A stretch of DNA of 64,000 nucleotides, taken from contig JAGFNW010000030.1 in assembly GCA_017592665.1 (NCBI GenBank), positions 1 to 64,000 on the forward strand, written 5' to 3'. Every line of letters begins with the position of its first letter. The first letter of the stretch is position 1. The translations under genes and the position numbers were made by a program. The notes under the pieces are model-generated. The model was not told where the DNA came from, made no database searches, and saw nothing but the letters and a program-made list of their open reading frames with translations. Source of the stretch: Streptosporangiaceae bacterium NEAU-GS5 (GTDB taxonomy: Bacteria > Actinomycetota > Actinomycetes > Streptosporangiales > Streptosporangiaceae). Shown piece by piece: positions 1 through 64,000 of the stretch.

Positions 1-1091
1 CGCTGCACCGGATCATCCACGACCACGTCATCGCCGGCATCCGCGGCACCGGCGGACTGGACCGCCAGCTACTCGCCCAGCACCTGGCCTACCTGCACCG
101 GCACGGCCCGCTCGCCCCCCTGTACAAAATATTGCGTGAGAGCTCGGCCTCCGTCGTACCGGCCCGGCCGGACGAGCACGCCGCCATCCTGTCCCTGATC
201 GAGGACGGCGAGGGCGCCGCCTCCGCGGACCTCGCGGAACGATGGTTCGCCCATCAGCCCGATCACCTCAACGTGGTCCGCGCCGAGGAGGGCATTCTCT
301 CCTTCGCCTACCACATCTACTGCCCTACCGGCTCGGCGCTGGAGGATGAGGATCCGGTGGTCCGCGCCATCCTCGATCATGTGCAGCGCACGTCGCCCAC
401 CCGGCCAGGGGAGCGGGTGGAGATCGGCCGCTTCTTCTGCGGCACGGAGGACTACCAGCGCGACCGCTACGCGGCGCTGATCGGCTCGGTCACGTCGATC
501 ACCAACTGGTGCACGCAGCCGCTCGCGTGGTCGTTCGTGGTGTCGGTCGACCCTGAGTTCTGGGGCCCGTTCTTCGACTACCTGGGGTTCCGGCCGCTCG
601 TCGAGGTGTGGGTCGGTGGCAGGAAGAACGTCGCGTACGGACATGATTGGCGGCGCCTTCCATCTGACCTCTGGTGGGACATGATGAGCGAGCGTGGATA
701 CTGCGGCGGCACGGGCCCGCCTCCGGAGTCGTCCCTGCTGCCGCCGCCGCTGTCACGCGACGCCTTCGGCGCGGCCGTGCGCATGGCGTTGCGCCGGCTC
801 CACCAGCCCGAAGGCCTGGCCGGCAACCCGCTGGTCGGCTCGGCGCTCGGGGCGGACGCGACAGCCGTACGGGAGCGCCTGGTGGACGCGGTCGACCGGC
901 TCGCCGAAGACCCGAAGGGCGACCAGCTGCGGGCGGTGCTCAACCGGACCTACCTCCGCCCCGCGCCCAGTCAGGAGGCCGCCGCGGAGGTGCTGGGGCT
1001 GGCGTTCAGCACCTATCGGCGCCACCTGGCGAAGGCGGTCGACGCGGTGACCGAGGTGCTGTGGGCGATGGAGATCCGATCCATCAGGTGA
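1..1091 (+). CDS. C-terminal part of a large ATP-binding regulator-like protein (5' truncated by window)
   Basis: The reading frame is open from the first bases of the window to the TGA at 1089-1091, so the start lies outside. About 362 residues are visible. The middle (roughly residues 60-200 of the visible part) looks like the GNAT-like segment of the long actinomycete ATP-binding proteins. The last 90 residues contain a helix-turn-helix-like stretch with the motif FSTYRRHL, which ends many of those proteins. An ATPase domain would be expected upstream but is not in view. The assignment rests on remembered family architecture, so the function (regulation or signalling) is uncertain. Confidence 0.6.
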   Translation, partial: LHRIIHDHVIAGIRGTGGLDRQLLAQHLAYLHRHGPLAPLYKILRESSASVVPARPDEHAAILSLIEDGEGAASADLAERWFAHQPDHLNVVRAEEGILSFAYHIYCPTGSALEDEDPVVRAILDHVQRTSPTRPGERVEIGRFFCGTEDYQRDRYAALIGSVTSITNWCTQPLAWSFVVSVDPEFWGPFFDYLGFRPLVEVWVGGRKNVAYGHDWRRLPSDLWWDMMSERGYCGGTGPPPESSLLPPPLSRDAFGAAVRMALRRLHQPEGLAGNPLVGSALGADATAVRERLVDAVDRLAEDPKGDQLRAVLNRTYLRPAPSQEAAAEVLGLAFSTYRRHLAKAVDAVTEVLWAMEIRSIR

Positions 1092-1152
1092 GCAGCGATT
1101 GAGCACCGGTTGGCCTGGAGAGTGAGCAGCGGGCGGGGCCATCCTTCGCGGC

Positions 1153-2553
1153 ATGGCACACATTCTGATTCTCGGGGCCGGCCTCGCCGGCCTGACCACC
1201 GGCACGATGCTCGCCCGCGACGGCCACCGGGTGACCGTGCTCGAACGCGACCTGGCCGGGCCGCCCGAGCGCGCCGAGGAGGCATGGACGGCGTGGGAAC
1301 GGCGCGGCGTCAACCAGTTCCGCCTGCCGCACATGATGCTGCCCCGGTGGTGGTCGGTGCTGCGTACGGAACTGCCTGAGGTGCGGGACCCGCTGCTGGC
1401 GGCGGGCGCCCGGCGGCTCAACGTGCTGGCAGAGCTGCCGGAGGCGCGACGCGGCGCGCTACGCGCTGAGGACGACAGATTCGAGACGGTCACCGCCCGG
1501 CGTCCGGTGCTGGAGGCCGCGCTCGCCCGCGCCGCCGAGGCGGCCGGAGTGACCATCCGGCGTGGCGTCACCGTCACCGGCGTGACCACCGAGCCGGCCC
1601 AGGTCCCCCATGTGACGGGCGTGCTCACCGCCGACGGGCGTGCGGTCCATGCCGACCTGGTGGTCGACTGCGGCGGCCGGCGCTCCGCGCTGCCCGCCTG
1701 GCTCCGCGCCGCCGGCGCCCGCCCGCCGCTCGACGAACGGGCCGACTCCGGCTTTGTCTACTACGGGCGGCACTTCCGCTCCCGTACGGGCGAACAGCCC
1801 GCGGCTTTGATGAACTACCTGCAGAACTACGACTCGGTGTCGATCATCACGCTGCCCTCGGACGGTTCGACGTGGAGCTTGGTGATCACGACCAGCGCCC
1901 GGGACAAGAAGCTGCGCGCGCTCCGAGACCCGGACCGCTGGCACGCCGCGCTCGCCGGTTATCCGCTCGTCGCGCACTGGGCGGACGGCGAACCGATCTC
2001 CGGAGTCGACGTGATGGCCGGCATCGAGGACCGGTATCGCCACCTCGTGGTCGACGGCACGCCGGTCGCCACCGGTGTCGTGGCGGTCGGCGACTCGTGC
2101 GCCGCTACCAACCCCTCGGTCGGCCGCGGCGCGTCGATGGCCATCGTCCAGGGCCGCCTGCTCCGCGACCTGCTGCGCGAGACCGATCCGCAGGACCACG
2201 ACAAGCTGGCCCGGCGGTTCGGCGAGGACACCGCGAAGGTGATCGAACCGATGTACCAGACGACCCTGTGGGGCGACCGGCACCGGCTCGCCGAAATCGA
2301 GGCCGACGCCGCCGGTCACCCGTACCACCCGGACGACCTGCGCTGGCACGTCGCGAAGGCGATGTTCGCGGCGAGTCTCACCGATCCCGAACTGGCCCGT
2401 GCCTACACTTCGATCGCCGCCTTCATCGCGGCGCCGAGCGAGGTCATGGCCATCCCAGCGGTCAGGGAGCGCATGGCGGCCTTCGGCGCCGAGGCGCCCC
2501 GCTATCCACTGCCCGGCCTGTCCCGCGCCGAGCTGCTGGAAAGGATCGGCTGA
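1153..2553 (+). CDS. FAD-dependent oxidoreductase
   Basis: A 466-residue flavoprotein. The N-terminus carries the Rossmann dinucleotide signature GAGLAGLTTG (residues about 7-16) followed by the ribose-binding acidic end of strand 2 (TVLERD). A second FAD motif, GDSCAATNPSVGRGASM, lies near residues 315-331. This is the layout of the group A flavin monooxygenase / geranylgeranyl-reductase-like superfamily. Substrate is unknown. The stop overlaps the start of the next gene (TGATG), so both are probably translated together. The ATG at 1153 puts the Rossmann fold directly at the N-terminus, as usual for the family, although no strong ribosome binding site is visible. Confidence 0.8.
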   Translation: MAHILILGAGLAGLTTGTMLARDGHRVTVLERDLAGPPERAEEAWTAWERRGVNQFRLPHMMLPRWWSVLRTELPEVRDPLLAAGARRLNVLAELPEARRGALRAEDDRFETVTARRPVLEAALARAAEAAGVTIRRGVTVTGVTTEPAQVPHVTGVLTADGRAVHADLVVDCGGRRSALPAWLRAAGARPPLDERADSGFVYYGRHFRSRTGEQPAALMNYLQNYDSVSIITLPSDGSTWSLVITTSARDKKLRALRDPDRWHAALAGYPLVAHWADGEPISGVDVMAGIEDRYRHLVVDGTPVATGVVAVGDSCAATNPSVGRGASMAIVQGRLLRDLLRETDPQDHDKLARRFGEDTAKVIEPMYQTTLWGDRHRLAEIEADAAGHPYHPDDLRWHVAKAMFAASLTDPELARAYTSIAAFIAAPSEVMAIPAVRERMAAFGAEAPRYPLPGLSRAELLERIG

Positions 2554-3374
2554 TGTTCGTCACCGTCGATGGCGTCACCCTGCACGTCCACGAGACCGGC
2601 AGCGGCACCCCGGTGGTCCTGCTCCACGGCTGGCCGGACGACGGCTCGCTGTGGCGGCACCAGGTGCCCGCGCTCGCCGCGGCCGGTCACCGCGTGATCG
2701 TGCCCGACCTGCGCGGGTTCGGCGCCTCCGGCAAGCCGGCCGAAGTGGCCGCGTACGACGCGCCTCACCTGGTCGGGGACGTCATCGGCGTGCTCGACGC
2801 GCTGGATGTGGAGCGGGCACACCTGGTCGGCCACGACTGGGGCGCCGCCGTCGCCTGGATGACCACGGCGGTGGCCGGTGACCGGGTCGCGTCGCTGACC
2901 GCGCTGTCGGTCGGTCACCCGGCGGCGTGGCGTACGGCCGGCTGGGAGCAGCGCCAGAAGTCCTGGTACATGCTGCTGTTCCAGTTCCCGGAGATCGCCG
3001 AACGGTGGCTGTCCGACGACGACTTCCGCAACCTGCGCGAATGGTCCGGGCACCCGGACATCGAACCCGTCGTGCGACGGCTGTCCGATCCCGAGGCCCT
3101 GACCGCGAGCCTGGCCCCGTATCGCGCGATCCTCACACCGGAGGCGCTGCTGCTGTCGCCGCCACCCGAGCTGCCACCGATCACCGCTCCCACGATGGGC
3201 ATATGGGGCTCTGGCGACATCGCGCTCGTCGAGGCCGGCATGGTCAATTCGAGCCGATACGTCACCGGCCCCTGGCGCTACGAGCGCCTCGACGACGTGG
3301 GCCACTGGATCCCGCTTGAGGCGCCCGACCGGCTCAACAAACTCCTCGTCGACTTCCTGCCCAAAGCCGTCTAG
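2553..3374 (+). CDS. Alpha/beta hydrolase, epoxide-hydrolase-like
   Basis: A 273-residue cytosolic alpha/beta hydrolase. The oxyanion motif HGWPD is at residues 25-29. The nucleophile elbow GHDWGA places Asp95 where epoxide hydrolases and haloalkane dehalogenases have their nucleophile. The C-terminal DVGHWIPLE supplies the catalytic His. The HGxP plus Asp-nucleophile combination favours epoxide hydrolase over a serine esterase. The start ATG overlaps the stop of the upstream flavoprotein, giving a two-gene unit. One inference is oxygenation by the flavoprotein followed by hydrolysis of the product here. A longer upstream reading frame exists but runs inside the flavoprotein gene. Confidence 0.85.
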   Translation: MFVTVDGVTLHVHETGSGTPVVLLHGWPDDGSLWRHQVPALAAAGHRVIVPDLRGFGASGKPAEVAAYDAPHLVGDVIGVLDALDVERAHLVGHDWGAAVAWMTTAVAGDRVASLTALSVGHPAAWRTAGWEQRQKSWYMLLFQFPEIAERWLSDDDFRNLREWSGHPDIEPVVRRLSDPEALTASLAPYRAILTPEALLLSPPPELPPITAPTMGIWGSGDIALVEAGMVNSSRYVTGPWRYERLDDVGHWIPLEAPDRLNKLLVDFLPKAV

Positions 3375-3454
3375 ATGAGGGGAACCCGGCAACTCGGTTG
3401 CCCGGTGCTGCCCAGCCGCCTCCATGGGGAAACCGTGTCCCTGATTGTCATGGT

Positions 3455-3483
3455 TTGACTCTTTTGAGAGGTTTGGCTACCTT
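3455..3483 (+). promoter_or_regulatory. Sigma-70-like promoter of the CHAP gene
   Basis: TTGACT at 3455-3460 and TACCTT at 3478-3483 are separated by exactly 17 bases. The pair lies about 65 bases before the riboswitch core and 240 bases before the CHAP gene, the right place for a transcript that includes the riboswitch. Confidence 0.55.
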
Positions 3484-3547
3484 AGAAGTTGCTCGGGGCA
3501 CACCTGTATGCCTGTGCCGTAAAGAACGCAAAGCGGCGTCCGCTCTG

Positions 3548-3702
3548 GATAGCGCCGCGACACCGTCGAATCCGCCTCAGCGCGGAGCCGGGGACCCCAC
3601 CATCTGGGGTGAATCCGCACCTGACCACACCTGGTCACGCGTGCCGTAGGGCGACTTCCAAGCCCGAACCCGTCAGCTGACCCGGTAGGCGGTATGGAAG
3701 CG
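3548..3702 (+). promoter_or_regulatory. ydaO/yuaA-type (cyclic di-AMP) riboswitch
   Basis: This leader contains, in order, the conserved blocks of the ydaO class: a GAATCCGCC element near 3569, GGAGCCGGGGACCC near 3584, a pairing GGGGTGAATC near 3606, GTAGGGC near 3645, and CCGAACCCGTCAGCTGACCC then GGTAGGCG ending near 3692. In actinomycetes this class sits ahead of cell-wall hydrolase genes and turns expression down when c-di-AMP is high. The next gene is a secreted CHAP hydrolase, which fits. Ends are approximate because no covariance model was run. Confidence 0.9.
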
Positions 3703-3721
3703 AAAGGGAGCAGACCCAGTA

Positions 3722-4366
3722 ATGCGAGCCACCACGACCTTCGTCAGCACTGCCGTCGCCACCTGTGCCATCGCCTCCGCGGCCCTGACCGTGAGCGGGA
3801 CCGCCAGCGCCGACACGGCCCACGCGGCTCGCGGCAGCAGCCCCGTTCTGGCCGCCGCAGGCAAGCTGCCCAAGGTCAGCGCCCGGCAGGTCATCGCGCT
3901 GGCCGAGAAGCAGGTCGGCGTCTCCGAAGACTCCGCCGGTGGCGGCACCAAGTTCCACCAGTGGTACATCAGCTCCCAGCGGGCCAAGGAGACCGCCGCC
4001 CGCGACGGCGGCTCGCTGGGCGAGTACCGCAACGCCGCCTGGTGCGACATGTTCGTCTCCTGGGTCGGCCAGCAGGCCGGCATCCGGCCGGTCCTGGGCT
4101 GGGACGCCTACACCGTGGCCCACGCCAAGTGGTTCCAGGCCAACCACCGCTGGGGCCAGACTCCCAAGCCCGGCGCGGTCGTCTTCTTCGACTGGGACGG
4201 CGGCAAGACCGCCGACACCGTCAAGCACGTCGGCTTCGTCGTCAAGGACAACGGCGACGGCACCATCAAGACCGTCGAAGGCAACACCGGTGAGGGCAAG
4301 GTCGAGATCCGCACCCGCCCCACCGCCCAGGTCGCCGGCTACGGCTACCCCGTCTACACGGCCTGA
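3722..4366 (+). CDS. Secreted CHAP-domain peptidoglycan hydrolase
   Basis: A 214-residue protein with a Sec signal peptide (hydrophobic core residues 8-24, likely cleavage after ASA at residue 30). The CHAP amidase/peptidase domain covers about residues 55-210. Cys108 in AAWCDMFVSW is the expected nucleophile, His169 in KHVGF the general base, and EGNT the third polar position. Such enzymes cut peptide cross-links or amide bonds in peptidoglycan outside the cell. The start is supported by GGGAG at 3706-3710. The upstream c-di-AMP-type riboswitch links its expression to osmotic or cell-wall signalling. Confidence 0.9.
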   Translation: MRATTTFVSTAVATCAIASAALTVSGTASADTAHAARGSSPVLAAAGKLPKVSARQVIALAEKQVGVSEDSAGGGTKFHQWYISSQRAKETAARDGGSLGEYRNAAWCDMFVSWVGQQAGIRPVLGWDAYTVAHAKWFQANHRWGQTPKPGAVVFFDWDGGKTADTVKHVGFVVKDNGDGTIKTVEGNTGEGKVEIRTRPTAQVAGYGYPVYTA

Positions 4367-4403
4367 CCTCAGAGCCGGATCGGCTTCTCCCTTTCTCCTC
4401 GGT

Positions 4404-4453
4404 ACGGCGCCCCGCGCGAGATCCCGCAAGGGTTCGACGCGCTGGGGCGCCGT
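4404..4453. terminator. Hairpin terminator between convergent genes
   Basis: ACGGCGCCCCGCGCG at 4404-4418 pairs with CGCGCTGGGGCGCCGT at 4438-4453 and is followed by CCTTTA. It lies between the CHAP gene and the convergent P-type ATPase gene and could serve both strands. Confidence 0.7.
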
Positions 4454-4543
4454 CCTTTACTGTCCACAGCCGAAGTGCCGGCCCCTGGCGAGGGACCAAC
4501 GGCGCGGCATCGCCGATCCGTTGGGGGGATGAACGGTCACTGA

Positions 4544-6886
4544 TCAGCTGGTGCCGGAAGGCAGTCGCAGTCTTTTGAGGGCCAGCGCGTTCACGGCGAC
4601 GATGAGGCTGGACCCCGACATGGACAGCGCGGCGATCTCCGGCCGCAGCACCAGGCCGAAGGCCGGCTCGAACACCCCGGCCGCGATCGGCAGCGCGAGC
4701 GTGTTGTAGCCGATCGCCCAGCCGAGGTTCTGCCGCATCTTGCGCAGCGTGCCGCGGCCGATCCGGAGGGCCGTGGGCACGTCGAGCGGATCGGAGCGCA
4801 TGAGCACCACGTCGGCCGTCTCGATGGCGACATCGGTGCCCGCGCCGATCGCGACCCCCAGATCTGCCTGCGCCAGCGCCGGGGCGTCGTTCACCCCGTC
4901 TCCGACCATGGCGACCTTGCGGCCGGCCCGTTGCAGCTCGGCGATCTTGGCGGCCTTGTCGCCGGGCAGGACCTCGGCGATGATCGTGTCGATGCCCAGC
5001 TGTCCGGCGATCCGCTCGGCCGTGGCCGTGTTGTCGCCGGTCAGCATGACCACCTCGACGCCCAGGTCGTGCAGCGCCCGTACGGCCGCCACGGAGGTCT
5101 CCCGGGGCGCGTCGGCGATTGCGATCACTGCGGCCGCCGTTCCGTCGACGGCCACCAGGACCGCGGTGCGGCCTCCGGCCGCCAACTCGTCCCGCCGGCC
5201 TGCCAATGCTCCAAGGTCGATGCCCTCACGTTCGAGCAGGCGCCGGTTGCCGACAACCACGCGATGGCCGTCGACATGGGCGATTGCGCCATGCCCCGGC
5301 ACGTTCTCGAACCGCTCGGCTTTGAGCGCGGGTACGTCCGTGGCGTAGCGGACGATGGCCTCGGCCAGGGGGTGCTCCGACTCGCGCTCCACGGCCGCGA
5401 CCATGCCTAGTAGCTCCTCAGCCGCGACGCCGTCCGTGACGACGTCGGTGACTTCCGGCTCGCCCCTGGTGAGGGTGCCGGTCTTGTCCATCACCACGGT
5501 GTCGATGCGCGCGGAGGATTCCAGGGCCATCGCGTTCTTGAACAGCACGCCGCGCTTGGCGCCCAGCCCGGTGCCGACCATGATCGCGGTCGGGGTGGCC
5601 AGGCCCAGGGCGTCCGGGCAGGTGATGACCACCACGGTGATCGCGAACAGGATCGCTTCACTGAACGAGCGGCCGGCCAGCAGCCATGCGGCCAGCGTCG
5701 CCGCGCCACCGGCGAGCGCGACCAGCACCAGCCAGAACGCGGCCCGGTCGGCCAGCCGCTGCCCCGGCGCCTTGGAGTTCTGCGCCTCCTGGACCAGCTT
5801 GACGATCTGCGCCAGCGCCGTGTCCGCGCCCACCTTCGTGGCCCGCACGCGCAGCGTGCCGTTGCGGTTGATGGTGGCCCCGATGACCGCCGAGCCCGGC
5901 CCCTTGTGCACCGGCAGGCTCTCACCGGTGACCATGGACTCGTCGACCTCGCTGTCGCCGTCCTCGACCGCACCGTCCACGGCGATCTTGGCGCCGGGCC
6001 GTACCAGGAGAAGATCGCCGGAGACCACCTCAGCGGTCGGCACCTCGACCGGCTCGCCGTCCCGGACGACCAGCGCCTTCGGCGGGGCCAGATCGAGCAG
6101 GGCGCGGACCGCGTCGTTCGCGCCACCGCGCGCTCTCATCTCGAACCAGTGGCCGAGCAGGACGAACGCCGTCAGGACCGTGGCCGCCTCGTAGAACACC
6201 TCGCCGCCGCCGGTCAGGGTGACCACGAGCGAGTACAGCCAGCCGGCCCCGACGGCCACCGCGACCAGCACCATCATGTCCAGCGTGCGGGCCCGCAGCG
6301 CCCGGTAGGCGCCGTCGAAGAAGATCCAGGCCGAGTAGAAGACCACGGGAAGGCTCAGCAGGAGCTGGAAGACGTCGGCGCGGAGCCCGAACGGCACCGG
6401 CAGATCCAGCCCGAACACCTCGCTGCCGATCGGCGACCAGAGCACGATCGGAATCGAGAACAGTGCCGCCACCAGGAACCGGTTGCGCATGTCGGCCACC
6501 ATCGCGGCCATCGACATCCCCGCGTGACCGGCATGCCCGCCGTGGTCCATCAGTTCGTGCGGCGACACGCCCTCGCCCTCATGGGCGGCATGATCGACCG
6601 CTGACGTGTCCGCGGCGCGGCGCGTCTCGGGCTCGTCCATCGGGTCGCAGATGTGGGACGGGACCGACTGCCCGGCGCAGTGGTATCCGCATTCGATCAC
6701 CCAGTCGCGCAGTTCGGCGACGGAGGTGGCGGCCGGGTCGAAGCGCACGGTCGCCGTCTGGGCGACCGGGTTGACCTCGACGTCCAATACACCCGGGCGG
6801 CGCCCGAGCGGCGTTGCGACCGCGCTCTGCTGAGACGCCCAGTGCAGGCCCCGTACGTCGAGGACGACCGTGCTTGATGCCTTCAC
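4544..6886 (-). CDS. Heavy-metal translocating P1B-type ATPase with CPD motif
   Basis: A 780-residue membrane pump. Order: an N-terminal HMA-like ferredoxin fold (about 5-75) in which the usual CxxC is not obvious, a Met/His-rich segment (MDHGGHAGHAGMSM, about 113-126), membrane helices, the actuator domain with TGES, the intramembrane motif Cys423-Pro-Asp425, the phosphorylated Asp467 in DKTGTLT, the SEHPLAEA motif, and GDGVNDAP. CPC or CPH is normal for copper exporters, so CPD is unusual (checked on the DNA, complement of 5612-5620). Neighbours (Met/His-rich lipoprotein, DUF6153-like protein, CsoR-like operator) argue for copper. Direction and exact metal are inferred. Confidence 0.9.
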   Translation of the reverse strand: MKASSTVVLDVRGLHWASQQSAVATPLGRRPGVLDVEVNPVAQTATVRFDPAATSVAELRDWVIECGYHCAGQSVPSHICDPMDEPETRRAADTSAVDHAAHEGEGVSPHELMDHGGHAGHAGMSMAAMVADMRNRFLVAALFSIPIVLWSPIGSEVFGLDLPVPFGLRADVFQLLLSLPVVFYSAWIFFDGAYRALRARTLDMMVLVAVAVGAGWLYSLVVTLTGGGEVFYEAATVLTAFVLLGHWFEMRARGGANDAVRALLDLAPPKALVVRDGEPVEVPTAEVVSGDLLLVRPGAKIAVDGAVEDGDSEVDESMVTGESLPVHKGPGSAVIGATINRNGTLRVRATKVGADTALAQIVKLVQEAQNSKAPGQRLADRAAFWLVLVALAGGAATLAAWLLAGRSFSEAILFAITVVVITCPDALGLATPTAIMVGTGLGAKRGVLFKNAMALESSARIDTVVMDKTGTLTRGEPEVTDVVTDGVAAEELLGMVAAVERESEHPLAEAIVRYATDVPALKAERFENVPGHGAIAHVDGHRVVVGNRRLLEREGIDLGALAGRRDELAAGGRTAVLVAVDGTAAAVIAIADAPRETSVAAVRALHDLGVEVVMLTGDNTATAERIAGQLGIDTIIAEVLPGDKAAKIAELQRAGRKVAMVGDGVNDAPALAQADLGVAIGAGTDVAIETADVVLMRSDPLDVPTALRIGRGTLRKMRQNLGWAIGYNTLALPIAAGVFEPAFGLVLRPEIAALSMSGSSLIVAVNALALKRLRLPSGTS

Positions 6887-6913
6887 GAGAAGACCTCCTC
6901 GCGGATGTGGATG

Positions 6914-7039
6914 CTACTTGAAGGTCCGTAGCCGCAGGCTGTTGCCGACGACGAAGACGCTGGACAGCGCCATCGCACCGCCTGCGATCATCGGGCTGAG
7001 CAGGCCGAGGGCGGCTTTGCTGTCGCTGTAGCCGGGCAT
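6914..7039 (-). pseudogene. 41-residue fragment of a copper P-type ATPase C-terminus
   Basis: A short open frame, ATG at 7039 to TAG at 6914. It encodes the last transmembrane segment and tail typical of CopA-type ATPases ([11 protein letters not shown], then [12 protein letters not shown]). It is not part of the adjacent full-length ATPase, which has its own different tail. A strong GAGGGAGGGAAG ribosome binding site precedes the ATG, and it is the first frame after the CsoR-like operator. It may be a dead remnant of a second ATPase or an expressed one-helix peptide. Confidence 0.65.
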
Positions 7040-7073
7040 GTGCTTCCCTCCCTCGTTCGCTCAAGTGAACACC

Positions 7074-7090
7074 ATACCCCCCTAGGGTAT
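7074..7090. promoter_or_regulatory. CsoR-like copper operator
   Basis: ATACCCCCCTAGGGTAT is a 6-5-6 inverted repeat (ATACCC / GGGTAT). It resembles G/C-tract operators of CsoR-family copper repressors and lies between the minus-strand ATPase unit and the plus-strand DUF6153/lipoprotein genes. No csoR gene is in the window. Confidence 0.6.
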
Positions 7091-7202
7091 TCCAGTGACT
7101 GAGCGGCTTCTCGGCGCGCGTTCGAGCGGCGAACCGATATCAGCTCCTAGGTCCGTGTGGTCGCATAACCTGGCCCTCGCGTAGCCGATTCGAGGAGGCT
7201 TC

Positions 7203-7622
7203 ATGCTCAGCGCGATTCGCTGGCAGGCGCGTTGGCGTCTGGCTGCGGCGTGCGCGCTGTTCGCCGGCCTGTTTCTCATGCACGGCATGACATTCGCGTC
7301 AGCGGGGTGTCATGGCGATGCGATTGCGTCACCTGTCGCAGTGATGTCACCCATGACCATGACGTCCGGCCCCGCCACCGGCGTTGCGCCCGATCACGGC
7401 GCGCATGCGGCGGCGTCCACCCGCCATGGGTCGGCTGAGTTGTGCCTGTCTACCCAGCCCCGAGGAGGTGCCGCCGGGGCGACAACTCTCGTCGCCCTCG
7501 TCCTACTGGCTGATCTGGCTGGAAGCCCGGCAGCGGCCAGAAACCGGTCGAGACAGGATGGCCGGGCGCCGCCGCTTTCCGGCCCGGCGCTGCTCACGCG
7601 GATGTGCGTCTCTCGGACGTGA
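7203..7622 (+). CDS. Small membrane protein, DUF6153-like
   Basis: A 139-residue protein with one hydrophobic segment near the N-terminus (about residues 10-35, containing LFLMHGM) and a second near residues 90-108. Between them lie His, Met and Cys residues (CHGD, MSPMTM, DHGAH, ELCLS). This matches small actinomycete proteins of the DUF6153 type that occur with copper genes. GAGGAGG sits just before the ATG. It probably belongs to the same copper-responsive unit as the next gene, 71 bases downstream. Function is unknown. Confidence 0.65.
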   Translation: MLSAIRWQARWRLAAACALFAGLFLMHGMTFASAGCHGDAIASPVAVMSPMTMTSGPATGVAPDHGAHAAASTRHGSAELCLSTQPRGGAAGATTLVALVLLADLAGSPAAARNRSRQDGRAPPLSGPALLTRMCVSRT

Positions 7623-7693
7623 CAAACGCGGAATTCCCCCCGCGTTCTGTTCACCGCGCGCTCGCATTGCGTGCTGTCCCGAAGGATCACATC

Positions 7694-8554
7694 TTGTTCA
7701 AGGTTTCTTCCACGCTTGCCGTTGGTGGCCTGGCGGCGCTGCTGGTTGCCGCCGGCTGCGGCAGCGACTCCAAATCGGCGACCAATCACGGGGGCATGGC
7801 CCGGGCCACCCCTGCCGCCGCACCCAGCCACAGCCCAACGGACTCCATGGGCGACATGCCGGGCATGGATGACATGCCGACTACCGATGGTCTGTCGGCG
7901 ACCGCCTCGGGCTACACCCTCACCGTGTCCAAGAGCGCACCCACGGCCGTCACCTTCACCATCCGCGATGGCCAAGGCAGGCCGCTCACCGAATATGAGC
8001 CGGATCAGACCAAGCTCATGCACTTCTACCTGATCCGCAGCGATCTCACCGGATTCCAGCACGTCCACCCGACCATGGCCCCCGGGGGTACCTGGACCGC
8101 GCCCATCCAGGCGCTCGAATCCGGCACGTGGCGCGTCTACGCCACCTTCATCCCGAAGGGACAGGCTAAGCCGCTGGTGCTCGGCGACAAGCTCACCATC
8201 CAAGGCAAGGCGAAAACCGTACCGCTGCCCGAGCCTGCCACCAGCGCGATGGTGGACGGTTACAAGGTCTCCGTGTCCGGGGACGCGATGGCCGGGATGG
8301 CGCACGAGCTAGGCATCAAGATCACAAAGGACGGCAAGCCTGCCGACCTGGAGCCATACCTGGGCACCTACGCGCACCTGACCGCCATCCACCAGGGAGA
8401 CCTGGCGTTCGCCCACCTGCATCCGCACAATTCCGACCGCTCGAACCTGTCGGTCGAGGCGATGCTGCCCAAGGCTGGGAACTGGAGGCTGTTCATCCAG
8501 TTCCAAACCGGAGGCACATTGCACACCGCGGCCCTGACCATGGCCGTCATGTAG
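7694..8554 (+). CDS. Met/His-rich secreted lipoprotein of the copper locus
   Basis: A 286-residue lipoprotein. TTG at 7694 is chosen because AAGGA lies 7 bases upstream and it puts a clean signal peptide at the N-terminus ending in the lipobox LVAAGC. Frames starting further upstream add a non-hydrophobic leader. A Met/His/Asp-rich linker (MGDMPGMDDMP, about residues 53-63) follows, then two beta-rich segments with HVHP and HLHPH motifs suited to binding copper. It is probably anchored outside the membrane and buffers or delivers copper, as inferred from neighbours and residue content. Confidence 0.75.
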   Translation: MFKVSSTLAVGGLAALLVAAGCGSDSKSATNHGGMARATPAAAPSHSPTDSMGDMPGMDDMPTTDGLSATASGYTLTVSKSAPTAVTFTIRDGQGRPLTEYEPDQTKLMHFYLIRSDLTGFQHVHPTMAPGGTWTAPIQALESGTWRVYATFIPKGQAKPLVLGDKLTIQGKAKTVPLPEPATSAMVDGYKVSVSGDAMAGMAHELGIKITKDGKPADLEPYLGTYAHLTAIHQGDLAFAHLHPHNSDRSNLSVEAMLPKAGNWRLFIQFQTGGTLHTAALTMAVM

Positions 8555-8562
8555 GTCGTAGA

Positions 8563-8598
8563 GCTGCCGGGCCGGGGGTGCTTTCCCGGCCTGGCAGC
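8563..8598 (+). terminator. Terminator after the copper lipoprotein gene
   Basis: GCTGCCGGGCCGGG at 8563-8576 pairs with CCCGGCCTGGCAGC at 8585-8598, nine bases after the stop codon. No gene is seen from here to 8849. Confidence 0.65.
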
Positions 8599-8849
8599 GG
8601 CTGCCACGACCAGCTACCCCGGTCGCCGGGCAGAAGATTGCGACGGGGGACCGTCAGCGCGGCGCCCGAGGGCGAGCGTTACACCAAGCACAATCACTGC
8701 GTCGTTTGCGCCCAGGCCTGTCGCGCCTGCGGGGAACTGCTGGCGGCTCTCGGCTAGCAGATCAAGGATGCTCGCTGGTCGAGTCGCTGTGGTCGCGGCG
8801 CCTACCGGGACGAAGATGGGCGCGTAGCCGCTGACCGTGACGGCGATAC

Positions 8850-9653
8850 TCACACCTTGTGGCCGATGCCTGCGTACATCGCGGCGGGAGACCGGCGGCC
8901 GCGGTCGGGGTCGTCGGGGTCTGGACGCCACGCGAAGACGGGCACCAGGCCGGGCGGGACGAGGTCTGTGCCGCAGAACAGCCGCCTCACGTCCGCCGCG
9001 GTCCGGGGAATGAGGGATGTGCTGGCCCGCTCGTAGGCGCCGGTGGCGGCGCGCACCACCTCGGGCGGCATGAAGTCTCCGGTGAAGTGGCTGATCGCCA
9101 CGTAGCTGCCGGGCGCCGTCGCGTCGAGCAGCTTGCTCACCGGCCCGTACGGATCCTCCAGGAACATCAGCGTGGCGACGATCGTGATCGCCATGGGCCG
9201 GCCGAAGTCGAGGACTGCGGCTGCCTCGCTCAACACGACGTCGGGGTCGCGCAGGTCGGCCTGGACGTATGCGATCCGGCCCTGCGGGGTGCCGCGGAGC
9301 AAAGCGCGAGAATGATTCAAGACCATAGGGTCGTTGTCCACATAAACGACCTTGGTCTCCGGTATGAGCCTTTGCGCGATCTCGTGGACATTGGGCGAGG
9401 TTGGGATGCCGGTGCCGATGTCGAGGAACTGCTCGATGCCCTGTTCCGCGAGATACTCGATGGCACGGCGCATGAATGCGCGGTTGTCGCGGACGTGCTC
9501 GCGCACTTTGCCGCCGGTCGCCGCGATCACCTTGTCACCGAGCTGGCGGTCGGCCTCGAAATTGTCCTTGCCGCCTAACCAGTAGTCGTAGATTCGGGCA
9601 GGATGCGGCACCGTAGTGTCGATCTTCACCCCATCTCCAGGCGATCGCGTCAT
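8850..9653 (-). CDS. SAM-dependent methyltransferase, DUF574 (PF04672) family
   Basis: A 267-residue member of the actinomycete-expanded S-adenosyl methyltransferase family. Recognisable are the N-terminal PHPARIYDYWLGGKDNFEAD signature, the SAM-binding FLDIGTGIPT, the acidic VVYVDNDP at the end of strand 2, and the conserved C-terminal FAWRPD. Substrates are unknown, and genomes often hold dozens of copies. The ATG at 9653 is preferred over an upstream start because AGGAT lies about 8 bases before it and family homology begins just after it. Confidence 0.85.
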   Translation of the reverse strand: MTRSPGDGVKIDTTVPHPARIYDYWLGGKDNFEADRQLGDKVIAATGGKVREHVRDNRAFMRRAIEYLAEQGIEQFLDIGTGIPTSPNVHEIAQRLIPETKVVYVDNDPMVLNHSRALLRGTPQGRIAYVQADLRDPDVVLSEAAAVLDFGRPMAITIVATLMFLEDPYGPVSKLLDATAPGSYVAISHFTGDFMPPEVVRAATGAYERASTSLIPRTAADVRRLFCGTDLVPPGLVPVFAWRPDPDDPDRGRRSPAAMYAGIGHKV

Positions 9654-10119
9654 GGGCGAGATCCTAAACCGGATGGCAGGGCGGGCCAAGAGCCCTGTCG
9701 GTGCCATGGGTTCGGATCCCCATTGGGGGTAAACAGCGCCTCATCTCGCCTGGTGGCGTCCTATGCAAGCGCGAATCCGGCACCACTGCGACCAGGTAGG
9801 CCGTCAGGGGGTCCGGACATCGGAACTGAAACCTCGACTACGCCGGAGCCCTGCTGCGATGATCGGTCTGTCGAATCTGCTGCCATCGACGCCCTCGCAG
9901 CGCGCGCTGGTGTGCGGACTGGTGGCCGGGGCCGTGAAGAATTGATCGACCAGCGAGGACGGAGTATGGCGATGGACGCCGAGCCGGTGACCTCCCCCGG
10001 CGACTCAGCGTCGGGCAGGTATCGGAGGCGGCGGCCGACGCCACTGTGGTGCACCTGGACAACACGCTGATGGACTACCGTCGCGAGATCCAGCGCCGCG
10101 TGTTCGGTGAGAACCTGCC
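9654..10119. other. Intergenic stretch with a possible coding relic
   Basis: There is no intact gene. Just before the aldo/keto reductase, plus-strand bases 10010-10122 read as an open tail ending RREIQRRVFGENLP, with a codon pattern like real genes but no start or body. It may be the eroded end of a lost upstream gene of the sugar operon. I cannot name the family. Confidence 0.3.
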
Positions 10120-11193
10120 ATGAGCCAGGCGAGCCGGCCCAATTCCGCGGCAGAACCGATCAAGGCGCTTGATGTGACTCCTCTTCGTGCCCGAGCACGC
10201 ATGCGGCGGATCGCGGCGACGCCTGTGGAGATCACAGAGCTTGGCTTCGGGGGAGCCGGGATCGGCAACCTGTATCAGGCGGTGGACGACGACGCCGCGC
10301 TGACCGCGGTCAAGACGGCCTGGGACGGCGGCATTCGATACTTCGACACCGCGCCGTACTACGGGGCGGGACTGTCCGAGCGCCGTCTGGGACGCGTCCT
10401 TCAGGGGTTGCCCAGGGAAGAGTTCGTGGTCTCCTCCAAAGTCGGCCGCCTGCTGGTGCCCAACCCGCATCCCGTCGGGCGCGGTGTGGACGTGTTCGAC
10501 GTCCCCGACGATCTCCTCCCCGTGCGCGACTACAGCCGTGACGGCGTGCTTCGTTCGATCGAGGCAAGTCTGCAGCGCACCGGCCTCGACCGGCTGGACG
10601 TCGTCTTCGTGCACGATCCGGACGACGCATGGCGGCAAGCCGCCGACGAGACCATGCCCGCTCTTGCAGAGCTACGTGATCAGGGCGTCATCGGGGCCAT
10701 CGGCGCGGGGATGAACCAATCGGCGATGCTCGCCCGCTTTCTGCGGGAAACCCCCGCGGACGTCGTCATGCTGGCCGGCCGCTACACGCTTCTCGATCAG
10801 GGGGCCTTGGACGACGTCCTGCCCACCGCTGTGGAGCACGGCAAGAGCGTGATCGCGGCGGGAGTGTTCAACTCCGGGCTGCTGGCGACCGAGCGTCCCG
10901 CAGCCGACGCCACATACGACTACGCGAAGGCCCCCCACGAGGTGGTGACGCGTGCGGTGCGAATAGCCGAGATCTGCGAGGAATACGACACGACGCTTCC
11001 CGCCGCCGCGATCGCCTTTCCCCTCGGCCACCCTGCGGTGGTCAACGTCACCGTGGGAATGCGCACGGCCACCGAGGTCGCCCGCAACCTCGACCTTCAC
11101 GCCGACCCGATCTCGCCCGACCTGTGGGCTCACCTGCGCGGCGAAGGGCTGCTACGTGAGAACACCCCGCTACCCGGCGGGTCCGGCTCGTGA
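10120..11193 (+). CDS. Aldo/keto reductase, aldose 1-dehydrogenase-like
   Basis: A 357-residue TIM-barrel oxidoreductase. The catalytic tetrad is visible: Asp76 and Tyr81 in FDTAPYYGAG, Lys in VVSSKVGRL and His in VFVHDPD. Length and the long insertion after the Lys resemble D-threo-aldose / L-fucose 1-dehydrogenases, which oxidise sugars to lactones with NAD(P). It faces a GntR repressor and precedes a sugar ABC importer, so it probably performs the first oxidation of the imported sugar. A second in-frame ATG at 10201 is closer to where homology begins and could be the true start. Confidence 0.8.
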   Translation: MSQASRPNSAAEPIKALDVTPLRARARMRRIAATPVEITELGFGGAGIGNLYQAVDDDAALTAVKTAWDGGIRYFDTAPYYGAGLSERRLGRVLQGLPREEFVVSSKVGRLLVPNPHPVGRGVDVFDVPDDLLPVRDYSRDGVLRSIEASLQRTGLDRLDVVFVHDPDDAWRQAADETMPALAELRDQGVIGAIGAGMNQSAMLARFLRETPADVVMLAGRYTLLDQGALDDVLPTAVEHGKSVIAAGVFNSGLLATERPAADATYDYAKAPHEVVTRAVRIAEICEEYDTTLPAAAIAFPLGHPAVVNVTVGMRTATEVARNLDLHADPISPDLWAHLRGEGLLRENTPLPGGSGS

Positions 11194-11218
11194 CTCGGGC
11201 CTTCGCCCAGTCGACGAA

Positions 11219-11944
11219 TCAGCGTGGTTTCTGTAGCTTCAGCTCGCCGGAGGCGAAGACATCGTCGATCCGTCTCATCGCCGTGGTCAGGTGTGTCCGC
11301 ATCGCCTCGGCCGCCGCGTCCGGATCCCCCTGCGCGATGGCCCGGGCGATGGCGACGTGCTCGGGTTTGGTCGCCGCGGCCTGCTTGGCATGGTGATAGA
11401 GCCGATACATGTGCAGGTGGCTACGCGCGCGCAACAGCGACTCCCGCAGCCACGAGTTGTTGCTCAGCTTGGCGATGATGTCGTGAAACGTCGCGTCGTA
11501 AACCATGTCGAGACGGTTGGAGGTGGCGTCCTGGTCGCCTGAGCCACCACTGCGGGCGAACGTCTGGAGCGCCGTGGCCTCGTCAGGCGAGGCGTTGAGA
11601 GCGGCCGCGGCGGCCGCGGCGGGCTCGATCAGGAGCCGGAAATCGATCAGAGCCCGGAGGTCTTCCAGGCCGATCAGCGGCGCCACGATGTAACTGCGCC
11701 GGGGTTCCTTGACGACCAGCCCTTGAGCCTCCATGCGTGCCAGCGCCTCGCGGACCGGAGTCGGAGACACGCCCAGATTGCGGGCCATGCTGTCGATGTT
11801 GAGCCGGGACCCGGGCTCGAGGGCGTGGTTCATGAGCATGTCGACGAGCACGGCATGAACGTCGTCCACAAGTGGCTGACGGGCGGTCAGGCGCTGCGCG
11901 GCTTGCGTGGCGTTCATCGCGTCTATCAGGTCAGGGTGCTCCAC
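11219..11944 (-). CDS. GntR-family (FadR/FCD) transcriptional regulator
   Basis: A 241-residue repressor-type regulator. The N-terminal winged helix (about 28-95) has the GntR recognition helix GVSPTPVREALARMEAQGLV. An all-helical FCD effector domain follows, with Asp/His positions (DATFHDIIA; HLHMYRLYHH; EHVAIARAI) that bind a metal and an organic acid in this class. It is convergent with the aldo/keto reductase and divergent from the ABC importer. The intergenic space has palindromes of the expected type, so control of the sugar operon is likely. Confidence 0.9.
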   Translation of the reverse strand: MEHPDLIDAMNATQAAQRLTARQPLVDDVHAVLVDMLMNHALEPGSRLNIDSMARNLGVSPTPVREALARMEAQGLVVKEPRRSYIVAPLIGLEDLRALIDFRLLIEPAAAAAAALNASPDEATALQTFARSGGSGDQDATSNRLDMVYDATFHDIIAKLSNNSWLRESLLRARSHLHMYRLYHHAKQAAATKPEHVAIARAIAQGDPDAAAEAMRTHLTTAMRRIDDVFASGELKLQKPR

Positions 11945-12005
11945 GGCTCTCCAGCTGTCGTCACTGCGGGAAGCATAGTCACGAATCCGTCACTGTGTCG
12001 ATCCT

Positions 12006-12045
12006 ATTTCCTATAGGAAATTTACTATTGACGATAGGAAATATC
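12006..12045. promoter_or_regulatory. Palindromic operator region of the sugar operon
   Basis: ATTTCCTATAGGAAAT (12006-12021) is a perfect 16-base palindrome. A second related site, CTATTGACGATAG (12025-12037) running into GGAAATATC, lies one turn downstream. Both are AT-rich islands between the gntR-type gene and the permease gene, so they are likely binding sites for that regulator. Confidence 0.6.
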
Positions 12046-12083
12046 CCCTCTAACGTCTCCGGCAGCAGCGCCAGGGAGAGGGA

Positions 12084-13187
12084 GTGCAGGTGAGCGGACA
12101 CGGCAACGAAGTGCTCGCCCCGGCGAACGGTGTGCGCCCACCTGGGCCGGGCACACGCGTCCGAGCGCCTCTCTCGGCGCGCCGCGGCCTCACCCTGGCG
12201 CTGGCCACCCTGCGGGTCGGGCCGGCGGCGATCCTCGTTCTGCTGGTGATCGTGCTGAGCGTCCTGTCCGACGTCTTCCTATCCCTGGAGAACATCGGAA
12301 ATGTCCTGAAGCAGTCAGCCGTCATCTGCATCCTGGCCTTGGGCCAGTTGCTCGTCGTCGTGACGCGCGGAATCGACCTGTCCGTGGGCTCGAACCTGTC
12401 GCTCAGCGCCGTGATCGGCGCCCTGGTCTGGCGCGATCACGGCTCGGCCACCCTCGCCGTGCTGGCGGCGCTGGTAACCGGTACGGTCATCGGGCTCGTC
12501 AACGGGCTGCTGTACGTCAAGGGCAGGCTGCCGCACCCCTTCATCGCGACGCTCGCGATGCTCTCGGCGGCAAGCGGGCTTGCTCTCTACCTGTCGCACA
12601 GCGAGACGATCCAAGGTGCGCCGCCAATCGTGGACACGATCGGTGCGGGCCGGATCGCCGCCATTCCGGGCGGTGGCGAGGTCGGCTGGTTCCCCGTCGC
12701 CGCCATCGTCGTGATCGTGGTCGCCCTCCTGCTGACTCTCGTCACCCGCGGCCTGATCTGGGGCCGCTGGATCTACGCCGTCGGCGGCAACCCGGAGGCA
12801 GCCGTACGCAACGGGATCCCGGTCCCGTCGGTGCTGATCTCGGTATACGTCGTGTGCGGCTTCCTGGCGGCGATCGCCGCGCTGCTCACGATGGGCAAAG
12901 GCGATGCCGGTTCGCCGACCTCCGGCGCCCTGGCCGAACTCGACGCGATCGCGGCCGTCATCATCGGCGGTGCAAGCTTCCTCGGAGGGCGGGGCCGGGT
13001 GCTCAACGCCCTCACCGGGGCGCTCGTCATCGCGGTGATGCGCAACGGCCTGAATCTGCTCGGCATCGACCCGAACTGGCAGTACATGGCGACCGGCGCG
13101 GTGATCGTGGTCGCCGTCGAGCTCGACGTCCTGCGGGGCCACTTCGAACGCCGGTTCCGGAGCCTGCAGGCGGTGAGCGACTCATGA
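12084..13187 (+). CDS. ABC sugar transporter permease (RbsC-like)
   Basis: A 367-residue integral membrane protein with about ten hydrophobic helices after a polar first 35 residues. It matches the BPD_transp_2 family (ribose/xylose type). The family block SGALAELDAIAAVIIGGASF is present near the C-terminus. GTG at 12084 follows GGGAGAGGG; another GTG at 12090 is possible. It is the first gene of the importer operon, and its stop overlaps the ATPase start. Confidence 0.9.
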   Translation: MQVSGHGNEVLAPANGVRPPGPGTRVRAPLSARRGLTLALATLRVGPAAILVLLVIVLSVLSDVFLSLENIGNVLKQSAVICILALGQLLVVVTRGIDLSVGSNLSLSAVIGALVWRDHGSATLAVLAALVTGTVIGLVNGLLYVKGRLPHPFIATLAMLSAASGLALYLSHSETIQGAPPIVDTIGAGRIAAIPGGGEVGWFPVAAIVVIVVALLLTLVTRGLIWGRWIYAVGGNPEAAVRNGIPVPSVLISVYVVCGFLAAIAALLTMGKGDAGSPTSGALAELDAIAAVIIGGASFLGGRGRVLNALTGALVIAVMRNGLNLLGIDPNWQYMATGAVIVVAVELDVLRGHFERRFRSLQAVSDS

Positions 13188-13963
13188 ACGCTGTCACCGG
13201 CCCGGCATCCGTGCTGCAGGTGCGCGCGGCGTGCAAGCGTTTCGGCGCCGTCACCGCGCTCGACGGCGTGACGCTCGACGTGGCACGGGGCGAGGTGCTG
13301 GCCCTCCTCGGCGACAACGGCGCCGGGAAGTCCACGCTCATCAAGGCGATCAGCGGCGTCCATCGGCTGGATTCGGGATCCATCACCCTGGACGGGATCG
13401 ACATCACGGCCGCCAACGCCATGGCGGTCCGGGCCCACGGGGTCGAGACCGTCTACCAGGACCTCGCCTTGTTCGACAACCTCGACCCCGCCGCCAACTT
13501 CTTCGCCGGACGTGAGCTCGCCGGGCCGTCCTGGCTCCCTCGCCCCCTGCGCGTGCTGCGGCACCGCGGCATGACCGACCGGACGCGGGAGCTGCTGGAC
13601 CGGCTCCAGGTCACGCTCCCGGATCTGGAGGCCACGGTCGCCCTGATGTCCGGCGGTCAGCGGCAGGCGGTGGCCGTGGCCCGCGCCGTGGCGTTCTCGT
13701 CGCGGCTCGTCATCCTCGACGAGCCCACAGCGGCACTCGGGCTCCGCGAGTCGGCACGGGTGCTCGACCTGGTGCGAAGGCTCAAGGACGACGGCGTGGC
13801 CGTGATCCTCATCTCCCACAGCATGGACCACGTCATGGCCGTCGCCGACCGGGCGCTGGTGCTGCGCCGGGGCCGTGCCGTCGGAGAGACGGCGCCCACA
13901 CCGGAAAACCATGCACAGCTCGTGGCCTGGATCGTCGGTGCCACCGGCAGCCAGGCCATCTGA
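13184..13963 (+). CDS. ABC sugar transporter ATP-binding protein
   Basis: A 259-residue single-domain ATPase. Walker A GDNGAGKST (about 43-51), signature SGGQRQAVAVARA and Walker B LVILDEPTAAL are intact, and the switch His is in LISHSM. Classical ribose-type ATPases are fused doubles of about 500 residues. This single-domain form corresponds to the FrcA-like half-length type. ATG 13184 overlaps the permease stop by four bases. Confidence 0.92.
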   Translation: MNAVTGPASVLQVRAACKRFGAVTALDGVTLDVARGEVLALLGDNGAGKSTLIKAISGVHRLDSGSITLDGIDITAANAMAVRAHGVETVYQDLALFDNLDPAANFFAGRELAGPSWLPRPLRVLRHRGMTDRTRELLDRLQVTLPDLEATVALMSGGQRQAVAVARAVAFSSRLVILDEPTAALGLRESARVLDLVRRLKDDGVAVILISHSMDHVMAVADRALVLRRGRAVGETAPTPENHAQLVAWIVGATGSQAI

Positions 13964-14014
13964 TCCCGTCACCCCCCGACAACCGATCGAACGAAATCCA
14001 ACGGGAGTTCGCAA

Positions 14015-14992
14015 ATGAGAGCGCGACAAATCCTCGTGGTGTGCACCGGAGCCCTCGCCCTTGCCACCACCGCCTGCGGAGGCACCAGCACCAATTCGCC
14101 CTCGGCGGCCTCCTCCGCCACCTCCTCGGCCGCCGCCGGCGGGGCGGTGAAGGTCGCGTTCATCACCAAGTTCCCGGTGGCGTTCTTCACCGCCATGGAT
14201 GACTCGGCGAAGGCGTGGGCGGCGAAGAACAGCGGGGCCGACATCACCTACTTCTCCTGCAAGTCCCCGTCCGACGTGGCGTGCCAGACCGCCCAGATCG
14301 AAGACGCCGTCGCCAAGGGCTTCCAGGCGATCGTCATCACCCCCATGGGGCCGGAGGTGATTCCCGCGATGAACGCCGCCGCCGACAAGGGCGTCAAGGT
14401 CGTCCTCGTCGACAACAACCTCGACGGCTTCGCGAAGAAGACGTCGGTCGCCGCGACCGACAACGTCAAGGGCGGCCAGGCGGCGGGCGCGTACTTGAAG
14501 TCGGTCCTCAAGTCGGGCGACACGATCGGGCTGATGGAGGGTGTACGCGGCGTGCCCGCGCTGGACGCGCGGATCAAGGGCGTCCAGGACGCGCTGGAAG
14601 GGACCGGTGTCAAGGTCATCATCGGCGGGGCGGAGACCAAGTGCGACTCGGCCAAAGGCGCCACCGTCGCCGAAGACCTGCTCACCCGTGCCCCGGACTT
14701 GACCGCGATCTACTCCGCCTGCGACGACCCGGCGATCGCCGCCGCGAAGGTCGCCAAGCAGAAGGGCAAGAAAGTCCTCGTGATGGGGTACGACGGGCTC
14801 CCGGACGCTGCCAAAGCGATCCAGGCGGGCGACATGCTGGCCACCATCGCTCAGTTCCCCGGCAAGATGGCCGCCCTCGGGGTTGAGGCGGCCGTGAACG
14901 CCGTCCAGGGCAAGACCGTCCAGCCGTTCATCGACACCGGCACCGAGCTCGTCACCAAGGACAACGCCGCGAATTTCCTCCAGTTCCAGTGA
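14015..14992 (+). CDS. Sugar ABC transporter substrate-binding lipoprotein
   Basis: A 325-residue periplasmic-binding-protein type I lipoprotein (Peripla_BP_4). A signal peptide ends in the lipobox TTACGG. After a short Ser/Ala linker, the two-lobe fold starts with KVAFITKFPVAFFTAM. It captures the sugar for the adjacent permease and ATPase. GGGAG is present before the ATG. The gene follows the ATPase gene by 51 bases in the same operon. Confidence 0.9.
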   Translation: MRARQILVVCTGALALATTACGGTSTNSPSAASSATSSAAAGGAVKVAFITKFPVAFFTAMDDSAKAWAAKNSGADITYFSCKSPSDVACQTAQIEDAVAKGFQAIVITPMGPEVIPAMNAAADKGVKVVLVDNNLDGFAKKTSVAATDNVKGGQAAGAYLKSVLKSGDTIGLMEGVRGVPALDARIKGVQDALEGTGVKVIIGGAETKCDSAKGATVAEDLLTRAPDLTAIYSACDDPAIAAAKVAKQKGKKVLVMGYDGLPDAAKAIQAGDMLATIAQFPGKMAALGVEAAVNAVQGKTVQPFIDTGTELVTKDNAANFLQFQ

Positions 14993-15087
14993 GGTGACAG
15001 ACCACGGGCTCGCGCCGGCCGACCACCACAGTTCGTCGCGAGCCCGTGACACCCGCGACACACCACATACGAGGAGGACACGACCAG

Positions 15088-16125
15088 ATGCAGGCGGCGG
15101 TGCTTACCGGCCCGGGACGGCTCGACCTGGTCGAGCGTCCGGAGCCGCCGATTCCCGGTCCAGGCGAGGTGCTCGTCGCCGTACGACGTGTAGGCATCTG
15201 CGGCACCGACTACCACGCCTACGGCGGCACCCAGAACTTCATCGCCTACCCGTGTGTGCTCGGCCACGAACTTGCGGTGGAGGTGCTGGAGGTAGGACCT
15301 CGGGTGACCCTCGTCCGGCCAGGAGATCTGTGCGCCGTGATGCCTTACCGGTCCTGCGGGGGGTGCACCGCGTGCCTGCGGAGACGGACCAATTGCTGCG
15401 AGCGGATCCAGGTGCTCGGCGTGACGCGGGACGGGGGTCTTCAGGAGCGGATGGTGCTTTCCGCCGTTCAGCTGTACCACCACGCCGACCTCACCCTCGA
15501 CCAGCTGGTGCTCGTCGAGACGCTCGGCATCGGCTGGCACGCCGTCGCCCGAGCGCGCCCCGAGTGGCGCGACGACGTCCTGGTCCTCGGCGCGGGACCG
15601 ATCGGCCTCGCGGTCGCCCAGTCCGCCCGGCAGCGTGTGGCGCATGTGCTGGTCGCCGACGTCTCCCCCCATCGGGTGGAGTTCGCCGTGGCGGCGGGGC
15701 TGGAGGCCGTGGTCGTGGACGACGACTTCGACCAGGTCCTGCGTGAGCGGGGCAACAAAGACCTGCCCTCCGTCGTCTTCGATGCGAGTGGCAGCCGGGC
15801 CTCGATGGAGGCCGCGTTCGACCTGGTCGGATCCGGGGGCACCCTCGTCTTCGTCGGTCACACGAAGGCGTCGTTGTCGTTCCGGAATCCCGGCTTCCAC
15901 GCCCGGGAGCTCGACCTGCGTGCGTCCCGCAACGCCACCCCGGAGGACTGGGCACAGGTGATGACCGCCGTCGCGGACGGCGATCTCGATGCCGCGGGCT
16001 GGGTCAACCACCGCACTTCCCTCAAGGCCGTCGTCGAAGACCTGCCCCGGTTGGCCGCTGGTCGTGGGCAAGTCGTCAAGGCCGTCGTCGATATCGGACC
16101 GACGGGGGACGGGGGTCGGCCGTGA
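15088..16125 (+). CDS. Zinc-dependent alcohol/polyol dehydrogenase
   Basis: A 345-residue medium-chain dehydrogenase. The catalytic zinc site is visible as Cys in GICGTDYHAYGG and His-Glu in VLGHEL. Structural zinc cysteines are in SCGGCTACLRRRTNCC, and the NAD fold has VLGAGPIGLA. Sorbitol, threonine and galactitol dehydrogenases share this layout. ATG 15088 is chosen over one 42 bases earlier because GAGGAGGA lies at 15071-15078. Its stop overlaps the next gene's GTG. It likely oxidises a hydroxyl of the sugar acid formed in this pathway. Confidence 0.85.
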   Translation: MQAAVLTGPGRLDLVERPEPPIPGPGEVLVAVRRVGICGTDYHAYGGTQNFIAYPCVLGHELAVEVLEVGPRVTLVRPGDLCAVMPYRSCGGCTACLRRRTNCCERIQVLGVTRDGGLQERMVLSAVQLYHHADLTLDQLVLVETLGIGWHAVARARPEWRDDVLVLGAGPIGLAVAQSARQRVAHVLVADVSPHRVEFAVAAGLEAVVVDDDFDQVLRERGNKDLPSVVFDASGSRASMEAAFDLVGSGGTLVFVGHTKASLSFRNPGFHARELDLRASRNATPEDWAQVMTAVADGDLDAAGWVNHRTSLKAVVEDLPRLAAGRGQVVKAVVDIGPTGDGGRP

Positions 16126-16433
16126 ACGTCTCGGAGACCATGCCGTACGCGCTGCTCGTGCTCGCCGACGAGGACGACGTCGCCATCGCCGTACGCGATC
16201 TCGAGCCCGGCCCACATCGGACCTCGAACGGCCGGACGCTCGAGATCACCGAGCCCGTCGCGCTGGGCCACAAGATCGCGCTCAGGAGCCTTGCTCAGGG
16301 GGAGCACGTGGTCCGCTTCGGGATGGTCATCGGCTCGGCCACGGTGCCCGTCGAACCGGGCTCCTGGGTCCACACCCACAACCTGGCCAGCAACTACATC
16401 GTCACCTTCGCTCATCGAGGCGGTGAACAATGA
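16122..16433 (+). CDS. UxaA-type dehydratase, SAF-domain small subunit
   Basis: A 103-residue protein equal to the N-terminal SAF domain of altronate/galactarate dehydratases. The motif block ALGHKIALRSLAQGEHVVRF and the ending WVHTHNLAS are typical. In UxaA of many bacteria this domain is fused to the large domain. Here it is a separate gene overlapping both neighbours by four bases, so the two chains should assemble. Confidence 0.85.
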   Translation: MNVSETMPYALLVLADEDDVAIAVRDLEPGPHRTSNGRTLEITEPVALGHKIALRSLAQGEHVVRFGMVIGSATVPVEPGSWVHTHNLASNYIVTFAHRGGEQ

Positions 16434-17632
16434 CGCCTGGCGAGATACTCGGCTACCCCAGAGCCGACGGCCGGATCGGGATCCGCGACGTGATCGTCGT
16501 GGCCTACCTCGTGGAATGTGCCCGGACCGTCGCCGACGCGATCGCGGCGGGCCGGGATGACGTTCATGTGATCGGCTTCGGCGGATGCTACCCAAGCGGC
16601 TATGCCCAGCAGATGCTGGAGCGGTTGTGCACCCATCCGAATGTGGGCGCGGTCGCGCTGGTGTCCCTCGGATGTGAAGGCTTCGGCCGCGAGCACCTCG
16701 CGGAGGTGGTCGCCGCCTCGGGCCGCATGGTCACCACGCTGGTCATCCAGCAGCTCGGAGGCACCCGGTCGACCGTGACGCAGGGGCGGGCCTGGGTCGA
16801 CGACGTGCGGGCGCACCGGGCCGCCCAGCGTACGGCCCGGCTCGAACTGACCGATCTGGTCGTGGGGACGATCTGCGGCGGGTCGGACGGCACCAGCGGC
16901 ATCACCGCCAATCCCGTGGTGGGACGCGTCTTCGACCGCCTCGTCGCCGCGGGCGGCACCGCTGTCTTCGAGGAGACCGGCGAGCTGATCGGCTGCGAAC
17001 ACCACATGGCCCGGCGCGCCGTCACCCCCGACCTCGGCGCCGAGATCGCGGCCCGCGTGGGCAAGGCCGCCGCGTACTACACGGCGATGGGCCACGGCAG
17101 CTTTTCCCCCGGCAACGCCGAAGGAGGCCTCACCACCTTGGAGGAGAAGTCGCTGGGGGCCTACTCGAAGTCCGGCAGCGGCCCCATCCACGGAGTCGTG
17201 ACACCCGGGCAATTGATCCCCGCACCCGGGCTCTACCTACTCGACGTCGTCCCCGAGGGCCCGCCGCGGTGGGGGTTCCCGAACATCAACGACAACGCCG
17301 AGATCGCCGAGCTGATCGCCTGCGGCGCGCACATGGTGCTGTTCACGACCGGTCGCGGCTCGGTCGTCGGGTCGGCCATCTCTCCCGTGATCAAGATCTG
17401 CGCGAACCCGGAAACCTACCGGCGGATGAGTGAGGACATGGATGTCGACGCCGGCCGCATCTTGGAGGGCAGGGACGGCATCGACGACGTCGCCGACGAG
17501 GTCTTGGACCTCCTACTCGCGACGGCCTCCGGCAGGCCGACCACGAGCGAGGAGCTCGGTCACCGCGAATTCGTGCTCACCTACAAGTCCAGCGAGCCCG
17601 CCGGCCCGGCGTGCCTGCCGATGGCCCGATGA
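16430..17632 (+). CDS. UxaA-type sugar-acid dehydratase, large subunit
   Basis: A 400-residue protein matching the large catalytic domain of altronate/galactarate dehydratase. Conserved are NVGAVALVSLGCEGF, IGCEHHMA, GNAEGGLTTLEEKSLGAYSK cut at its core, and GAHMVLFTTGRGS. These iron-dependent enzymes remove water from a sugar acid to give a 2-keto-3-deoxy acid. The small subunit is the preceding gene. With a mannitol-dehydrogenase-family enzyme next, the pair resembles the hexuronate (UxaB/UxaA) logic, but an isomerase (UxaC) and aldolase are not in view. Confidence 0.85.
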   Translation: MTPGEILGYPRADGRIGIRDVIVVAYLVECARTVADAIAAGRDDVHVIGFGGCYPSGYAQQMLERLCTHPNVGAVALVSLGCEGFGREHLAEVVAASGRMVTTLVIQQLGGTRSTVTQGRAWVDDVRAHRAAQRTARLELTDLVVGTICGGSDGTSGITANPVVGRVFDRLVAAGGTAVFEETGELIGCEHHMARRAVTPDLGAEIAARVGKAAAYYTAMGHGSFSPGNAEGGLTTLEEKSLGAYSKSGSGPIHGVVTPGQLIPAPGLYLLDVVPEGPPRWGFPNINDNAEIAELIACGAHMVLFTTGRGSVVGSAISPVIKICANPETYRRMSEDMDVDAGRILEGRDGIDDVADEVLDLLLATASGRPTTSEELGHREFVLTYKSSEPAGPACLPMAR

Positions 17633-19149
17633 CCGGGACCACGTCCTTCAGCGGATACGACCGAGCCTCGCTGACACCGACCGTCGTGCACATCGGCCCT
17701 GGGAACTTCCACCGCGCCCATCAGGCCGTCTACTGCGACACGGTGCTGCGCACCGGAGCACGTTCCGGCGCTGTATGGGCGATCTCACTGCGGTCGGCCA
17801 AGGTACGCGACGCCCTCGCATGCGCCGGATTTGTCTACCACCTCGTCGAACGCGCCCAAGCACCCGACGGAGAAAGCCAGGGCGTGCGCCCGATCGGCGC
17901 CCTGCTCGGTGTCGACGTCGCCGCCCAGAACGTGGAGCGCGCGCTGGCCCGGCTCGCCGACCCAGCGGTCACCGTCGCGACGGTCACCGTGACCGAGCAC
18001 GGATACTGCGCCGTCCACCCCGCCGGACCGCTCGACCCGACCAGAGCCGAAGTGGCCCATGACCTGCGGCACCCGGGTTCGCCGCGGTCGCTCCCCGGCC
18101 TGCTGCTCGAGGCGCTCGTGCGGCGCCGGGCGGCGGGTGTCGCCCCATTCACCGTCGCCTCCTGCGACAACCTGCCGAGCAACGGCCTGGCGGCGTCCCG
18201 GGTGGTGCTCGACCTCGCCGAGTGCCGAGACCCGCGCCTGGCCGAATGGGTGCGGAGCAATGTGGCGTTCCCGTCGTCGATGGTGGACAGGATGGTCCCC
18301 GCGACGACCGACGACGAGCTTGCCGGGCTGCGGCGGGCGGGAATCACCGATCACTTGCCGGTGGTGACCGAACCTTTCTCGCAGTGGGTGCTCGAGGACG
18401 TGTTCCCGGCCGGCCGGCCCCAGTGGGAGCGCGCGGGTGTGGAGTTGGTGTCCGACGTCGGCCTGCACGAACAGGCGAAGCTGCGGATCCTGAACGCCGC
18501 GCACTCGGCCCTGGCGTACTGGGGTCTGCTCGCCGGCCACCGGCTGATCTGGCAGGCCGTCGCCGACCCCGCGTTGCTCGCCGCCACGCGTGACCTGCTT
18601 GCAGAGATCCTCCCCACAGTGGCCGCACCGCCCGGCTGGGACCTGCCCGCCTACGCGGAACAGGTGCTGCGGCGGTTCGCCAACAGCGCGCTGCCGTACA
18701 CGACCGCGAAGGTGGCGGAGGACGGCTCGCAGAAGCTGCCCGTCCGGATCGTCCCGACCGTCCGGGCCTTGCTCGCGACCGGCGCTCCCGCGACCCACAG
18801 CGCGCAACTTCTCGCCGCCTGGGCCGCGTGCCTGGCCGGTCCCCGGGCGGGCGATCTCGCCGTCCGCGACGCGGTCATGCGGCTCGCCGCCCACGGCCGG
18901 TCGGCTCCCACCAGCGGCGGGCCCGCGAACGGCACCACGATGCCGCCAGACTTCGCGGTAGACCGGCTGATGAACCTTCCGGGCTTCTTCGACCCCGCCG
19001 ATCCGCGGGAACAAGACTTCGTGAAGCAGGTTCGGCGCCGGGCCGCGACCCTGTGGATCAGCGACATACGCATAGCCCTGGCGCTCCGGGACGGCAATCC
19101 GGCGGACTCGCCCGGCCCGACGTACATAGTCGGACCTCGCGCCTGCTAG
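17629..19149 (+). CDS. Mannitol dehydrogenase family oxidoreductase (UxuB/UxaB-like)
   Basis: A 506-residue long-chain polyol dehydrogenase. The N-terminal NAD fold begins VVHIGPGNFHRAHQ, and the catalytic signature KLRILNAAHS (Lys-x4-Asn-x2-His) is intact. Family members interconvert mannitol/fructose or hexonates/hexuronates. Adjacent altronate-type dehydratase genes favour a sugar acid. The ATG at 17629 overlaps the stop of the dehydratase; an earlier start would lie inside that gene. It is the last gene of the operon. Confidence 0.88.
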   Translation: MTGTTSFSGYDRASLTPTVVHIGPGNFHRAHQAVYCDTVLRTGARSGAVWAISLRSAKVRDALACAGFVYHLVERAQAPDGESQGVRPIGALLGVDVAAQNVERALARLADPAVTVATVTVTEHGYCAVHPAGPLDPTRAEVAHDLRHPGSPRSLPGLLLEALVRRRAAGVAPFTVASCDNLPSNGLAASRVVLDLAECRDPRLAEWVRSNVAFPSSMVDRMVPATTDDELAGLRRAGITDHLPVVTEPFSQWVLEDVFPAGRPQWERAGVELVSDVGLHEQAKLRILNAAHSALAYWGLLAGHRLIWQAVADPALLAATRDLLAEILPTVAAPPGWDLPAYAEQVLRRFANSALPYTTAKVAEDGSQKLPVRIVPTVRALLATGAPATHSAQLLAAWAACLAGPRAGDLAVRDAVMRLAAHGRSAPTSGGPANGTTMPPDFAVDRLMNLPGFFDPADPREQDFVKQVRRRAATLWISDIRIALALRDGNPADSPGPTYIVGPRAC

Positions 19150-19185
19150 GCACCCCGTCCTCATCAGCCGAGTCCGAACATGCGG

Positions 19186-19335
19186 TCAACGAGCAGGTGC
19201 AGGTGCGGTGAAAGAAGGCCGCCAGGCCTGGAGCGGCGAAGTCTGCTGCCCGCACCCCATCGCCGTCCCCAGCGAGTCCACCTCGTACGAGACAAGCCCC
19301 GCTCGCGGCTTACCCTTCTGCCGAGATGAGTACAT
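19186..19335 (-). CDS. Possible 49-residue small ORF
   Basis: ATG at 19335 to TGA at 19186 encodes a short, polar peptide with a single Cys (motif AMGCGQQTSPLQAWRP). No ribosome binding site stands out. The first third overlaps the short dispersed repeat found at 19303-19330. It may be chance or a leftover of a larger gene. Confidence 0.2.
   Translation of the reverse strand: MYSSRQKGKPRAGLVSYEVDSLGTAMGCGQQTSPLQAWRPSFTAPAPAR
19303..19330 (-). repeat. Dispersed short repeat, copy A
   Basis: The core CTTCTGCCGAGATGAG, preceded by CGCGGCTTACC, recurs at 28602-28641 and 36928-36959. In all three copies it lies shortly downstream of the 3' end of a minus-strand gene. Here that gene is the LLM oxidoreductase, 40 bases away. 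Confidence 0.6.
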
Positions 19336-19369
19336 CGCGCCGGCTACTGCGGTCGGGATGTCCGTCGGC

Positions 19370-20215
19370 CTAATGTCCGGCCAGTTTTGCAACGACCGGA
19401 GCGAGCGCGTCGGCGAAGTCGGCGCCGAGGACGAAGTAGGAGAAGCCGATCTCCTCGCGTCGCCGCTGGATCTCCTCGGCGGCCGCTGCGGGGTCGTCCG
19501 GAAGCACCGCGAGCGAGTCCGCCGCGTGAAGCGCGGCAGGGTCGGTGTCGGGGGGCGCCATGAACGGCGCGACACTGTCGCCGATCACCGCGACGTGCTG
19601 CGCGAGTTCAACGTCCCGGTTGGCGCGGAAGCCGGTTACCAACCGTGTGATTTCGGCCCGATCCTCTTGTGGCATCACTGCGAAGGTGACCGTATCTGCG
19701 ATGTCGGCGGCCAGTGCCTGGGCCTTCGGTCCGCGTACGGCCATCACCACCGGCGTGTGCAGGTCGGGGCCGTCGAGTTCTCGCAGGGTGGTCACGGTCT
19801 CACGCACCTGGGCCAGCCGCTCGCGCGGCGGCAGGACGGGCAGTCCCAGTTCACGGAGTTCGTCGTCGATGCCCGGTCTGCCGGTGCCGATGCCCATCTC
19901 GAAGCGGCCGTCGGTGAGCACCGAAAGCGAGTGCGCCTCCCACGCGGTGCTCCAAGGCGGGCGCAGCGGGGAGGCATACACCCACGTGCCCACCCGCAGG
20001 TCGGCAAGGGTGGCGGCGACGGCCAGCGTGGGGGCGGGCGCCGGCTGCCATTGCGGGACGTCGGGCATCAATAGCGTGGAATAGCCGTTGTCGGCGATAC
20101 GGCGCACTCGGTCTCGCCACGTCGGCAGGTCCGTTGTGAGCGGGGCAACGACTCCGAATCGGAAGGGCTTGGTCCTGCCGGTTGCCGTCGAATCGGTCAT
20201 CGTTCCTGTCCTCAT
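19370..20215 (-). CDS. LLM-class flavin-dependent oxidoreductase
   Basis: A 281-residue luciferase-like monooxygenase. It starts FRFGVVAPLT, has the LLM block LTDGRFEMGIGTGRPG (about residues 105-120), and ends with the typical IGFSYFVLGAD strand. Such F420 or FMN enzymes act on diverse small molecules. A second start at 20200 (MTDSTA) is also possible. It is isolated, with broken mobile elements on its upstream side and a dispersed repeat after its stop. Confidence 0.8.
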   Translation of the reverse strand: MRTGTMTDSTATGRTKPFRFGVVAPLTTDLPTWRDRVRRIADNGYSTLLMPDVPQWQPAPAPTLAVAATLADLRVGTWVYASPLRPPWSTAWEAHSLSVLTDGRFEMGIGTGRPGIDDELRELGLPVLPPRERLAQVRETVTTLRELDGPDLHTPVVMAVRGPKAQALAADIADTVTFAVMPQEDRAEITRLVTGFRANRDVELAQHVAVIGDSVAPFMAPPDTDPAALHAADSLAVLPDDPAAAAEEIQRRREEIGFSYFVLGADFADALAPVVAKLAGH

Positions 20216-20590
20216 CAGTAGTAGGGAGGGGCTGCGATCCTTACTAGATCAATTCCTTCGGTCGGTTGCGTCCTGTGGGGGCGCGGTCGACGTCTCACCC
20301 CTGCTACGAACGCTGCTGACCCGATCCGACACAGCTTCCGGAATTCTGTCGAAGGTTTTCCGGTAGCCGGTTGTCAGTGAGCCGGCAATGCGACGGCTTC
20401 GGGGCGACCTGCGCTCCATCTCCTTATGCGCGTCCCCATGTGAACGAACTCTCGGATCAGATGGACACCTGACTCGTCGTCCGCACATGCCGCGAGTCTC
20501 ACTTCTGGCGCTGACTGAGTGTTTGAGAAGGGTTGATCACGGTCGGCGTGTCGCCGCCACGCCAGGCAGGCTGGCCGCGACAGTGGCCCG
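20216..20590. other. Gene-free stretch
   Basis: Only short frames with atypical composition are present on both strands. I see no recognisable domain, hairpin terminator or repeat. Confidence 0.4.
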
Positions 20591-20816
20591 GTGCCGCGTG
20601 ATCGCCGCTACCCCTCCGACCTGACCGACGCCCCGTGGGCGCTGATCGAACCGCTGTCACCCGCCCCGAACATCGGCGGGCGGCCTGAGAAGCATCCGCG
20701 CCGTGACATCGTCGACGCCATCTTGTACGTGGTGCGCATCGGCTGCGCGTGGCGGCAACCGCCGTTCGACTTCCCGCCCTGGCAGACCACCTACTGATAC
20801 TTCGTGCGCTGGTGTC
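20591..20816 (+). pseudogene. IS5-family transposase, N-terminal fragment
   Basis: The frame encodes the insertion-element N-terminal domain (DUF4096): RRYPSDLTDAPWALIEPL, then GRPEKHPRR and GCAWRQPP, ending PPWQTTY. The next codon is TGA where relatives have a Trp (WYF/YFVRW), and YFVRWC continues directly after it before homology stops. It is therefore a nonsense-mutated, 3'-truncated element. A C-terminal piece of the same family lies at 21990-22376. Confidence 0.85.
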
Positions 20817-21066
20817 GAAGGTTGGCCGACCTGAATCCAGGCGCTTCGGCGGAGCAGATGGGCCCGGTCATTGGCCGTGACGTGAATCTCCCGGAAGATG
20901 GCGCGTTTGTCGGCGGTCCAGTGGGTGTGTCGGTTGCCGCGCCGTTGGTGCTTCGTCTGGGTGCTGCCGGCCGGAGGGGTCTGCACCAGGCAGAAAGCCC
21001 GCTGGTGACCCGGTGCGAGATGTCACACCGGGTCACCAACCGCAAACCTAAGCGGGGCCGCGAGAA

Positions 21067-21462
21067 TCAGCGGGTGACACTGGGTGAAGATACGTAGCCG
21101 CCCCTCGTCCGGTCGTAGAGGTAGACCCAGCACGTCCCGTGGCTGCCGATCTTGAACACGTAGCTGTAGGTCGCGTAGATCAAGGTCGCCGGGAAGGCTC
21201 CGTTGTCACCAAAGCCACCGGAGTTGACGCAGCCCAGATTGAAGTCCATCCAATCGCCGTAAGCGCTGCCGAGGGTCTGGTAGACAGCGCGATACCCCTG
21301 TGGGTCATAGTCGATACAGACCCGCCCCCCACCGTTCATTGACGTCGGCACCGGGGAACAGATAGGAGCCGCTGCGGCCGGATTCGAGTCGACTGAACCC
21401 ACGACGACCGCACACATGGCGACTGCTCCGCCGGCTAATATTCTTCTGACGGTCTCTTTCAC
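21067..21462 (-). CDS. Small secreted protein of unknown function
   Basis: A 131-residue protein with a clear Sec signal peptide (VKETVRRILAGGAVAMCAV core, cleavage near PAAAA). The mature part holds four Cys (ICSPV, RVCIDY, LGCVN, GTCWV) and ends with an aromatic-rich beta-like region. GTG at 21462 is chosen because GGAGGTGC lies just upstream; a longer frame to 21519 would bury the signal peptide. It resembles the broken gene immediately upstream (21553-21751), so a tandem family is likely. No enzyme motif is seen. Confidence 0.7.
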   Translation of the reverse strand: MKETVRRILAGGAVAMCAVVVGSVDSNPAAAAPICSPVPTSMNGGGRVCIDYDPQGYRAVYQTLGSAYGDWMDFNLGCVNSGGFGDNGAFPATLIYATYSYVFKIGSHGTCWVYLYDRTRGGYVSSPSVTR

Positions 21463-21552
21463 TGCGCACCTCCAGGAACTGGTTATCTGCTGAGAACGTC
21501 GGCCCACGATTTTCTGCAACTGTCGGGCAGTTGTGGGCCTTGAGAAGCCGCT

Positions 21553-21751
21553 CTATCGGCCTGGGTGCTGAGTCTTTCCGTACTCCGCGTTGTAGTGGCC
21601 CTTACTTCCCTGCGGCGTGACGCAGATCTTTCCGAGATTGGCGTTGGATGCGCACTTATGCGTCCACCGCCGCGTTGGCGCTGGTGGCCGGCAAGACCGC
21701 CACCGTTGCCGACAACATGGTCAGTATTGGTATCAATGCACGAATTCTCAT
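21553..21751 (-). pseudogene. Frameshifted paralogue of the small secreted protein
   Basis: ATG 21751, after a strong AGGAGGGGGCGGA site, encodes a good signal peptide (MRIRALIPILTML start, ATSANA cleavage region). It meets TAA at 21656 after 31 residues. Shifting frame there continues as CASNANLGKICVTPQGSKG then HYNAEYGKT before a stop at 21553. That tail parallels SMNGGGRVCIDYDPQGYRAV of the next gene. A one-base indel therefore seems to have killed a tandem duplicate. Confidence 0.6.
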
Positions 21752-21989
21752 TCCGCCCCCTCCTGAACACCGATCGTTCGAGCGTGTATCGAGGCATCTG
21801 ACCGTCGTGATTTCCCCTCTCTTGTCCGGCCATGCATCGACTTCAGCAGCGGTGGAAGTTGTTCACCACCCCGAATCAGCGCTGAACAACGCCGCTCTGG
21901 CTCTGGTGGATGGTGTGCCGGGCCACGGCCCCAAGTGAGGTTCCTGGCAGGTCGGCCGGCGCTACAGAACTGAATGCCCTCGGGCTGGA

Positions 21990-22376
21990 GCCCTGCTGCG
22001 GTGCGCTGGACCTGGTGCCCGGACTGTGACGCGGACGGAAGATCCTTCCGGGCGATGCTGACCCCGGCCCGGTTCGTGTACGCCGACGCCGGGTTCGCCG
22101 GCGCCTTGGTCGAGTGGGCCCAGCGGATCTTGCGGACCACACTGCACATCGTCCGCAAGGCCCAGGGTCAGGTCGGTTTCGCGGTGATCGCCCGACGCTG
22201 GGTGGTGGAGAGGTCGCTGGCCTGGCTGACCAGCCGCCGGCGCCTGGCCCGCGACTACGAACGCCACACCGCCATGTCCGAGGCCATGATCCGCTGGGCC
22301 GCAATCTCCGGCATGGCACGCCGACTGACACGAGGACAGGCCACCACACGCCAGCAGAAACTAAGGCTCAGCAGCC
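21990..22376 (+). pseudogene. IS5-family transposase, C-terminal fragment (copy 1)
   Basis: Encodes the end of a DDE transposase: RFVYADAGFAGALVEWAQ, HIVRK, GFAVIARRWVVERSLAWL, RRRLARDYER and SEAMIRWAAISGM. There is no start and no first or second catalytic Asp. Nucleotides 22068-22370 recur with few changes at 28226-28528. Confidence 0.85.
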
Positions 22377-22391
22377 GGTTGTCGGAGTCGG

Positions 22392-22589
22392 CTACGGCGG
22401 CATCCGTAGGTACATGCGGTGCGCGCGGACGAGCCTGCGGTGCCAGATCTCGTAACTCAACGACGATGGGATCAGATCGGTTGCCGCCGCCCCACGCCAT
22501 TCCTCGGTCGCTGCCCAAGCGGCTCCGACGGCGGTGATATGAACATCGGCCACGTGCGCGATCGCGGCTGTGACCTTGTCACGGATCAC
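22392..22589 (-). CDS. Possible 65-residue hypothetical protein or gene fragment
   Basis: A GTG-started frame whose amino acid usage looks protein-like (AAWAATEEWRGAAATDL, then SYEIWHRRLVRAHRMY). No family is recognised and no ribosome binding site is clear. It may be the end of a lost gene. The rest of 22590-22970 holds nothing I can identify. Confidence 0.25.
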   Translation of the reverse strand: MIRDKVTAAIAHVADVHITAVGAAWAATEEWRGAAATDLIPSSLSYEIWHRRLVRAHRMYLRMPP

Positions 22590-22973
22590 GACTAGTCAGA
22601 GCCTTCCGTCGATCTACATCAACCGGCTCGTCCACATCCAGGTCCAAAGGCATCAAAGCCGCTCACGATTCGGCGCAGGGTCCTTTCCTGTACTTCCTCG
22701 CCGAATCACCCACCCGCAACGCCTTCGCCTGGTGCGGCGTAACCCGGCACGTTTGTTGCCTCCGATCGGTGACTGCGTTTGTGTCGATGCACGATTGGGC
22801 GTCGGAGGTGGCGATCGTTCCGGTCGTGAGTGGAGGACTTGTCAGCTTGGCCCGAGACGGCCGACGTGCCAGGTTGCTGTCGTGGGAACATGTGAAACGG
22901 AGCTGGAAGGCATGTGGCGGGTCTGGGCCGACCGCTCGAATGGACTGCGGCGACCGTCACGAAGGATCACCCG

Positions 22974-23828
22974 GTGACCCGCCCGCGCCTCGGCAGGGCG
23001 CTCGACCTGGGTTCACGTGCATGGTGGCGGCTCATCGGCCGCCGCATCGACCTGGACGGCGACCAGCGATGGCTGAACGCCCCCACCTGCGGCCCAGGCC
23101 CGATCGGGGCTTCATGGCTTGCCGCCGAGGCCGAGCGGAACGGCGGCACCGTGCGAGAGAACGTCGCCGACGGCGGCTTGTTGCCGTCCATGGCCGTCCT
23201 GGACGGCTCCAGGTTCCGCGCGGCCAACCTGGACCACACGATCCGCGACTTCTACGAGCACACCACGTCGTGGCAGATGGAGGTCTGGACGCAGTGGTCG
23301 GCGCTGTTCCAGCCGGGTGGCGAACTGCTCAGCCGGCTTTTCGGCCGCCGCGTCCAGCAACTGGCCCTGCCCACCCGTCCACTCGACGTCGCCCACGGCC
23401 TGGACTCTCGGATCGTGCACCTGCTCGACGCCAACGGCGAACAGTTCGCCGCCGGCTGGCTGCGTACCCTGGCCACCACCGGCGAGTTCGTCTTCAGCGG
23501 CTGCTATACGGCCCGGCTGCTGCCCGGCTCGGACCAGCCGTCGGTACACGTGGCGTTCCCGTTGGAATCCGGCAACGTCCAAGTGTTCCTGCGGCCCAGT
23601 GTCCGAACCGACGGCTCGCTCCTGCTGCAGTCGCCTCCCGGAGCCTTCGGCGACGACGGAGCCTACGTCGTGGTCCGCGGCGGTGGGGACGCGTACGCGG
23701 TACGCGTCCCGATCCATGAGCGCTTCCATGTCTACCGGGATCGGCGCGGCGTGCTTCGCACCGACCACGAGCTGCGCCTCTACCGTGCGCTTGTTCTACA
23801 ACTGCATTACCGGCTGGAACCGGCCTGA
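22974..23828 (+). CDS. Conserved hypothetical protein
   Basis: A 284-residue soluble protein with no signal peptide or membrane segment. GTG 22974 follows AAGGA by seven bases. Features include a tryptophan-rich middle (YEHTTSWQMEVWTQWSALF), GEFVFSGCYTARLL, and a C-terminal HERFHVYRD then RALVLQLHYRLEP. I do not recognise the family or any catalytic motif. It stands alone between a transposase relic and a convergent hypothetical gene. Confidence 0.65.
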   Translation: MTRPRLGRALDLGSRAWWRLIGRRIDLDGDQRWLNAPTCGPGPIGASWLAAEAERNGGTVRENVADGGLLPSMAVLDGSRFRAANLDHTIRDFYEHTTSWQMEVWTQWSALFQPGGELLSRLFGRRVQQLALPTRPLDVAHGLDSRIVHLLDANGEQFAAGWLRTLATTGEFVFSGCYTARLLPGSDQPSVHVAFPLESGNVQVFLRPSVRTDGSLLLQSPPGAFGDDGAYVVVRGGGDAYAVRVPIHERFHVYRDRRGVLRTDHELRLYRALVLQLHYRLEPA

Positions 23829-24022
23829 GCCACCCCGAAGCAGGGAACGTCCGCATCGACGCCGGCATCGCGGGCGAACCGAGAGATGCTCATCCTCCCG
23901 GCGGCATCCCCGTACGCCTTTGACACGAGTTTCGTGCTCGTACCGCGACCCGCGCGCGGGGTCCGACTCTGCCGCGATTGGGGCGGGGCATCGTCTTGCC
24001 GTACGTTGCCCGGCTCTTGTGT

Positions 24023-24544
24023 TCAGCCAGCAGGGGGCTTGCTGTAGCGGAGGAGGATGCCGCGCGTTGAACCCATCCCGTATCGGTCCACGTCGCTGGA
24101 TATCGCAGCCACCTGTTCCAGGATCGGGTCGACGTCGATTCCTGCCTGCCGGGCCCGGTGACAGAGGTGTTGTAGCGCCAGGATCTCGTCCCGGGGGTCA
24201 GAGCCCTGGTCGCGTGCGGACAGATGGACGAGGTGAGCGCGAAACTCCTCGGCTGTATCCCAGTCCCGGGGCAGGTGCGCCGCCCATCGGAACGACGTGT
24301 GCCAGTTGAACAGCTGCCTGACCGCGGCACGGACCGGCTCGTCACCCGTGGCGTACAGGTCGATGGCGGCACGCAGGACCGTTTCCGCCTGGTCGGCTAC
24401 GTTCAGACGGGCAAGGTCGGCCGCGATACCGGCGCCCAAGTTCTCCAGCGCGTCGCGACCTGTGACGTCGACCAGCGCGGTCGCCACGGGGTGGTAGACG
24501 GCGTCGAGCCTGGCGATCTCGCGTTCGATCTCGATGAGATCCAT
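24023..24544 (-). CDS. Hypothetical protein, helical
   Basis: A 173-residue acidic, helix-rich protein with no membrane segment or signal peptide. It starts MDLIEIEREIARLDAV. Conserved-looking parts are LFNWHTSFRWAAHLPRDWDT and a C-terminal GMGSTRGILLRY. No family is recognised. The position next to a nuclease relic (24585-24725) might hint at a toxin/immunity remnant, but nothing in the sequence proves that. Confidence 0.55.
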   Translation of the reverse strand: MDLIEIEREIARLDAVYHPVATALVDVTGRDALENLGAGIAADLARLNVADQAETVLRAAIDLYATGDEPVRAAVRQLFNWHTSFRWAAHLPRDWDTAEEFRAHLVHLSARDQGSDPRDEILALQHLCHRARQAGIDVDPILEQVAAISSDVDRYGMGSTRGILLRYSKPPAG

Positions 24545-24584
24545 GTGTTCTTAGTAGCGCACTGCGCCGCCTTGATACACATCA

Positions 24585-24800
24585 ACGACTCACAGCGCGC
24601 ATGAAGGCTGCTTCGGCTTCGCTCAGGAGCAGGTTGAGGTCGAAGCCGGGTGGGATGGAGGGGTAGATGATGAACGTTGCCGCCCAGCCTGAGGCGATCA
24701 TGTCGAGGTTGAAGGTGCGTCGGCGCGGGTCGTCTCGCGGGGCAGCGGGCTGCTGTGCCTGGCAAGACGGCCTGGTCGGGGCCGATGCCACCGGCGGCCG
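24585..24800 (-). pseudogene. Possible nuclease (SNase-like) C-terminal relic
   Basis: The minus strand encodes RRRTFNLDMIASGWAA, then IIYPSIPPGFDLN and SEAEAAFMRA. This pattern is reminiscent of the C-terminal part of actinomycete thermonuclease-like proteins. Upstream sequence to 25070 is out of frame and unrecognisable. Identification is by memory of family motifs only. Confidence 0.35.
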
Positions 24801-25075
24801 GGTTATCGACCTGGCGGGCCGATCGATTGATCACAAACTGGCGGGCACGCACCTGGCGATACAGGCTGGTGTCGGGCCGTTCGCCTTGGCGGTCCTCGGC
24901 CATCACAGGAGCCTGTCTTCTGCCGAGTTCAGGGTGTTTGCGGGAGCGTGGGCGCGATTTCGGTCGTGCCGATGAGTATTGTGCGGATCCGTGGTCGATA
25001 CGGCTGGACACACCCGACAGCGGTGGGCCTGTGCTGGGAACGTCCCAGCGCGGGAGGAAGCACACGGAGGCAGTG

Positions 25076-26359
25076 ATGAGCGTCGACGACTCCAAGCAGG
25101 AGCACAACATCCGGACCGGCGAGCAGGGGACGCGGGTGAGCGGTCCCAGGGTGTTGGTGGCGGGGGCGAGCATCGCGGGGCCGGCGCTGGCTCACTGGCT
25201 GCGCCGGCGGGGGGCCGAGGTGACCGTGGTGGAGCGGGCTCCTGAGCTGCGTCCCGGTGGGCAGGCGGTGGACGCGCGCGGGGTCGCCAAGGAGGTCATC
25301 GGGCGCATGGGGCTGGACGCGGCGGTGCGCGCGGCCCGCACCGATACCGCTGGCGCGTACATCGTGGACGCGGACGGGAACACGCTGGAGACCCACCGCG
25401 CGGACGACCACGGCGGCGATGGGTTCATCGCGGACATCGAGATCCTGCGCGGGGACCTGTCCCGAGTGCTCTACGACGACACCCGGGACGGTGTCGAGTA
25501 CGTCTTCGGTGACCGGATCGCGGAGCTCAGCCAGGACGCAGACGGGGTTGACGTGGTCTTCGCCGGCGGCGACCGGCGGCGTTTTGACCTGGTGATCGGG
25601 GCCGACGGGCTGCACTCGCAGTTGCGAGCGATGGTCTTCGGGCCGCGCGAGCACTTCATCCGCCATCTCGGGCTCGTGCTGGCCTTCTACAGCGTGCCCA
25701 ACGAGTTCGGAGTGGACCGCTGGATGATCGACTATCAGGAGGCCGGACGGTCCGCCGGCCTGCGGCCCATCCCGGACGCCACCCGGGCGATGGCCATGTT
25801 CTCCTTCCCCGCGGCCGACTTCGACGTCGATTACCGCGACGTCGCGGCCCAGAAGCGCCTGCTGTGCGAGCGGATGGACGGTTTCGGCTGGTTGACCCAG
25901 CGCATCCTCGCGCACGTGGACGACACCCCGGACTTCTATCTGGACCAGGTCGCTCAGGTGGTGATGGACCGCTGGTCGAGCGGACGGGTGGGGCTGCTCG
26001 GGGACGCGGCGTTCAGCGCGTCGCCGATGTCCGGGGCGGGCACCGGGCTGGCCCTGGTCGGCGCCTACCTGCTGGCCGGAGAGCTGGCCGCCGCCGGGTG
26101 GGACCCGGAGGCCGGGTTCGCCGGCTACGAGGCTCGGATGCGCTCGTTCGTGGAGGCCAACCAGGAGATCGGCCGGTTGCACGTACACAGCCTCGAGGTC
26201 CCGGGGCTGGACGCCGAGCCGAGCCCCGATTTCGCCGGCGAGTGGTTCACCGAACTGGTCGAGCGTGCGATCAACGGCGTCGAGCTGCCCAACTACGCAG
26301 GGGTGCCGGACTCCGGGGCGTCGGCTGGACTACCGATGACCTCGTCGGCCAAGCCGTAG
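25076..26359 (+). CDS. FAD-dependent monooxygenase
   Basis: A 427-residue group A flavin monooxygenase of the TetX/aromatic-hydroxylase type. Visible are the Rossmann motif VAGASIAGPALAHWL (about 25-39) with VVERAPELR at strand 2, the middle motif LVIGADGLHSQLR (DG motif), and GLLGDAAFSASPMSGAGTGL (GD motif). It likely hydroxylates a small, possibly antibiotic-like, substrate in the cytosol using NAD(P)H and O2. GGAGG lies a few bases before ATG 25076. It is flanked by broken genes and looks like an isolated accessory gene. Confidence 0.85.
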   Translation: MSVDDSKQEHNIRTGEQGTRVSGPRVLVAGASIAGPALAHWLRRRGAEVTVVERAPELRPGGQAVDARGVAKEVIGRMGLDAAVRAARTDTAGAYIVDADGNTLETHRADDHGGDGFIADIEILRGDLSRVLYDDTRDGVEYVFGDRIAELSQDADGVDVVFAGGDRRRFDLVIGADGLHSQLRAMVFGPREHFIRHLGLVLAFYSVPNEFGVDRWMIDYQEAGRSAGLRPIPDATRAMAMFSFPAADFDVDYRDVAAQKRLLCERMDGFGWLTQRILAHVDDTPDFYLDQVAQVVMDRWSSGRVGLLGDAAFSASPMSGAGTGLALVGAYLLAGELAAAGWDPEAGFAGYEARMRSFVEANQEIGRLHVHSLEVPGLDAEPSPDFAGEWFTELVERAINGVELPNYAGVPDSGASAGLPMTSSAKP

Positions 26360-26362
26360 GTG

Positions 26363-27064
26363 TCACATAGTGTGTCGAGAGGGACCACGCTTCGGTAGGA
26401 CACCGCCGGACGACATCCGCTCATGCCGCGATTGGGGTGGGCATCCGTGGAGCGGATGGGGGAGCCGCCGCGCTTCCTCATCGCCCGCGCACGCAGTCCC
26501 AGGTTGTCGACGGTGCTGACGTTGCCATAACCGACCGACCGCACGCGTTTGAATCCCGCGCCGTTCAACTGCGCGTGGGGGAGAGCGGATCCTGCTGGGC
26601 GCGGCGGTATCGGACGTTCGGTCTGCGGTGCTGCCGCCGACGGTTTCGATGACGTTCTCTTCTCGCAGGACGCGAAGCCATCTGCGGACGATCTGGTCTC
26701 CGAGGCCGGTGCGAGAGGACAGTTCGGCGCGGGAGAGTGTTTCGCGGCCCAGCGCGTCGAGCATCGCGCGGATGCCGGAGCCGCGGTTCTCGCACACGGT
26801 CCGGGTCTCGCCGGGGACCGGCACGTCTTCCAGCAGCCGCATCAGGGTCGCGTTGCGCGCAGAGGAGACGCCTTCCTCGCCTAGATCGTCGACTGTGAGT
26901 GCGCCGTACAGACCTCCGGGATTCCGGATGACCAGCCGGTCAGGGTACATCTCGATCTGGACCTGTCCGCCTCGCGCGGCTAAGAACAGGTCTCGATGTG
27001 CGAGGGCGTTGACGAGTGCCTCGCGCAATGCTGTCTCGGGATACTCCCAGACGGACTCGGCCAT
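26363..27064 (-). pseudogene. Truncated AlbA_2/RecG-like ATP-binding regulator
   Basis: The first 150 or so residues match the C-terminal half of putative ATP-dependent DNA helicase/transcriptional regulators: YPETALREALVNALAHRD (GHKL-like), RLVIRNPGGLYGALTVDDL, RNATLMRLLEDVP, ENRGSGI, then a winged helix. After about residue 155 the sequence becomes low-complexity Arg-rich and is not family-like, and the N-terminal AlbA_2 domain is absent. It is broken at both ends. Confidence 0.75.
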
Positions 27065-27120
27065 CGCCAGGTGCAGCGCTGGAGTCTGCCCGATGACTGG
27101 GTCATCTCCGACCGCCGTTC

Positions 27121-27471
27121 CACCCGGCGCTGGTCAGTGAAGCCGACTTCATCGCCGTCCAAGACACTCGGGTCCCTCGCGCAAGCGCCAACCCGGACCG
27201 CACCTACCTGTTGGTTGGGTTGCTGAAGTGCGCGTTGTACGGGCATCGCCTGGAGTCGTGCTGGTCCAACTGCCGGGCTACCTATCGGTGCCGGCACGGC
27301 CACACCAGTGCCAAGCGCTCCGACCCGGCGCGGCCCAAGAATCTGTACGTGCGCGAAGACCATCTGCTGGTGCACCTGCCGGCCGTCTTCCTGCTGCCCA
27401 CCGGAGCATCCGCCCGCGCAGCGCCGACTGAGGTGGCACCCTCCAGGGTGCGCTACACGCGCCCATAGGTG
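27121..27471 (+). pseudogene. Serine recombinase C-terminal fragment
   Basis: Continuous frame from at least 27121 (HPALVSEADFIAVQ) through RTYLLVGLLKCALYGHRL, YRCRHGHTSA and RPKNLYVREDHLL. This is the recombinase zinc-ribbon region of actinomycete integrative elements. The CxxC knuckle has become C-A-L-Y and the catalytic N-terminal domain is missing. The remaining tail to TAG 27469 is degenerate. Confidence 0.8.
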
Positions 27472-27564
27472 CCTTGGTGGTGCCGGGCTAAGGCACCGCG
27501 TGGAACACCTTCCTTGATGTAGCGGAATTTCCAGGGATATCGAACAAGTAAGGAAGGGCAGCAC

Positions 27565-27843
27565 ATGAGCAGGAAACGCGTCCTACAAGCTGGAATCATC
27601 GCAGGTCTGCTCGCCGTCACCACATTCGGCGCCGTAGGCACCGCTCAGGCGTTGCCGAGGCGATGCGCACAACTCCAGGCGGCCGCGGCGAGTGAATGGA
27701 GTGCCGCGAATAGATGGTGGAGCGTGGCACTCAGTTATCAGGGCGTCGACCAGGCGAAGTTCTACGCCGCTTGGGACAACACGGTCATCTACATCAACCG
27801 CGGCAAAGCCGCCGACAAACGGGCCGCCAGCGCTGGCTGCTGA
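27565..27843 (+). CDS. Small secreted protein (92 aa)
   Basis: Signal peptide with core GIIAGLLAVTTFGAVG and likely cleavage after AQA, then a 60-residue mature part with two Cys (PRRCAQL and the terminal SAGC) that could form one disulfide. AAGGAAGGG lies nine bases before the ATG. The mature part is helix-prone (ASEWSAANRWWSVALSY). No family is recognised; short secreted proteins of this kind are common in the Streptosporangiales. Confidence 0.7.
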   Translation: MSRKRVLQAGIIAGLLAVTTFGAVGTAQALPRRCAQLQAAAASEWSAANRWWSVALSYQGVDQAKFYAAWDNTVIYINRGKAADKRAASAGC

Positions 27844-28210
27844 CCAAGGCGATCGCGCCCATGACATTGCCCTGATCAGCACCGCTGTCACCGCGGTGCC
27901 CAGCAGTGAGTTCGGCGTATGCCGTACTCCGCGTGGGTCCCGCGAGTCGGGAACCCATGCCAGGCAGGTCAGCAGGGGAATCCGCACACTGACGGCATCA
28001 CGTTCGGCCTGCGGCAACGCGGCCAGGGACAGTACGGACCGGGGATGAAGGGGGGACGGGCACGGACTTCGCGAAGACCGTGCCTGTTCGCATCTCTGCG
28101 GTGCTGTCACCACAGGATCCGGACATCAGCCCGACGTGCTTAAGCGGATCTATGGCCACGAAGGTGCGCACTAAATTGAGCCAACTCGGGAAACCCGCCC
28201 TGCTCAGTGC

Positions 28211-28543
28211 ATACCTGATCACGCCGGTCCGGTTCGTGTTCGCCGACGCCGGGTTCGCCGGAGCCAGGTCCAGCGGACCCAGCGCATGCTGCAGACCACG
28301 CTGCACATCGTCCGCAAGGCGCCCGGCCAGGTCGACTTCGCGGTAATCGCCCGACGCTGGGTGGTGGAGAGGTCGCTGGCCTGGCTGACCAGCCGCCGGC
28401 GCCTGGCCCGCGACTATGAACGCCATCCCGCCACGTCCGAAGCGATGATCCGCTGGGCCGTCATCTCCGGCATGTCCCGCCGACTGACCAGCGGACACCC
28501 CGCCACCCGCCAGCAGAAACTGGTGCTCAGCCAATCAAATTGA
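28211..28543 (+). pseudogene. IS5-family transposase, C-terminal fragment (copy 2)
   Basis: Nearly the same DNA as 22068-22370. It encodes RFVFADAGFAGA, then after a frameshift LQTTLHIVRK, FAVIARRWVVERSLAWL, RRRLARDYER and MIRWAVISGM. The frameshift near 28270 and the missing N-terminus mark it as dead. The stretch 27844-28210 before it holds nothing recognisable. Confidence 0.85.
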
Positions 28544-28570
28544 TCTTCTCGAACACTCTCTGAGGCGGCC

Positions 28571-28641
28571 CTGGATTACGGGCGACGTCAGGATGCCGGC
28601 CGCGGTGCTCCTCTGGCGGCTTACTCTTCTGCCGAGACGAG
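28571..28641 (-). repeat. Dispersed short repeat, copy B
   Basis: About 70 bases that match 36887-36959 at roughly four positions in five, with the core TTACTCTTCTGCCGAGA shared. The core is also at 19303-19330. It lies directly after the terminator of the NmrA-like gene. Confidence 0.65.
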
Positions 28642-28647
28642 GGCGAT

Positions 28648-28671
28648 GTGGCCGCCCTGTGGGGCGGCCAC
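28648..28671 (-). terminator. Terminator after the NmrA-like gene
   Basis: A perfect 10-bp stem GTGGCCGCCC / GGGCGGCCAC with a TGTG loop, 20 bases after the stop at 28691. Confidence 0.75.
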
Positions 28672-28690
28672 CCGCGAGAAGGAGGAGAGT

Positions 28691-29554
28691 TCACGGCTGG
28701 GTGTTGAGTCCCTCCAACATCGAACGGACCGGTGTGGGGGTGCGCTGGAGGAGATTCTCGAGCTCCGGTCCGGTGGTGGCGAACTCCCCGCGGCGTGCTG
28801 CCTGGAACATGCCGAGCAGCATGTTTGTCTGATCCGCGGGTACGCCGTGTCCGATCATTGTGGCGGTCCACTCGTCGTCGTCGGCGACGACGCGGCGGAT
28901 GGTGCGTCCGGTGAGTTCGGTGAGGATGCCGGCGATGGCTGCGAGGTCGAGCGCGTCCCGTGCGGTCAGCGGCGGGGTCGGACCATCGAACCGGCCCTCG
29001 TGGGCGAGGATGATCGCTGCCGCTTCGGCGAGGTCGGCGTGCGTGGTCCAGGATACGGGCCCGTCGGCTGGTGCGATGAGTTCGCCGGTTTCGAGCGCCC
29101 GGCCGAGTAGGTGCCGGACGGTGCTGGTGTAGAACCCGTTCCGCAGCGCCGTGAACGGTGTGCCCGTCTTCGACAGGTAGCGCTCGGTGGCGGCGTGGTC
29201 GGGCATCGGTGCGAAGAGCGAATCCTCGGTGGCGCCTTGGTGGCTGGTGTAGAGGATGCGCTTGGCGCCGGCTTTGTGAGCGGCGTCGATCGCTGCGATG
29301 TGCCGGGCAACCGCTGCCTCGCCCGTCTGGTCGGTCGAGACGATGAGCACCTGTGTTGCGCCCTCGAACGCATCGGCGAGGGATTCGGGTTCGGTGAAGT
29401 CGCCGCGTCGCACGCGTACCCCGCGTGCGGCCAGTTGGCCGGCGCGGTCGGTGTCGCGGACGCTCACGCCGATCCGGTCTGCCGCGACCTGATCGAGCAG
29501 CCGATCAACGATCTGGGAGCCGAGCCGGCCGGTACCGCCGGTAATGATGATCAT
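28691..29554 (-). CDS. NmrA-like NAD(P)H-binding oxidoreductase
   Basis: A 287-residue atypical short-chain dehydrogenase. It starts with IIITGGTGRLGSQIVDRLL (GxxGxxG nucleotide motif) and has LYTSHQGA, RNGFYTS and the NmrA-like C-terminal helices. It is similar to QOR2-type quinone oxidoreductases that use NAD(P)H. It is divergent from a TetR regulator with a palindrome between them, so it is very probably the regulator's target. Confidence 0.85.
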   Translation of the reverse strand: MIIITGGTGRLGSQIVDRLLDQVAADRIGVSVRDTDRAGQLAARGVRVRRGDFTEPESLADAFEGATQVLIVSTDQTGEAAVARHIAAIDAAHKAGAKRILYTSHQGATEDSLFAPMPDHAATERYLSKTGTPFTALRNGFYTSTVRHLLGRALETGELIAPADGPVSWTTHADLAEAAAIILAHEGRFDGPTPPLTARDALDLAAIAGILTELTGRTIRRVVADDDEWTATMIGHGVPADQTNMLLGMFQAARRGEFATTGPELENLLQRTPTPVRSMLEGLNTQP

Positions 29555-29589
29555 GATCTGTCTCCTCCTGCTAACGCTGGAAAGATTTG

Positions 29590-29636
29590 AACGCTATCAC
29601 CGTTAGCAACAAAGATAGCAAAATTGCGTTATCTTT
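29590..29636. promoter_or_regulatory. TetR operator between divergent genes
   Basis: AAAGATA at 29611-29617 and TTATCTTT at 29629-29636 form an inverted repeat around a CAAAATTG centre. A second weaker dyad, GCTA...TAGC, is at 29593-29607. Both sit in the AT-rich gap between the NmrA-like gene and the TetR gene. Confidence 0.6.
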
Positions 29637-29642
29637 GGAAAC

Positions 29643-30383
29643 GTGGCAGAGGTGAGGCCGGATAGCGCCAGCAGGCAAAAGACGCGAGCGAACATCGTGG
29701 AGTGCGCAGCGCGGCTCCTGCGTGAGCAGGGCGTAAGCGCGGTCACCACCCGTGCGGTCGCGCAGGCGGCCGGCATGCAGGCGCCGACCATCTATCGGTT
29801 CTTCGAGGACAAGGACGCGCTGCTCGACGCCGTTGCCGAACATGTCTTCGCCACCTACGTCTCCGGGAAGACCCTCGTAGAGGACAGCGGCGACCCGGTT
29901 GCAGACCTGCGGGCGGGGTGGGATACGCATATCGCCTTCGGTCTCGCCAACGCAGCGCTGTTCGCTCTCCTCACCGACCCCAGCCGTGGGGTTCGTTCAC
30001 CGGCGGCGGCCGCCGGCCTGGAGGTTCTGCGCGCCCGGGTGCACCGCGTTGCGGCAATCGGCCGGCTTCGGGTCCCAGAAAGACGTGCCGTCGAACTCGT
30101 CCACGCCGCCGGCACCGGCGCCGTGCTCACCTTGCTCTCCACCCCGCCGGAACAACGGGACCTCGACCTTGCCGACGCGATGTACGAGGCGGTGATGCGA
30201 TCGATCCTCACCGACATGCCGACGCCTCCCGCAGACAGCGCGACCGCAGTCACTGTCGCATTCCGGGCCGTCGCACCGAAGCTGACAATGCTCACCGGCG
30301 CCGAGCGCGCCCTGCTGTCGGAGTGGCTGGATCGAACCGGCGATGGCCCAACCACCCCCGATGCCTCAGCCGGCCCAGACTGA
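29643..30383 (+). CDS. TetR-family transcriptional regulator
   Basis: A 246-residue TetR protein. The N-terminal helix-turn-helix (about 14-60) has TTRAVAQAAGMQAPTIYRFF, followed by a helical ligand domain. The GTG start directly follows the palindrome at 29611-29636, so autoregulation is likely, together with control of the divergent NmrA-like oxidoreductase. Confidence 0.88.
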   Translation: MAEVRPDSASRQKTRANIVECAARLLREQGVSAVTTRAVAQAAGMQAPTIYRFFEDKDALLDAVAEHVFATYVSGKTLVEDSGDPVADLRAGWDTHIAFGLANAALFALLTDPSRGVRSPAAAAGLEVLRARVHRVAAIGRLRVPERRAVELVHAAGTGAVLTLLSTPPEQRDLDLADAMYEAVMRSILTDMPTPPADSATAVTVAFRAVAPKLTMLTGAERALLSEWLDRTGDGPTTPDASAGPD

Positions 30384-30684
30384 GACCGCGATCAGGTGCC
30401 GTTCAAGATTGACCGCATCCGCGAGCGGATTGTTTTCGGATGCGTTCGTCAGCTTAGACACCTAAGATCATCGAGGTCGCGTTCGTCGTTCACAACCCCA
30501 GCCGTCCCACCGCAGCCCTCACCAGCCACATCTCACTCTCCGAGAACGCTGTGGCCCTGTCACCGCATACGCCGGCCGCAACGCCGTGAGTCGGCACCGG
30601 AGCGGATCCGGACCAGCTTCAAGTGGATCACGTACGATCGGCGGTCACCGGCGGCCAAGTCCCGGATCTTCTCGCAGGCGCGCC
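30384..30684. other. Gene-free stretch
   Basis: No plausible gene on either strand. A short minus-strand stretch near 30600-30690 reads IRDLAAGDRRSYVIHLKLV, which looks protein-like but has no start or neighbours in frame. Confidence 0.3.
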
Positions 30685-31296
30685 CTAGAACGGATGGATC
30701 CGTTCGATGATCTTCGGTGGGACCGCCCTTCCTGGGTGGGCTCTCCATCGACGGCCACCTGTATCGACCAGAGAAAGGCTCCGCACCGTCACCAGCGCCT
30801 GGGTCGGCGGGGAGCTGGGTTCAGGCACGACGTATGGCTCATCAATGCCGCCCCCCGGCGCCACTACGCTCCAGTGGAAGCCCCGCTCGTGGTCCCACAC
30901 TGATGTGCGCCGCGCCTGCCGCGTGCCGTAGCGGCCATGAAGGGTGCCGGGTACCCATCGGCGCCGCTCAGCGAAGTCCTCATCATGCCAGGCAAGACCC
31001 ACCTCCACATGAACTGCGAAGATCGGAAGCGAGTTCGTGTTCCGGAGATGGACGGTCACAGTCCGGGCGACCTCATCCAGCGTCGCCCAGGCGCCGACCG
31101 CCTCGATCTGACGACGCTGTTCCCTCTTCCGGTCGCTGATCATGATCAGCATGGCGAGGAGCAGGGACGCCGCACCGATCACAGTCGTCACCGCGCTCAG
31201 GGTAGTTCCCACGCGGCCAACCCAAGCAGGCCGAAAACGCTCTGGCAATTGGGTCGACACTGCGGGCCGCGACGAGCTTCTCCGGTGGCCGCTCAC
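30685..31296 (-). CDS. Hypothetical membrane-anchored protein
   Basis: A 203-residue protein with one membrane helix near residues 30-52 (TLSAVTTVIGAASLLLAMLI), a basic stop-transfer segment (SDRKREQRRQ), and a soluble C-terminal domain. The start GTG 31296 is a best guess. A longer frame to 31428 would run into an integrase relic on the other strand. No enzyme motif or family is recognised. The soluble part (TVTVHLRNTNSLPIFAVHVE) looks like a beta-sandwich. Confidence 0.5.
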   Translation of the reverse strand: MSGHRRSSSRPAVSTQLPERFRPAWVGRVGTTLSAVTTVIGAASLLLAMLIMISDRKREQRRQIEAVGAWATLDEVARTVTVHLRNTNSLPIFAVHVEVGLAWHDEDFAERRRWVPGTLHGRYGTRQARRTSVWDHERGFHWSVVAPGGGIDEPYVVPEPSSPPTQALVTVRSLSLVDTGGRRWRAHPGRAVPPKIIERIHPF

Positions 31297-31364
31297 GCCT
31301 CGTTCACGGCCTGCACCAGCGACGCGACCGCAGTACCCGCCCGGAGACTGCGCCGGCCGGCTGA

Positions 31365-31552
31365 GGTTCGGCGGTACGGCTGCCCGAATGCACCCGCACA
31401 TGCTCAGACATACGTTCGTGACCACCATGCTCGACGCCGGCGTCGATCTGCGCGACGTCCAGATCGCGGCACGTCACGCTGACCCGCGCACCATCATGCG
31501 CTACGACCGCGCCCGCAACAACAGCCCTCAACGCACTGGTATGCCGAGATGA
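31365..31552 (+). pseudogene. Tyrosine recombinase (integrase) C-terminal fragment
   Basis: Encodes the catalytic C-terminal box MHPHMLRHTFVTTMLDAG (His-x-x-Arg), then ARHADPRTIMRYDRAR, which contains the catalytic Tyr. Everything N-terminal is missing. It is the remains of an integrase. Confidence 0.8.
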
Positions 31553-31580
31553 GGGTGTTAAGTCCGTTCCGGGAAGCTCT

Positions 31581-32150
31581 CTAGTCGGTGGACCAGGTGC
31601 CCAGTGCGGAGATGGCGGCTTCGATGAGTGCGGAGTCGATCGGAGCGCGCTCGATGGTGCTGCGGTAGTACATCGGTCCGATGGTCATGGCGGCGGCGTC
31701 TCGACTGGTGAGCGCGAGGGTGATTTCGCCGCGTGCGTGGGCGTCGTCGAGGGCGGCTGCGAGTCGGTCGGTGAGGATGCCGGCGAACTGCGCACGACGC
31801 GCGTCCATGTTCTGGTCCCACAGGGCGGTGTTGGCCAGGGTCGTGGACACGGCGCGTACGTCGTCGAGCTCGAGTTGCCGGGCGATCGCGGTCAGTTCTC
31901 GTCGTAGCCACTCCCGGGTGGGGATGGTGGGTTTGTCCAGGAACGGCATCGGGACGGTGGCCATCGCCTCGATGAGGAGGGATTCAGCCTGTGGCCAGTG
32001 GCGGTAGACCGTCGCCCGTCCAACTCCCGCGCGCTCAGCGACCTGTACGTGCGTCACCGCCGTCGGGCCACTTTCCAGCAGCAGTTCACGAGCGGCGTTC
32101 AGGATCGCTTCCCGGCTTCGCAGGAACCGGGGGTCTGTCTCGCTGGTCAC
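31581..32150 (-). CDS. TetR-family transcriptional regulator
   Basis: A 189-residue TetR protein with helix-turn-helix VTHVQVAERAGVGRATVYRH cut at residues 33-52 and a helical effector domain. The GTG start faces a divergent NAD(P)-binding gene across a 57-base gap containing the dyad TATGAG-N9-CTCATA, the likely operator. Confidence 0.88.
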   Translation of the reverse strand: MTSETDPRFLRSREAILNAARELLLESGPTAVTHVQVAERAGVGRATVYRHWPQAESLLIEAMATVPMPFLDKPTIPTREWLRRELTAIARQLELDDVRAVSTTLANTALWDQNMDARRAQFAGILTDRLAAALDDAHARGEITLALTSRDAAAMTIGPMYYRSTIERAPIDSALIEAAISALGTWSTD

Positions 32151-32160
32151 GAACCAATCC

Positions 32161-32181
32161 TATGAGACAACTTGACTCATA
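32161..32181. promoter_or_regulatory. TetR operator
   Basis: TATGAG (32161-32166) and CTCATA (32176-32181) form a 6-9-6 dyad between the TetR gene and the divergent NmrA-like gene. A further TATGAGAC half site precedes 32214. Confidence 0.6.
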
Positions 32182-32207
32182 GTACAGCCTGCATGCATCC
32201 TTGAAGT

Positions 32208-32846
32208 ATGAGACACGATGTATCACAGAAGGCGGTGGCCGTCCTCGGAGCGACAGGTGCCACCGGGCGTCAGGTGGTGTCCGCGGCTCTTCAGCGTGGG
32301 CACCACGTCGTCGCGCTGGTCCGCCGGACAGGAACGTTCACACCGAGGGAACGCCTCAGCGAGGTGACCTGGCCCGAGGTCACGGACGCCTCGGCCCTCA
32401 CGCGTGCCCTGCCGGGCACGAGCGTGGTGATCAGCGCGCTGGGCGGGGCGGACAAGGGCCCGACGACGGTCTGCACCGACGGCATCCGGTCCGCGGTAAC
32501 CGCGATGAAAGCGGCCGGGGTGACCCGCCTGATCGCCGTCAGCGCACACGGCGTGCTGGAAACGCACGACAAGTCGCTGTACTCCTTGGCGGTGTGGGCG
32601 AATGTGGCCGAGCGGATGCACGACAAGGAGACGATGGAACCGCTCATCACCGCCTCCGGCCTGGACTGGACGATCGTGCGGCCACCGAAGCTGTCGGACC
32701 ACGACGTGAACGGGAAGTACAGGACCGGCACCGACCTACCCATCCGGCTGTGGAGTTCCGTCGGACGCGCCGATCTCGCCGCGTTCCTGGTCGAAGAGGC
32801 CGAAAACCCGCGCTACACCCACGCCCACCCGAGGATCACCCGATGA
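32208..32846 (+). CDS. NAD(P)H-binding (NmrA-like) protein
   Basis: A 212-residue single-domain Rossmann protein. AVLGATGATGRQVVSAAL is the nucleotide-binding N-terminus, then VISALGG, LIAVSAHG and WTIVRPPKL. These are typical of NAD(P)H-binding flavin-reductase-like and anthrone-oxygenase-like enzymes. It overlaps the next short-chain dehydrogenase gene by four bases, and the pair is probably controlled by the divergent TetR protein. Confidence 0.85.
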   Translation: MRHDVSQKAVAVLGATGATGRQVVSAALQRGHHVVALVRRTGTFTPRERLSEVTWPEVTDASALTRALPGTSVVISALGGADKGPTTVCTDGIRSAVTAMKAAGVTRLIAVSAHGVLETHDKSLYSLAVWANVAERMHDKETMEPLITASGLDWTIVRPPKLSDHDVNGKYRTGTDLPIRLWSSVGRADLAAFLVEEAENPRYTHAHPRITR

Positions 32847-33793
32847 ACGCCACCATCCCCGACCTGACGGGCAAGATCGCCGTCGTCACCGGCGCGACCG
32901 GCGGCATGGGCCAGATCATCGCCGCCGACCTCGTCCGCGCGGGCGCGCACATGGTCACCATCGCCCGCAACCCCGCTCGCGCGGACGCTCTGCGCGCACG
33001 CATCGGCTCACAGGCAGCGAGCCGCCTCGACGTCATCGCCGGAGACCTGTCCCGGCGCGCGGACATCGTGGCCGCGGCGAAGACAATTGCGGACCGTTAC
33101 GACCAGATCCACATCCTGATCAACAACGCCGGCGCGCACTTCTCCGAACACCGCGTCTCGGCCGACGGCATCGAGATGCACATCGCCCTCGACTACCTGG
33201 CCGCCTACGGCCTCACCACCCTGCTGGACGTGCCGCTGCGACGCGGCCAGGCCCGCGTGGTGAACGTCGCCAGCGACACCCTCAACGACACCCGGCAGAT
33301 CAAGCTCGCAGGCAAGCCCCGACCGGCGACCCTCGACCTGTCTGGTATCGGCGATCTCGCGGAACTCAACCCCGCTGCCGGGTTTGCACCCTTCGAGGCC
33401 TACGCCCGCGCCAAGCTCATGACCATCACCGCCGGCTACGCCCTCGCCCGGGACCTCGCCGCAGACGGAGTGACCATCAACGCCCTACATCCGGGGATCG
33501 TCGCCACCAACATCATCGACGACCTCGTGCCCCCGCTGCTACGCCCTGTGGGCACCCTGATCCGCCGCGGCATGCTCACCCCCACCGAAGGAGCGACAAG
33601 CGCGACACGGCTCGCGACCGACCCCGAGATCGCCGGCCTCACCGGCCGATACTTCAACCGCGACAAGCAATCAACCACCCCACCGGTATCCCACGACCCC
33701 GCCACCCAACAAAGACTCCTCACACTGAGCAAAACCCACTTCGCCTGCTCCCGCGAGCAGCGCGCTCCTCGACCAGGAGTTACTCGCCTTTGA
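32843..33793 (+). CDS. Short-chain dehydrogenase/reductase
   Basis: A 316-residue classical SDR. Cofactor motif TGATGGMG (about 17-24), NNAG (about 93-96), and catalytic Ser in VASDT with Tyr-x3-Lys in YARAK. The C-terminal 30 residues (FACSREQRAP onward) are extra and unlike the family, so the end may have been altered by recombination. It is coupled to the upstream NAD(P)H-binding gene. Substrate is unknown. Confidence 0.88.
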   Translation: MNATIPDLTGKIAVVTGATGGMGQIIAADLVRAGAHMVTIARNPARADALRARIGSQAASRLDVIAGDLSRRADIVAAAKTIADRYDQIHILINNAGAHFSEHRVSADGIEMHIALDYLAAYGLTTLLDVPLRRGQARVVNVASDTLNDTRQIKLAGKPRPATLDLSGIGDLAELNPAAGFAPFEAYARAKLMTITAGYALARDLAADGVTINALHPGIVATNIIDDLVPPLLRPVGTLIRRGMLTPTEGATSATRLATDPEIAGLTGRYFNRDKQSTTPPVSHDPATQQRLLTLSKTHFACSREQRAPRPGVTRL

Positions 33794-33975
33794 GTCGAAC
33801 TGCCGTGGGCTGAAATGCATCGGTGACTCCAGAACGGCTGACCACAACAGGCGATCCTTGAGATCGGCGACACCCTCGCTCAGACTCTAAGGACGAGCCT
33901 GTAGAAGAGCGGTGACGCACCGATGCCGGACGCCGGACCCGCGGCAGGAAGCGATGCCGCGGCCAACCGAGATCT

Positions 33976-34692
33976 ATGGACTCGGCTGAACGCGGACACG
34001 CAAATCAGCACGCCTACCGCGCCTGGGCCGCCGAAGAGATCACGTGGGGCATATTCAACGTTCCCGAGCGCGGACTGGGAGTGCTTGGAGACATAGCCGG
34101 CTTGGATGTGATCGAACTCGGCTGTGGAACGGCGTACTTCTCAGCATGGTCAGCCCGCCGAGGCGCCCGTCCAGTAGGTGTGGACGTGACGCCTGCCCAA
34201 CTCCGCACCGCGCGGGACTGTCAGGCTCAGTTCGGGCTCTGGTTCCCCCTCATCGAATCCGATGCTGTGGACGTTCCACTGCGTGATAGCAGCTTCGACC
34301 TTGCCATCTCTGAATGTGGTGCCAGCTTGTGGAGCGACCCTGCGGGTTGGGTGCCTGAGGCCGCCCGGCTGCTACGCCCAGGCGGACGACTGGTGTTCCA
34401 TACCATCAGCGTTCTGGTCACCTTGTGCCTGCCCGATCCAGGCGGCCACGCAGGAACGCATTTGCTGTGGTCGCAGCACCAGCGCTACCGCCGACGAACT
34501 GGGGAGGGTGGGATGCAATTCCATCCTGGTCATGGCGAGTGGATTCGGATCCTACGCGCCAACGGATTCGCTATCGACGCGCTTCACGAGCTTTACACTC
34601 CACCCGATAGCCAATCTCATCCGTACTATGAGCTGGCGTCCGCAGACCGGGCGCGGCAATGGCCCATTGAGGACCTTGAGTGGCGCATCTGA
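33976..34692 (+). CDS. Class I SAM-dependent methyltransferase
   Basis: A 238-residue Methyltransf_11-type enzyme. Motif I VIELGCGTAYFSAW (about residues 43-56), acidic strand-2 end VGVDVTPAQL, FDLAISECGA (motif II), and RLLRPGGRLVFHT (motif III). The opening HAYRAWAAEEITWGIF is typical of small-molecule methyltransferases. It stands alone, with a relic on the downstream side. Confidence 0.82.
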   Translation: MDSAERGHANQHAYRAWAAEEITWGIFNVPERGLGVLGDIAGLDVIELGCGTAYFSAWSARRGARPVGVDVTPAQLRTARDCQAQFGLWFPLIESDAVDVPLRDSSFDLAISECGASLWSDPAGWVPEAARLLRPGGRLVFHTISVLVTLCLPDPGGHAGTHLLWSQHQRYRRRTGEGGMQFHPGHGEWIRILRANGFAIDALHELYTPPDSQSHPYYELASADRARQWPIEDLEWRI

Positions 34693-34884
34693 CCGAGTGA
34701 CCATTCGTGACGAACCCAGCCACCGCACTCGTGCCCGCATCGCCCTTCGGGGGTGGCCGACGATCCGATCCACGCAACCGGATCTGCCGCGGAGCGGGCG
34801 GAAGCCAGGGAAATGTCGGTATCAAGCCCTATGCCATCGAGCCACGGGCATACTCACCGAGGCGGTTGGGCCGCACCTGATCCG

Positions 34885-35030
34885 GCCCGCGTCCCCCGTG
34901 TAGTAGGCGAGGTTGTGTCGGACGGCCAGGGTGCCGGAGTCCTCGCTGTCCAGGACGCGCTCCTGGATACGGAGCAGGTAGGCGAATTGGTCGCGGGCGA
35001 AATCCGGTCCCAGGCCGGCAGGGCCGATGC
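34885..35030 (-). pseudogene. Tetratricopeptide-repeat gene relic
   Basis: Minus-strand frame FARDQFAYLLRIQERVLD, then SGTLAVRHNLAYYTGDAG, matches the TPR_10-type repeats of actinomycete FxSxx-COOH/NB-ARC proteins. No start, ATPase or further repeats remain. The rest of 34693-35150 is unrecognisable. Confidence 0.6.
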
Positions 35031-35152
35031 GTCACCGACACGCCGCCAAGCCGAGCGCGATCGAGCCGCAGCTCAACGCCTCGTTACCGGGGGGGTACCG
35101 CCAACGGCTGTCCCTGGGGTTCCTCAACCCCCGATACAGCAGCCGGAAACGA

Positions 35153-35189
35153 GTCAGGGCTCGCACCCTGTAAAGGTGCGAGCCCTGAC
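35153..35189 (-). terminator. Strong terminator of the cold-shock gene
   Basis: A perfect 15-bp stem GTCAGGGCTCGCACC / GGTGCGAGCCCTGAC with a 7-base loop, beginning 15 bases past the csp stop. It is symmetric, so it may also block read-through from the other side. Confidence 0.85.
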
Positions 35190-35203
35190 ATGGCGCTATT
35201 TTG

Positions 35204-35410
35204 TCAGGCGGCAACGATGTTTTCGGCCTGCGGGCCCTTCTGGCCCTGGGTGACATCGAAGGCCACCTTCTGGCCCTCACGCAGCTCGCGGTAGCCGCCC
35301 TGAGAGACGATGTTGGAGTAGTGCGCGAAGACGTCGGCGCCGCCGCCGTCCTGCTCGATGAAGCCGAAGCCCTTTTCCGCGTTGAACCACTTCACGGTGC
35401 CAGAAGCCAT
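35204..35410 (-). CDS. cspA: Cold-shock protein (CspA family)
   Basis: A 68-residue cold-shock domain protein starting [18 protein letters not shown], with the RNA-binding motif KGFGFIEQD (RNP1) and VFAHYSNI (RNP2, usually VFVHFSAI). It binds single-stranded RNA or DNA and melts RNA structure. The ATG at 35410 follows AGGAGA; a much longer in-frame extension to 35773 is not family-like. A leader with a strong inverted repeat (35509-35538) and a perfect terminator frame the gene. Confidence 0.95.
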
Positions 35411-35508
35411 GATGATCTCCTCTTGATAGGTGCAAAGCCGCAATCCGCATCGCACGAATTCCGCGTCGCCGAGATAGGCCCACACCCGGAGAAGACCGGC
35501 AACAAAAA

Positions 35509-35538
35509 TGCACCTGAGGCTACATACCGTCAGGTGCA
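35509..35538. promoter_or_regulatory. Inverted repeat in the csp leader/promoter
   Basis: TGCACCTGA (35509-35517) and TCAGGTGCA (35530-35538) are perfect complements with a 12-base spacer, about 100 bases before the csp start. It may be an operator or a leader hairpin. Confidence 0.5.
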
Positions 35539-35624
35539 CACAAGTTCTTATGGGTACCACAACTGCAACTATGTCCAGGCTAGCACACGTGCAGGCGTGG
35601 TACGCATACCCCGGCACATCCAGG

Positions 35625-35910
35625 CCGCTGGCATGGCCCACCTCGCGACGGTGAGTCCTGGCAGGAGTGGCTGACCCGCCGCGCCCGCGCCTACCGCACC
35701 GCCGTGATAGCCCACCGCGAGGGCGCCCGCCTCGTCGCCACCGCCTCCGGCTCAGCCCAGCCACCATCCGCACCTTCGATCAGGAACTGACCGCAATTGT
35801 CGAGCGCGGCTTCACCCCGGCGCTCGCATTGCACACCATCACCGCGATCAGCCGCTACGTCACCGGTTTCGTACTGCAAGAGCAGAGGACGCGAATGATG
35901 AGCGACGGCA
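35625..35910 (+). pseudogene. TetR-family regulator, frameshifted C-terminal relic
   Basis: One frame reads [20 protein letters not shown] then [10 protein letters not shown] second frame continues [38 protein letters not shown]. Together these match the C-terminal domain of tetracycline-repressor-like regulators. The DNA-binding half is missing and a frameshift near 35755 separates the pieces. The following 35910-36112 is empty. Confidence 0.7.
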
Positions 35911-36112
35911 CCGCGATCTTGCGAGCACGGGGCACGTTCGTGCTCAGCGACGGCGTGACCTGTAGGCTCGCCAGTTCCAACGCGAAGGAGCCCGTTCTCT
36001 GAACGAGCTCCTCATGGGGTAATCCTGTGTCCGAGGCGACACACTCGATACGTACATGCCGTTCGTGGCCACGACCCGGCTCGTTCTCGCTGGTCACGAG
36101 GGGTGAGCGGCG

Positions 36113-36790
36113 ATGGCTCCCGACTCGACGACCGTCCGTCGCATTCAACACACCACCGTCGCCAGCGTCGCGTTGCTGGCGTGTATCGCGGCTGTGGTGT
36201 TGTTCCGGCACATGCATGAGCTGTGCCTGCGTACCGGCGAAGATGGGTTCGCGGCCGTTCTGATCCCGCTCGCGGTGGACGGGACGATCGTCACCGCCTC
36301 CATGTCGATTCTGCTGGCCAATCGTTCGGGCTCTCGTGGGGGAGCCCTCGCATGGGCGTTGCTTGTCATCAGCAGCCTGGCCAGTCTGGGGGCGAACATC
36401 GCGGTCGCTGAGCCAACGATAATCGGCCGAATCATCGCGGCCTGGCCTAGCGTCGCGTTGATCGGCAGCTATGAGCTACTTATGTGCCAGGTCCGCCGTT
36501 GCGCCACGCAAGGCGGGACAGTCACAGACGCGGTTACCGCCCTGGAGTTGGGCGAAGACGATGATGAAGATCCTGCTGACCAAATCCAGGCGTCTGTCGA
36601 GCGCCCTCGTCCCGCAACGAAACTCGCCGATGCGATCGAGTTGCATCGGGGCGCCTGGCGGTGGGCCCAGGCAAACCGCCGTCCAGATGGGGCGTTGCCT
36701 TCGGGCAAGGCGATCGCTGCCCAGTTCTCCAGGAGCGCTCGCTGGGGCCGCTGGATCAAGAGCGCGGGCCTGACAGGCGAACTCGGGTAG
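36113..36790 (+). CDS. DUF2637 membrane protein (mobile-element transfer type)
   Basis: A 225-residue protein with four hydrophobic segments in the first 120 residues (LLACIAAVVLF; LIPLAVDGTIVTASMSILLA; WALLVISSLASLGANIAVA; IIAAWPSVALIGSYELLM). This is the DUF2637 pattern linked to Spd-type spread proteins and integrative conjugative elements. A charged linker and a C-terminal helix-turn-helix-like tail (GKAIAAQFSRSARWGRWIK) follow. It is the most intact mark of an actinomycete integrative element here. Confidence 0.8.
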   Translation: MAPDSTTVRRIQHTTVASVALLACIAAVVLFRHMHELCLRTGEDGFAAVLIPLAVDGTIVTASMSILLANRSGSRGGALAWALLVISSLASLGANIAVAEPTIIGRIIAAWPSVALIGSYELLMCQVRRCATQGGTVTDAVTALELGEDDDEDPADQIQASVERPRPATKLADAIELHRGAWRWAQANRRPDGALPSGKAIAAQFSRSARWGRWIKSAGLTGELG

Positions 36791-36886
36791 CGCTGAAGAC
36801 CGCTCGCGGTTCGCGTGGCTTGGCGAGCCGGTCGAGGTGCTGTGGTCTCCAAAGCGCCTCGATCGGATCCCAGGCTCTGAGACCGA

Positions 36887-36959
36887 CTTGGATTACGACG
36901 CCGTGAGGATGCCGACCGCGGTGTCCCCCTCGCGGTTTACTCTTCTGCCGAGATGAGGA
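36887..36959 (-). repeat. Dispersed short repeat, copy C
   Basis: TTGGATTACG to GAGATGAGG, matching 28571-28641 along its length and 19303-19330 over the core. It lies about 70 bases after the stop of the SnoaL/NTF2-like gene, with an imperfect hairpin (36970-36991) between. Confidence 0.6.
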
Positions 36960-37030
36960 CGCTGCCGCGGCCGGCCATCAAGGCGGCCGATTCTGGCCAT
37001 GAGGGTTCGGCTGCCGGTTTCATCCGCATG

Positions 37031-37462
37031 CTACGCATCAGCATGAGTGACGCCTGCGATGCTGGTGAGCGCCTCGATCAAAGGCAACGGGTTGATGTAG
37101 TCGCGGTAGGAAAGGATCTCACCGTTCTGGACCCGGAATACGGCGATGACCACCTGGTGGAACGGCGCGCCGGTGGCGACCACGGTTCCGTGCGCGTCGT
37201 ACTCCACGATGATCACTTCCGGATCGGTGGTCTGGTGCATCACCACGTTGCGGTATTCGTCGAACGTGATGAACCCCGTGGCCGCCTCGGTCAGATATCT
37301 GCGGATCTCGGTGCGGCCCTGCAACCGCCCGGGCACACCCGCCGGCCGGTACGGCCACTCGATGACGCCTTCCGGCGCCATCAGATTCACCAGCGTCTCG
37401 ATATCCAGCTCGCGGCCGGCCCGTAGCACCGTCTCGACGATCTCGCGGGACGTGACGGTCAT
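37031..37462 (-). CDS. SnoaL/NTF2-like protein
   Basis: A 143-residue cone-fold protein. LVNLMAPEGVIEWPYRPAGV and FRVQNGEILSYRDYINPLPL are hallmark segments of the SnoaL-like NTF2 family, whose members bind or isomerise small ligands or act as ester cyclases. ATG 37462 is chosen because GAAGGGG lies before it; a longer frame to 37498 runs into the operator. It is divergent from a TetR regulator that probably controls it. Confidence 0.8.
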   Translation of the reverse strand: MTVTSREIVETVLRAGRELDIETLVNLMAPEGVIEWPYRPAGVPGRLQGRTEIRRYLTEAATGFITFDEYRNVVMHQTTDPEVIIVEYDAHGTVVATGAPFHQVVIAVFRVQNGEILSYRDYINPLPLIEALTSIAGVTHADA

Positions 37463-37475
37463 CGTCACCCCTTCA

Positions 37476-37537
37476 TTCAACACACGTTGATTGAACAACC
37501 GTAGAACGAAGGGTCTGCGCGGTCAACAACCGTAGAA
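37476..37537. promoter_or_regulatory. Regulatory region of the SnoaL/TetR pair
   Basis: An inverted repeat TTCAA (37476-37480) / TTGAA (37491-37495) overlaps the first copy of a direct repeat AACAACCGTAGAA (37494-37506 and 37525-37537; 31 bases apart, about three helix turns). Both genes start just outside. Confidence 0.55.
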
Positions 37538-37544
37538 TGAACAG

Positions 37545-38162
37545 GTGACCGAGCCGCGCGTCCGTCCGACCCGGGCGCAGCAACGCCGCCAGACCGAGGA
37601 GGCCATTCTCGCCGCGGCCCGCCAGATGTTCGCCGAAGTCGGCTACGACCGCACCACGATCCGGGCCGTGGCCAAGGCGGCCGGCGTCGACGCCGGCCTG
37701 GTCATGCACTACTTCGGCACCAAGGACGAACTCTTCTCCCGCGCCGCCAAACTGCCCGCCGAACAGTTGCCCGCCGAACAGTTGCCCACCGATACCGCCG
37801 AACAGATGACCGAGGCGTTGCTCGCCTCGCTGGCCACGCGTCTGGACAGCGAACCGGTGGCCTCGCTGGCCGTCCTGCGTTCCATGCTCACCAACACCGC
37901 CGCCGCCGAGCGATACCGCACCGCAGCCGAGCCCCGGCTCAACCAGATCACCGCCGCGATCCCCACCCCCGACGCCGAACTGCGCGCCGGCCTGCTCAGC
38001 GCGATCGTGCACGGCGTGATCATCGAGCGCTACCTGCTGGGACTCGCCCGACTCGCCGACGCCTCACCCGACCAGATCATCGATCTGCTGCGCCCGTGCT
38101 TCCAGGCCCTGGCCGCGGCGCAAACACCACCGCCACCCGACCAGCCACCCACCGACAGCTGA
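37545..38162 (+). CDS. TetR-family transcriptional regulator
   Basis: A 205-residue TetR protein with helix-turn-helix TTIRAVAKAAGVDAGLVMHYF (split at its end) and the FGTKDELF start of the effector domain. It contains a small in-frame duplication, PAEQL-PAEQL, at about residues 71-80, coded by a 15-base tandem repeat. The GTG start follows the direct repeats, suggesting autoregulation. Confidence 0.88.
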   Translation: MTEPRVRPTRAQQRRQTEEAILAAARQMFAEVGYDRTTIRAVAKAAGVDAGLVMHYFGTKDELFSRAAKLPAEQLPAEQLPTDTAEQMTEALLASLATRLDSEPVASLAVLRSMLTNTAAAERYRTAAEPRLNQITAAIPTPDAELRAGLLSAIVHGVIIERYLLGLARLADASPDQIIDLLRPCFQALAAAQTPPPPDQPPTDS

Positions 38163-38279
38163 GCGCCCGGCAGGCAGGCAACCATGAAGGCGACGTCCGA
38201 CTCTGCCGCGACGTTCGCGTTCTCTCAGCGAACGCGAATAACGTGCACCCAACGAGACGGCAGCAAAGCGCGTATCCGC

Positions 38280-38935
38280 AGCCGGCGGACCCTTCTTGTT
38301 GCTCGACTGAGGCAGGCTTCAGCGCCTCGCAGTCATTGCGCCGGCCTCCGAGACCAAGAGGTCGCGCAGATAGGCGGCAGCGCTGGAGGCGGTTGAAGGC
38401 GTTGTGCCAGGCATTCGTCCGCTCGATGTGCCAGCGCCGCCCCCGCCAAGATCGGAGCCTTGTCACCTTTGTGCGCGATCTCGCCGTACAGGTTTCGGCT
38501 GGCCAGCTCGTCGCGAGGGCGCTGGGAGTCGTAGCCCGCGTACAGGTGCACGGTTATGGTGTCCGGCTGCGGGCTCAGATCATCGAGCTTGTCCAGGGTC
38601 GGCGCCAGCAGCGGCGAATCATGGCGGTTGGCACCCGCCAGTACCCGGCCGAGCGGAATACCGCGCCCCTCGACCACCAGGGATCGCTTCATCCCTTGCT
38701 TGCCGCGATCGACAGGAGATCGGTCGGCGACCTGTCCGCCGCCGGGGCCTTGGTGATGCAGGCATCGAGGGCGATTTCTTCCAGCAGCAGCCCGACGATC
38801 CGGTCATAGCTGTCCAGGCGATGGTCTTGAGCTGCGCGAAGATCCCTAGATTGATCCATTCGTCGCGGCGGTTGCGGATCGTGGTGGCCGAACAGGTGGT
38901 GTCGGCGACGGCCTGGTAGGAGGTGTGATCTCGGC
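38280..38935 (-). pseudogene. IS5-family transposase, multiply frameshifted
   Basis: Pieces in different frames join into one DDE transposase: DSYDRIVGLLLEEIALDACI (first Asp region), a middle with SPVDRGKQG, MKRSLVVEGRGIPLGRVLAG, ANRHDSPLLAPTLDKL, HLYAGYDSQ (second Asp), EIAHKGDKAPI, then in another frame RRWHIERTNAWHNAFNRLQR (Glu). At least two frameshifts are present. It differs from the IS5-type fragments at 21990 and 28211. Confidence 0.8.
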
Positions 38936-39172
38936 GAGGACCGAACGTCGATCCTGCGAGTCGGTGCGGCCCGCGGGCTCAGGAAGATAGGGATCCCGTC
39001 GCGCAAAATAGGGATTTTCTGCCCATCCGCGAGGGCTGAGGTCTGTCCTACGGTCGGTACCGGGTCTGTCAGGGGACGTAACAGGTTCATTTGGCACCAC
39101 ACCGCAGGGTGCCACGGGATGGAACGCACCCTGGTGAGGCGAAACACCACTTTCCGAAAGGAATCGAGAAAG

Positions 39173-39478
39173 ATGACCATGAAGCGATGGATCGCCGCCG
39201 TCGGCGTCGCCGCCGCGATGACCACCGGAGCGTTGGCTGTGACCGCCACCCCCGCGTCGGCGAGCCCACTCAGCGTCGTCCGTAACGGCTGCTGGGACAT
39301 GGGTGGCGATTGGTACGACTTCGGCAGCAAGTACGGCTCCCGCGCTCGCTACGGGTGTGTGAGCTATTCCGTGACAGGCTGGATGATCTTCTTCTACAAG
39401 GCCAATGGCATGTACACCAGCATGAACTACGGGTCGGGGCCGATCTCGTTCAACCCCCAAAACGTCCGCACGCCCTGA
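39173..39478 (+). CDS. Small secreted protein (101 aa)
   Basis: Signal peptide MTMKRWIAAVGVAAAMTTGA cut before LAVTATPASA, then about 70 mature residues with two Cys (NGCWDMG, YGCVSYS) and many aromatic residues and Gly. AAAGGAATC lies upstream; ATG 39179 is an alternative start. The aromatic, Gly-rich mature part resembles in style the secreted protein at 21067-21462. No enzyme motif is seen. Confidence 0.7.
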   Translation: MTMKRWIAAVGVAAAMTTGALAVTATPASASPLSVVRNGCWDMGGDWYDFGSKYGSRARYGCVSYSVTGWMIFFYKANGMYTSMNYGSGPISFNPQNVRTP

Positions 39479-39487
39479 CCACGATTT

Positions 39488-39665
39488 AGAGGTCGCGCAG
39501 ATAGGCGGCTGGTCATGGGCGACGCTTTGTCGACCTTCCCAGGGGTGCGTTGTCCATGACCCGGATGAGGCTGCGGATGGTGATGATCGTGTCGGCGAGG
39601 TCGAAGAAGGCAGCGAACAGCGGCGGCATCATGCGCCGCAACTCCCCGAACATCCTCGCAGGCCG
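39488..39665 (-). pseudogene. Transposase C-terminal relic
   Basis: Minus strand encodes LFAAFFDLADTIITIRSLIR, like the ends of IS5-type transposases, followed by a degenerate tail. It ends with CCGCCTATCTGCGCGACCTC, a block also present at 38359-38378 in the neighbouring transposase relic. Confidence 0.5.
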
Positions 39666-39734
39666 CGCGATCACGCCCGAGACGGCGCTCATCGGCAGCT
39701 GAGCGGTCCCGCCGCCGGCGCGGGAGCGGTCCAG

Positions 39735-41063
39735 TCAACGGCCTCCGCGAGCCGCCGCAGCGTTGACGATCACCATCTCCATGCCCCTGAGCAGTTTCTC
39801 CATGTCCGCCGGGGTCACGAAATGAGTATCCGCCCACAATTCGCAGCACAGCGTGTCCGGTACGTCGCAAATGCTCAGGGAAACCTTTTGCTGAGGCATG
39901 TCGTTGCGGTCGCCCCAAGTCAGCGTCGACCGGGTCAGCTCGTCGCGGAGCGATGGCGCCGCGTCCGTCGCGGAAACAGTGTCAGCGAGCTCGCGGCTGC
40001 GTATTCGGCGGTCGTTGAATACCACGTGCCAGTCCGGCTCAGCGCCGCGCTCAGCCACTAGCCGCTGCCACACCTCGCTCGCAGCCGCCGGATCGTAATA
40101 GGCGTGCTTGTACGCGCCGAGCCCGGACTGCCAGGCCCGCATGACCACCTCCTCGAACGGGCCGTCGGTCTCGATCACGCCAATGGTGCTCTGCATCACC
40201 GGGCTGACCGAGTCGGCGAACCCTCGCCGGAACCGGTTACTCACCGTCAGGTGGGCCGCCACGCGTGAGCTGACGGAAACGGAGGCGAGGGCGATTGCGA
40301 ATGCGGCGAGCAGCACCGGGGCCGCGCCGAGGCCGAGCCGGGCCGACAGCATCCCTGCGGCCTTGTAGCCCGCCGGAGAGTCTAGGGTGACCTGCCAGAA
40401 ACGCGGCTGCCGCGGGTCGCCCGACTCCTTGAGCTGAAGGTCGGGGATGCTCGCAGCCACCCGCTCGAGATAGCGCATCGACGCCTCGTGCGCACGGCGG
40501 CCGCGTGGGCCGCGCTGCCAGCTGGCCTGCTCCGCCGGCTGCATCGCCGTCGGCGGCCCGACCCGGTCATCGCGGTGGTCGAAGTCATCGACCAACAGGG
40601 CCAGGCCAAACGCGTCCAACGCGATATGGCAGAGCACCTGAGCGATGTGCGTGGCGGCACCGTGGCGGGTGATCACGGCTGTCCGTAGCGGCCATTCATG
40701 TTCGTAGTCGAATCTCCTGGTCTTGTACTCGTTGGCAACGGCGGCAGCCGCCTCGCCCGGGTCGTGCTCGCCCGCGTCCACGACATCGAGCGTGATCACA
40801 CCGGAGGCATGCACCACCTGCTGGACCTGTCCGCCGGGGCCGAAACGCAACTTGGTGCGCAGTGCCTGGTGGCGGCTCATGACGAAGCGCAGCCCGGCCG
40901 CGACGTCTGCCACGGTCTGGCCGGGCGGTAGCGCCCGGGCGTCGCCCATCGGCAGGGAGCTGTCCATTCCCTGCATGACGGTCCAGATCTGCTGCTGGCC
41001 CCAGCTGAGCTCCGCGATCCCGGCACCCTCACCCGCAAACGGAACGAGGATTTTCTCCGCCAT
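39735..41063 (-). CDS. Stand-alone condensation-domain protein 1
   Basis: A 442-residue protein with only an NRPS condensation-type fold. The first motif region is AELSWGQQQIWTVMQGM. The core HHxxxDG appears as CHIALDA, keeping the catalytic second His and the Asp while the first His and Gly are changed. VSNRFRRGFADSVSP and the C-terminal latch are recognisable. Free-standing C proteins join carrier-bound or free acyl partners in trans. ATG 41063 follows GAGGGAAG; a longer frame adds unlikely residues. It is the last gene of the left minus-strand unit. Confidence 0.85.
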   Translation of the reverse strand: MAEKILVPFAGEGAGIAELSWGQQQIWTVMQGMDSSLPMGDARALPPGQTVADVAAGLRFVMSRHQALRTKLRFGPGGQVQQVVHASGVITLDVVDAGEHDPGEAAAAVANEYKTRRFDYEHEWPLRTAVITRHGAATHIAQVLCHIALDAFGLALLVDDFDHRDDRVGPPTAMQPAEQASWQRGPRGRRAHEASMRYLERVAASIPDLQLKESGDPRQPRFWQVTLDSPAGYKAAGMLSARLGLGAAPVLLAAFAIALASVSVSSRVAAHLTVSNRFRRGFADSVSPVMQSTIGVIETDGPFEEVVMRAWQSGLGAYKHAYYDPAAASEVWQRLVAERGAEPDWHVVFNDRRIRSRELADTVSATDAAPSLRDELTRSTLTWGDRNDMPQQKVSLSICDVPDTLCCELWADTHFVTPADMEKLLRGMEMVIVNAAAARGGR

Positions 41064-41106
41064 GGCGCTTCCCTCGTCTCTCAAGTGGCCATACCGCAGT
41101 CGACGA

Positions 41107-42333
41107 TCAAGGGCTGCTGGTATGGCCGGCACCCAGGACACGCCGGCCCACGCGCTGCGCCTCGGCGGTGATCCGGTCGCCGTACCGGGGAAACAGCCCG
41201 TGCAGCCGCGAGGTGACGATCACTGCGTCCGCCGACTTCGCCGCCAGCGGGGTGCGCAGCCCGACCGCGTGGTAGCCGACGTGCCGGCCGTCCGCGGTGG
41301 CCTTCGCGAGCAGGGCAGCGTCGAAGTCCAGCAGCGCGGCGGGCGGCAGCGATGCCGGAACCGACCCGCCGCAGCCGAAGACCGCGACGCTCGCCCCTAC
41401 CGGCAGCTCACGCAACGCCGACTCGATCTCGGCCGCCACGTCCAGTTCCCTGACCTGCTCGGTCCAGTGGGCAAGCATCGTGGAGTCGGTTTCCATCATG
41501 TCCAGCTCGAGGTGGTGCAGCCCGTCGAGCAGCAGCTCCACGAACGGCTCGGGGAACTTGTCGTGGAACATACGCGCGTTTCGCAGCAGGCTGCCAAGGC
41601 GCCGGTTCACCGCGCGGTCGACGGGCAGCTCGATGGTCCACGCATCGCGGGACAGCGTGAGCGTCACGCCGCTGTGGTAAAGCCGGTAGCCGAGCTCGGT
41701 GTCCTCCATCCCCCACGACCTGAACATCTCTTCGAACCCGCCGACCGCCCAGAAATCCGTGGCCCGCATCGAGCAGTTCATAGTGGCGAAGTAAGTCCAC
41801 GGGACGGTGAACTTCATGATGTCGAAGCCGACCCGCTCGAATTCACTGTGCCGGATGTCCTGGAATAGCGGCTCACCGGCGTTCCGCCGGACGAGTTCCG
41901 GCAGGCTGACCGTGCCCAGCGAGTCGGGCTCCCACTTGTCCTTGCGCAGGGCGTCATACCCGTAGCAGTAGCCGAGGACGGCCCGCCTGCCCGGCGCCGA
42001 GTGCGCTGCCAGATGCCCGCTGACGAACCCGGGTCCGGCCAGCGTGCCGCAGTCCAGGAACGCGAAGATCGGCGCGGCCGCCTGCTGAGCCCCGAAGTTG
42101 CGCACGGCGGAGGCCCGGTGCCCGCGGTCCTCCTGCCAGACGTACGTCAACCGCAGCGGCCCGTCGAACGACGCGGCCACTTCGGCGGAGCCGTCGGACG
42201 AGCCGTCGTCCGCCACTATCACCTCGAATTTTGTGGCCGGGAATTCCTGCACGGTGAGTGATTCGAGGGTTTGCCGCAGTATGTCGCGCCTGTTATAGGT
42301 GGGGATAATGACAGAAAGCACAGGCTCGCCCAT
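41107..42333 (-). CDS. Family 2 glycosyltransferase
   Basis: A 408-residue GT-A enzyme. VLSVIIPTYNRRDILRQTLE is the N-terminal nucleotide-sugar fold. VIVADDGSSDGS, the metal-site region FAFLDCGTLAGP (DxD degenerate) and GMEDTELGYRLY (acceptor/base helix) follow. The last 120 residues form an extra domain (VAVFGCGGS region) not in minimal GT2 enzymes. It acts in the cytosol, probably glycosylating the cluster product or an intermediate. It lies between two condensation-domain genes on the same strand. Confidence 0.88.
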   Translation of the reverse strand: MGEPVLSVIIPTYNRRDILRQTLESLTVQEFPATKFEVIVADDGSSDGSAEVAASFDGPLRLTYVWQEDRGHRASAVRNFGAQQAAAPIFAFLDCGTLAGPGFVSGHLAAHSAPGRRAVLGYCYGYDALRKDKWEPDSLGTVSLPELVRRNAGEPLFQDIRHSEFERVGFDIMKFTVPWTYFATMNCSMRATDFWAVGGFEEMFRSWGMEDTELGYRLYHSGVTLTLSRDAWTIELPVDRAVNRRLGSLLRNARMFHDKFPEPFVELLLDGLHHLELDMMETDSTMLAHWTEQVRELDVAAEIESALRELPVGASVAVFGCGGSVPASLPPAALLDFDAALLAKATADGRHVGYHAVGLRTPLAAKSADAVIVTSRLHGLFPRYGDRITAEAQRVGRRVLGAGHTSSP

Positions 42334-42464
42334 GACAATTCTTCCTTCCGCTTCATGATTGTCGCGGGGCCGCGATTGGCAGTCAAGCGAGCCGATAAAG
42401 TTTCGGGGCGAGTAAGGTTGATCACCTCACCGGAGCCGCACCCAGTAAGGTTCAGCAGGCGGAC

Positions 42465-44261
42465 TTAGTGAACGGCCGGCTTTGCGCCACGGCCGGTACC
42501 AGCGGCCAGCGGCGCAGGCCACGCGGCCGGGTCCGCCGGGTCCGCCGGCCCGGCCGGGCAGATGACGTAGTAGCGCGGCGTGATGGCGGTCGGGTGGTCC
42601 GCAAGGGCCGCCATGCAGCGGGCATGCGCCTGCCGCGGCGTCCGGACAGTCGCGGAGGCAGCCACGTACGCGACCAGCGAATGCTCTCCGGCCGAAGCGA
42701 ACACCCAAGCCACGCCAGGCGCGACAGCCTCCGCCACCAGCCGCCGCACATCCGCCACCTCCACCCAGCAGCAGTCAACCAGCACCCGGTCCGCCCCGCC
42801 GATCGGCTCCAGCCCGATTACCCCCGCCATCCGACTCTCCGCCACATCACCGCCCGCGGCGGCAACCAGCACCCGCTCAACCGCCAGCAGCAGCCCCTCC
42901 ACCTCACCCCGCGGCAGCAGTCCTGTATCACCGCTCCAGCCCTCCAGCCGCAGGCAGCCATCGACCTGCGCGAGAGTGAACCGCACCGGCGACCCGATGC
43001 CCGGCATCGGCCGCCACCGCAACCGTGTCCCGGCCAGCGCAAGGCTGACCGCCTCGGGCCGGACCCCGCCGCCCTCGATGATCCTCGACCACGACTCATT
43101 GGCCAGGTTGTTGAAAAGCGGCTCGAAATTGAGGCGCAATCCTCGCTCGTGCGCGATCAGGTCATGCAAGGCGTCCCGGCCGGCGATGTCGTACCTGGCG
43201 TGCCGACTCGCGTTCAGCACCGTCGCCCAGGTGCGCCCGGCCAGCTCGTCGAAGCTCCATCCGGTGACCGTGATGGTGACCATGCAGCCCTGGGACAGGG
43301 CACCGACGTAGCTCACCAGGTGACGCTCGAAGCGGTTGCTGGACACCAGGGGAAAGACCAGCTCCGGGTAGCCGGCGCGGCGGGCGAGAACGGTGCAGAT
43401 CGCGGCGAGCACGATGCTCGACTGGCTGGCCCTGGTCCGTGCCGCCACCAGCCGCACGGCCATCGCCGCGGCCACCGACGACAGCTCCACCGCCAGCGAC
43501 TCACCGCTGGGCCTGGCGCCCGGCAGGGCATAAAGGCAGCGGGGCGCCCGCCGGAACTGCCCTCCCAGGTGCTCCAGCGCCGTCTCCCCCCTGCGCTGCT
43601 CGGCCGGGGTAGCCTCCAGCTCGGCCTGGTCCAGCGGCTGGTGGCCGGGCTTGCCTGCCGGGCGCCGCCCGGGATCGCCGAGCAGTCCGGCAAAGTCACG
43701 CTTGAGGATCTCTATCGCCGCGTGGTCCACGGCCAGGTGCGTAAGGCCGGCGGCACAGGCGATGACCCGGCCGCCCCCGCCGGGAGCCACCGCCACCACC
43801 ACGCGCACCGGCCGCCGCACCGGATCTGGGGACTCGCGCAGCCACCGCACGAGCGCGTCCGCCACCACGGGCCGGTCTGCTGGTCCCCACTGCCCCTCGC
43901 CGAGCGAGCAGACCTCCACCACCTGCACCCCTGACGCGGCAACCTGCTGCCGCGGCGGCTCCCCGGCCACGTAACGAGTCCGCAGCGACTCATGTCGCGC
44001 GATCAGCGCCGCCACCGTTCCAGCCACCTCCCCCACGGTGGCCTCCGCCGGCACCGGAAGCTCGAAACACAGGACTGCGTAAGGGTGGTCGGGGATCAGG
44101 CTCATCCACTGGTAGACGTCGAGCTGGCCCAGGGTGAGCGGCCCCTCCCCGGCCCGCTCCCCGCTGAACTCGACAGGGACCGGCGGCAGCGAGCTCAACT
44201 GCACGCGACGACGGCGCCGCGTATTGCCAGGGTTTTCAATAGCGGGCACCGGCGACACCAT
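42465..44261 (-). CDS. Stand-alone condensation-domain protein 2
   Basis: A 598-residue protein. Residues about 30-480 are a condensation-domain fold (GPLTLGQLDVYQWMSL start; AARTRASQSSIVLAAICTVL; PLVSSNRFERHLVSYVGALS). The HHxxxDG motif is THLAVDH, retaining the second His and the Asp. About 110 further residues form a C-terminal extension that may be a small extra domain. ATG 44261 is preferred to upstream starts, which lie in an insertion-sequence relic. It is the paralogous partner of the condensation gene at 39735. Confidence 0.82.
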   Translation of the reverse strand: MVSPVPAIENPGNTRRRRRVQLSSLPPVPVEFSGERAGEGPLTLGQLDVYQWMSLIPDHPYAVLCFELPVPAEATVGEVAGTVAALIARHESLRTRYVAGEPPRQQVAASGVQVVEVCSLGEGQWGPADRPVVADALVRWLRESPDPVRRPVRVVVAVAPGGGGRVIACAAGLTHLAVDHAAIEILKRDFAGLLGDPGRRPAGKPGHQPLDQAELEATPAEQRRGETALEHLGGQFRRAPRCLYALPGARPSGESLAVELSSVAAAMAVRLVAARTRASQSSIVLAAICTVLARRAGYPELVFPLVSSNRFERHLVSYVGALSQGCMVTITVTGWSFDELAGRTWATVLNASRHARYDIAGRDALHDLIAHERGLRLNFEPLFNNLANESWSRIIEGGGVRPEAVSLALAGTRLRWRPMPGIGSPVRFTLAQVDGCLRLEGWSGDTGLLPRGEVEGLLLAVERVLVAAAGGDVAESRMAGVIGLEPIGGADRVLVDCCWVEVADVRRLVAEAVAPGVAWVFASAGEHSLVAYVAASATVRTPRQAHARCMAALADHPTAITPRYYVICPAGPADPADPAAWPAPLAAGTGRGAKPAVH

Positions 44262-44466
44262 TACCTGATCGTACGAGCAGCCTCTGCCGCCGTCCACGTA
44301 TCCTGCCGCCGACATCGCATTCTTCGGTAATGCACGCTCGCGAGCACGCGATTTACCTCCCTCGCCGCGACGCGCACTATCTGTGGCCACAGCGGCAACC
44401 AGCCCGGACCGTACCGGCGGATCGACGACTTGCCTTGGAACGACACCCGGGCATCGCCAGCCTGCC

Positions 44467-44630
44467 CCCGGCCCTGGCTCTGGCTGGATCCCGAACGCCG
44501 GGCCGATCTGGCGCGAAACGAATGGACGATCGAAAATCGTGATCACTACGAGCGTGACGTCACCCTGAGTGAGGATCGATCCCGGGCACGGACCGGCGCC
44601 CTGGCCTCCATCCTCGCTCTCATGCGCTGA
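44467..44630 (+). pseudogene. ISAs1-type transposase C-terminal fragment
   Basis: Reads ARNEWTIENRDHYERDVTLS then EDRSRARTGALASILALM and stop. This is the ending of ISAs1/H-repeat transposases (IENRLHWVRDV...ED). No N-terminal part remains. Confidence 0.7.
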
Positions 44631-44772
44631 AAGTTTCACCCGCCAATTGGACATTCTCGGTCTCACATAATGAAAATCCCACGAGCCCTTGCTCTTGCGG
44701 TCAGCGCGTCCTCGTGCAATAGTTCCGGGTGTCACCCGGGGAACGATTAAATGCTTTCAGACAGGAATGCCT

Positions 44773-45510
44773 ATGAGCGAATCTGATCCGTTCGCCTTGG
44801 TCGAGAAAGCCGTCGCCGGGCTCCCGCACCCGGAGCACGACCCGGTCTTCGGCCGCGCTCTTGGCCAGTTCGTGCAGCACGTCGGTGCACGCGAGATCCT
44901 TGAATTGGGCACCGGTCACGGAGGCTCCGCCTGCTGGCTCGCCGCCGGCCTCCGCCTGGGCGGCGGCGGCACGCTGACCACGATCGACCGGGACACGGCG
45001 CCGTCAATAACGCGGCTCCTCGATACCGCCGGCATCGCCGACCTGACGCGCATCGTGCGCACTCCACGGTCCTATACCTGGGAACTCATGCACCTTATCC
45101 AGGCCAATACATCCGACGGCCGCTGCAATCCGCAGTTCGACTTCTGCTACATCGACGGCGCCCATAATTGGGACACCGACGGATTCGCATTCTTCCTTGT
45201 CGAGAAGCTCCTCAAGCCCGGCGGCTGGATCGTCTTCGACGACCTTGACTGGACCTATGCGACGTGCCTGCACCTGTCGCCGGTCGATGCTGACGTAGCC
45301 GGCCTGATGACGCCAGAGGAACGCTCTACCCCGCAGGTAGGCGGCGTGTTCGAGTTGCTGGTCCGCCAGCACCCCGGCTTCGACGTCGTTCGCCAGTTCC
45401 CGGTCCACGGCTGGGCACGCAAGGCGGGCCTCCGGGACAGCGCCGAGGAGACGACGCGACTGATCGACGACCTGGAAGCCGCTTACGCACTGTACGGATC
45501 GCACGCCTGA
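44773..45510 (+). CDS. Class I SAM-dependent methyltransferase (Methyltransf_24-like)
   Basis: A 245-residue enzyme. EILELGTGHGGSACWLAAGL (motif I), LTTIDRDTAPS (acidic strand 2), FDFCYIDGAHNWDTDG (motif with the Asp/His pocket) and KPGGWIVFDDLDW. This pattern is shared with O-methyltransferase-like and cephalosporin-hydroxylase-like families. ATG 44773 is preceded by CAGGA; ATG 44767 is close and possible. It is transcribed away from the condensation genes across an AT-rich gap with a transposase relic. Confidence 0.82.
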   Translation: MSESDPFALVEKAVAGLPHPEHDPVFGRALGQFVQHVGAREILELGTGHGGSACWLAAGLRLGGGGTLTTIDRDTAPSITRLLDTAGIADLTRIVRTPRSYTWELMHLIQANTSDGRCNPQFDFCYIDGAHNWDTDGFAFFLVEKLLKPGGWIVFDDLDWTYATCLHLSPVDADVAGLMTPEERSTPQVGGVFELLVRQHPGFDVVRQFPVHGWARKAGLRDSAEETTRLIDDLEAAYALYGSHA

Positions 45511-45690
45511 GGTCCCCGGCAACGGCTTACGCCGTCCCGCCGACGAGCAGCCCCAATCCGCCGCGGGAACGTCTCCAGCGCGGCTGGGATTTTTCAACAG
45601 ACTCCGTGTGGCGTCCGTGCGGTGTGCCGGACATCAATCGGCGGGTTTCCGCTGCGGCCTTGGCGGCACCGCCAAACTAGAAGGAGAGCC

Positions 45691-46388
45691 GATGGCTCGG
45701 CCCCACGAGCCGTTGTCGCCGGTGGAGCCGGCCTCCTGGGAGTCCATGTATGTGAACGACTGCTGCGCGATGGATATCATGTCGTCTGCATCGATAACCT
45801 AAGTACGGGCACGGTCGCCAACGCCGCGCACCTCACTGAAATGGGGCCGTTCCAGTTCGTCAACAGGGACTATCGGACCGGATTCACATTGACGGCGACA
45901 TCGATGCGATATTGAATTTTTCCTCTCCGGCCTCACCTGCAGACTAGTTAGCGCGAGCGAAGCGGGCGCGCTATCTGCTGGCATCGACATCTGAGGTATA
46001 CGGCGATCCCGGAATCCATCCGCGGCCCGAGACCTATTGGGGCAGCGTCAACCCGATCGGCCCGCGTAGCGTATATGATGAATCAAAACGATTCGGCGAG
46101 GCTGCTACCGCAGCATGTCGCCGTCACTACAAAACCAATACGGCCATCATGCGGATCTTCAATACACATGGCCCAAGGATGCGCGCAATGGACGGGCGCG
46201 CAATTCCGACATATATTTCCGCCCACCTGATCCGTGATCTGACCCGCAGCTCGAGCGACATCGTCTACGTCGAGCGTCCAGCAGACGATCCGAGGATGCG
46301 CCGACCGGATATCACCCTGGCGAGAAAAGTGCTCGGCTGGGAACCGGTGGTCGGCCTCAAGACGGGTCTGCAGGTGCTACATTCGTAG
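45691..46388 (+). pseudogene. NAD-dependent epimerase/UDP-glucuronate decarboxylase-like pseudogene
   Basis: The N-terminal frame reads VVAGGAGLLGVHVCERLLRD and VCIDNLSTG. A frameshift near 45880 gives IDGDIDAILNFSSPASPAD, then TAG at 45948, then in the same frame [35 protein letters not shown] (Tyr-x3-Lys) and [16 protein letters not shown] to the end. About 35 residues between SPAD and LLAS are missing. The sequence is less GC-rich than its neighbours. Once it probably made a nucleotide sugar; now it is dead. Confidence 0.85.
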
Positions 46389-46620
46389 ATCTTGAGGTAG
46401 TGGATCGCCGCGGCGGCGGTAGTGGCTGATGAGGGCGCGGGTCTGGTGGATCTGGCGGAATCGGGACCAGGCCGGCACGTGACCGACCAGGTTGTCGGCG
46501 GGCAGGAAGAGCCGGGCCAGGACCAGGCGGATCTCGGCCACCGAGGGCCGGATCAGCCGGGGCGGGATCAGCTGGCCGGCTCCCGGGGGTGTCGTTCTTT
46601 TCCTTGGTCACTGGCGTGGT
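46377..46620 (-). pseudogene. IS701-like transposase C-terminal relic
   Basis: Minus strand reads LIRPSVAEIRLVLARLFL, PAWSRFRQIHQTRALISHYR and RRG before a stop at 46377. This resembles the ends of IS701/IS4-type transposases (AWSxWRRxHQAxAxxxHYRRR). The rest is gone. Confidence 0.55.
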
Positions 46621-46829
46621 CGCCGGTGCTGGTGTCGGGCAGGTTGGCGCGGGTGACGGCCGGGAAGGCCACGGGGTGCCGACGGCCGGTTCCTCGGCGA
46701 GCATCGCGATCACCTGCTGCGGCTTGGTGGCGAACGCCACATCGGCGGGCACCCCGGCCACGGCGCGCGGCCCCGGATCGCCGGCCCAGGTCTCGGGCAG
46801 GTACAGCCGCCGGTTGGATGAAGGTGTGT

Positions 46830-47397
46830 CCCGCCGCCGAGGCGTAGGTCGGCATCGGCATCGAAGAGGGCGTGACGGTGCTGAAGGCCAAGGCGCCGAC
46901 GCTGGAGCAGGCGCTGACCGCCGCCCGGCAGGCGGGCCTGAGGCACCTGCACCTGGATGGCACGCTGATCGAAACCGACCGCTGTTCCACGCCCGGCCCC
47001 AACGGCCATGACCTGTGGCGATCGGGCAAACACAAGCACCACGGCGGAAACGTCCAGGTCATCTCCGCCCCCGGACGGCTTCCCGATCTGGACGTCGCCG
47101 GTCCGGCCCGGCCGTGAGCATGACATCACCTGCGCCCGCGCGTACGGCATCCTCCGACCTTTGGACGCAGCCGCCGCCGAGGGCCTGGTGACGCTCGCCG
47201 ACCTCGGCTATGAGGACGCGCCGGCCGGGATCCGGCTGCCGTACAAGAAGCCCAAGGGCGGCACGCTGACCGCCGAGCAGGTCGGCCACAACATGGTCCA
47301 TCGCGCGGTCCGTGCCCTCGCCGAACGTGCGAACGCCCAGCTCAAAATGCGTTTCAAGGTGTTACGGAACATCAGCCGAAACTATTCAGGCGCTTGA
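46830..47397 (+). pseudogene. IS5-family (DDE_Tnp_4) transposase, frameshifted
   Basis: KAKAPTLEQALTAARQAG, HLHLDGTLIETDR (first Asp), SGKHKHHGGNVQVISAP, then after a frameshift near 47095 GREHDITCARAYGIL, LVTLADLGYEDA (second Asp), and RALAERANAQLKMRFKVLRN. The N-terminal HTH is missing. Confidence 0.8.
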
Positions 47398-47484
47398 GCA
47401 TGGCAGGCAAGGCCAGGTATTTTCCGCCGTTCTCCGCATAGCCGAGGTTCCTTCCTGCTCTTCGCCGGCCGATAAAGAACGGAG

Positions 47485-48426
47485 TTATTCGCCGCGAATC
47501 CTGAAGCACTTCCTGAGGTGCGCCGCGGCCTGGTTGATCGCGGCACGGCTGGCATCCAGCGTGCCGACCATTGTAAAGAAGCCGTGCGCCATGCCCGGAT
47601 AGCGGCACAGTTCGACTGGCACTCCCTCCTCGGCCAGTCGCCGGGCATAGGCCTCTCCCTGGTCGCGCAGCGGGTCGTACTCGGCGGTGATGACGAGCGC
47701 GGGCGGCAGCCCGGCGAAGCTGTTCGCCCGCAGCGGCGAGGCCAGCGGGCTGGCCGCGTCACCGGGGTCGGGCAGGTAGTGCCGCCGGTACCAGGCCACG
47801 GAATGCCGGTTGAACAGGAACCTGTCGTCGGCGGCGCGGGTGGACTCATCGTCGGCCAGTTGATCGGTGTTGGGGTAAACCAGCACCTGGCCGGCGAGGG
47901 CCGGGTCCTGGCCGCGGGCGAGGAGCGTTACCGCCGCAGCCAGGTTCCCGCCCGCGCTGTCGCCACCCACCGCGAGCCGGGACGGATCCGCCCCGATCTC
48001 CGAGCAGTGGCCCGCCACCCAGCGCAGCGCCGCGTGGCAGTCATGGACCGCAGCCGGGAACGGGTGCTCGGGTGCTCGCCGGTAGCCGGGCACGACGACG
48101 AGGGCGCCGGACGCGTTGGCCAAGGCCCGGGCAACCCCGTCGGCGGTGTCGATGGTTCCCAGCACCCAGCCGCCGCCGAAGAAGTAGAGCAGCGCGGGCA
48201 GCGGCCCCTCCGCCGCGGGCCGGTAGACCCGGAGCGGCAGGTCGCCCCCGGGCCCGGGAATCACCAGGTTGGCAACTTCGCGAACAGGTTCCGGTGCCCC
48301 GCCGCCAGCACGGATGGCGGCGAGGTCCGCGGCCCTCGCCGCGGCGAGCGACATGCTGTACAGGGGCGGGACATTGTCGCGCTCGCGCTGGTCGCGCATC
48401 GCCTGCAGGTGCGGGTCCAGGGGCAT
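47485..48426 (-). CDS. Alpha/beta hydrolase, hormone-sensitive-lipase type
   Basis: A 313-residue esterase-like enzyme. The oxyanion motif reads FFGGGW (usual HGGG with its His replaced by Phe). The nucleophile elbow is GGDSAGGN (Ser about residue 145), the Asp is in EYDPLRDQGEAY and the His in GMAHGFF. ATG 48426 follows AAAGGACC. Members hydrolyse small esters or lactones. It is convergent with the relics on its left and divergent from the aminotransferase, so it is probably part of the biosynthetic cluster, perhaps for a tailoring or resistance step. Confidence 0.87.
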   Translation of the reverse strand: MPLDPHLQAMRDQRERDNVPPLYSMSLAAARAADLAAIRAGGGAPEPVREVANLVIPGPGGDLPLRVYRPAAEGPLPALLYFFGGGWVLGTIDTADGVARALANASGALVVVPGYRRAPEHPFPAAVHDCHAALRWVAGHCSEIGADPSRLAVGGDSAGGNLAAAVTLLARGQDPALAGQVLVYPNTDQLADDESTRAADDRFLFNRHSVAWYRRHYLPDPGDAASPLASPLRANSFAGLPPALVITAEYDPLRDQGEAYARRLAEEGVPVELCRYPGMAHGFFTMVGTLDASRAAINQAAAHLRKCFRIRGE

Positions 48427-48570
48427 GGCTGGTCCTTTCGCTTTCCCTGCGGGAGTCCGGTTGCCTTGCCTGCTGCGGGAATGCTCATGGGCCACTTTAC
48501 GCGTCTCATCATTGCCCATTGCCAGTGCCGTATTATAACATTTGGTGCGTACGGACCTGTTCCGGAGATA

Positions 48571-49905
48571 ATGCTCCGCGCGCTGGTCGGCACGCAGTCA
48601 TGCGTCGCGGGCGGGTTGGCTGGCCAAATGGAATTAGCACGCGAGTCGCTGCATATATCGGTGACCGACCCGGTGGCAGCGTCGATGAATTTCCTCAATG
48701 AGGTCGCCAGCCGTTTTCCTGCGGCCATTTCCCTGGCAGCCGGTCGGCCGTCCGTCGAATTCTACGATATAGCCGATGTCGAGCGATGCCTGGCGGTCTA
48801 TGTCGGCTACCTGCGCGATCAGGGGATGACCGGGTCTCGGGCCCGGGATGCCATCTTGCAGTACGGCCGGACGAATGGCCAGCTCGGCATGATGATCTCC
48901 CGGATGCTCGAGATCGACGAGGGCATTAGCGTCCCCGAAGAGTCGGTCATGGTGACGTCGGGCTGCCAGGAGGCCATGGTCATCGCCCTGCGCGGCCTCG
49001 CCGCCGCCCCGGAGGATGTCGTCCTCGCCGTTGAGCCGTGCTATGTCGGCTTCACCGGTGCCGCGCGGGTGGTGGGCGTCCCTGTGGTCGGCGTCCCGGA
49101 GGGCCCCGAGGGGGTCAGCCCGCAGGCCGTGGCGCGGGTCACCGGGGAGGTCCGGGCCAGCGGCAGGCGGCCGCGCGCCCTGTACGTGGTGCCGAACTTC
49201 GCCAACCCGTCGGGCATCTCCCTGCGCGACGAGGCCCGGCGCGGGCTGATCGAGGTGGCGGCGGAGGAGGACCTGCTGATCTTGGAGGACGACCCGTACG
49301 GACTGTTCGGAGCCGACGACCGGCGCAGCCCGACGCTGAAGTCGCTCGACACTGATCAGCGGGTCATCTACCTCGGCTCGTTCGCGAAGTCGGTATTCCC
49401 GGGGGCCCGCCTCGGCTTCCTGGTCGCCGACCAGGTCGTCGTCGGCGCCGACGGCCGCCGCAGCCTGCTGGCCGACGAACTGTCGACGGTTAAGAGCATG
49501 GTCACCGTCAACACCTCGCCGATCGCCCAGGCCGTCATCGGCGGAGCGCTGGTGTCGTGTGGCTACAGCCTGCGGTCGGCGAACCAGGAGAAGATCGCGT
49601 TCTACCGGCGCAACATGGCAGCGTTGCTGGGTGCGCTTGACCGGTGCTTCACTGATCCGTCGATCACCTGGAACACGCCCGACGGCGGCTTCTTCGCCGT
49701 CCTGCGCGCGCCCGTCCGGGCCGACGAGAAACTGCTTGAGCTTTCCGCGCGGGACTATGGCGTCCTGTGGACGCCGATGAGCTTCTTCTACCTCCAGGGC
49801 GGCGGCAGCGACGCGATCAGGCTGTCGTGCAGCGCGCTGACGGCGGACCAGATCGATGAGGGCGTACGCCGGCTCGCCACTTTCATCGCCGACGTCCGCT
49901 CGTGA
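48571..49905 (+). CDS. PLP-dependent aminotransferase (class I/II)
   Basis: A 444-residue fold-type I aminotransferase. Motifs include VTSGCQEAMVIALRGL, VVPNFANPSGISL, LILEDDPYG and the Schiff-base Lys273 in GSFAKSVFPGARLG, with the C-terminal Arg in AIRLSCSA. It resembles 2-aminoadipate/hydroxyphenylglycine-type aminotransferases. Given the 4-hydroxymandelate-synthase-like gene in the cluster, making an aryl-glycine or another amino acid is a reasonable hypothesis. ATG 48571 has GGAG only four bases before it; ATG 48628 is an alternative. It overlaps the PPTase gene by four bases. Confidence 0.85.
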   Translation: MLRALVGTQSCVAGGLAGQMELARESLHISVTDPVAASMNFLNEVASRFPAAISLAAGRPSVEFYDIADVERCLAVYVGYLRDQGMTGSRARDAILQYGRTNGQLGMMISRMLEIDEGISVPEESVMVTSGCQEAMVIALRGLAAAPEDVVLAVEPCYVGFTGAARVVGVPVVGVPEGPEGVSPQAVARVTGEVRASGRRPRALYVVPNFANPSGISLRDEARRGLIEVAAEEDLLILEDDPYGLFGADDRRSPTLKSLDTDQRVIYLGSFAKSVFPGARLGFLVADQVVVGADGRRSLLADELSTVKSMVTVNTSPIAQAVIGGALVSCGYSLRSANQEKIAFYRRNMAALLGALDRCFTDPSITWNTPDGGFFAVLRAPVRADEKLLELSARDYGVLWTPMSFFYLQGGGSDAIRLSCSALTADQIDEGVRRLATFIADVRS

Positions 49906-50600
49906 CCGGCGCCGTCCGCGTCTGGATCGTCCCGGTGGACCTGCCGCCGCAGGCGGCGGTCCGCTGCCGAGAGGTGCTCGACGAAAGCGAGCGCTGCCGG
50001 GCCGCGGCGCTCGCCAACCCGCGCACCCGGCTGGAGTACGAGATCGGACACGGCGCGCTGCGGATCCTGGCGGCCCGCGAGCTGGGGGCGAGTCCCGCGG
50101 CGCTGCGCTGGGCGCGCGGCCGCTACGGCAAGCCCGAGCTCACGGTCCAGTGGCCCGGGCTGTTCACCAGCTTGTCGCACTCTGGCACCCTGATCGCGAT
50201 ATCCGTCGCCGTCGGCCGTGCGGTAGGAGTCGACATCCAGCGCCTGGTCCCCGGCTCCGTGGCGGCTGCGATGTCCGCCCGGTTCTACCCGCCCGCCGAG
50301 GCTGAGTACGTCACGGCGGCTCCCGACATGGCGGTGCGGGCGGACCGGTTCACCCGCCTCTGGTCACGCAAGGAGGCGGTCGTCAAGGCGGCGGGCGGGC
50401 GGCTGTGGCCTAACTTGCGGATGGCGGTCTTGCACCGCGATGTCGTTATCTGCGCCGAGCCGCCCGGCGCGGCGTACCGGGTGGCGGACATCACGGCGCC
50501 GGAAGACTTCCGCGCCGCGGTCGCGGTCGCGGGCGCCGCGCCATTCGTGACCGAGTCCTCCTTCTGGCCGGGTGAAGAGGAAGGGCCGCCGCTCCGCTAG
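49902..50600 (+). CDS. 4'-phosphopantetheinyl transferase, Sfp type
   Basis: A 232-residue PPTase. The three family motifs are visible: GRYGKPEL (P1 region), FTSLSHSGTLIAIS, AVGVDIQRL (Mg-binding Asp) and WSRKEAVVKAAGG. It transfers phosphopantetheine from CoA to the carrier-protein Ser residues found in the cluster. Its GTG overlaps the aminotransferase stop, so both are co-translated. It ends nine bases from the convergent DUF3050 gene. Confidence 0.93.
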   Translation: MTGAVRVWIVPVDLPPQAAVRCREVLDESERCRAAALANPRTRLEYEIGHGALRILAARELGASPAALRWARGRYGKPELTVQWPGLFTSLSHSGTLIAISVAVGRAVGVDIQRLVPGSVAAAMSARFYPPAEAEYVTAAPDMAVRADRFTRLWSRKEAVVKAAGGRLWPNLRMAVLHRDVVICAEPPGAAYRVADITAPEDFRAAVAVAGAAPFVTESSFWPGEEEGPPLR

Positions 50601-50609
50601 GCCGCGGCC

Positions 50610-51395
50610 CTACTCGCCGATGGCCGCGAGGATGCCGTCCCAGAGACGCGCCCGGGCAGCCAGGGCGAGGTTGACGGTCTGCGCGCACTCGGCCCACTTG
50701 GCGTGGTCGTCCCCGCACAGGTCGCCGAGCATCTGCATGGCCATCGGCGTGTGCTCCTCGCTGTCGACCTGTATGTGGCGGGACAGGTAGTCGACGAACG
50801 TGCCGAGGGAGCCGAGTCGCTCGTTGACGCCGACAACTTGCTCGAACATGTCCGGGATCAGGTCCTCGCGGCCGAAGGCGAACGCCGCCGCCTGCATGTG
50901 CGTCGGCGCTTCCTCGACGAGGCTCCAGGTGAGCCGGACGAACTCAGCGGCCGGCCGGGGCACCGCGGGCTCGCCGACCGCCGTCAGCACATGTTGCCCG
51001 GCGCGGAGCCGGCTGATGAAGGCGCTGATGGCGGCGGTGTCGGCGCCGGCCTCGGTCATGCCGTTGAGGTAAAGCTCGAAGTGGCTGATGAAGCCGCCCT
51101 GGATCTCGTCGCTCTCCTCGACCAGCACGATGTCGTTGATGAGGCGGCGGCTGGCGGCCGGGCCGGCGGGCACCCATGGCACATCCACGCAGGTGAGGTT
51201 GCGCTGCAGCGACTTCAGCAGCGACATGAAGTCCCACACGGCGAACACGTGGTGCTCCATGAACGTCCGGATTGCCCGGTGGCTGGCCAGCGCCGCGTAC
51301 ATCGGGTGCTTGATGACGGCTTGCCTGGCATCGCTGATCTCCTCCTCGATGCGGTCGATCTCAGGATGCCGCTGACCCCAGTCGTAACGAGGCAT
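50610..51395 (-). CDS. DUF3050 haem-oxygenase-like (possible diiron) enzyme
   Basis: A 261-residue all-helical protein of the DUF3050 family. It starts [20 protein letters not shown]. Candidate metal ligands lie in three helices: [26 protein letters not shown] and [15 protein letters not shown]. This spacing is like haem-oxygenase-like diiron oxidases, which do N-oxygenation, C-C scission or decarboxylation in other pathways. Its start overlaps the preceding dioxygenase gene by 35 bases, so the two are tightly coupled. It is the last gene of the long minus-strand operon. The reaction here is unknown. Confidence 0.8.
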
Positions 51396-52353
51396 GTCCG
51401 CCCTCCAGTGCTTGGTTCGGGTCGCCGTTCCCGGTTGCGCCGCCGCGCCAGATGACCGGGCAGAAATCAGGATCGCTGTAGTCGGGTCGGCCGTCCGGCA
51501 GACGCCGGACCAGCACATCGTGGTTGTACGCGAGGAGCTCGCCGGTGCCAAGTTCGAACAGGCGGTAGGCGTTCTCGCCGTCTTGCAGGTGCAGGGAGAC
51601 GGCCCGGCGGGGACGCGGGCTCCGGTTTGTGTCGCTGCCGTGGTAGGTCCTGCAGTGATGGAAGCTCATGTGGCCCTTGGGGATGATCATCGGGATCTTG
51701 ACCACGCCGGCGTTGTTGTAGGCCGCGTTCTGCGCGAGCGCACGCTCCAGGTCACCGGGATCCCGCTGCGCGAAGTGCCGCGTCACCGAGTCGTCGCGGC
51801 CGGTCTCCCGCCATCTGTGGCTGCCGTCGACCATCGTGATGGTGCCCATCTCCTCGGCGCAGTCGTGAAACGGGATGAAGGCGGTGAGCATCCGCTCGGA
51901 TGACGAGGTTGACCAGTAGTGCTTGTCAAAATGCCAGGGCACCAGGTTCGTCGGCTCGGCGACGATAGGCGGCTTGTAGATCAGCGTCGACTGGAACACG
52001 CGGATCTCGTCGCAGCGGGCCAGGGCGGCGGCGACGGCGCCGATCAGGGGCTTGCGCAGCAGCCGGGCGATGGCGTCGTGCTCGTAGTGCACGTAGTCGT
52101 TGTGCCGCTGCACGTCGCCCTTGGTCGGATCCCAGTAGGCCAGCTTTGGCGGCCGCACTGGCAGGGTGCGATCGCGCTCTCCGCCGTAGTACCGCTCGCT
52201 GGCCGCGGCCAGCTCATCGATCTCGTCGTCGGTGAACAGCTTCTTGGTGAGGTACCAGCCGTGCCCGGCGTAGAACTCGATGTCGGCGTCTGATGGCAGC
52301 AGCGAGCGTTCCTGCTCGGTGAGCGAGAACGGCGGGGTGGCCAGGTCAGTCAT
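51361..52353 (-). CDS. Phytanoyl-CoA dioxygenase (PhyH) family oxygenase
   Basis: A 330-residue Fe(II)/2-oxoglutarate-type dioxygenase. The facial triad is visible as His-x-Asp in [10 protein letters not shown] and the distal His in [10 protein letters not shown], with the 2-oxoglutarate Arg in [10 protein letters not shown]. Such enzymes hydroxylate, desaturate, epoxidise or halogenate unactivated carbons. It overlaps the HmaS-like gene by eight bases upstream and the DUF3050 gene downstream. This suggests a run of oxidations on the same building block or on the assembled product. Confidence 0.88.
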
Positions 52354-53440
52354 GGGTCATACCCGATATCTGGCGGGTGCCGGCCAGTTCGCGTTCCTTG
52401 GCCGCGTACAGCGCGGAGATGTTGTTCATGCCGAACGTGCGCGCACCGCGGCGGTCAATGAGTTCCTCGAAGTACGTGCGCCTGCTATGCATCGACTGTG
52501 CGAATATCTGGTACATCTGTCCCCAGTGGTCGCGGTCGGCCAGGATGCCGAGCGGCCGGAGTTCCTCAACCGGGATCGCGGGCACGCCGAGCCGGGCTTG
52601 CAGCATGTCGTGGTAACTCGTCGGGGTCACCGCGAACCTGACGCCGCGCCCGGCGAAGGTCCGCACCGCCGCCACGATGTCGTCGGTCAGGTACGCGAGG
52701 TGCTGCACCCCGGCGCCGCCGTGCCAGGCCAGGAAGTCGTCGATATGGCCTGCCTGACGCCCCGGGTCAGGCTCGATGACCGTGAACGTGGCCCCACCGG
52801 AGGGGCTCTGCACCACCTTGGACGTTATCCCCTGGGCACCGACCTCGACGTATTCCTGGAAGATGGTCGTGAAGCCGAGAACCTCCTCGTGGAAGCCGAC
52901 GGTGGGGGCAAGGTCCCCGGCGGGCACGCACACCGCCGCGTGATCGATGCGGGTGAGCAGGTCATCGGCCGCTGCGGTGCCGACGCCGGGCTCCATCACG
53001 ATCGCGCCGGGTTGGAACTCGCTGTCCGCGCCGTCCCTGTCGATGAGCCGGTAGACCACGTCAGCGAAACCCTCGATCTCGGCGGCCACGACCCGTGCCT
53101 CGTCGTTCTCCCAGGTCCGGGGCTCGCTTACGCTCCTCGCGCCGGCCGCGTCCGCTTCGCCGTAGGCGTTGGCCGCGCTGTCGGTGCGCAGTGCGATCAC
53201 CGCCGCTCCGTCGCCGTGACGGGCGACGAACTGGCTGGCCCGGTGGTCCGCATACAGCCCGGATGTCAGCAGCACCCGGATGGCGCCCTGGCCGACGAGG
53301 ACGCTGCGCTGTCCTGGCAGGCCTGTCTCCGGCCCGCCGCGGCCGTAGACGCGGAAACCGTAGGCACCGCACAGGGACCGCGCCAGCGTGTCCGCGTCGC
53401 CTGCGTAGAACTCAACATGGTCAATATCGAGGATCTTCAT
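52346..53440 (-). CDS. hmaS: 4-hydroxymandelate synthase-like / 4-hydroxyphenylpyruvate dioxygenase family
   Basis: A 364-residue vicinal-oxygen-chelate dioxygenase. Iron ligands: His167 in TRIDHAAV, His247 in AGVQHLAY and Glu325 in YFEELID. The closing TFGMNNISALYAAKERELA is closer to glycopeptide 4-hydroxymandelate synthases than to ordinary HPPD, which ends in a different FKALFEAIE-type helix. Both use 4-hydroxyphenylpyruvate and O2; HmaS yields 4-hydroxymandelate, HPPD homogentisate. A biosynthetic setting and an aminotransferase favour HmaS, but no hydroxymandelate oxidase is in view. AGGAGG precedes ATG 53440. Confidence 0.82.
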   Translation of the reverse strand: MKILDIDHVEFYAGDADTLARSLCGAYGFRVYGRGGPETGLPGQRSVLVGQGAIRVLLTSGLYADHRASQFVARHGDGAAVIALRTDSAANAYGEADAAGARSVSEPRTWENDEARVVAAEIEGFADVVYRLIDRDGADSEFQPGAIVMEPGVGTAAADDLLTRIDHAAVCVPAGDLAPTVGFHEEVLGFTTIFQEYVEVGAQGITSKVVQSPSGGATFTVIEPDPGRQAGHIDDFLAWHGGAGVQHLAYLTDDIVAAVRTFAGRGVRFAVTPTSYHDMLQARLGVPAIPVEELRPLGILADRDHWGQMYQIFAQSMHSRRTYFEELIDRRGARTFGMNNISALYAAKERELAGTRQISGMTHD

Positions 53441-54041
53441 CGCTGCCTCCTGGTGGGGGTTCATGCGGGTCCGGGATCGTCCCCGTCCGCTGGGTCGCGA
53501 GAAGGGCGGCGCCTGCGCCCAGGCCACCGCCGGCCGGCAGGTCAACGTGCACGATGAGCGCCTCGTCGGCGTCCGCGTCGGCAAGAAACAACGCGGCGAT
53601 GCCCAGCCCGGCCCTGATCCCGCTCACGCATGCCACAGGCCCGGTCAGGTTCCAGCGGGCGGCCAGGTGGCCGGCGACGGCATTCGGGACGGACTGGAAA
53701 AACAGCAGCGGGGAGACGCGTCGGCCGGCATCGACCGTCGCCGCTACGTGGGCTGCGCTGGCAGTGTCGCCGAACGCCGTCACGATGACGATGGCGGTGG
53801 CCGCGGCGGCCGCAGCCCCATCGGGGCGCCTGCGCAGGGCACGGGTCGCGACCTCGGCCAGCAGCGGGCTGAAGCTGGACTCGATGAACGCGGCGAGTGC
53901 CGGGACGTCGGTGTCGGCGCTCGTCTCGGGCCAGGACGCGGACGACAGGACTGCCAGGCCGGCGTCGGCCGCCGCCGCGCGCAGTGCTGTCACGTCCGGG
54001 GTCACGTCCGGCCCGCGCGGCGTGGCCTGATCTGGCACCAT
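53421..54041 (-). CDS. Ketosynthase-like partner lacking the active Cys (Ketoacyl-synt_2 type)
   Basis: A 206-residue protein resembling only the N-terminal half of a beta-ketoacyl synthase. FFQSVPNAVAGHLAARWNL, GPVACVSGIRAG and EALIVHVDL align with QTLHNAVAGH, GPV.VSTACASG and ADVALAGG. The nucleophile Cys is replaced (SGIRAG). Short proteins of this type act as chain-length-factor-like partners in aryl-polyene-type systems. Its ATG overlaps the stop of the true ketosynthase, so they likely form a heterodimer. Confidence 0.72.
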   Translation of the reverse strand: MVPDQATPRGPDVTPDVTALRAAAADAGLAVLSSASWPETSADTDVPALAAFIESSFSPLLAEVATRALRRRPDGAAAAAATAIVIVTAFGDTASAAHVAATVDAGRRVSPLLFFQSVPNAVAGHLAARWNLTGPVACVSGIRAGLGIAALFLADADADEALIVHVDLPAGGGLGAGAALLATQRTGTIPDPHEPPPGGSDEDPRY

Positions 54042-55150
54042 CACGGCAGACCGACGATGAGTGCGGTGTTCGACCCGCCGAACGCGCAGTTGAGGCTCAT
54101 CGCGAGCTGCGCGGGAGCGGCGAGCGGCTCGCCCAGCACGAGGCGGAGGCCGCATTCGCTGTCCGGGCCGAGGTAGCCGGCGTTGACCGGAAGCATTCCC
54201 TTGCGCAGCGCCAGCAGCGTCACGATCAGTTCCAGCACTCCCGAGGCCTCCAGCGCTTGGCCGTGCAGCGACTTCGTGGAACTCACCGGGACGAACCGGG
54301 CGGCGTCGCCCAGCGCGAGCCGTAGCGCGCTCGCCTCGGCAGAGTCGCTCACGCGGGTGCCTGACCCGTGGGCGTTGACGTAGCCAAGGTCGCCAGGCGC
54401 GGCGCCGGCCCGCTGCAGGGCGGCCGTGATCGCCCGGGCTAGGCCCAGGCCGTCGGGACGCGGCTGGCAGGGGTGGTAGGCGTCGCCGCTGCGGCCCCAG
54501 CCGGCGATCCGCGCCGTGGGCGGCGCGCACCGTGCCCGTGCGGCCGCGGCCGACTCGATGACGACAGCGCCGACGCCGTCGCCGAGCAGCAGCCCCCGCC
54601 GTCCGGCGCTGAACGGGCGCACCTGGCCGTCGTCGGCGAGCACCCGCCCGGCGTCGAACAGCGCGAACTGGTCGCGCTCCACCAGGTACCCGCCTGCGAC
54701 GATGACGCGGTCGGCGAGGCTACGGGCGATCATGGCTGCCGCGTCGCCGATCGCGCCGCTGGCCGCCACGCATGCCGACATGTAGCAGCGCAGGCCCTGC
54801 TCCGCCAGGCCGAGGTCCCGGGCGACCGCGGCGGCGAACGCCTCCGGGCCGCCGTGGACGGCGAGAAACAGCGGGGTGCGGGCCCGGGCGGCTGCGGAAA
54901 GGCCGGCGTCGTCGCAGGCTTCGCCGGTTGCGCGGGTAAGCTCGGTGCGCAGGTCCGGGTTCCCGGGCATCGTCGCCGCGATGCCGACCCGGCGAGTGGC
55001 GACGTCGAACCGCTGGACGGGTCTGAAGGCGGGCCGGCCGGACAGCACCCCCGAGGCCAGCGCAGCAGTGCCCGGCCCGTAGCCGCTTGCGGCGGCCGAG
55101 CCGGTCACGACCACCTGGCCCGCCCCCCGCCGGGCGCGGCTGTCACGCAT
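54041..55150 (-). CDS. Beta-ketoacyl synthase
   Basis: A 369-residue condensing enzyme. The triad is intact: Cys127 in YMSACVAASGAIG, His261 in VNAHGSGTRVSD and His296 in STKSLHGQALEAS, with the closing SLNCAFGGSNTALI. It performs decarboxylative Claisen condensation between acyl and malonyl-type carrier thioesters. It overlaps the ACP gene upstream by eight bases and the Cys-less partner downstream, giving a small type II PKS/FAS-like module. Confidence 0.9.
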   Translation of the reverse strand: MRDSRARRGAGQVVVTGSAAASGYGPGTAALASGVLSGRPAFRPVQRFDVATRRVGIAATMPGNPDLRTELTRATGEACDDAGLSAAARARTPLFLAVHGGPEAFAAAVARDLGLAEQGLRCYMSACVAASGAIGDAAAMIARSLADRVIVAGGYLVERDQFALFDAGRVLADDGQVRPFSAGRRGLLLGDGVGAVVIESAAAARARCAPPTARIAGWGRSGDAYHPCQPRPDGLGLARAITAALQRAGAAPGDLGYVNAHGSGTRVSDSAEASALRLALGDAARFVPVSSTKSLHGQALEASGVLELIVTLLALRKGMLPVNAGYLGPDSECGLRLVLGEPLAAPAQLAMSLNCAFGGSNTALIVGLP

Positions 55151-55379
55151 CGGACGACCCGATCCTCAGGGCGCGGAAGACGTCGAGCGCGCCGGTGACG
55201 GTGGACATGCGGGCCAGCGCTTCGTCGCCAATGTCCAGCACGCCGTAGCGCTGCTCGACCTGGTGGATGAGCCACGCGAGTTCCAGGGAGTCGATCGTCT
55301 CCGGTACCTGCCCCGGCTCGCGATCGCCGTAGGTGGCGAGCATGGCGATGACCTCGGATCGCTCCAGCATCCCGGACAT
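55143..55379 (-). CDS. Acyl/peptidyl carrier protein 2
   Basis: A 78-residue carrier protein. The phosphopantetheine Ser31 lies in ETIDSLELAWLIHQVE at the start of helix 2, and the helix 3-4 region follows. It begins two bases after the other ACP gene and overlaps the ketosynthase start, so both carriers are co-translated with it. Confidence 0.88.
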   Translation of the reverse strand: MSGMLERSEVIAMLATYGDREPGQVPETIDSLELAWLIHQVEQRYGVLDIGDEALARMSTVTGALDVFRALRIGSSDA

Positions 55380-55381
55380 GG

Positions 55382-55639
55382 TCAGTGCGCCGAGGTGGAT
55401 GCCCGCACCGCGACGGTCTGGCAGAACTCTCCGACGGTCATTCCGGCGAGCTGGTCGGACTCGTCCTCGCCGAACTTCACGCCGAACCTGTCTTCGACGC
55501 GGAGGGCGAGCTCGACGAGGGCGAGTGACTCCAGGTCGGCTCCGGCCGGGCCGAGGGTCGTGCCGTCGCTGATGTCCTCGGTGCTGTAGTTCATGTCCGT
55601 CAGGGATTCGAGCACGAACTGGCGGATCTCGTCGGTCAT
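55382..55639 (-). CDS. Acyl carrier protein 1
   Basis: An 85-residue acidic carrier. The attachment Ser38 is in GADLESLALVELALRVEDRF (A-DxxS variant, where DSL is more usual). The ATG 55639 is used; a GTG nine bases earlier is possible. Two adjacent, dissimilar ACPs suggest separate acyl loads or separate partner enzymes. Confidence 0.88.
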   Translation of the reverse strand: MTDEIRQFVLESLTDMNYSTEDISDGTTLGPAGADLESLALVELALRVEDRFGVKFGEDESDQLAGMTVGEFCQTVAVRASTSAH

Positions 55640-55699
55640 GGTAAGCACTTTCTTCTCGGGGGAGAGATGGCCTCGCGAGGGGCTGAGCCGGCCTGGCGG

Positions 55700-57148
55700 C
55701 TAGCGGGCGCCGTCCGCGCCGGCGGCGGGAGGGGCCGGCGACGGATCCGGGTCGGCGTCACGGAGAGCGGCGTGGCTGCGGACGAGCTTTCCGGTGGCGG
55801 TGCGCGGCAGCTGCTCGACGAGGTGCAGCCGTCTCGGGCGCTTGTACGGGGCGAGCCGGGTGGCGATCTGCCGCTCCACGGCCGGCAGCTCGCAGCCCTC
55901 AGCCAGCACGAGGTACGCCTCGATCGCGTGATCGCAGACGACGACCACCCCGGCGACCTCTGGCAGCGCGGCCAGCGTGTGCTCGACCTCGGTCAGGTCC
56001 ACCTTGAGGCCGCCGACGGAGACCTGCGAGTCCCTGCGGCCGAGGACTCGGATCAGCCCGGTGCGGGGATCGACTGTGCCCGCGTCCCGGGTGTGCAGCC
56101 AGCCGTCTGACCAGCGGCGCGGGTCCTGCTCGCCCAGGTACGGAGAGGCCGGCAGCGCGAAATGCAGCTCCCCGTCCTGTTCCCGGAAGGTGATGCCGGG
56201 AGCGGGCGTCAGGCTGGGCCGGTGCCGGCCGAACAGGTCCGTGGCGAGGACGCCCGCCTCGGTCATCCCGTACATGTTGCCCAGGCGCACGCCGTAGCGC
56301 TCCGTGAACATGTCGTATACGTCGGGCCGGACCAGTTCCCCGCCGGTGGTCATCCCAGTCAGCTGCGGCAGCCGCGGCGGCTCCAGCACCGAGGCCAGCA
56401 GCTCGATGTGGAAGGGCACGCCCAGCAGCGTGGTCGGCTGGTCGCTGGCGGCGACCGTGGACAGGATGCCGTCCGCGGTCGTCCGGGCCGGAATCGTCAG
56501 GTTCACGCCCGCGTGCAGGCTGTAGAGGAGACCGCCGACCAGCCCGAGCACGTGCACCATGGAGGCGAGCGACACGATGCGCTCGCCGCCGCGCGGGATC
56601 CCGTCTATCAGCGTATAGCGCTTGACTTCCTCGATGAGGCTCGCGGCGTCCCGGCCGATCACCTTGGAGGGCCCGGTGGACCCGGAGCTGAGCTGTATGA
56701 CGGCATGGCTCGTGGCGGCCGCCTTGCCGGGATACCGGTCCACCCGCCCGGCGACTTCGCTGAATCCCCGGAGCGGCCCGCCGCCGGCGGACGCGGCGGT
56801 CACCACCACTTGGGGCGCCAGCCGCTGCAGCGCGACGTCCACCTCGAAGGCGGTAAGCCGGTGGTCCAGCAGACTCGCCTGTGCGCCGACCTGCCAGGAG
56901 GCGAGCAGGCTGGTGATGAACGCGAGCGATGGCGGCAGGCACAGCGCGACGGTGCCGCCACGGCGCAGCCCCGCATCGGCCAGGTCCTGGCGGCACCCGG
57001 CCACCAGCTTGCGCAGTTCTCCGCGGGTAACGGGGGCGCCGAGGTGCAGGCACACGTCGTCCTCGGGCCCGCCCAGCAGCACCTCATCGACCCACCCGGA
57101 ATCCACCGGATCAGCGTCCCCGGTTTCCTTCGCGGAAAGGCTCACCAT
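55700..57148 (-). CDS. AMP-dependent acyl ligase 1
   Basis: A 482-residue adenylating enzyme. Core motifs: A3 IQLSSGSTGPSKVIG, A5 NMYGMTEAGV, A7 region HTRDAGTVD (usual TGD changed to TRD), A8 GRRDSQVSVGGLKVD and A10 RTATGKLVR with the catalytic Lys. It activates a carboxylic acid as the acyl-AMP and loads CoA or a carrier, likely one of the next two ACPs. GGGAGGTCGGG precedes ATG 57148. It is the gene before the ACP pair, about 60 bases away. Confidence 0.88.
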   Translation of the reverse strand: MVSLSAKETGDADPVDSGWVDEVLLGGPEDDVCLHLGAPVTRGELRKLVAGCRQDLADAGLRRGGTVALCLPPSLAFITSLLASWQVGAQASLLDHRLTAFEVDVALQRLAPQVVVTAASAGGGPLRGFSEVAGRVDRYPGKAAATSHAVIQLSSGSTGPSKVIGRDAASLIEEVKRYTLIDGIPRGGERIVSLASMVHVLGLVGGLLYSLHAGVNLTIPARTTADGILSTVAASDQPTTLLGVPFHIELLASVLEPPRLPQLTGMTTGGELVRPDVYDMFTERYGVRLGNMYGMTEAGVLATDLFGRHRPSLTPAPGITFREQDGELHFALPASPYLGEQDPRRWSDGWLHTRDAGTVDPRTGLIRVLGRRDSQVSVGGLKVDLTEVEHTLAALPEVAGVVVVCDHAIEAYLVLAEGCELPAVERQIATRLAPYKRPRRLHLVEQLPRTATGKLVRSHAALRDADPDPSPAPPAAGADGAR

Positions 57149-57258
57149 CCCGACCTCCCTCTGGTCCCGCACATTGGCATGCCGTCACGACTGTGGTTTG
57201 GTCGGCCAGGTGGGTGAGCGCGGCGCCGGCCGGTCGCGGTTCCGATGCTCATCACAGG

Positions 57259-58194
57259 TCAGCCGATCAGCTCGCGGAGTGCGTCGGCCATTTTTTCGCC
57301 CGAGCCGCACTCGCGTGCCCGCTGGACACCGGTCACCGGCAGCCACGCGACCGGCATCAGACCGAAGACCTCGACCGGCCCTGCGTACGGCGACGGCCGC
57401 CAGTGACGCGCGGCGTCCTGGTTGGCCCGCCACACGCGCAGCGAGCGCGCGGCGAAGTCGGGCTTGGCGTCCCGTGGCACAAGGTCGCGCTCCTGCCAGC
57501 TCGCCAGGATCCGCGGCAGATCCGGTGGCAGGGCCGGCTCCTCCGACAAGGGCCCGGTGATGGCGTCCGGCGGCTCCAGCAGCCCGGCGTCGATCACGGC
57601 CAGCAGCCGGACATCGTCAAGCCGGACGGCCATCTCGTAGGCGATCGCCGCCCCGATCCCACAACCGCCGAGCAGGTACGGGCCGGCGGGGCGTTCCGCG
57701 CGCACCGCATCGACGTAAGCATCGGCCATCGCCTCCAGCGTCCGGCCGGGTTCCGCGTCGGAGTAGAGCCCAGCCGCCTGGATGCCGAAGACGGTGTACT
57801 CCTCTCCCAGTGCGTGGGCGAGCCGGCAGTACAGGCCGGCCTGCCCGTGGTCCGGATGAACCAGGAACAGCGGCGAACGGGTGCCGTCGCCGTCCTGGAT
57901 CGCGATGAGCGGCCCGGACAGCCGCTCGGCGCGGTCGCGGATCAGGGTCGCCTGTTGCTCCACGGTCGGGTGCTCGGCGACCGCGTTCAGCGAGAGCTGG
58001 ACGCCGAACTCTCGCAGGATTCCGTCCAGCACCCTGGCCGCGTCCAGCGAGTTGCCACCGATGCCGAAGAAGTCCTCCCGGATCCCGACGGCGAAGCCGA
58101 GGACAAGCTGCCAATGCCGGGCCAGCCAGATCTCCACGGGATCCCTTGGCCGCTGGTAGCCGGCATCGCTCGTTTCGCTGAGGGCATGGTTCAT
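57259..58194 (-). CDS. Carrier protein-thioesterase didomain with Cys nucleophile
   Basis: A 311-residue protein. An N-terminal carrier domain (about 15-90) has Ser49 in GIGGNSLDAARVL. The thioesterase domain (about 100-311) starts PLFLVHPDHGQAGLYC. The nucleophile elbow reads LLGGCGIGAA, so Cys178 replaces the usual Ser. The Asp may be in AVIDAGLLEPP. No catalytic His of the usual GGHF type is seen in the last 40 residues. It could release or cyclise a chain, or be a non-classical acyltransferase. It overlaps the next ligase gene by four bases. Confidence 0.88.
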   Translation of the reverse strand: MNHALSETSDAGYQRPRDPVEIWLARHWQLVLGFAVGIREDFFGIGGNSLDAARVLDGILREFGVQLSLNAVAEHPTVEQQATLIRDRAERLSGPLIAIQDGDGTRSPLFLVHPDHGQAGLYCRLAHALGEEYTVFGIQAAGLYSDAEPGRTLEAMADAYVDAVRAERPAGPYLLGGCGIGAAIAYEMAVRLDDVRLLAVIDAGLLEPPDAITGPLSEEPALPPDLPRILASWQERDLVPRDAKPDFAARSLRVWRANQDAARHWRPSPYAGPVEVFGLMPVAWLPVTGVQRARECGSGEKMADALRELIG

Positions 58195-59669
58195 GGCGCG
58201 GTCGTACCGTTCTCGTGTTGGGGGGCAAGCCGCCAGCGCTGGACCTTGCCCGCCCCCGATCGGGGAACCTGGTCAACGAACGTGAACTGCTTCGGGATCT
58301 TGTATCTGGCCAGCCGCCGCCCGCAGTGCGCCGCGAGCTCGGCCTTGCGCACGCTCGCGCCGGGGCGCAGGACCACCTGCGCACCCACCACCGACCCGAG
58401 CACCTGGTGCGGGACGGCCACCACGGCCGCGTCGACAACCGCGGGGTGCTCCCGGAGCGCCGCCTCGACCTCGTCGGGATCGACCTTCTCGCCGCCCACG
58501 TTGATGATGTCGTGGTCACGCGGTTCGAGGTAGAGGTAGCCGCCGGAGTCCAGCCGACCGTGGTCGCCGACCGTGGCAAATCCGTCCCGGGTAGTTCGGA
58601 TGGCCTGCTCGCCGACGTAATCAGAGCGGACGGCCCGCTGGGGGGTCCGCATGAACACGGTACCGGTTACGCCTGGCGCCACCGGGTGGCCGGCGTCGTC
58701 CAGGATGCGGACTTGGGTGATGAAGCCGCGGCCGACCGTGCCGGGCCGGGCCAGCCACTCGTCGCCGCGGACCAGCGTCACGCCGATCCCTTCGGTTGCG
58801 CCGTACAGCTCGTAGACGCGGTCCGGGCCGAGCAGGGCGATCCAGTCGCGCTTGGTGGCCGCGTCGCAGCGGGCCGCGGTGTGCAGTACCGCCCGCAGGC
58901 TGGCGAAGGACGCCGGGTCCAGGTCCGGCAGGGCCGCGATCTCCCGCATGTGCGTCGGGGTCAGCTGGAGCCACTCGATGGCATGCCGCCGCACCAGCTC
59001 GACTGTCCACTGCGGCGCGAAGAACGGCTGCAGGACCACGGTGCCGTGGTCCAGCAGGGCGTCCACGAACGCGGTGAACGGCGCGGCATGATACAGCGGC
59101 CCGACGATGAGCGTACGCTGCCCGGTGCGCCACCCGGTCTGCCGGATCACCAGGGACGGAGTCCTGGCCGGGTCGTAGCGCAGTGGCCCCGGCCGGGCGG
59201 AGATCTTCGGGATGCCCGTGCTCGCGCCGGTGGCCAGCAGGTACGCCACGGCGTCGGCGTCGGCGCCGGCCGGCGGCTCCGGCCCGGCGGGCAGGTCCAA
59301 CCGCTGCGGCCGGAGCCGGGCGTCCATCAGGCAGGCGCGCGCGAACCGCCGGCCCAGCTGGCGCAGCAGGGCATCCTGCTCTGCCGGCGCGGCGGCCGGG
59401 TTCATCGCGAAGACCGGCACCTGCGCCGCGAGCGCCGCCACGATGCCGATGGCCGCGGGCAGCGTGTTGTCGGCCGGCACGACGGCGCAGCACCGCGCAC
59501 CCTGGCCGGCCGCCGCACGCAGTTCACTGGCCGTGTCCGCGACCCGGCCGCCGAATTCCCGCCAGGAGAGGGCCTCTTCTGCCAGGCGGGCGTCGAAGCC
59601 GACGAGGGCTGTCCGGTCCGGCTCGCCGCGGGCGAGGTCGGCGATTCGCTGGCGTACGGACAGGGTCAT
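58191..59669 (-). CDS. AMP-dependent acyl ligase 2
   Basis: A 492-residue ligase. A3 is degenerate (LLATGASTGIPKIS), A5 is ELYGATEGIG, A7 TVGDHGRLD, A8 DHDIINVGGEKVD, and A10 PRSGAGKVQRWR keeps the Lys. It looks like benzoate/fatty-acid CoA ligases more than like NRPS adenylation domains. ATG 59669 overlaps the stop region of the upstream PCP gene. It probably loads a distinct acyl group onto one of the neighbouring carriers. Confidence 0.87.
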   Translation of the reverse strand: MTLSVRQRIADLARGEPDRTALVGFDARLAEEALSWREFGGRVADTASELRAAAGQGARCCAVVPADNTLPAAIGIVAALAAQVPVFAMNPAAAPAEQDALLRQLGRRFARACLMDARLRPQRLDLPAGPEPPAGADADAVAYLLATGASTGIPKISARPGPLRYDPARTPSLVIRQTGWRTGQRTLIVGPLYHAAPFTAFVDALLDHGTVVLQPFFAPQWTVELVRRHAIEWLQLTPTHMREIAALPDLDPASFASLRAVLHTAARCDAATKRDWIALLGPDRVYELYGATEGIGVTLVRGDEWLARPGTVGRGFITQVRILDDAGHPVAPGVTGTVFMRTPQRAVRSDYVGEQAIRTTRDGFATVGDHGRLDSGGYLYLEPRDHDIINVGGEKVDPDEVEAALREHPAVVDAAVVAVPHQVLGSVVGAQVVLRPGASVRKAELAAHCGRRLARYKIPKQFTFVDQVPRSGAGKVQRWRLAPQHENGTTAP

Positions 59670-60181
59670 CGTAACTGCAGGATCTCTGCCAGCCGCCGGA
59701 TGGTGGCCGCGCTCACGAACTCGTACACGTCCAGCGGCCGACCGAACTCCGTCTCGACGGCGTCGACGATACTCAGGGCCGACAGCGAGTCGCCGCCCAG
59801 TTCCAGGAAGTCGTCGTCCACGCCCACGGACGGCACGTCCATGCGCGCTGACCAGATCGCCACTAGGCGGCGTTCCGCGTCGTCGCGCGGATGGGAATAC
59901 AGGGTGCAGCGGCCCTCGGCCACGGCCGCGGCGAGGCATTGCGCGTCCACCGCGCCGTCCACCGTCGGAATGCGCTCCGTGATCAGCACGCCGGCCAACC
60001 CGCTGTCAACGCCCAGCTCTCGCCACACGTGATTGCGCAGGACGGGCCCGCTCACGTACTCGCTTACCTCGACGGCCGCGACGGCCACCTTGTTTTCGTT
60101 GTCGTGCACGAGCGCGGTCTCGGCCCGGCGGACAGCTGGGTGCGCGGTTAGTACCCTGGTTATCTCGGGCAAGGTGGCCAC
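59666..60181 (-). CDS. Adenylation C-subdomain-like / carrier protein fusion
   Basis: A 171-residue protein. Residues 1-95 look like the small C-terminal subdomain of an adenylation enzyme, but the usual NGKVD turn is VDGAVD (residues 74-79), so the catalytic Lys is Ala. Residues 100-171 are a carrier domain with Ser132 in LELGGDSLSALS. It is what remains of an NRPS module after loss of the large adenylation domain. Activation must be supplied in trans, perhaps by one of the adjacent ligases. It overlaps the genes on both sides. Confidence 0.82.
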   Translation of the reverse strand: MATLPEITRVLTAHPAVRRAETALVHDNENKVAVAAVEVSEYVSGPVLRNHVWRELGVDSGLAGVLITERIPTVDGAVDAQCLAAAVAEGRCTLYSHPRDDAERRLVAIWSARMDVPSVGVDDDFLELGGDSLSALSIVDAVETEFGRPLDVYEFVSAATIRRLAEILQLR

Positions 60182-60951
60182 GGCTGCTCTCCTGTCAGCA
60201 GATCAGCGACGAGCTCGTGCACTTCAGGGTTGCGCAGTAGGTCATCGTGGCCGATGTCGAGCGCGATGGCCCGCGAGCCCGGCACCGGCGGCTCATAGCC
60301 GTCCGAGCAAACGAATAGCGGGACCGCCGTACGCATGTCGAACCCGCCCTCGCCTGCCAGCAGCAGGTAGTCCAGGTAGGCGGTGAACCCTGCGGTGAGC
60401 TCTCCGCGGAAGAACTCTGGCAGGGACAGCCGCCCGGCGACCGCGTGCATCAGCTGGCCGTACCTGGCGGCCAGGGCCGCGGCGATCCGCGGGAGGTCAT
60501 CCGGGTATGCCGCTGCGATTTGCTCCGAGAGGCCGCGGGCGTCCGCCAGCTCGTCCTCGGTCAGCTGCCCGGCGGAGGACTTCAGCGCCGACGTGAACTC
60601 GTCGGCCAGCGAGTCGCCGGTGGTCGGCACGGCGTCGAAGAGCAAGGTCATCGGCGCGGACTCGGTCACGGCGATCGCGTCCGCGACGCGAGTGGCCAGC
60701 GCGGCGCCGGCGCAGAAACCGAGTACCGCACGTACTGGCCGGCCGACCGCGGCGAGCTCGGCTACCCAGCGGTCAACGCGCGCCGCCAGTGGGCCCGCGC
60801 CTTCCCCCCGGATATGAAGGAAGGTGACATCGGTCGGCACCCCGGCAGCCAGCTCCCCGAAGCCCGCCGCCGTCCGGCCTCCGGCGAAATCCAGGCAGGG
60901 GACGAGATCAGGCCCCTGGTCCGACAGCTGCCGCCAGTGTGTCAGCTCCAT
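60160..60951 (-). CDS. Type II thioesterase-like protein with Cys nucleophile
   Basis: A 263-residue alpha/beta hydrolase of the NRPS thioesterase kind. The elbow is VLGFCAGAA, so Cys80 replaces Ser. The general base is probably in LDIGHDDLL near residue 240. FLHIRGEGAGPLAARVDRWV resembles the thioesterase N-terminal region. It may edit or transfer acyl groups from carriers. The start overlaps the upstream ligase gene by 44 bases and its end overlaps the carrier fusion by 22 bases. Confidence 0.78.
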   Translation of the reverse strand: MELTHWRQLSDQGPDLVPCLDFAGGRTAAGFGELAAGVPTDVTFLHIRGEGAGPLAARVDRWVAELAAVGRPVRAVLGFCAGAALATRVADAIAVTESAPMTLLFDAVPTTGDSLADEFTSALKSSAGQLTEDELADARGLSEQIAAAYPDDLPRIAAALAARYGQLMHAVAGRLSLPEFFRGELTAGFTAYLDYLLLAGEGGFDMRTAVPLFVCSDGYEPPVPGSRAIALDIGHDDLLRNPEVHELVADLLTGEQPWPPCPR

Positions 60952-62389
60952 CCAGCCCCCCTTTCGGGCCGGCGATCGCCGCCAGTACTGAGTAGTCGAT
61001 CTTTCCGCCGGGTGTCCGTGGGAGGCGGTCGACGTGCCGGAAGACCACCTGCCGGCTGGGCACCCCGAGCGACTCGACCAGTTCGCGCCGCTGCTGCTCG
61101 TGCACCGCCGCGGCGCCCGCGCCGACAAGGTGCACCACTTCGTCGATGCCGCAGATCACCGCGGCGGGGTGGCCCGGCCGTTCCACCAGGCGCTCCAGGT
61201 CGTCCAGGTTCGTGCGGACGCCGAGCACCTTCACGATCCGCTTGGTGCGTCCGGTCAGGTACAAGTAGCCGTCGCGCAGGTATCCGAGGTCCCCGGTGTC
61301 CAGGACGTCGACCTCGGCGCCGCGGGACAGGTCTTCGCGGCGCGTCGCGTAGCCGAGCATGACGCCGGGGCCCTGGTAACAGACCGCGCCCTCGCCGGAC
61401 ACGGCCCGCGCATGGGTCGGTGCCGGCCTGACCGAAACGGTGCCGCCCGGTACCGCAGTGCCCACCGATCCGAGGCGGCACGGCAGGTCGGCAGGGTCCA
61501 GGCAGGCGATCCGGGCGGTTGCCTCAGTCTGGCCGTACATTACGAAGAAGCGGCCGTCCCGCCGGCCCATCAGCCGGGCAAGCCGCATGGTCAGGTCGTT
61601 GCCCAGCCGCGCGCCCGCCTGGGTCATGGTGCGGATGCTGCTGCGGCCCAGCAGGCCGGCGTGCGCCGGCCCGAACGCCGCATAGGTCGTCGGCACCGCG
61701 GCGAACGACGTGGCACCGCACCGGATGAGGTGGTCCCACGTCGCCAGGGACAGCGGTGACCCGCCGCCGAGCACGACGCTCGCGCCTGCCAGCAGGTGGG
61801 TGTTCAGTACGGACAGCCCGTAGGCGTGCGTGACCGGCATCGTGGCCGGGGCGCGTTCGGCGGCGGTGATGCCCAGCGCGCGGATGACCGCGGCGGCGTT
61901 GCCGGCCAGCCCGGAGCACGACAGACGTACCGTCTTGGGGCTGCCGGTCGAGCCGGACGTGGCCAGCAGCAATGCCATGCCGGGGTAGATGTCCCCGGTC
62001 GGCTCGCCGCTGCTCCGCCGGAAGATGGCCCGGCCGGTGACCCGTTCCTCGGCCGGGCGGTAGCCGAGACCGGTCAGACCTGCCGCTGATCCCGGCGCCG
62101 GAACCACGAACTCGGGCTGGTATGCCGCGAGGATTTCGGGCGAGGCGGGCAGGAACGCGACGGCATGCCCCAAGCGCAGCGCGGCAAGATAGGCCAACAC
62201 AGTGGGCAGGTCACGGTCTCCCGCGCACAGCACCAGTGCCTTGCCGTCGTGACGTAGCGCCCACTCGAATTCGCTGACCAGCTTGGCCAGCTCACCGTAG
62301 GTCAGCTTGGTGCGATCCTCGAGGCACATGGCCAATGAAGTCGGCTGCGCGTCGTCGTGGGTAACGAGATCCAGCATCGCCGGCACCAT
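60908..62389 (-). CDS. AMP-dependent acyl/amino-acyl ligase 3
   Basis: A 493-residue adenylating enzyme. A3 LLATSGSTGSPKTVRLS, A5 FVMYGQTEATAR, A7 VLDTGDLGYL, A8 GRTKRIVKVLGVRTN and A10 LPRTPGGKIDYS with Lys are all present. It is the first gene of the long minus-strand operon (to 50610). It faces the divergent E1-alpha gene across about 520 bases that hold the presumed promoters. Substrate is not predictable here. Confidence 0.88.
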   Translation of the reverse strand: MVPAMLDLVTHDDAQPTSLAMCLEDRTKLTYGELAKLVSEFEWALRHDGKALVLCAGDRDLPTVLAYLAALRLGHAVAFLPASPEILAAYQPEFVVPAPGSAAGLTGLGYRPAEERVTGRAIFRRSSGEPTGDIYPGMALLLATSGSTGSPKTVRLSCSGLAGNAAAVIRALGITAAERAPATMPVTHAYGLSVLNTHLLAGASVVLGGGSPLSLATWDHLIRCGATSFAAVPTTYAAFGPAHAGLLGRSSIRTMTQAGARLGNDLTMRLARLMGRRDGRFFVMYGQTEATARIACLDPADLPCRLGSVGTAVPGGTVSVRPAPTHARAVSGEGAVCYQGPGVMLGYATRREDLSRGAEVDVLDTGDLGYLRDGYLYLTGRTKRIVKVLGVRTNLDDLERLVERPGHPAAVICGIDEVVHLVGAGAAAVHEQQRRELVESLGVPSRQVVFRHVDRLPRTPGGKIDYSVLAAIAGPKGGLDGADTLAAAVGPGA

Positions 62390-62909
62390 TGTCGCATTCT
62401 ATGAGGCCTGCAGATCGCCGTCTATGTCATGACGGCACCGAAACATTTCTGTTTGCCAGGAAAAGGAACTAAACAACGGCTCTTCGCTGTTCGTCGGGAA
62501 CTGTGATGACGCAGCTACTTCTTGTACTGCCACTGTGGTGTGTAATTACATGTAATTTCATGTAATTTTCATGTCGGGGGCCTTGGCGGATGCGGTGACG
62601 CCGGTCGGGTGGTGGTGCGGGGGCGGGCAGGTGGCCCGGGGGAGCGCCGCCGATGTCCGGTACTGGCGGGGCCGTCCGCCAGCGGGGCGGGCGTCCATGT
62701 CGGGCGGATGCGGCGGGAGTCGGCGTGGCGGGCGCGGCGCTGCTGGTTGCTACAGATCCCCTCTTAATGCGAAGAGCCGAAATTCGCCACTGATTGTGTA
62801 TTGTTGCCGGGCTCCCCGGATGAGACCATGTCGACGGCGAGGGGACATCGCGGCGGCGACGCTGTCGAGCTCGGCCGGTCAACGCGTTTGCAGCCTGAGG
62901 TGTGCCCAA
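62390..62909. promoter_or_regulatory. Divergent promoter region of the biosynthetic cluster
   Basis: 520 bases with no convincing gene. 62390-62575 is unusually AT-rich and contains the palindrome ATTACATGTAAT (62545-62556), followed by CATG at 62559 and 62570, so three CATG cores are spaced 10-11 bases. 62580-62760 is a G-rich stretch with an open frame of biased composition that I do not accept as coding. Confidence 0.5.
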
Positions 62910-63953
62910 ATGACCATGACCGCAAGTCCGGGCGGAAGTTCGCCGCCGGGGAAACAATTGCCCCAGCCGAAAGACCTTTACCGTGTAATGCGGCTGATTC
63001 GACGATTCGAAGAAAAGGCAATCGACCTGGTCCGGGCCGGCACCATTGTCAGCGGCATCCACCCGTGCATCGGGCAGGAGGCAGTCGCCGCGGGGACCGG
63101 AGCCGCGCTGCGCCGCGATGACGTCATGCTGGCGAACCACCGCGCGCACGGGCAGCTGCTGGCGAAGGGCAGCGACCCCGGTCGGCTGCTCGCCGAGATG
63201 GCCGGGCGCACCACCGGGGTCGCCCACGGTCGGGGAGGCTCGTTTCACCCCTCCGACTTCACCGTCGGCGTGCTCGGGTCAACGGGGTCGGTGGGCCATG
63301 GCGCGGCCCTGGCAACGGGGGCGGCGTGGGCGCTGGCCCGCTCGGGCGGCGACCGTGTCGCGGTAAGCGTCTTCGGCGACGGCGCCGTCAACCAGGGGGC
63401 GCTGCTCGAGGCCCTCAACCTGGCCGCGCTGTGGCAGGTCCCGGCCGTTTTCATCTGCGAGAACAACCGCTACGCGACCACACTCCCCGTTGAGGCGGCC
63501 GTGGCCGGGACCATCACGGGGCGGGCGGAGGCCTTCGGGATCCCCGCGCACAGCCACGACGGGATGGATCCGGAGACCGTGTACGCGGCGGTGGCCGGCG
63601 CCGTCGCCCGGGCGCGCGCCGGCCAGGGCCCGGCGTTCCTGGAATTCCGCACCTACCGGTTCTTCGGCCACCACACCTTCGAGGCCACGACAAGGCCGCG
63701 TTACCGGGATCCGGAGGAGGTCGCCCGCTGGCAGGCCCGTGACCCGCTGGCGCTGCAGGCCGGGCGGATCCCGGAAGGTACCCGAGCGCGGATCGACGGG
63801 GAGGTGGAGGAGGCCGTTGAGGCGGCGGTGCGGTTCGCCCTGGCCGGCCCGAAACCGGACCCGGCCGACGCCGCCGAGTACCTGTACGCGTCGGGCCTGC
63901 GCCCCCGGCCGGGTATAGCGGCCATCCGGGGGGAAAGGACTGCCACACGGTGA
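62910..63953 (+). CDS. 2-oxoacid dehydrogenase E1 component, alpha subunit
   Basis: A 347-residue thiamine-diphosphate enzyme subunit. LYRVMRLIRRFEEKAIDLVR opens the fold. HPCIGQEAVAAG, ANHRAHGQLLAKG and the ThDP motif from GDGAVNQG to CENN (about residues 160-190) are intact, as is RYRDPEEVARW at the phosphorylation-loop position. E1-alpha with E1-beta decarboxylates a 2-oxoacid and passes the acyl group on, normally to lipoyl-E2. ATG 62910 follows TGAGGTG; the longer in-frame extension to 62571 is rejected. It overlaps E1-beta by four bases. Confidence 0.92.
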   Translation: MTMTASPGGSSPPGKQLPQPKDLYRVMRLIRRFEEKAIDLVRAGTIVSGIHPCIGQEAVAAGTGAALRRDDVMLANHRAHGQLLAKGSDPGRLLAEMAGRTTGVAHGRGGSFHPSDFTVGVLGSTGSVGHGAALATGAAWALARSGGDRVAVSVFGDGAVNQGALLEALNLAALWQVPAVFICENNRYATTLPVEAAVAGTITGRAEAFGIPAHSHDGMDPETVYAAVAGAVARARAGQGPAFLEFRTYRFFGHHTFEATTRPRYRDPEEVARWQARDPLALQAGRIPEGTRARIDGEVEEAVEAAVRFALAGPKPDPADAAEYLYASGLRPRPGIAAIRGERTATR

Positions 63954-64000
63954 GCAAGCTGTCGTACACGCGTGCCCTGAACCTGGCGCTCGCCGCCGAG
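63950..64000 (+). CDS. 2-oxoacid dehydrogenase E1 component, beta subunit (truncated by window)
   Basis: GTG at 63950 overlaps the E1-alpha stop. The first 17 residues, MSKLSYTRALNLALAAE, match the usual start of E1-beta chains (TYxxALNxAL). The rest lies beyond the window. Confidence 0.8.
   Translation, partial: MSKLSYTRALNLALAAE

What the first reader, a model, noticed from the sequence alone, without database searches (positions are those of the whole stretch)
47485..64000. Discrete-component NRPS/PKS hybrid cluster with no recognised product
Seen: three AMP-forming ligases, a carrier fused to a Lys-less adenylation subdomain, a carrier-thioesterase, a second thioesterase, two ACPs, a ketosynthase with a Cys-less partner, HmaS-like, PhyH and DUF3050 enzymes, PPTase, aminotransferase and E1-alpha/beta. 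All domains are on separate small proteins, with no multimodular synthetase in view. Known: stand-alone C, A and PCP proteins occur in pyrrolamide-type pathways, but this mixture does not match a pathway I know. Inference: an unassigned hybrid assembly line, continuing to the right.
Basis: partly seen in the sequence, partly recalled or inferred. Interest (0 to 1): 0.9.

Follow-up and report, generated by a model that had tools for sequence, protein, structure and literature searches.

The report
Conserved orphan arylglycine-like biosynthetic core
The window holds a real, apparently undescribed antibiotic-type gene cluster whose central set of about ten genes recurs in the same order in dozens of other actinomycetes and probably builds an unusual aromatic building block, but what it makes is not known.

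Summary
Observation confirmed: ligases, carriers, thioesterases, KS with Cys-less partner, HmaS-like, PhyH, DUF3050, PPTase, aminotransferase and E1 are all there. The cluster is larger than described, about 39.7-76 kb of the contig. The main find is a core (AMP1, two ACPs, KS, short CLF, HmaS, PhyH, E1alpha/beta, ligase AMP4, often DUF3050) that keeps its order elsewhere: 50 of 64 flank-complete loci hold all ten non-DUF genes. The free-standing NRPS genes were met again only in Actinophytocola oryzae. HmaS keeps six of seven hydroxymandelate-synthase columns tested almost invariantly, the seventh in 60 of 75. Several relatives add an alpha-hydroxyacid oxidase near the aminotransferase, so hydroxyphenylglycine logic is likely. 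DUF3050 folds like HamA (39% identity); AMP4 is a sister clade of Tri17/8ztz. Both hint at N-N chemistry, but no nitrosuccinate lyase passed its cut-off in 15 genomes. The KS lacks one of two catalytic histidines in 73 of 77 sequences. It resembles cispentacin KS-CYF but fails those membership tests. Ten searches of open-licence papers gave no description; MIBiG could not be queried. Product unknown.

The parts
39735..41063 (-). condensation-like protein (442 aa)
   Evidence: Pfam Condensation 2.9e-10; best homologues in sister clusters 32-40% over about 440 aa
41107..42333 (-). family 2 glycosyltransferase, perhaps part of the cluster
   Evidence: Pfam; lies between two cluster genes; no homologue reported in the sister loci
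42465..44204 (-). condensation-like protein (579 aa)
   Evidence: weak Pfam Condensation on the longer frame; 54% over 581 aa to a protein of the A. oryzae cluster
47485..48519 (-). Abhydrolase_3 (abh3)
   Evidence: Pfam 6.8e-75; homologue at 40% or more in 25 of 92 sources, six genomes counted twice, flanks limited
48628..49905 (+). PLP aminotransferase (AT)
   Evidence: Pfam; nearest solved structures are multi-substrate/aminoadipate/kynurenine transaminases; 23 of 92 sources
49902..50600 (+). 4'-phosphopantetheinyl transferase
   Evidence: Pfam ACPS 1.5e-11
50610..51395 (-). DUF3050, HamA-like heme-oxygenase-fold protein, probably a diiron oxygenase
   Evidence: Pfam 7e-95; AF2 model pLDDT 80.5 with residues 69-78 and 82-99 below 50; top PDB fold hit 9vwb HamA, 39% id, TM 0.83/0.87
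51361..52353 (-). PhyH Fe/2-oxoglutarate dioxygenase
   Evidence: Pfam 3.2e-23; nearest solved SnoK/SnoN, 43 and 39 bits
52346..53443 (-). HmaS-like hydroxymandelate synthase
   Evidence: best PDB hit 2r5v, 277 bits; HMS columns
53421..54041 (-). short Cys-less KS partner (ApeC/AmcG-like CLF or CYF)
   Evidence: AmcG model 28.8 bits, cut-off 80; AF2 pLDDT 88.8; top fold hit 6qsp chain B of the ApeO-ApeC entry, TM 0.57/0.50, 19% id
54041..55150 (-). ketosynthase (KS), active Cys127, His261 kept, Gln298 in the second His place
55143..55379 (-). acyl carrier protein ACPa (78 aa)
   Evidence: no Pfam hit; homologue in 85 of 92 sources; DSLELA motif
55382..55648 (-). acyl carrier protein ACPb
   Evidence: PP-binding 2.5e-4, 21.6 bits against cut-off 20.8
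55700..57172 (-). AMP1, adenylate-forming ligase next to the ACPs
   Evidence: Pfam 4.8e-32; 64 of 64 flank-complete loci; not among listed AmcH matches
57259..58194 (-). PCP-thioesterase
   Evidence: Pfam; 53% to A. oryzae
58191..59669 (-). AMP2 ligase
   Evidence: Pfam 2.5e-32; 68% to A. oryzae
59666..60181 (-). Lys-less A_sub fused to PCP
   Evidence: PP-binding 2.2e-14; Lys absent here and in A. oryzae
60160..60951 (-). thioesterase-like TE2
   Evidence: Pfam 0.0034, below cut-off; 50% to A. oryzae
60908..62389 (-). AMP3 ligase
   Evidence: Pfam 3.9e-32; 68% to A. oryzae
62910..63953 (+). E1alpha, pyruvate-dehydrogenase type
   Evidence: Pfam 3.6e-60; nearest solved PDH E1alpha, 190 bits
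63950..64000 (+). start of E1beta (contig 63950-64948); cluster continues: TE3 64945-65865, ABC 65862-66842, ABC2 66945-67700, AMP4 67718-69394, C-PCP 69450-71264, PCP 71504-71878, GT 72202-73341, ACP 73338-73658, KSIII 73907-74830, ACP 74912-75187, KSIII-like 75343-76074

Best explanation
This is one version of a widespread, apparently undescribed biosynthetic core. HmaS turns an arylpyruvate, most likely 4-hydroxyphenylpyruvate, into the hydroxymandelate-type acid. An alpha-hydroxyacid oxidase (in several sister clusters, not in this one) and the aminotransferase can take this to the benzoylformate and arylglycine level. AMP1 loads an acid of this kind on an ACP, and the KS with its short Cys-less partner adds about one C2 unit and perhaps cyclises it. 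PhyH and the HamA-like DUF3050 protein oxidise, E1alpha/beta adds or removes a unit from pyruvate or another keto acid, and AMP4 makes an ATP-dependent bond to a nitrogen. In this genome the unit is then joined to further acids by free-standing NRPS pieces, glycosylated and exported. SHOWN by sequence: gene set, conserved order, family of each enzyme, retained HMS residues, HamA-like predicted fold, AMP4's place beside Tri17/8ztz, changed KS histidines. INFERRED: substrates, order of steps, product, the E1 and AMP4 reactions.
For: Order conserved: of 64 flank-complete loci AMP1 64, HmaS 60, PhyH 61, E1a 57, AMP4 58, DUF3050 47, all ten non-DUF genes 50. HmaS: in 75 sequences (69 distinct genomes) both Fe His 75/75, Fe Glu 74 plus one gap, Ser 75, second Gln 75, Ile at the HMS/HPPD place 74 plus one gap, first Gln only 60; median 47% to 2r5v, this one 44%. 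alpha-Hydroxyacid oxidase in 6 of 7 larger sister regions, next to AT in five and three genes away in the sixth; Pfam FMN_dh for the two members scanned; HmO 5zzp among its solved relatives. The HmaS-HmaO-HpgT route as told for epoxinnamide (PMC9321520, passages). Same NRPS genes in A. oryzae.
Against: No oxidase gene in this cluster; the nearest G000 homologue lies elsewhere (C88, 48%). None in the A. oryzae region or in the stretches held of G013, G092 and G176. The oxidase is as close to glycolate/lactate oxidases as to HmO. AMP1's substrate is unknown. The KS lacks the full Cys-His-His set, so elongation is not certain. No KR, DH or E2/E3 was met among the annotated genes (not every flanking gene was annotated). 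4 of 64 loci lack a separate HmaS and 7 lack E1.
Confidence: 0.45

Rival explanations
1. Cispentacin/coronafacate-like: the KS and its partner are a KS-CYF pair that makes a cyclopentenone from 2-oxoglutarate and malonate, later modified by HmaS, PhyH and DUF3050.
For: KS scores 166 bits on AmcF over nearly its whole length (FabF is its top NCBIfam hit, 211 bits over part of it) and the partner 28.8 on AmcG, the partner's only NCBIfam hit; AmcG likewise lacks known functional motifs and pairs with a KS (PMC10698177, sections 7 and 9).
Against: All below cut-offs. KS is 30% identical to the KS beside an over-cut-off AmcH in D. vinaceum, and our partner had no BLAST match there at 1e-4. AMP1 is not among the listed AmcH matches, which go down to 67 bits; AMP3 scores 65.7. 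That AmcF keeps Cys-His-His, the core KS mostly does not.
Confidence: 0.12
2. Two unrelated functions side by side: HmaS and AT supply (hydroxy)phenylglycine as an amino acid for the NRPS parts, while KS/CLF/ACPs make a separate acyl chain.
For: Stand-alone A, PCP, C and TE proteins are present; the short partner's best fold match is the ApeO-ApeC aryl-polyene entry.
Against: HmaS stays beside KS/CLF in loci where these NRPS genes were not found. No KR/DH for a polyene among the annotated genes.
Confidence: 0.18
3. The product carries an N-N bond (diazo, hydrazone or nitroso-hydroxylamine) made by AMP4 and/or the HamA-like protein.
For: In all 9 genomes searched with the AvaA6 model the best match lies beside the KS: 395-508 bits in seven core clusters, 401 in G083 (KS relative without HmaS), 245 in G159 where the contig ends. 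Ordinary ligases score at most 89, apart from one 111-bit fragment in G159; a few further clade members score 323-451. DUF3050's closest fold is HamA, hypothesised for fragin's N-N bond (PMC11705231, passages).
Against: AvaA6 cut-off 975 never reached. AMP4 is its own clade (support 97), apart from 8ztz, Tri17 and 9xb8 (support 78). The P-loop Lys is missing in 14 of 67, this one included. No nitrosuccinate lyase over cut-off in 15 genomes; 8 have weaker matches, up to 571 bits in A. oryzae, of which only G000's was followed up. The enzyme that makes the fragin diazeniumdiolate is still called elusive (PMC11659414, passages). DUF3050 is absent from 17 of 64 loci.
Confidence: 0.25
4. A decayed, non-functional cluster.
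For: Changed KS histidine and lost AMP4 P-loop Lys, no oxidase gene.
Against: Open frames; the KS changes are fixed in two large groups across many genera; DUF3050 77% mean column identity in 25 sequences.
Confidence: 0.04

Closest known systems
Hydroxyphenylglycine (Hpg) pathway: HmaS, HmO, HpgT
   Same: HmaS with the HMS columns; several sister clusters add an FMN alpha-hydroxyacid oxidase near an aminotransferase
   Different: embedded in a KS/CLF/ACP operon; no modular NRPS found in it; oxidase absent from this cluster
Cispentacin AmcF-AmcG (KS-CYF) clusters
   Same: KS plus short Cys-less partner, ACP, AMP ligase together
   Different: 30% KS identity to an AmcF-position KS, ligase not AmcH, altered KS catalytic residues; AmcC-AmcE not specifically sought
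Avenalumic acid AvaA6 / triacsin Tri17 ATP-dependent N-N enzymes
   Same: AMP4 aligns over nearly its whole length; this one 39% to 8ztz and 37% to Tri17, core members 37-45%
   Different: separate clade; no over-cut-off nitrosuccinate lyase; P-loop Lys lost here. The function of 8ztz and 9xb8 was not looked up
Fragin HamA (DUF3050/heme-oxygenase-like)
   Same: 39% identity, same fold; invariant Glu/His/Asp set compatible with a diiron site
   Different: HamC- or HamD-like partners were not met among annotated genes (not specifically sought); cupin and cyclase genes in Micromonospora are put down to its aromatic PKS
Pristinamycin L-phenylglycine operon (PglB/C E1 pair, PglE) - recalled, not tested
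   Same: E1alpha/beta with TE and aminotransferase in one cluster
   Different: HmaS instead of PglA

Membership tests
Hpg pathway | HMS-type HmaS (Fe ligands, Ile at the HPPD Phe place; the diagnostic place is recalled) | tested here: met
   six of seven columns near-invariant, first Gln 60 of 75; this protein has all seven
Hpg pathway | alpha-hydroxyacid (hydroxymandelate) oxidase in the cluster | tested here: not met
   absent in this cluster; present in 6 of 7 larger sister regions; homologue elsewhere in the genome
Hpg pathway | arylglycine aminotransferase | tested here: inconclusive
   AT present, multi-substrate/aminoadipate/kynurenine type; substrate unknown
Cispentacin KS-CYF (AmcF-AmcG) | KS and partner above AmcF/AmcG cut-offs | tested here: not met
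   166 of 325 and 28.8 of 80 bits
Cispentacin KS-CYF (AmcF-AmcG) | AmcH-type 2-oxoglutaryl-ACP ligase | tested here: not met
   1 of 9 genomes over cut-off, D. vinaceum, at another locus
AvaA6/Tri17 N-N ligases | over the AvaA6 cut-off or nested in the known clade | tested here: not met
   395-508 of 975 bits in seven core clusters; separate clade
AvaA6/Tri17 N-N ligases | nitrosuccinate-lyase nitrite source in the genome | tested here: inconclusive
   0 of 15 over cut-off, but 8 of 15 with weaker matches; the G000 one lies in what reads as a pca operon
HamA-type heme-oxygenase-like proteins | same fold and significant sequence identity | tested here: met
   9vwb, E 3.6e-14, 39%
HamA-type heme-oxygenase-like proteins | N-N bond formation | not testable with these tools
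   role of HamA itself still hypothetical
Canonical type II PKS / FabF KS | Cys-His-His catalytic set | tested here: not met
   4 of 77 distinct KS keep it (CHKHH 3, CHKTH 1); this one has Cys-His-Gln
Pyrrolamide-type pathways | pyrrole amino-acid genes with stand-alone NRPS parts | not tested
   no specific search made

The most novel reading that the evidence does not exclude
The core makes an arylglycine-derived, carrier-bound unit bearing an N-N bond by a route without aspartate-nitrosuccinate nitrite: a HamA-like diiron protein and a Tri17-sister ligase act with a KS/short-CLF pair in which one or the other of the two catalytic histidines has been given up and whose job has changed. That would be a new building-block pathway shared as a cassette by aromatic polyketide, glycoside and NRPS clusters.
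Probability: 0.18. Interest if true: 0.85.

Novelty: new variant of a known kind. Interest (0 to 1): 0.57.

Why it matters
One unexplained pathway would account for clusters in many actinomycetes: the KS relatives lie in 15 named genera by record title, among them many Micromonospora, where the core sits beside an aromatic type II PKS. A Micromonospora type II cluster with a similar oddity (ACP with a cyclase domain upstream of KSalpha) is in print as unpredictable (PMC9967187, passages); that it is this locus is inference. Because the cassette is small, discrete and conserved, it could be rebuilt in vitro protein by protein, as cispentacin was (PMC10698177).

Tried and rejected
Considered and dropped: (1) cispentacin-type cyclopentane pathway. 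(2) ANS-pathway nitrite in G000: Lyase_1 gave four hits. One scored 518 bits on the nitrosuccinate-lyase model (cut-off 650) but passed the pcaB cut-off and lies beside what read by eye as protocatechuate genes. The weaker matches in seven other genomes, up to 571 bits in A. oryzae, were not followed up, and some of those genomes are incomplete. (3) AMP1 as AmcH. (4) Known product from the literature: ten searches gave none. They cover open-licence PMC papers only; no supplements, MIBiG or antiSMASH. (5) PF13454 as a CreE marker gave two weak hits; CreE was not searched with a model of its own. (6) Motif counting by regular expression missed many sequences and was replaced by alignment columns. 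(7) PMC12154687 (outline and abstract) and PMC8698034 (passages) gave nothing that names this cluster.

Counting caveats: six genomes occur twice among the 92 sources and in the raw counts (G013=L042, G159=L043, G011=L067, G176=L091, G047=L106, G092=L110). removes them for KS (KS of 50% or more and over 330 aa) and AMP4 (40% or more and over 480 aa) and gives the distinct number for HmaS. One search's 100 sources also hold some genomes more than once. One search kept the best 80 of 86 relatives. One search used these 80 L loci: L114 dropped out (KS below its 50% threshold) and 15 had too little flank, leaving 64. L076 counts as lacking HmaS though its HmaS and PhyH read as one 672-aa frame. 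L043 and L081 count as lacking AMP4 although it lies farther off. Loci were gathered by KS similarity, so the frequencies describe relatives of this KS, not actinomycetes at large. Absence of accessory genes means absence from the stretches held.


Full report
Observation. The window is the first 64 kb of a 113,103-base contig of a 9.96 Mb actinomycete genome, 99.4% complete. It is probably Streptosporangiaceae: two relatives of the same family are so titled; this is inference. Right of the window come E1beta, a thioesterase, a DrrA-type ABC pair, a fourth ligase (AMP4), a C-PCP didomain, a glycosyltransferase, three more carriers and two KSIII-like genes, to about 76 kb. Beyond 78 kb the genes scanned look unrelated.

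A conserved core. KS relatives were sought in the own family: of 296 other genomes sampled, six carry KS relatives of 57-76% identity, and their surroundings hold the core, some genes missing in some. Five others with KS relatives of 46-50% (G079, G127, G074, G102, G083) do not show HmaS. A scan of named genomes with a seven-KS alignment gave 86 relatives, of which 80 loci were kept: Micromonospora, Catellatospora, Dactylosporangium, Kitasatospora, Catenulispora, Kribbella, Actinophytocola and others. Gene order around them was read with a small gene caller and BLAST. The recurring order is AMP1-ACPb-ACPa-KS-CLF-(AMP4)-(KS2)-HmaS-PhyH-(DUF3050)-E1a-E1b; AMP4 lies either after CLF or after E1b. 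In the 64 of 80 loci with 4.5 kb upstream and 9 kb downstream of the KS, AMP1 is in 64, ACPb 60, ACPa 63, CLF 64, HmaS 60, PhyH 61, E1a 57, E1b 57, AMP4 58 and DUF3050 47; all ten without DUF3050 are in 50. L064 and L098 lack HmaS, PhyH, E1 and AMP4. AT and the abh3 hydrolase lie a little farther out.

Accessories differ. Micromonospora loci add carboxylase subunits, an ACP-cyclase, a cupin and a second KS/CLF pair, i.e. an aromatic type II PKS (Pfam on one locus; homologues in 15-28 loci). Dactylosporangium and Kitasatospora add GT, methyltransferase, ABC, condensation-like and KSIII genes. In the stretches held only G000 and A. oryzae have AMP3, TE2, A_sub-PCP, AMP2 and PCP-TE, with 50-68% identity and the same order.

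Enzymes of the core. HmaS: best solved match is 2r5v (that PCZA361.1 is chloroeremomycin HmaS is recalled). In 75 family sequences the three Fe ligands, a Ser, one Gln and the Ile that (recalled) separates HMS from HPPD are kept, apart from one gap each at the Glu and the Ile; a second Gln is kept in 60. In 6 of 7 larger sister regions an FMN alpha-hydroxyacid oxidase lies by the AT, and tblastn finds it in 22 of 100 stretches, A. oryzae not among them. It is related equally to HmO, lactate and glycolate oxidases. Together these are the parts of the Hpg route (PMC9321520, passages). G000 has no such gene in the cluster, only a 48% homologue elsewhere.

KS and partner. The KS has its Cys. Of 77 distinct core KS, 45 have Asn for the first catalytic His, 27 have Gln for the second, 1 has Gln for the second and no extra His, 3 keep both with an extra His, and 1 is canonical. 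The KS at the AmcF place in D. vinaceum keeps all three residues. An extra His two residues before the second site is present in 75 of 77 and may compensate (inference). The short partner folds like part of a KS; its top fold match is chain B of the ApeO-ApeC entry, TM 0.57/0.50. The NCBIfam hits to AmcF/AmcG led to the cispentacin paper (PMC10698177; sections 7 and 9, passages and the first part of the text), but the membership tests made failed (see table).

N-related enzymes. DUF3050 occurs in the mgo operon, where its disruption only lowered mangotoxin output (PMC3298696, passages). Its predicted structure matches HamA, then UndA and CADD. Invariant E93/E94, H105, E177, H207, D211 and H215 resemble the SznF ligands quoted in PMC11705231; E177 to H207 is 30 residues, as E281 to H311 in SznF. 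E93/E94 lie in a low-confidence stretch of the model, and H215 is one residue farther than the SznF spacing. AMP4 aligns nearly end to end with 8ztz, Tri17 (9bq0/8tf7, named in PMC11705231) and 9xb8; this one is 39, 37 and 35% identical to them. It forms its own clade (support 97), apart from all three (support 78). All 67 distinct AMP4 keep the C-terminal Lys; 14, including this one, have lost the P-loop Lys. No nitrosuccinate lyase passed its cut-off in 15 genomes, though 8 have weaker matches. N-N chemistry is therefore a live but unproven reading.

Verdict. Real, larger than described, and one member of a widespread orphan cluster family; the parts are known kinds in a combination I did not find described. 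The product is not determined. Literature searches were limited to open-licence PMC (calls listed in Tried and rejected).

Noticed in passing
L148 (G299:C1:8350001-8370000), about 8792-12070: Dactylosporangium vinaceum has, apart from the core, a compact ACP-KS-short protein-ligase set whose ligase passes the AmcH cut-off: a likely minimal-type 2-oxoglutarate/KS-CYF cluster (other three assigned by place and size).
   Followed up: partly
L149 (G299:C1:8545000-8564999), 5510-11562: An AMP4 homologue (61% to this one) lies with GT, a small possible carrier, two KSIII-like genes and a 415-aa protein, without KS/HmaS in the 20 kb: a possible separate sub-module.
   Followed up: partly
L134-L135 and L147 (Kitasatospora sp. 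Root107): Two diverged copies of the core in one genome.
   Followed up: no
L129:3044-5062 (-): In Micromonospora lupini HmaS and PhyH read as one 672-aa frame; real fusion or sequencing error not settled.
   Followed up: no
L139, joined coordinates 50761-57999 (A. oryzae): A 2413-aa NRPS-like frame (runs off the stretch) lies about 11 kb beyond the AMP4 of the A. oryzae cluster; whether it belongs to it is open.
   Followed up: no
window 38333-38692 and 46872-47397: Short reading frames that look by eye like transposase fragments flank the left arm of the cluster.
   Followed up: no
G000 contig C52, 78.8-113 kb (L007-L009): CHAT/TPR protein, Ntox4-domain protein, serine recombinase and an SpvB/TcdB-type protein follow the cluster.
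   Followed up: no
G000:C59:49319-50593 (L157): A pcaB-type lyase in a pca-like operon scores 518 bits on the nitrosuccinate-lyase model (cut-off 650), a warning for automatic ANS-pathway calls.
   Followed up: yes
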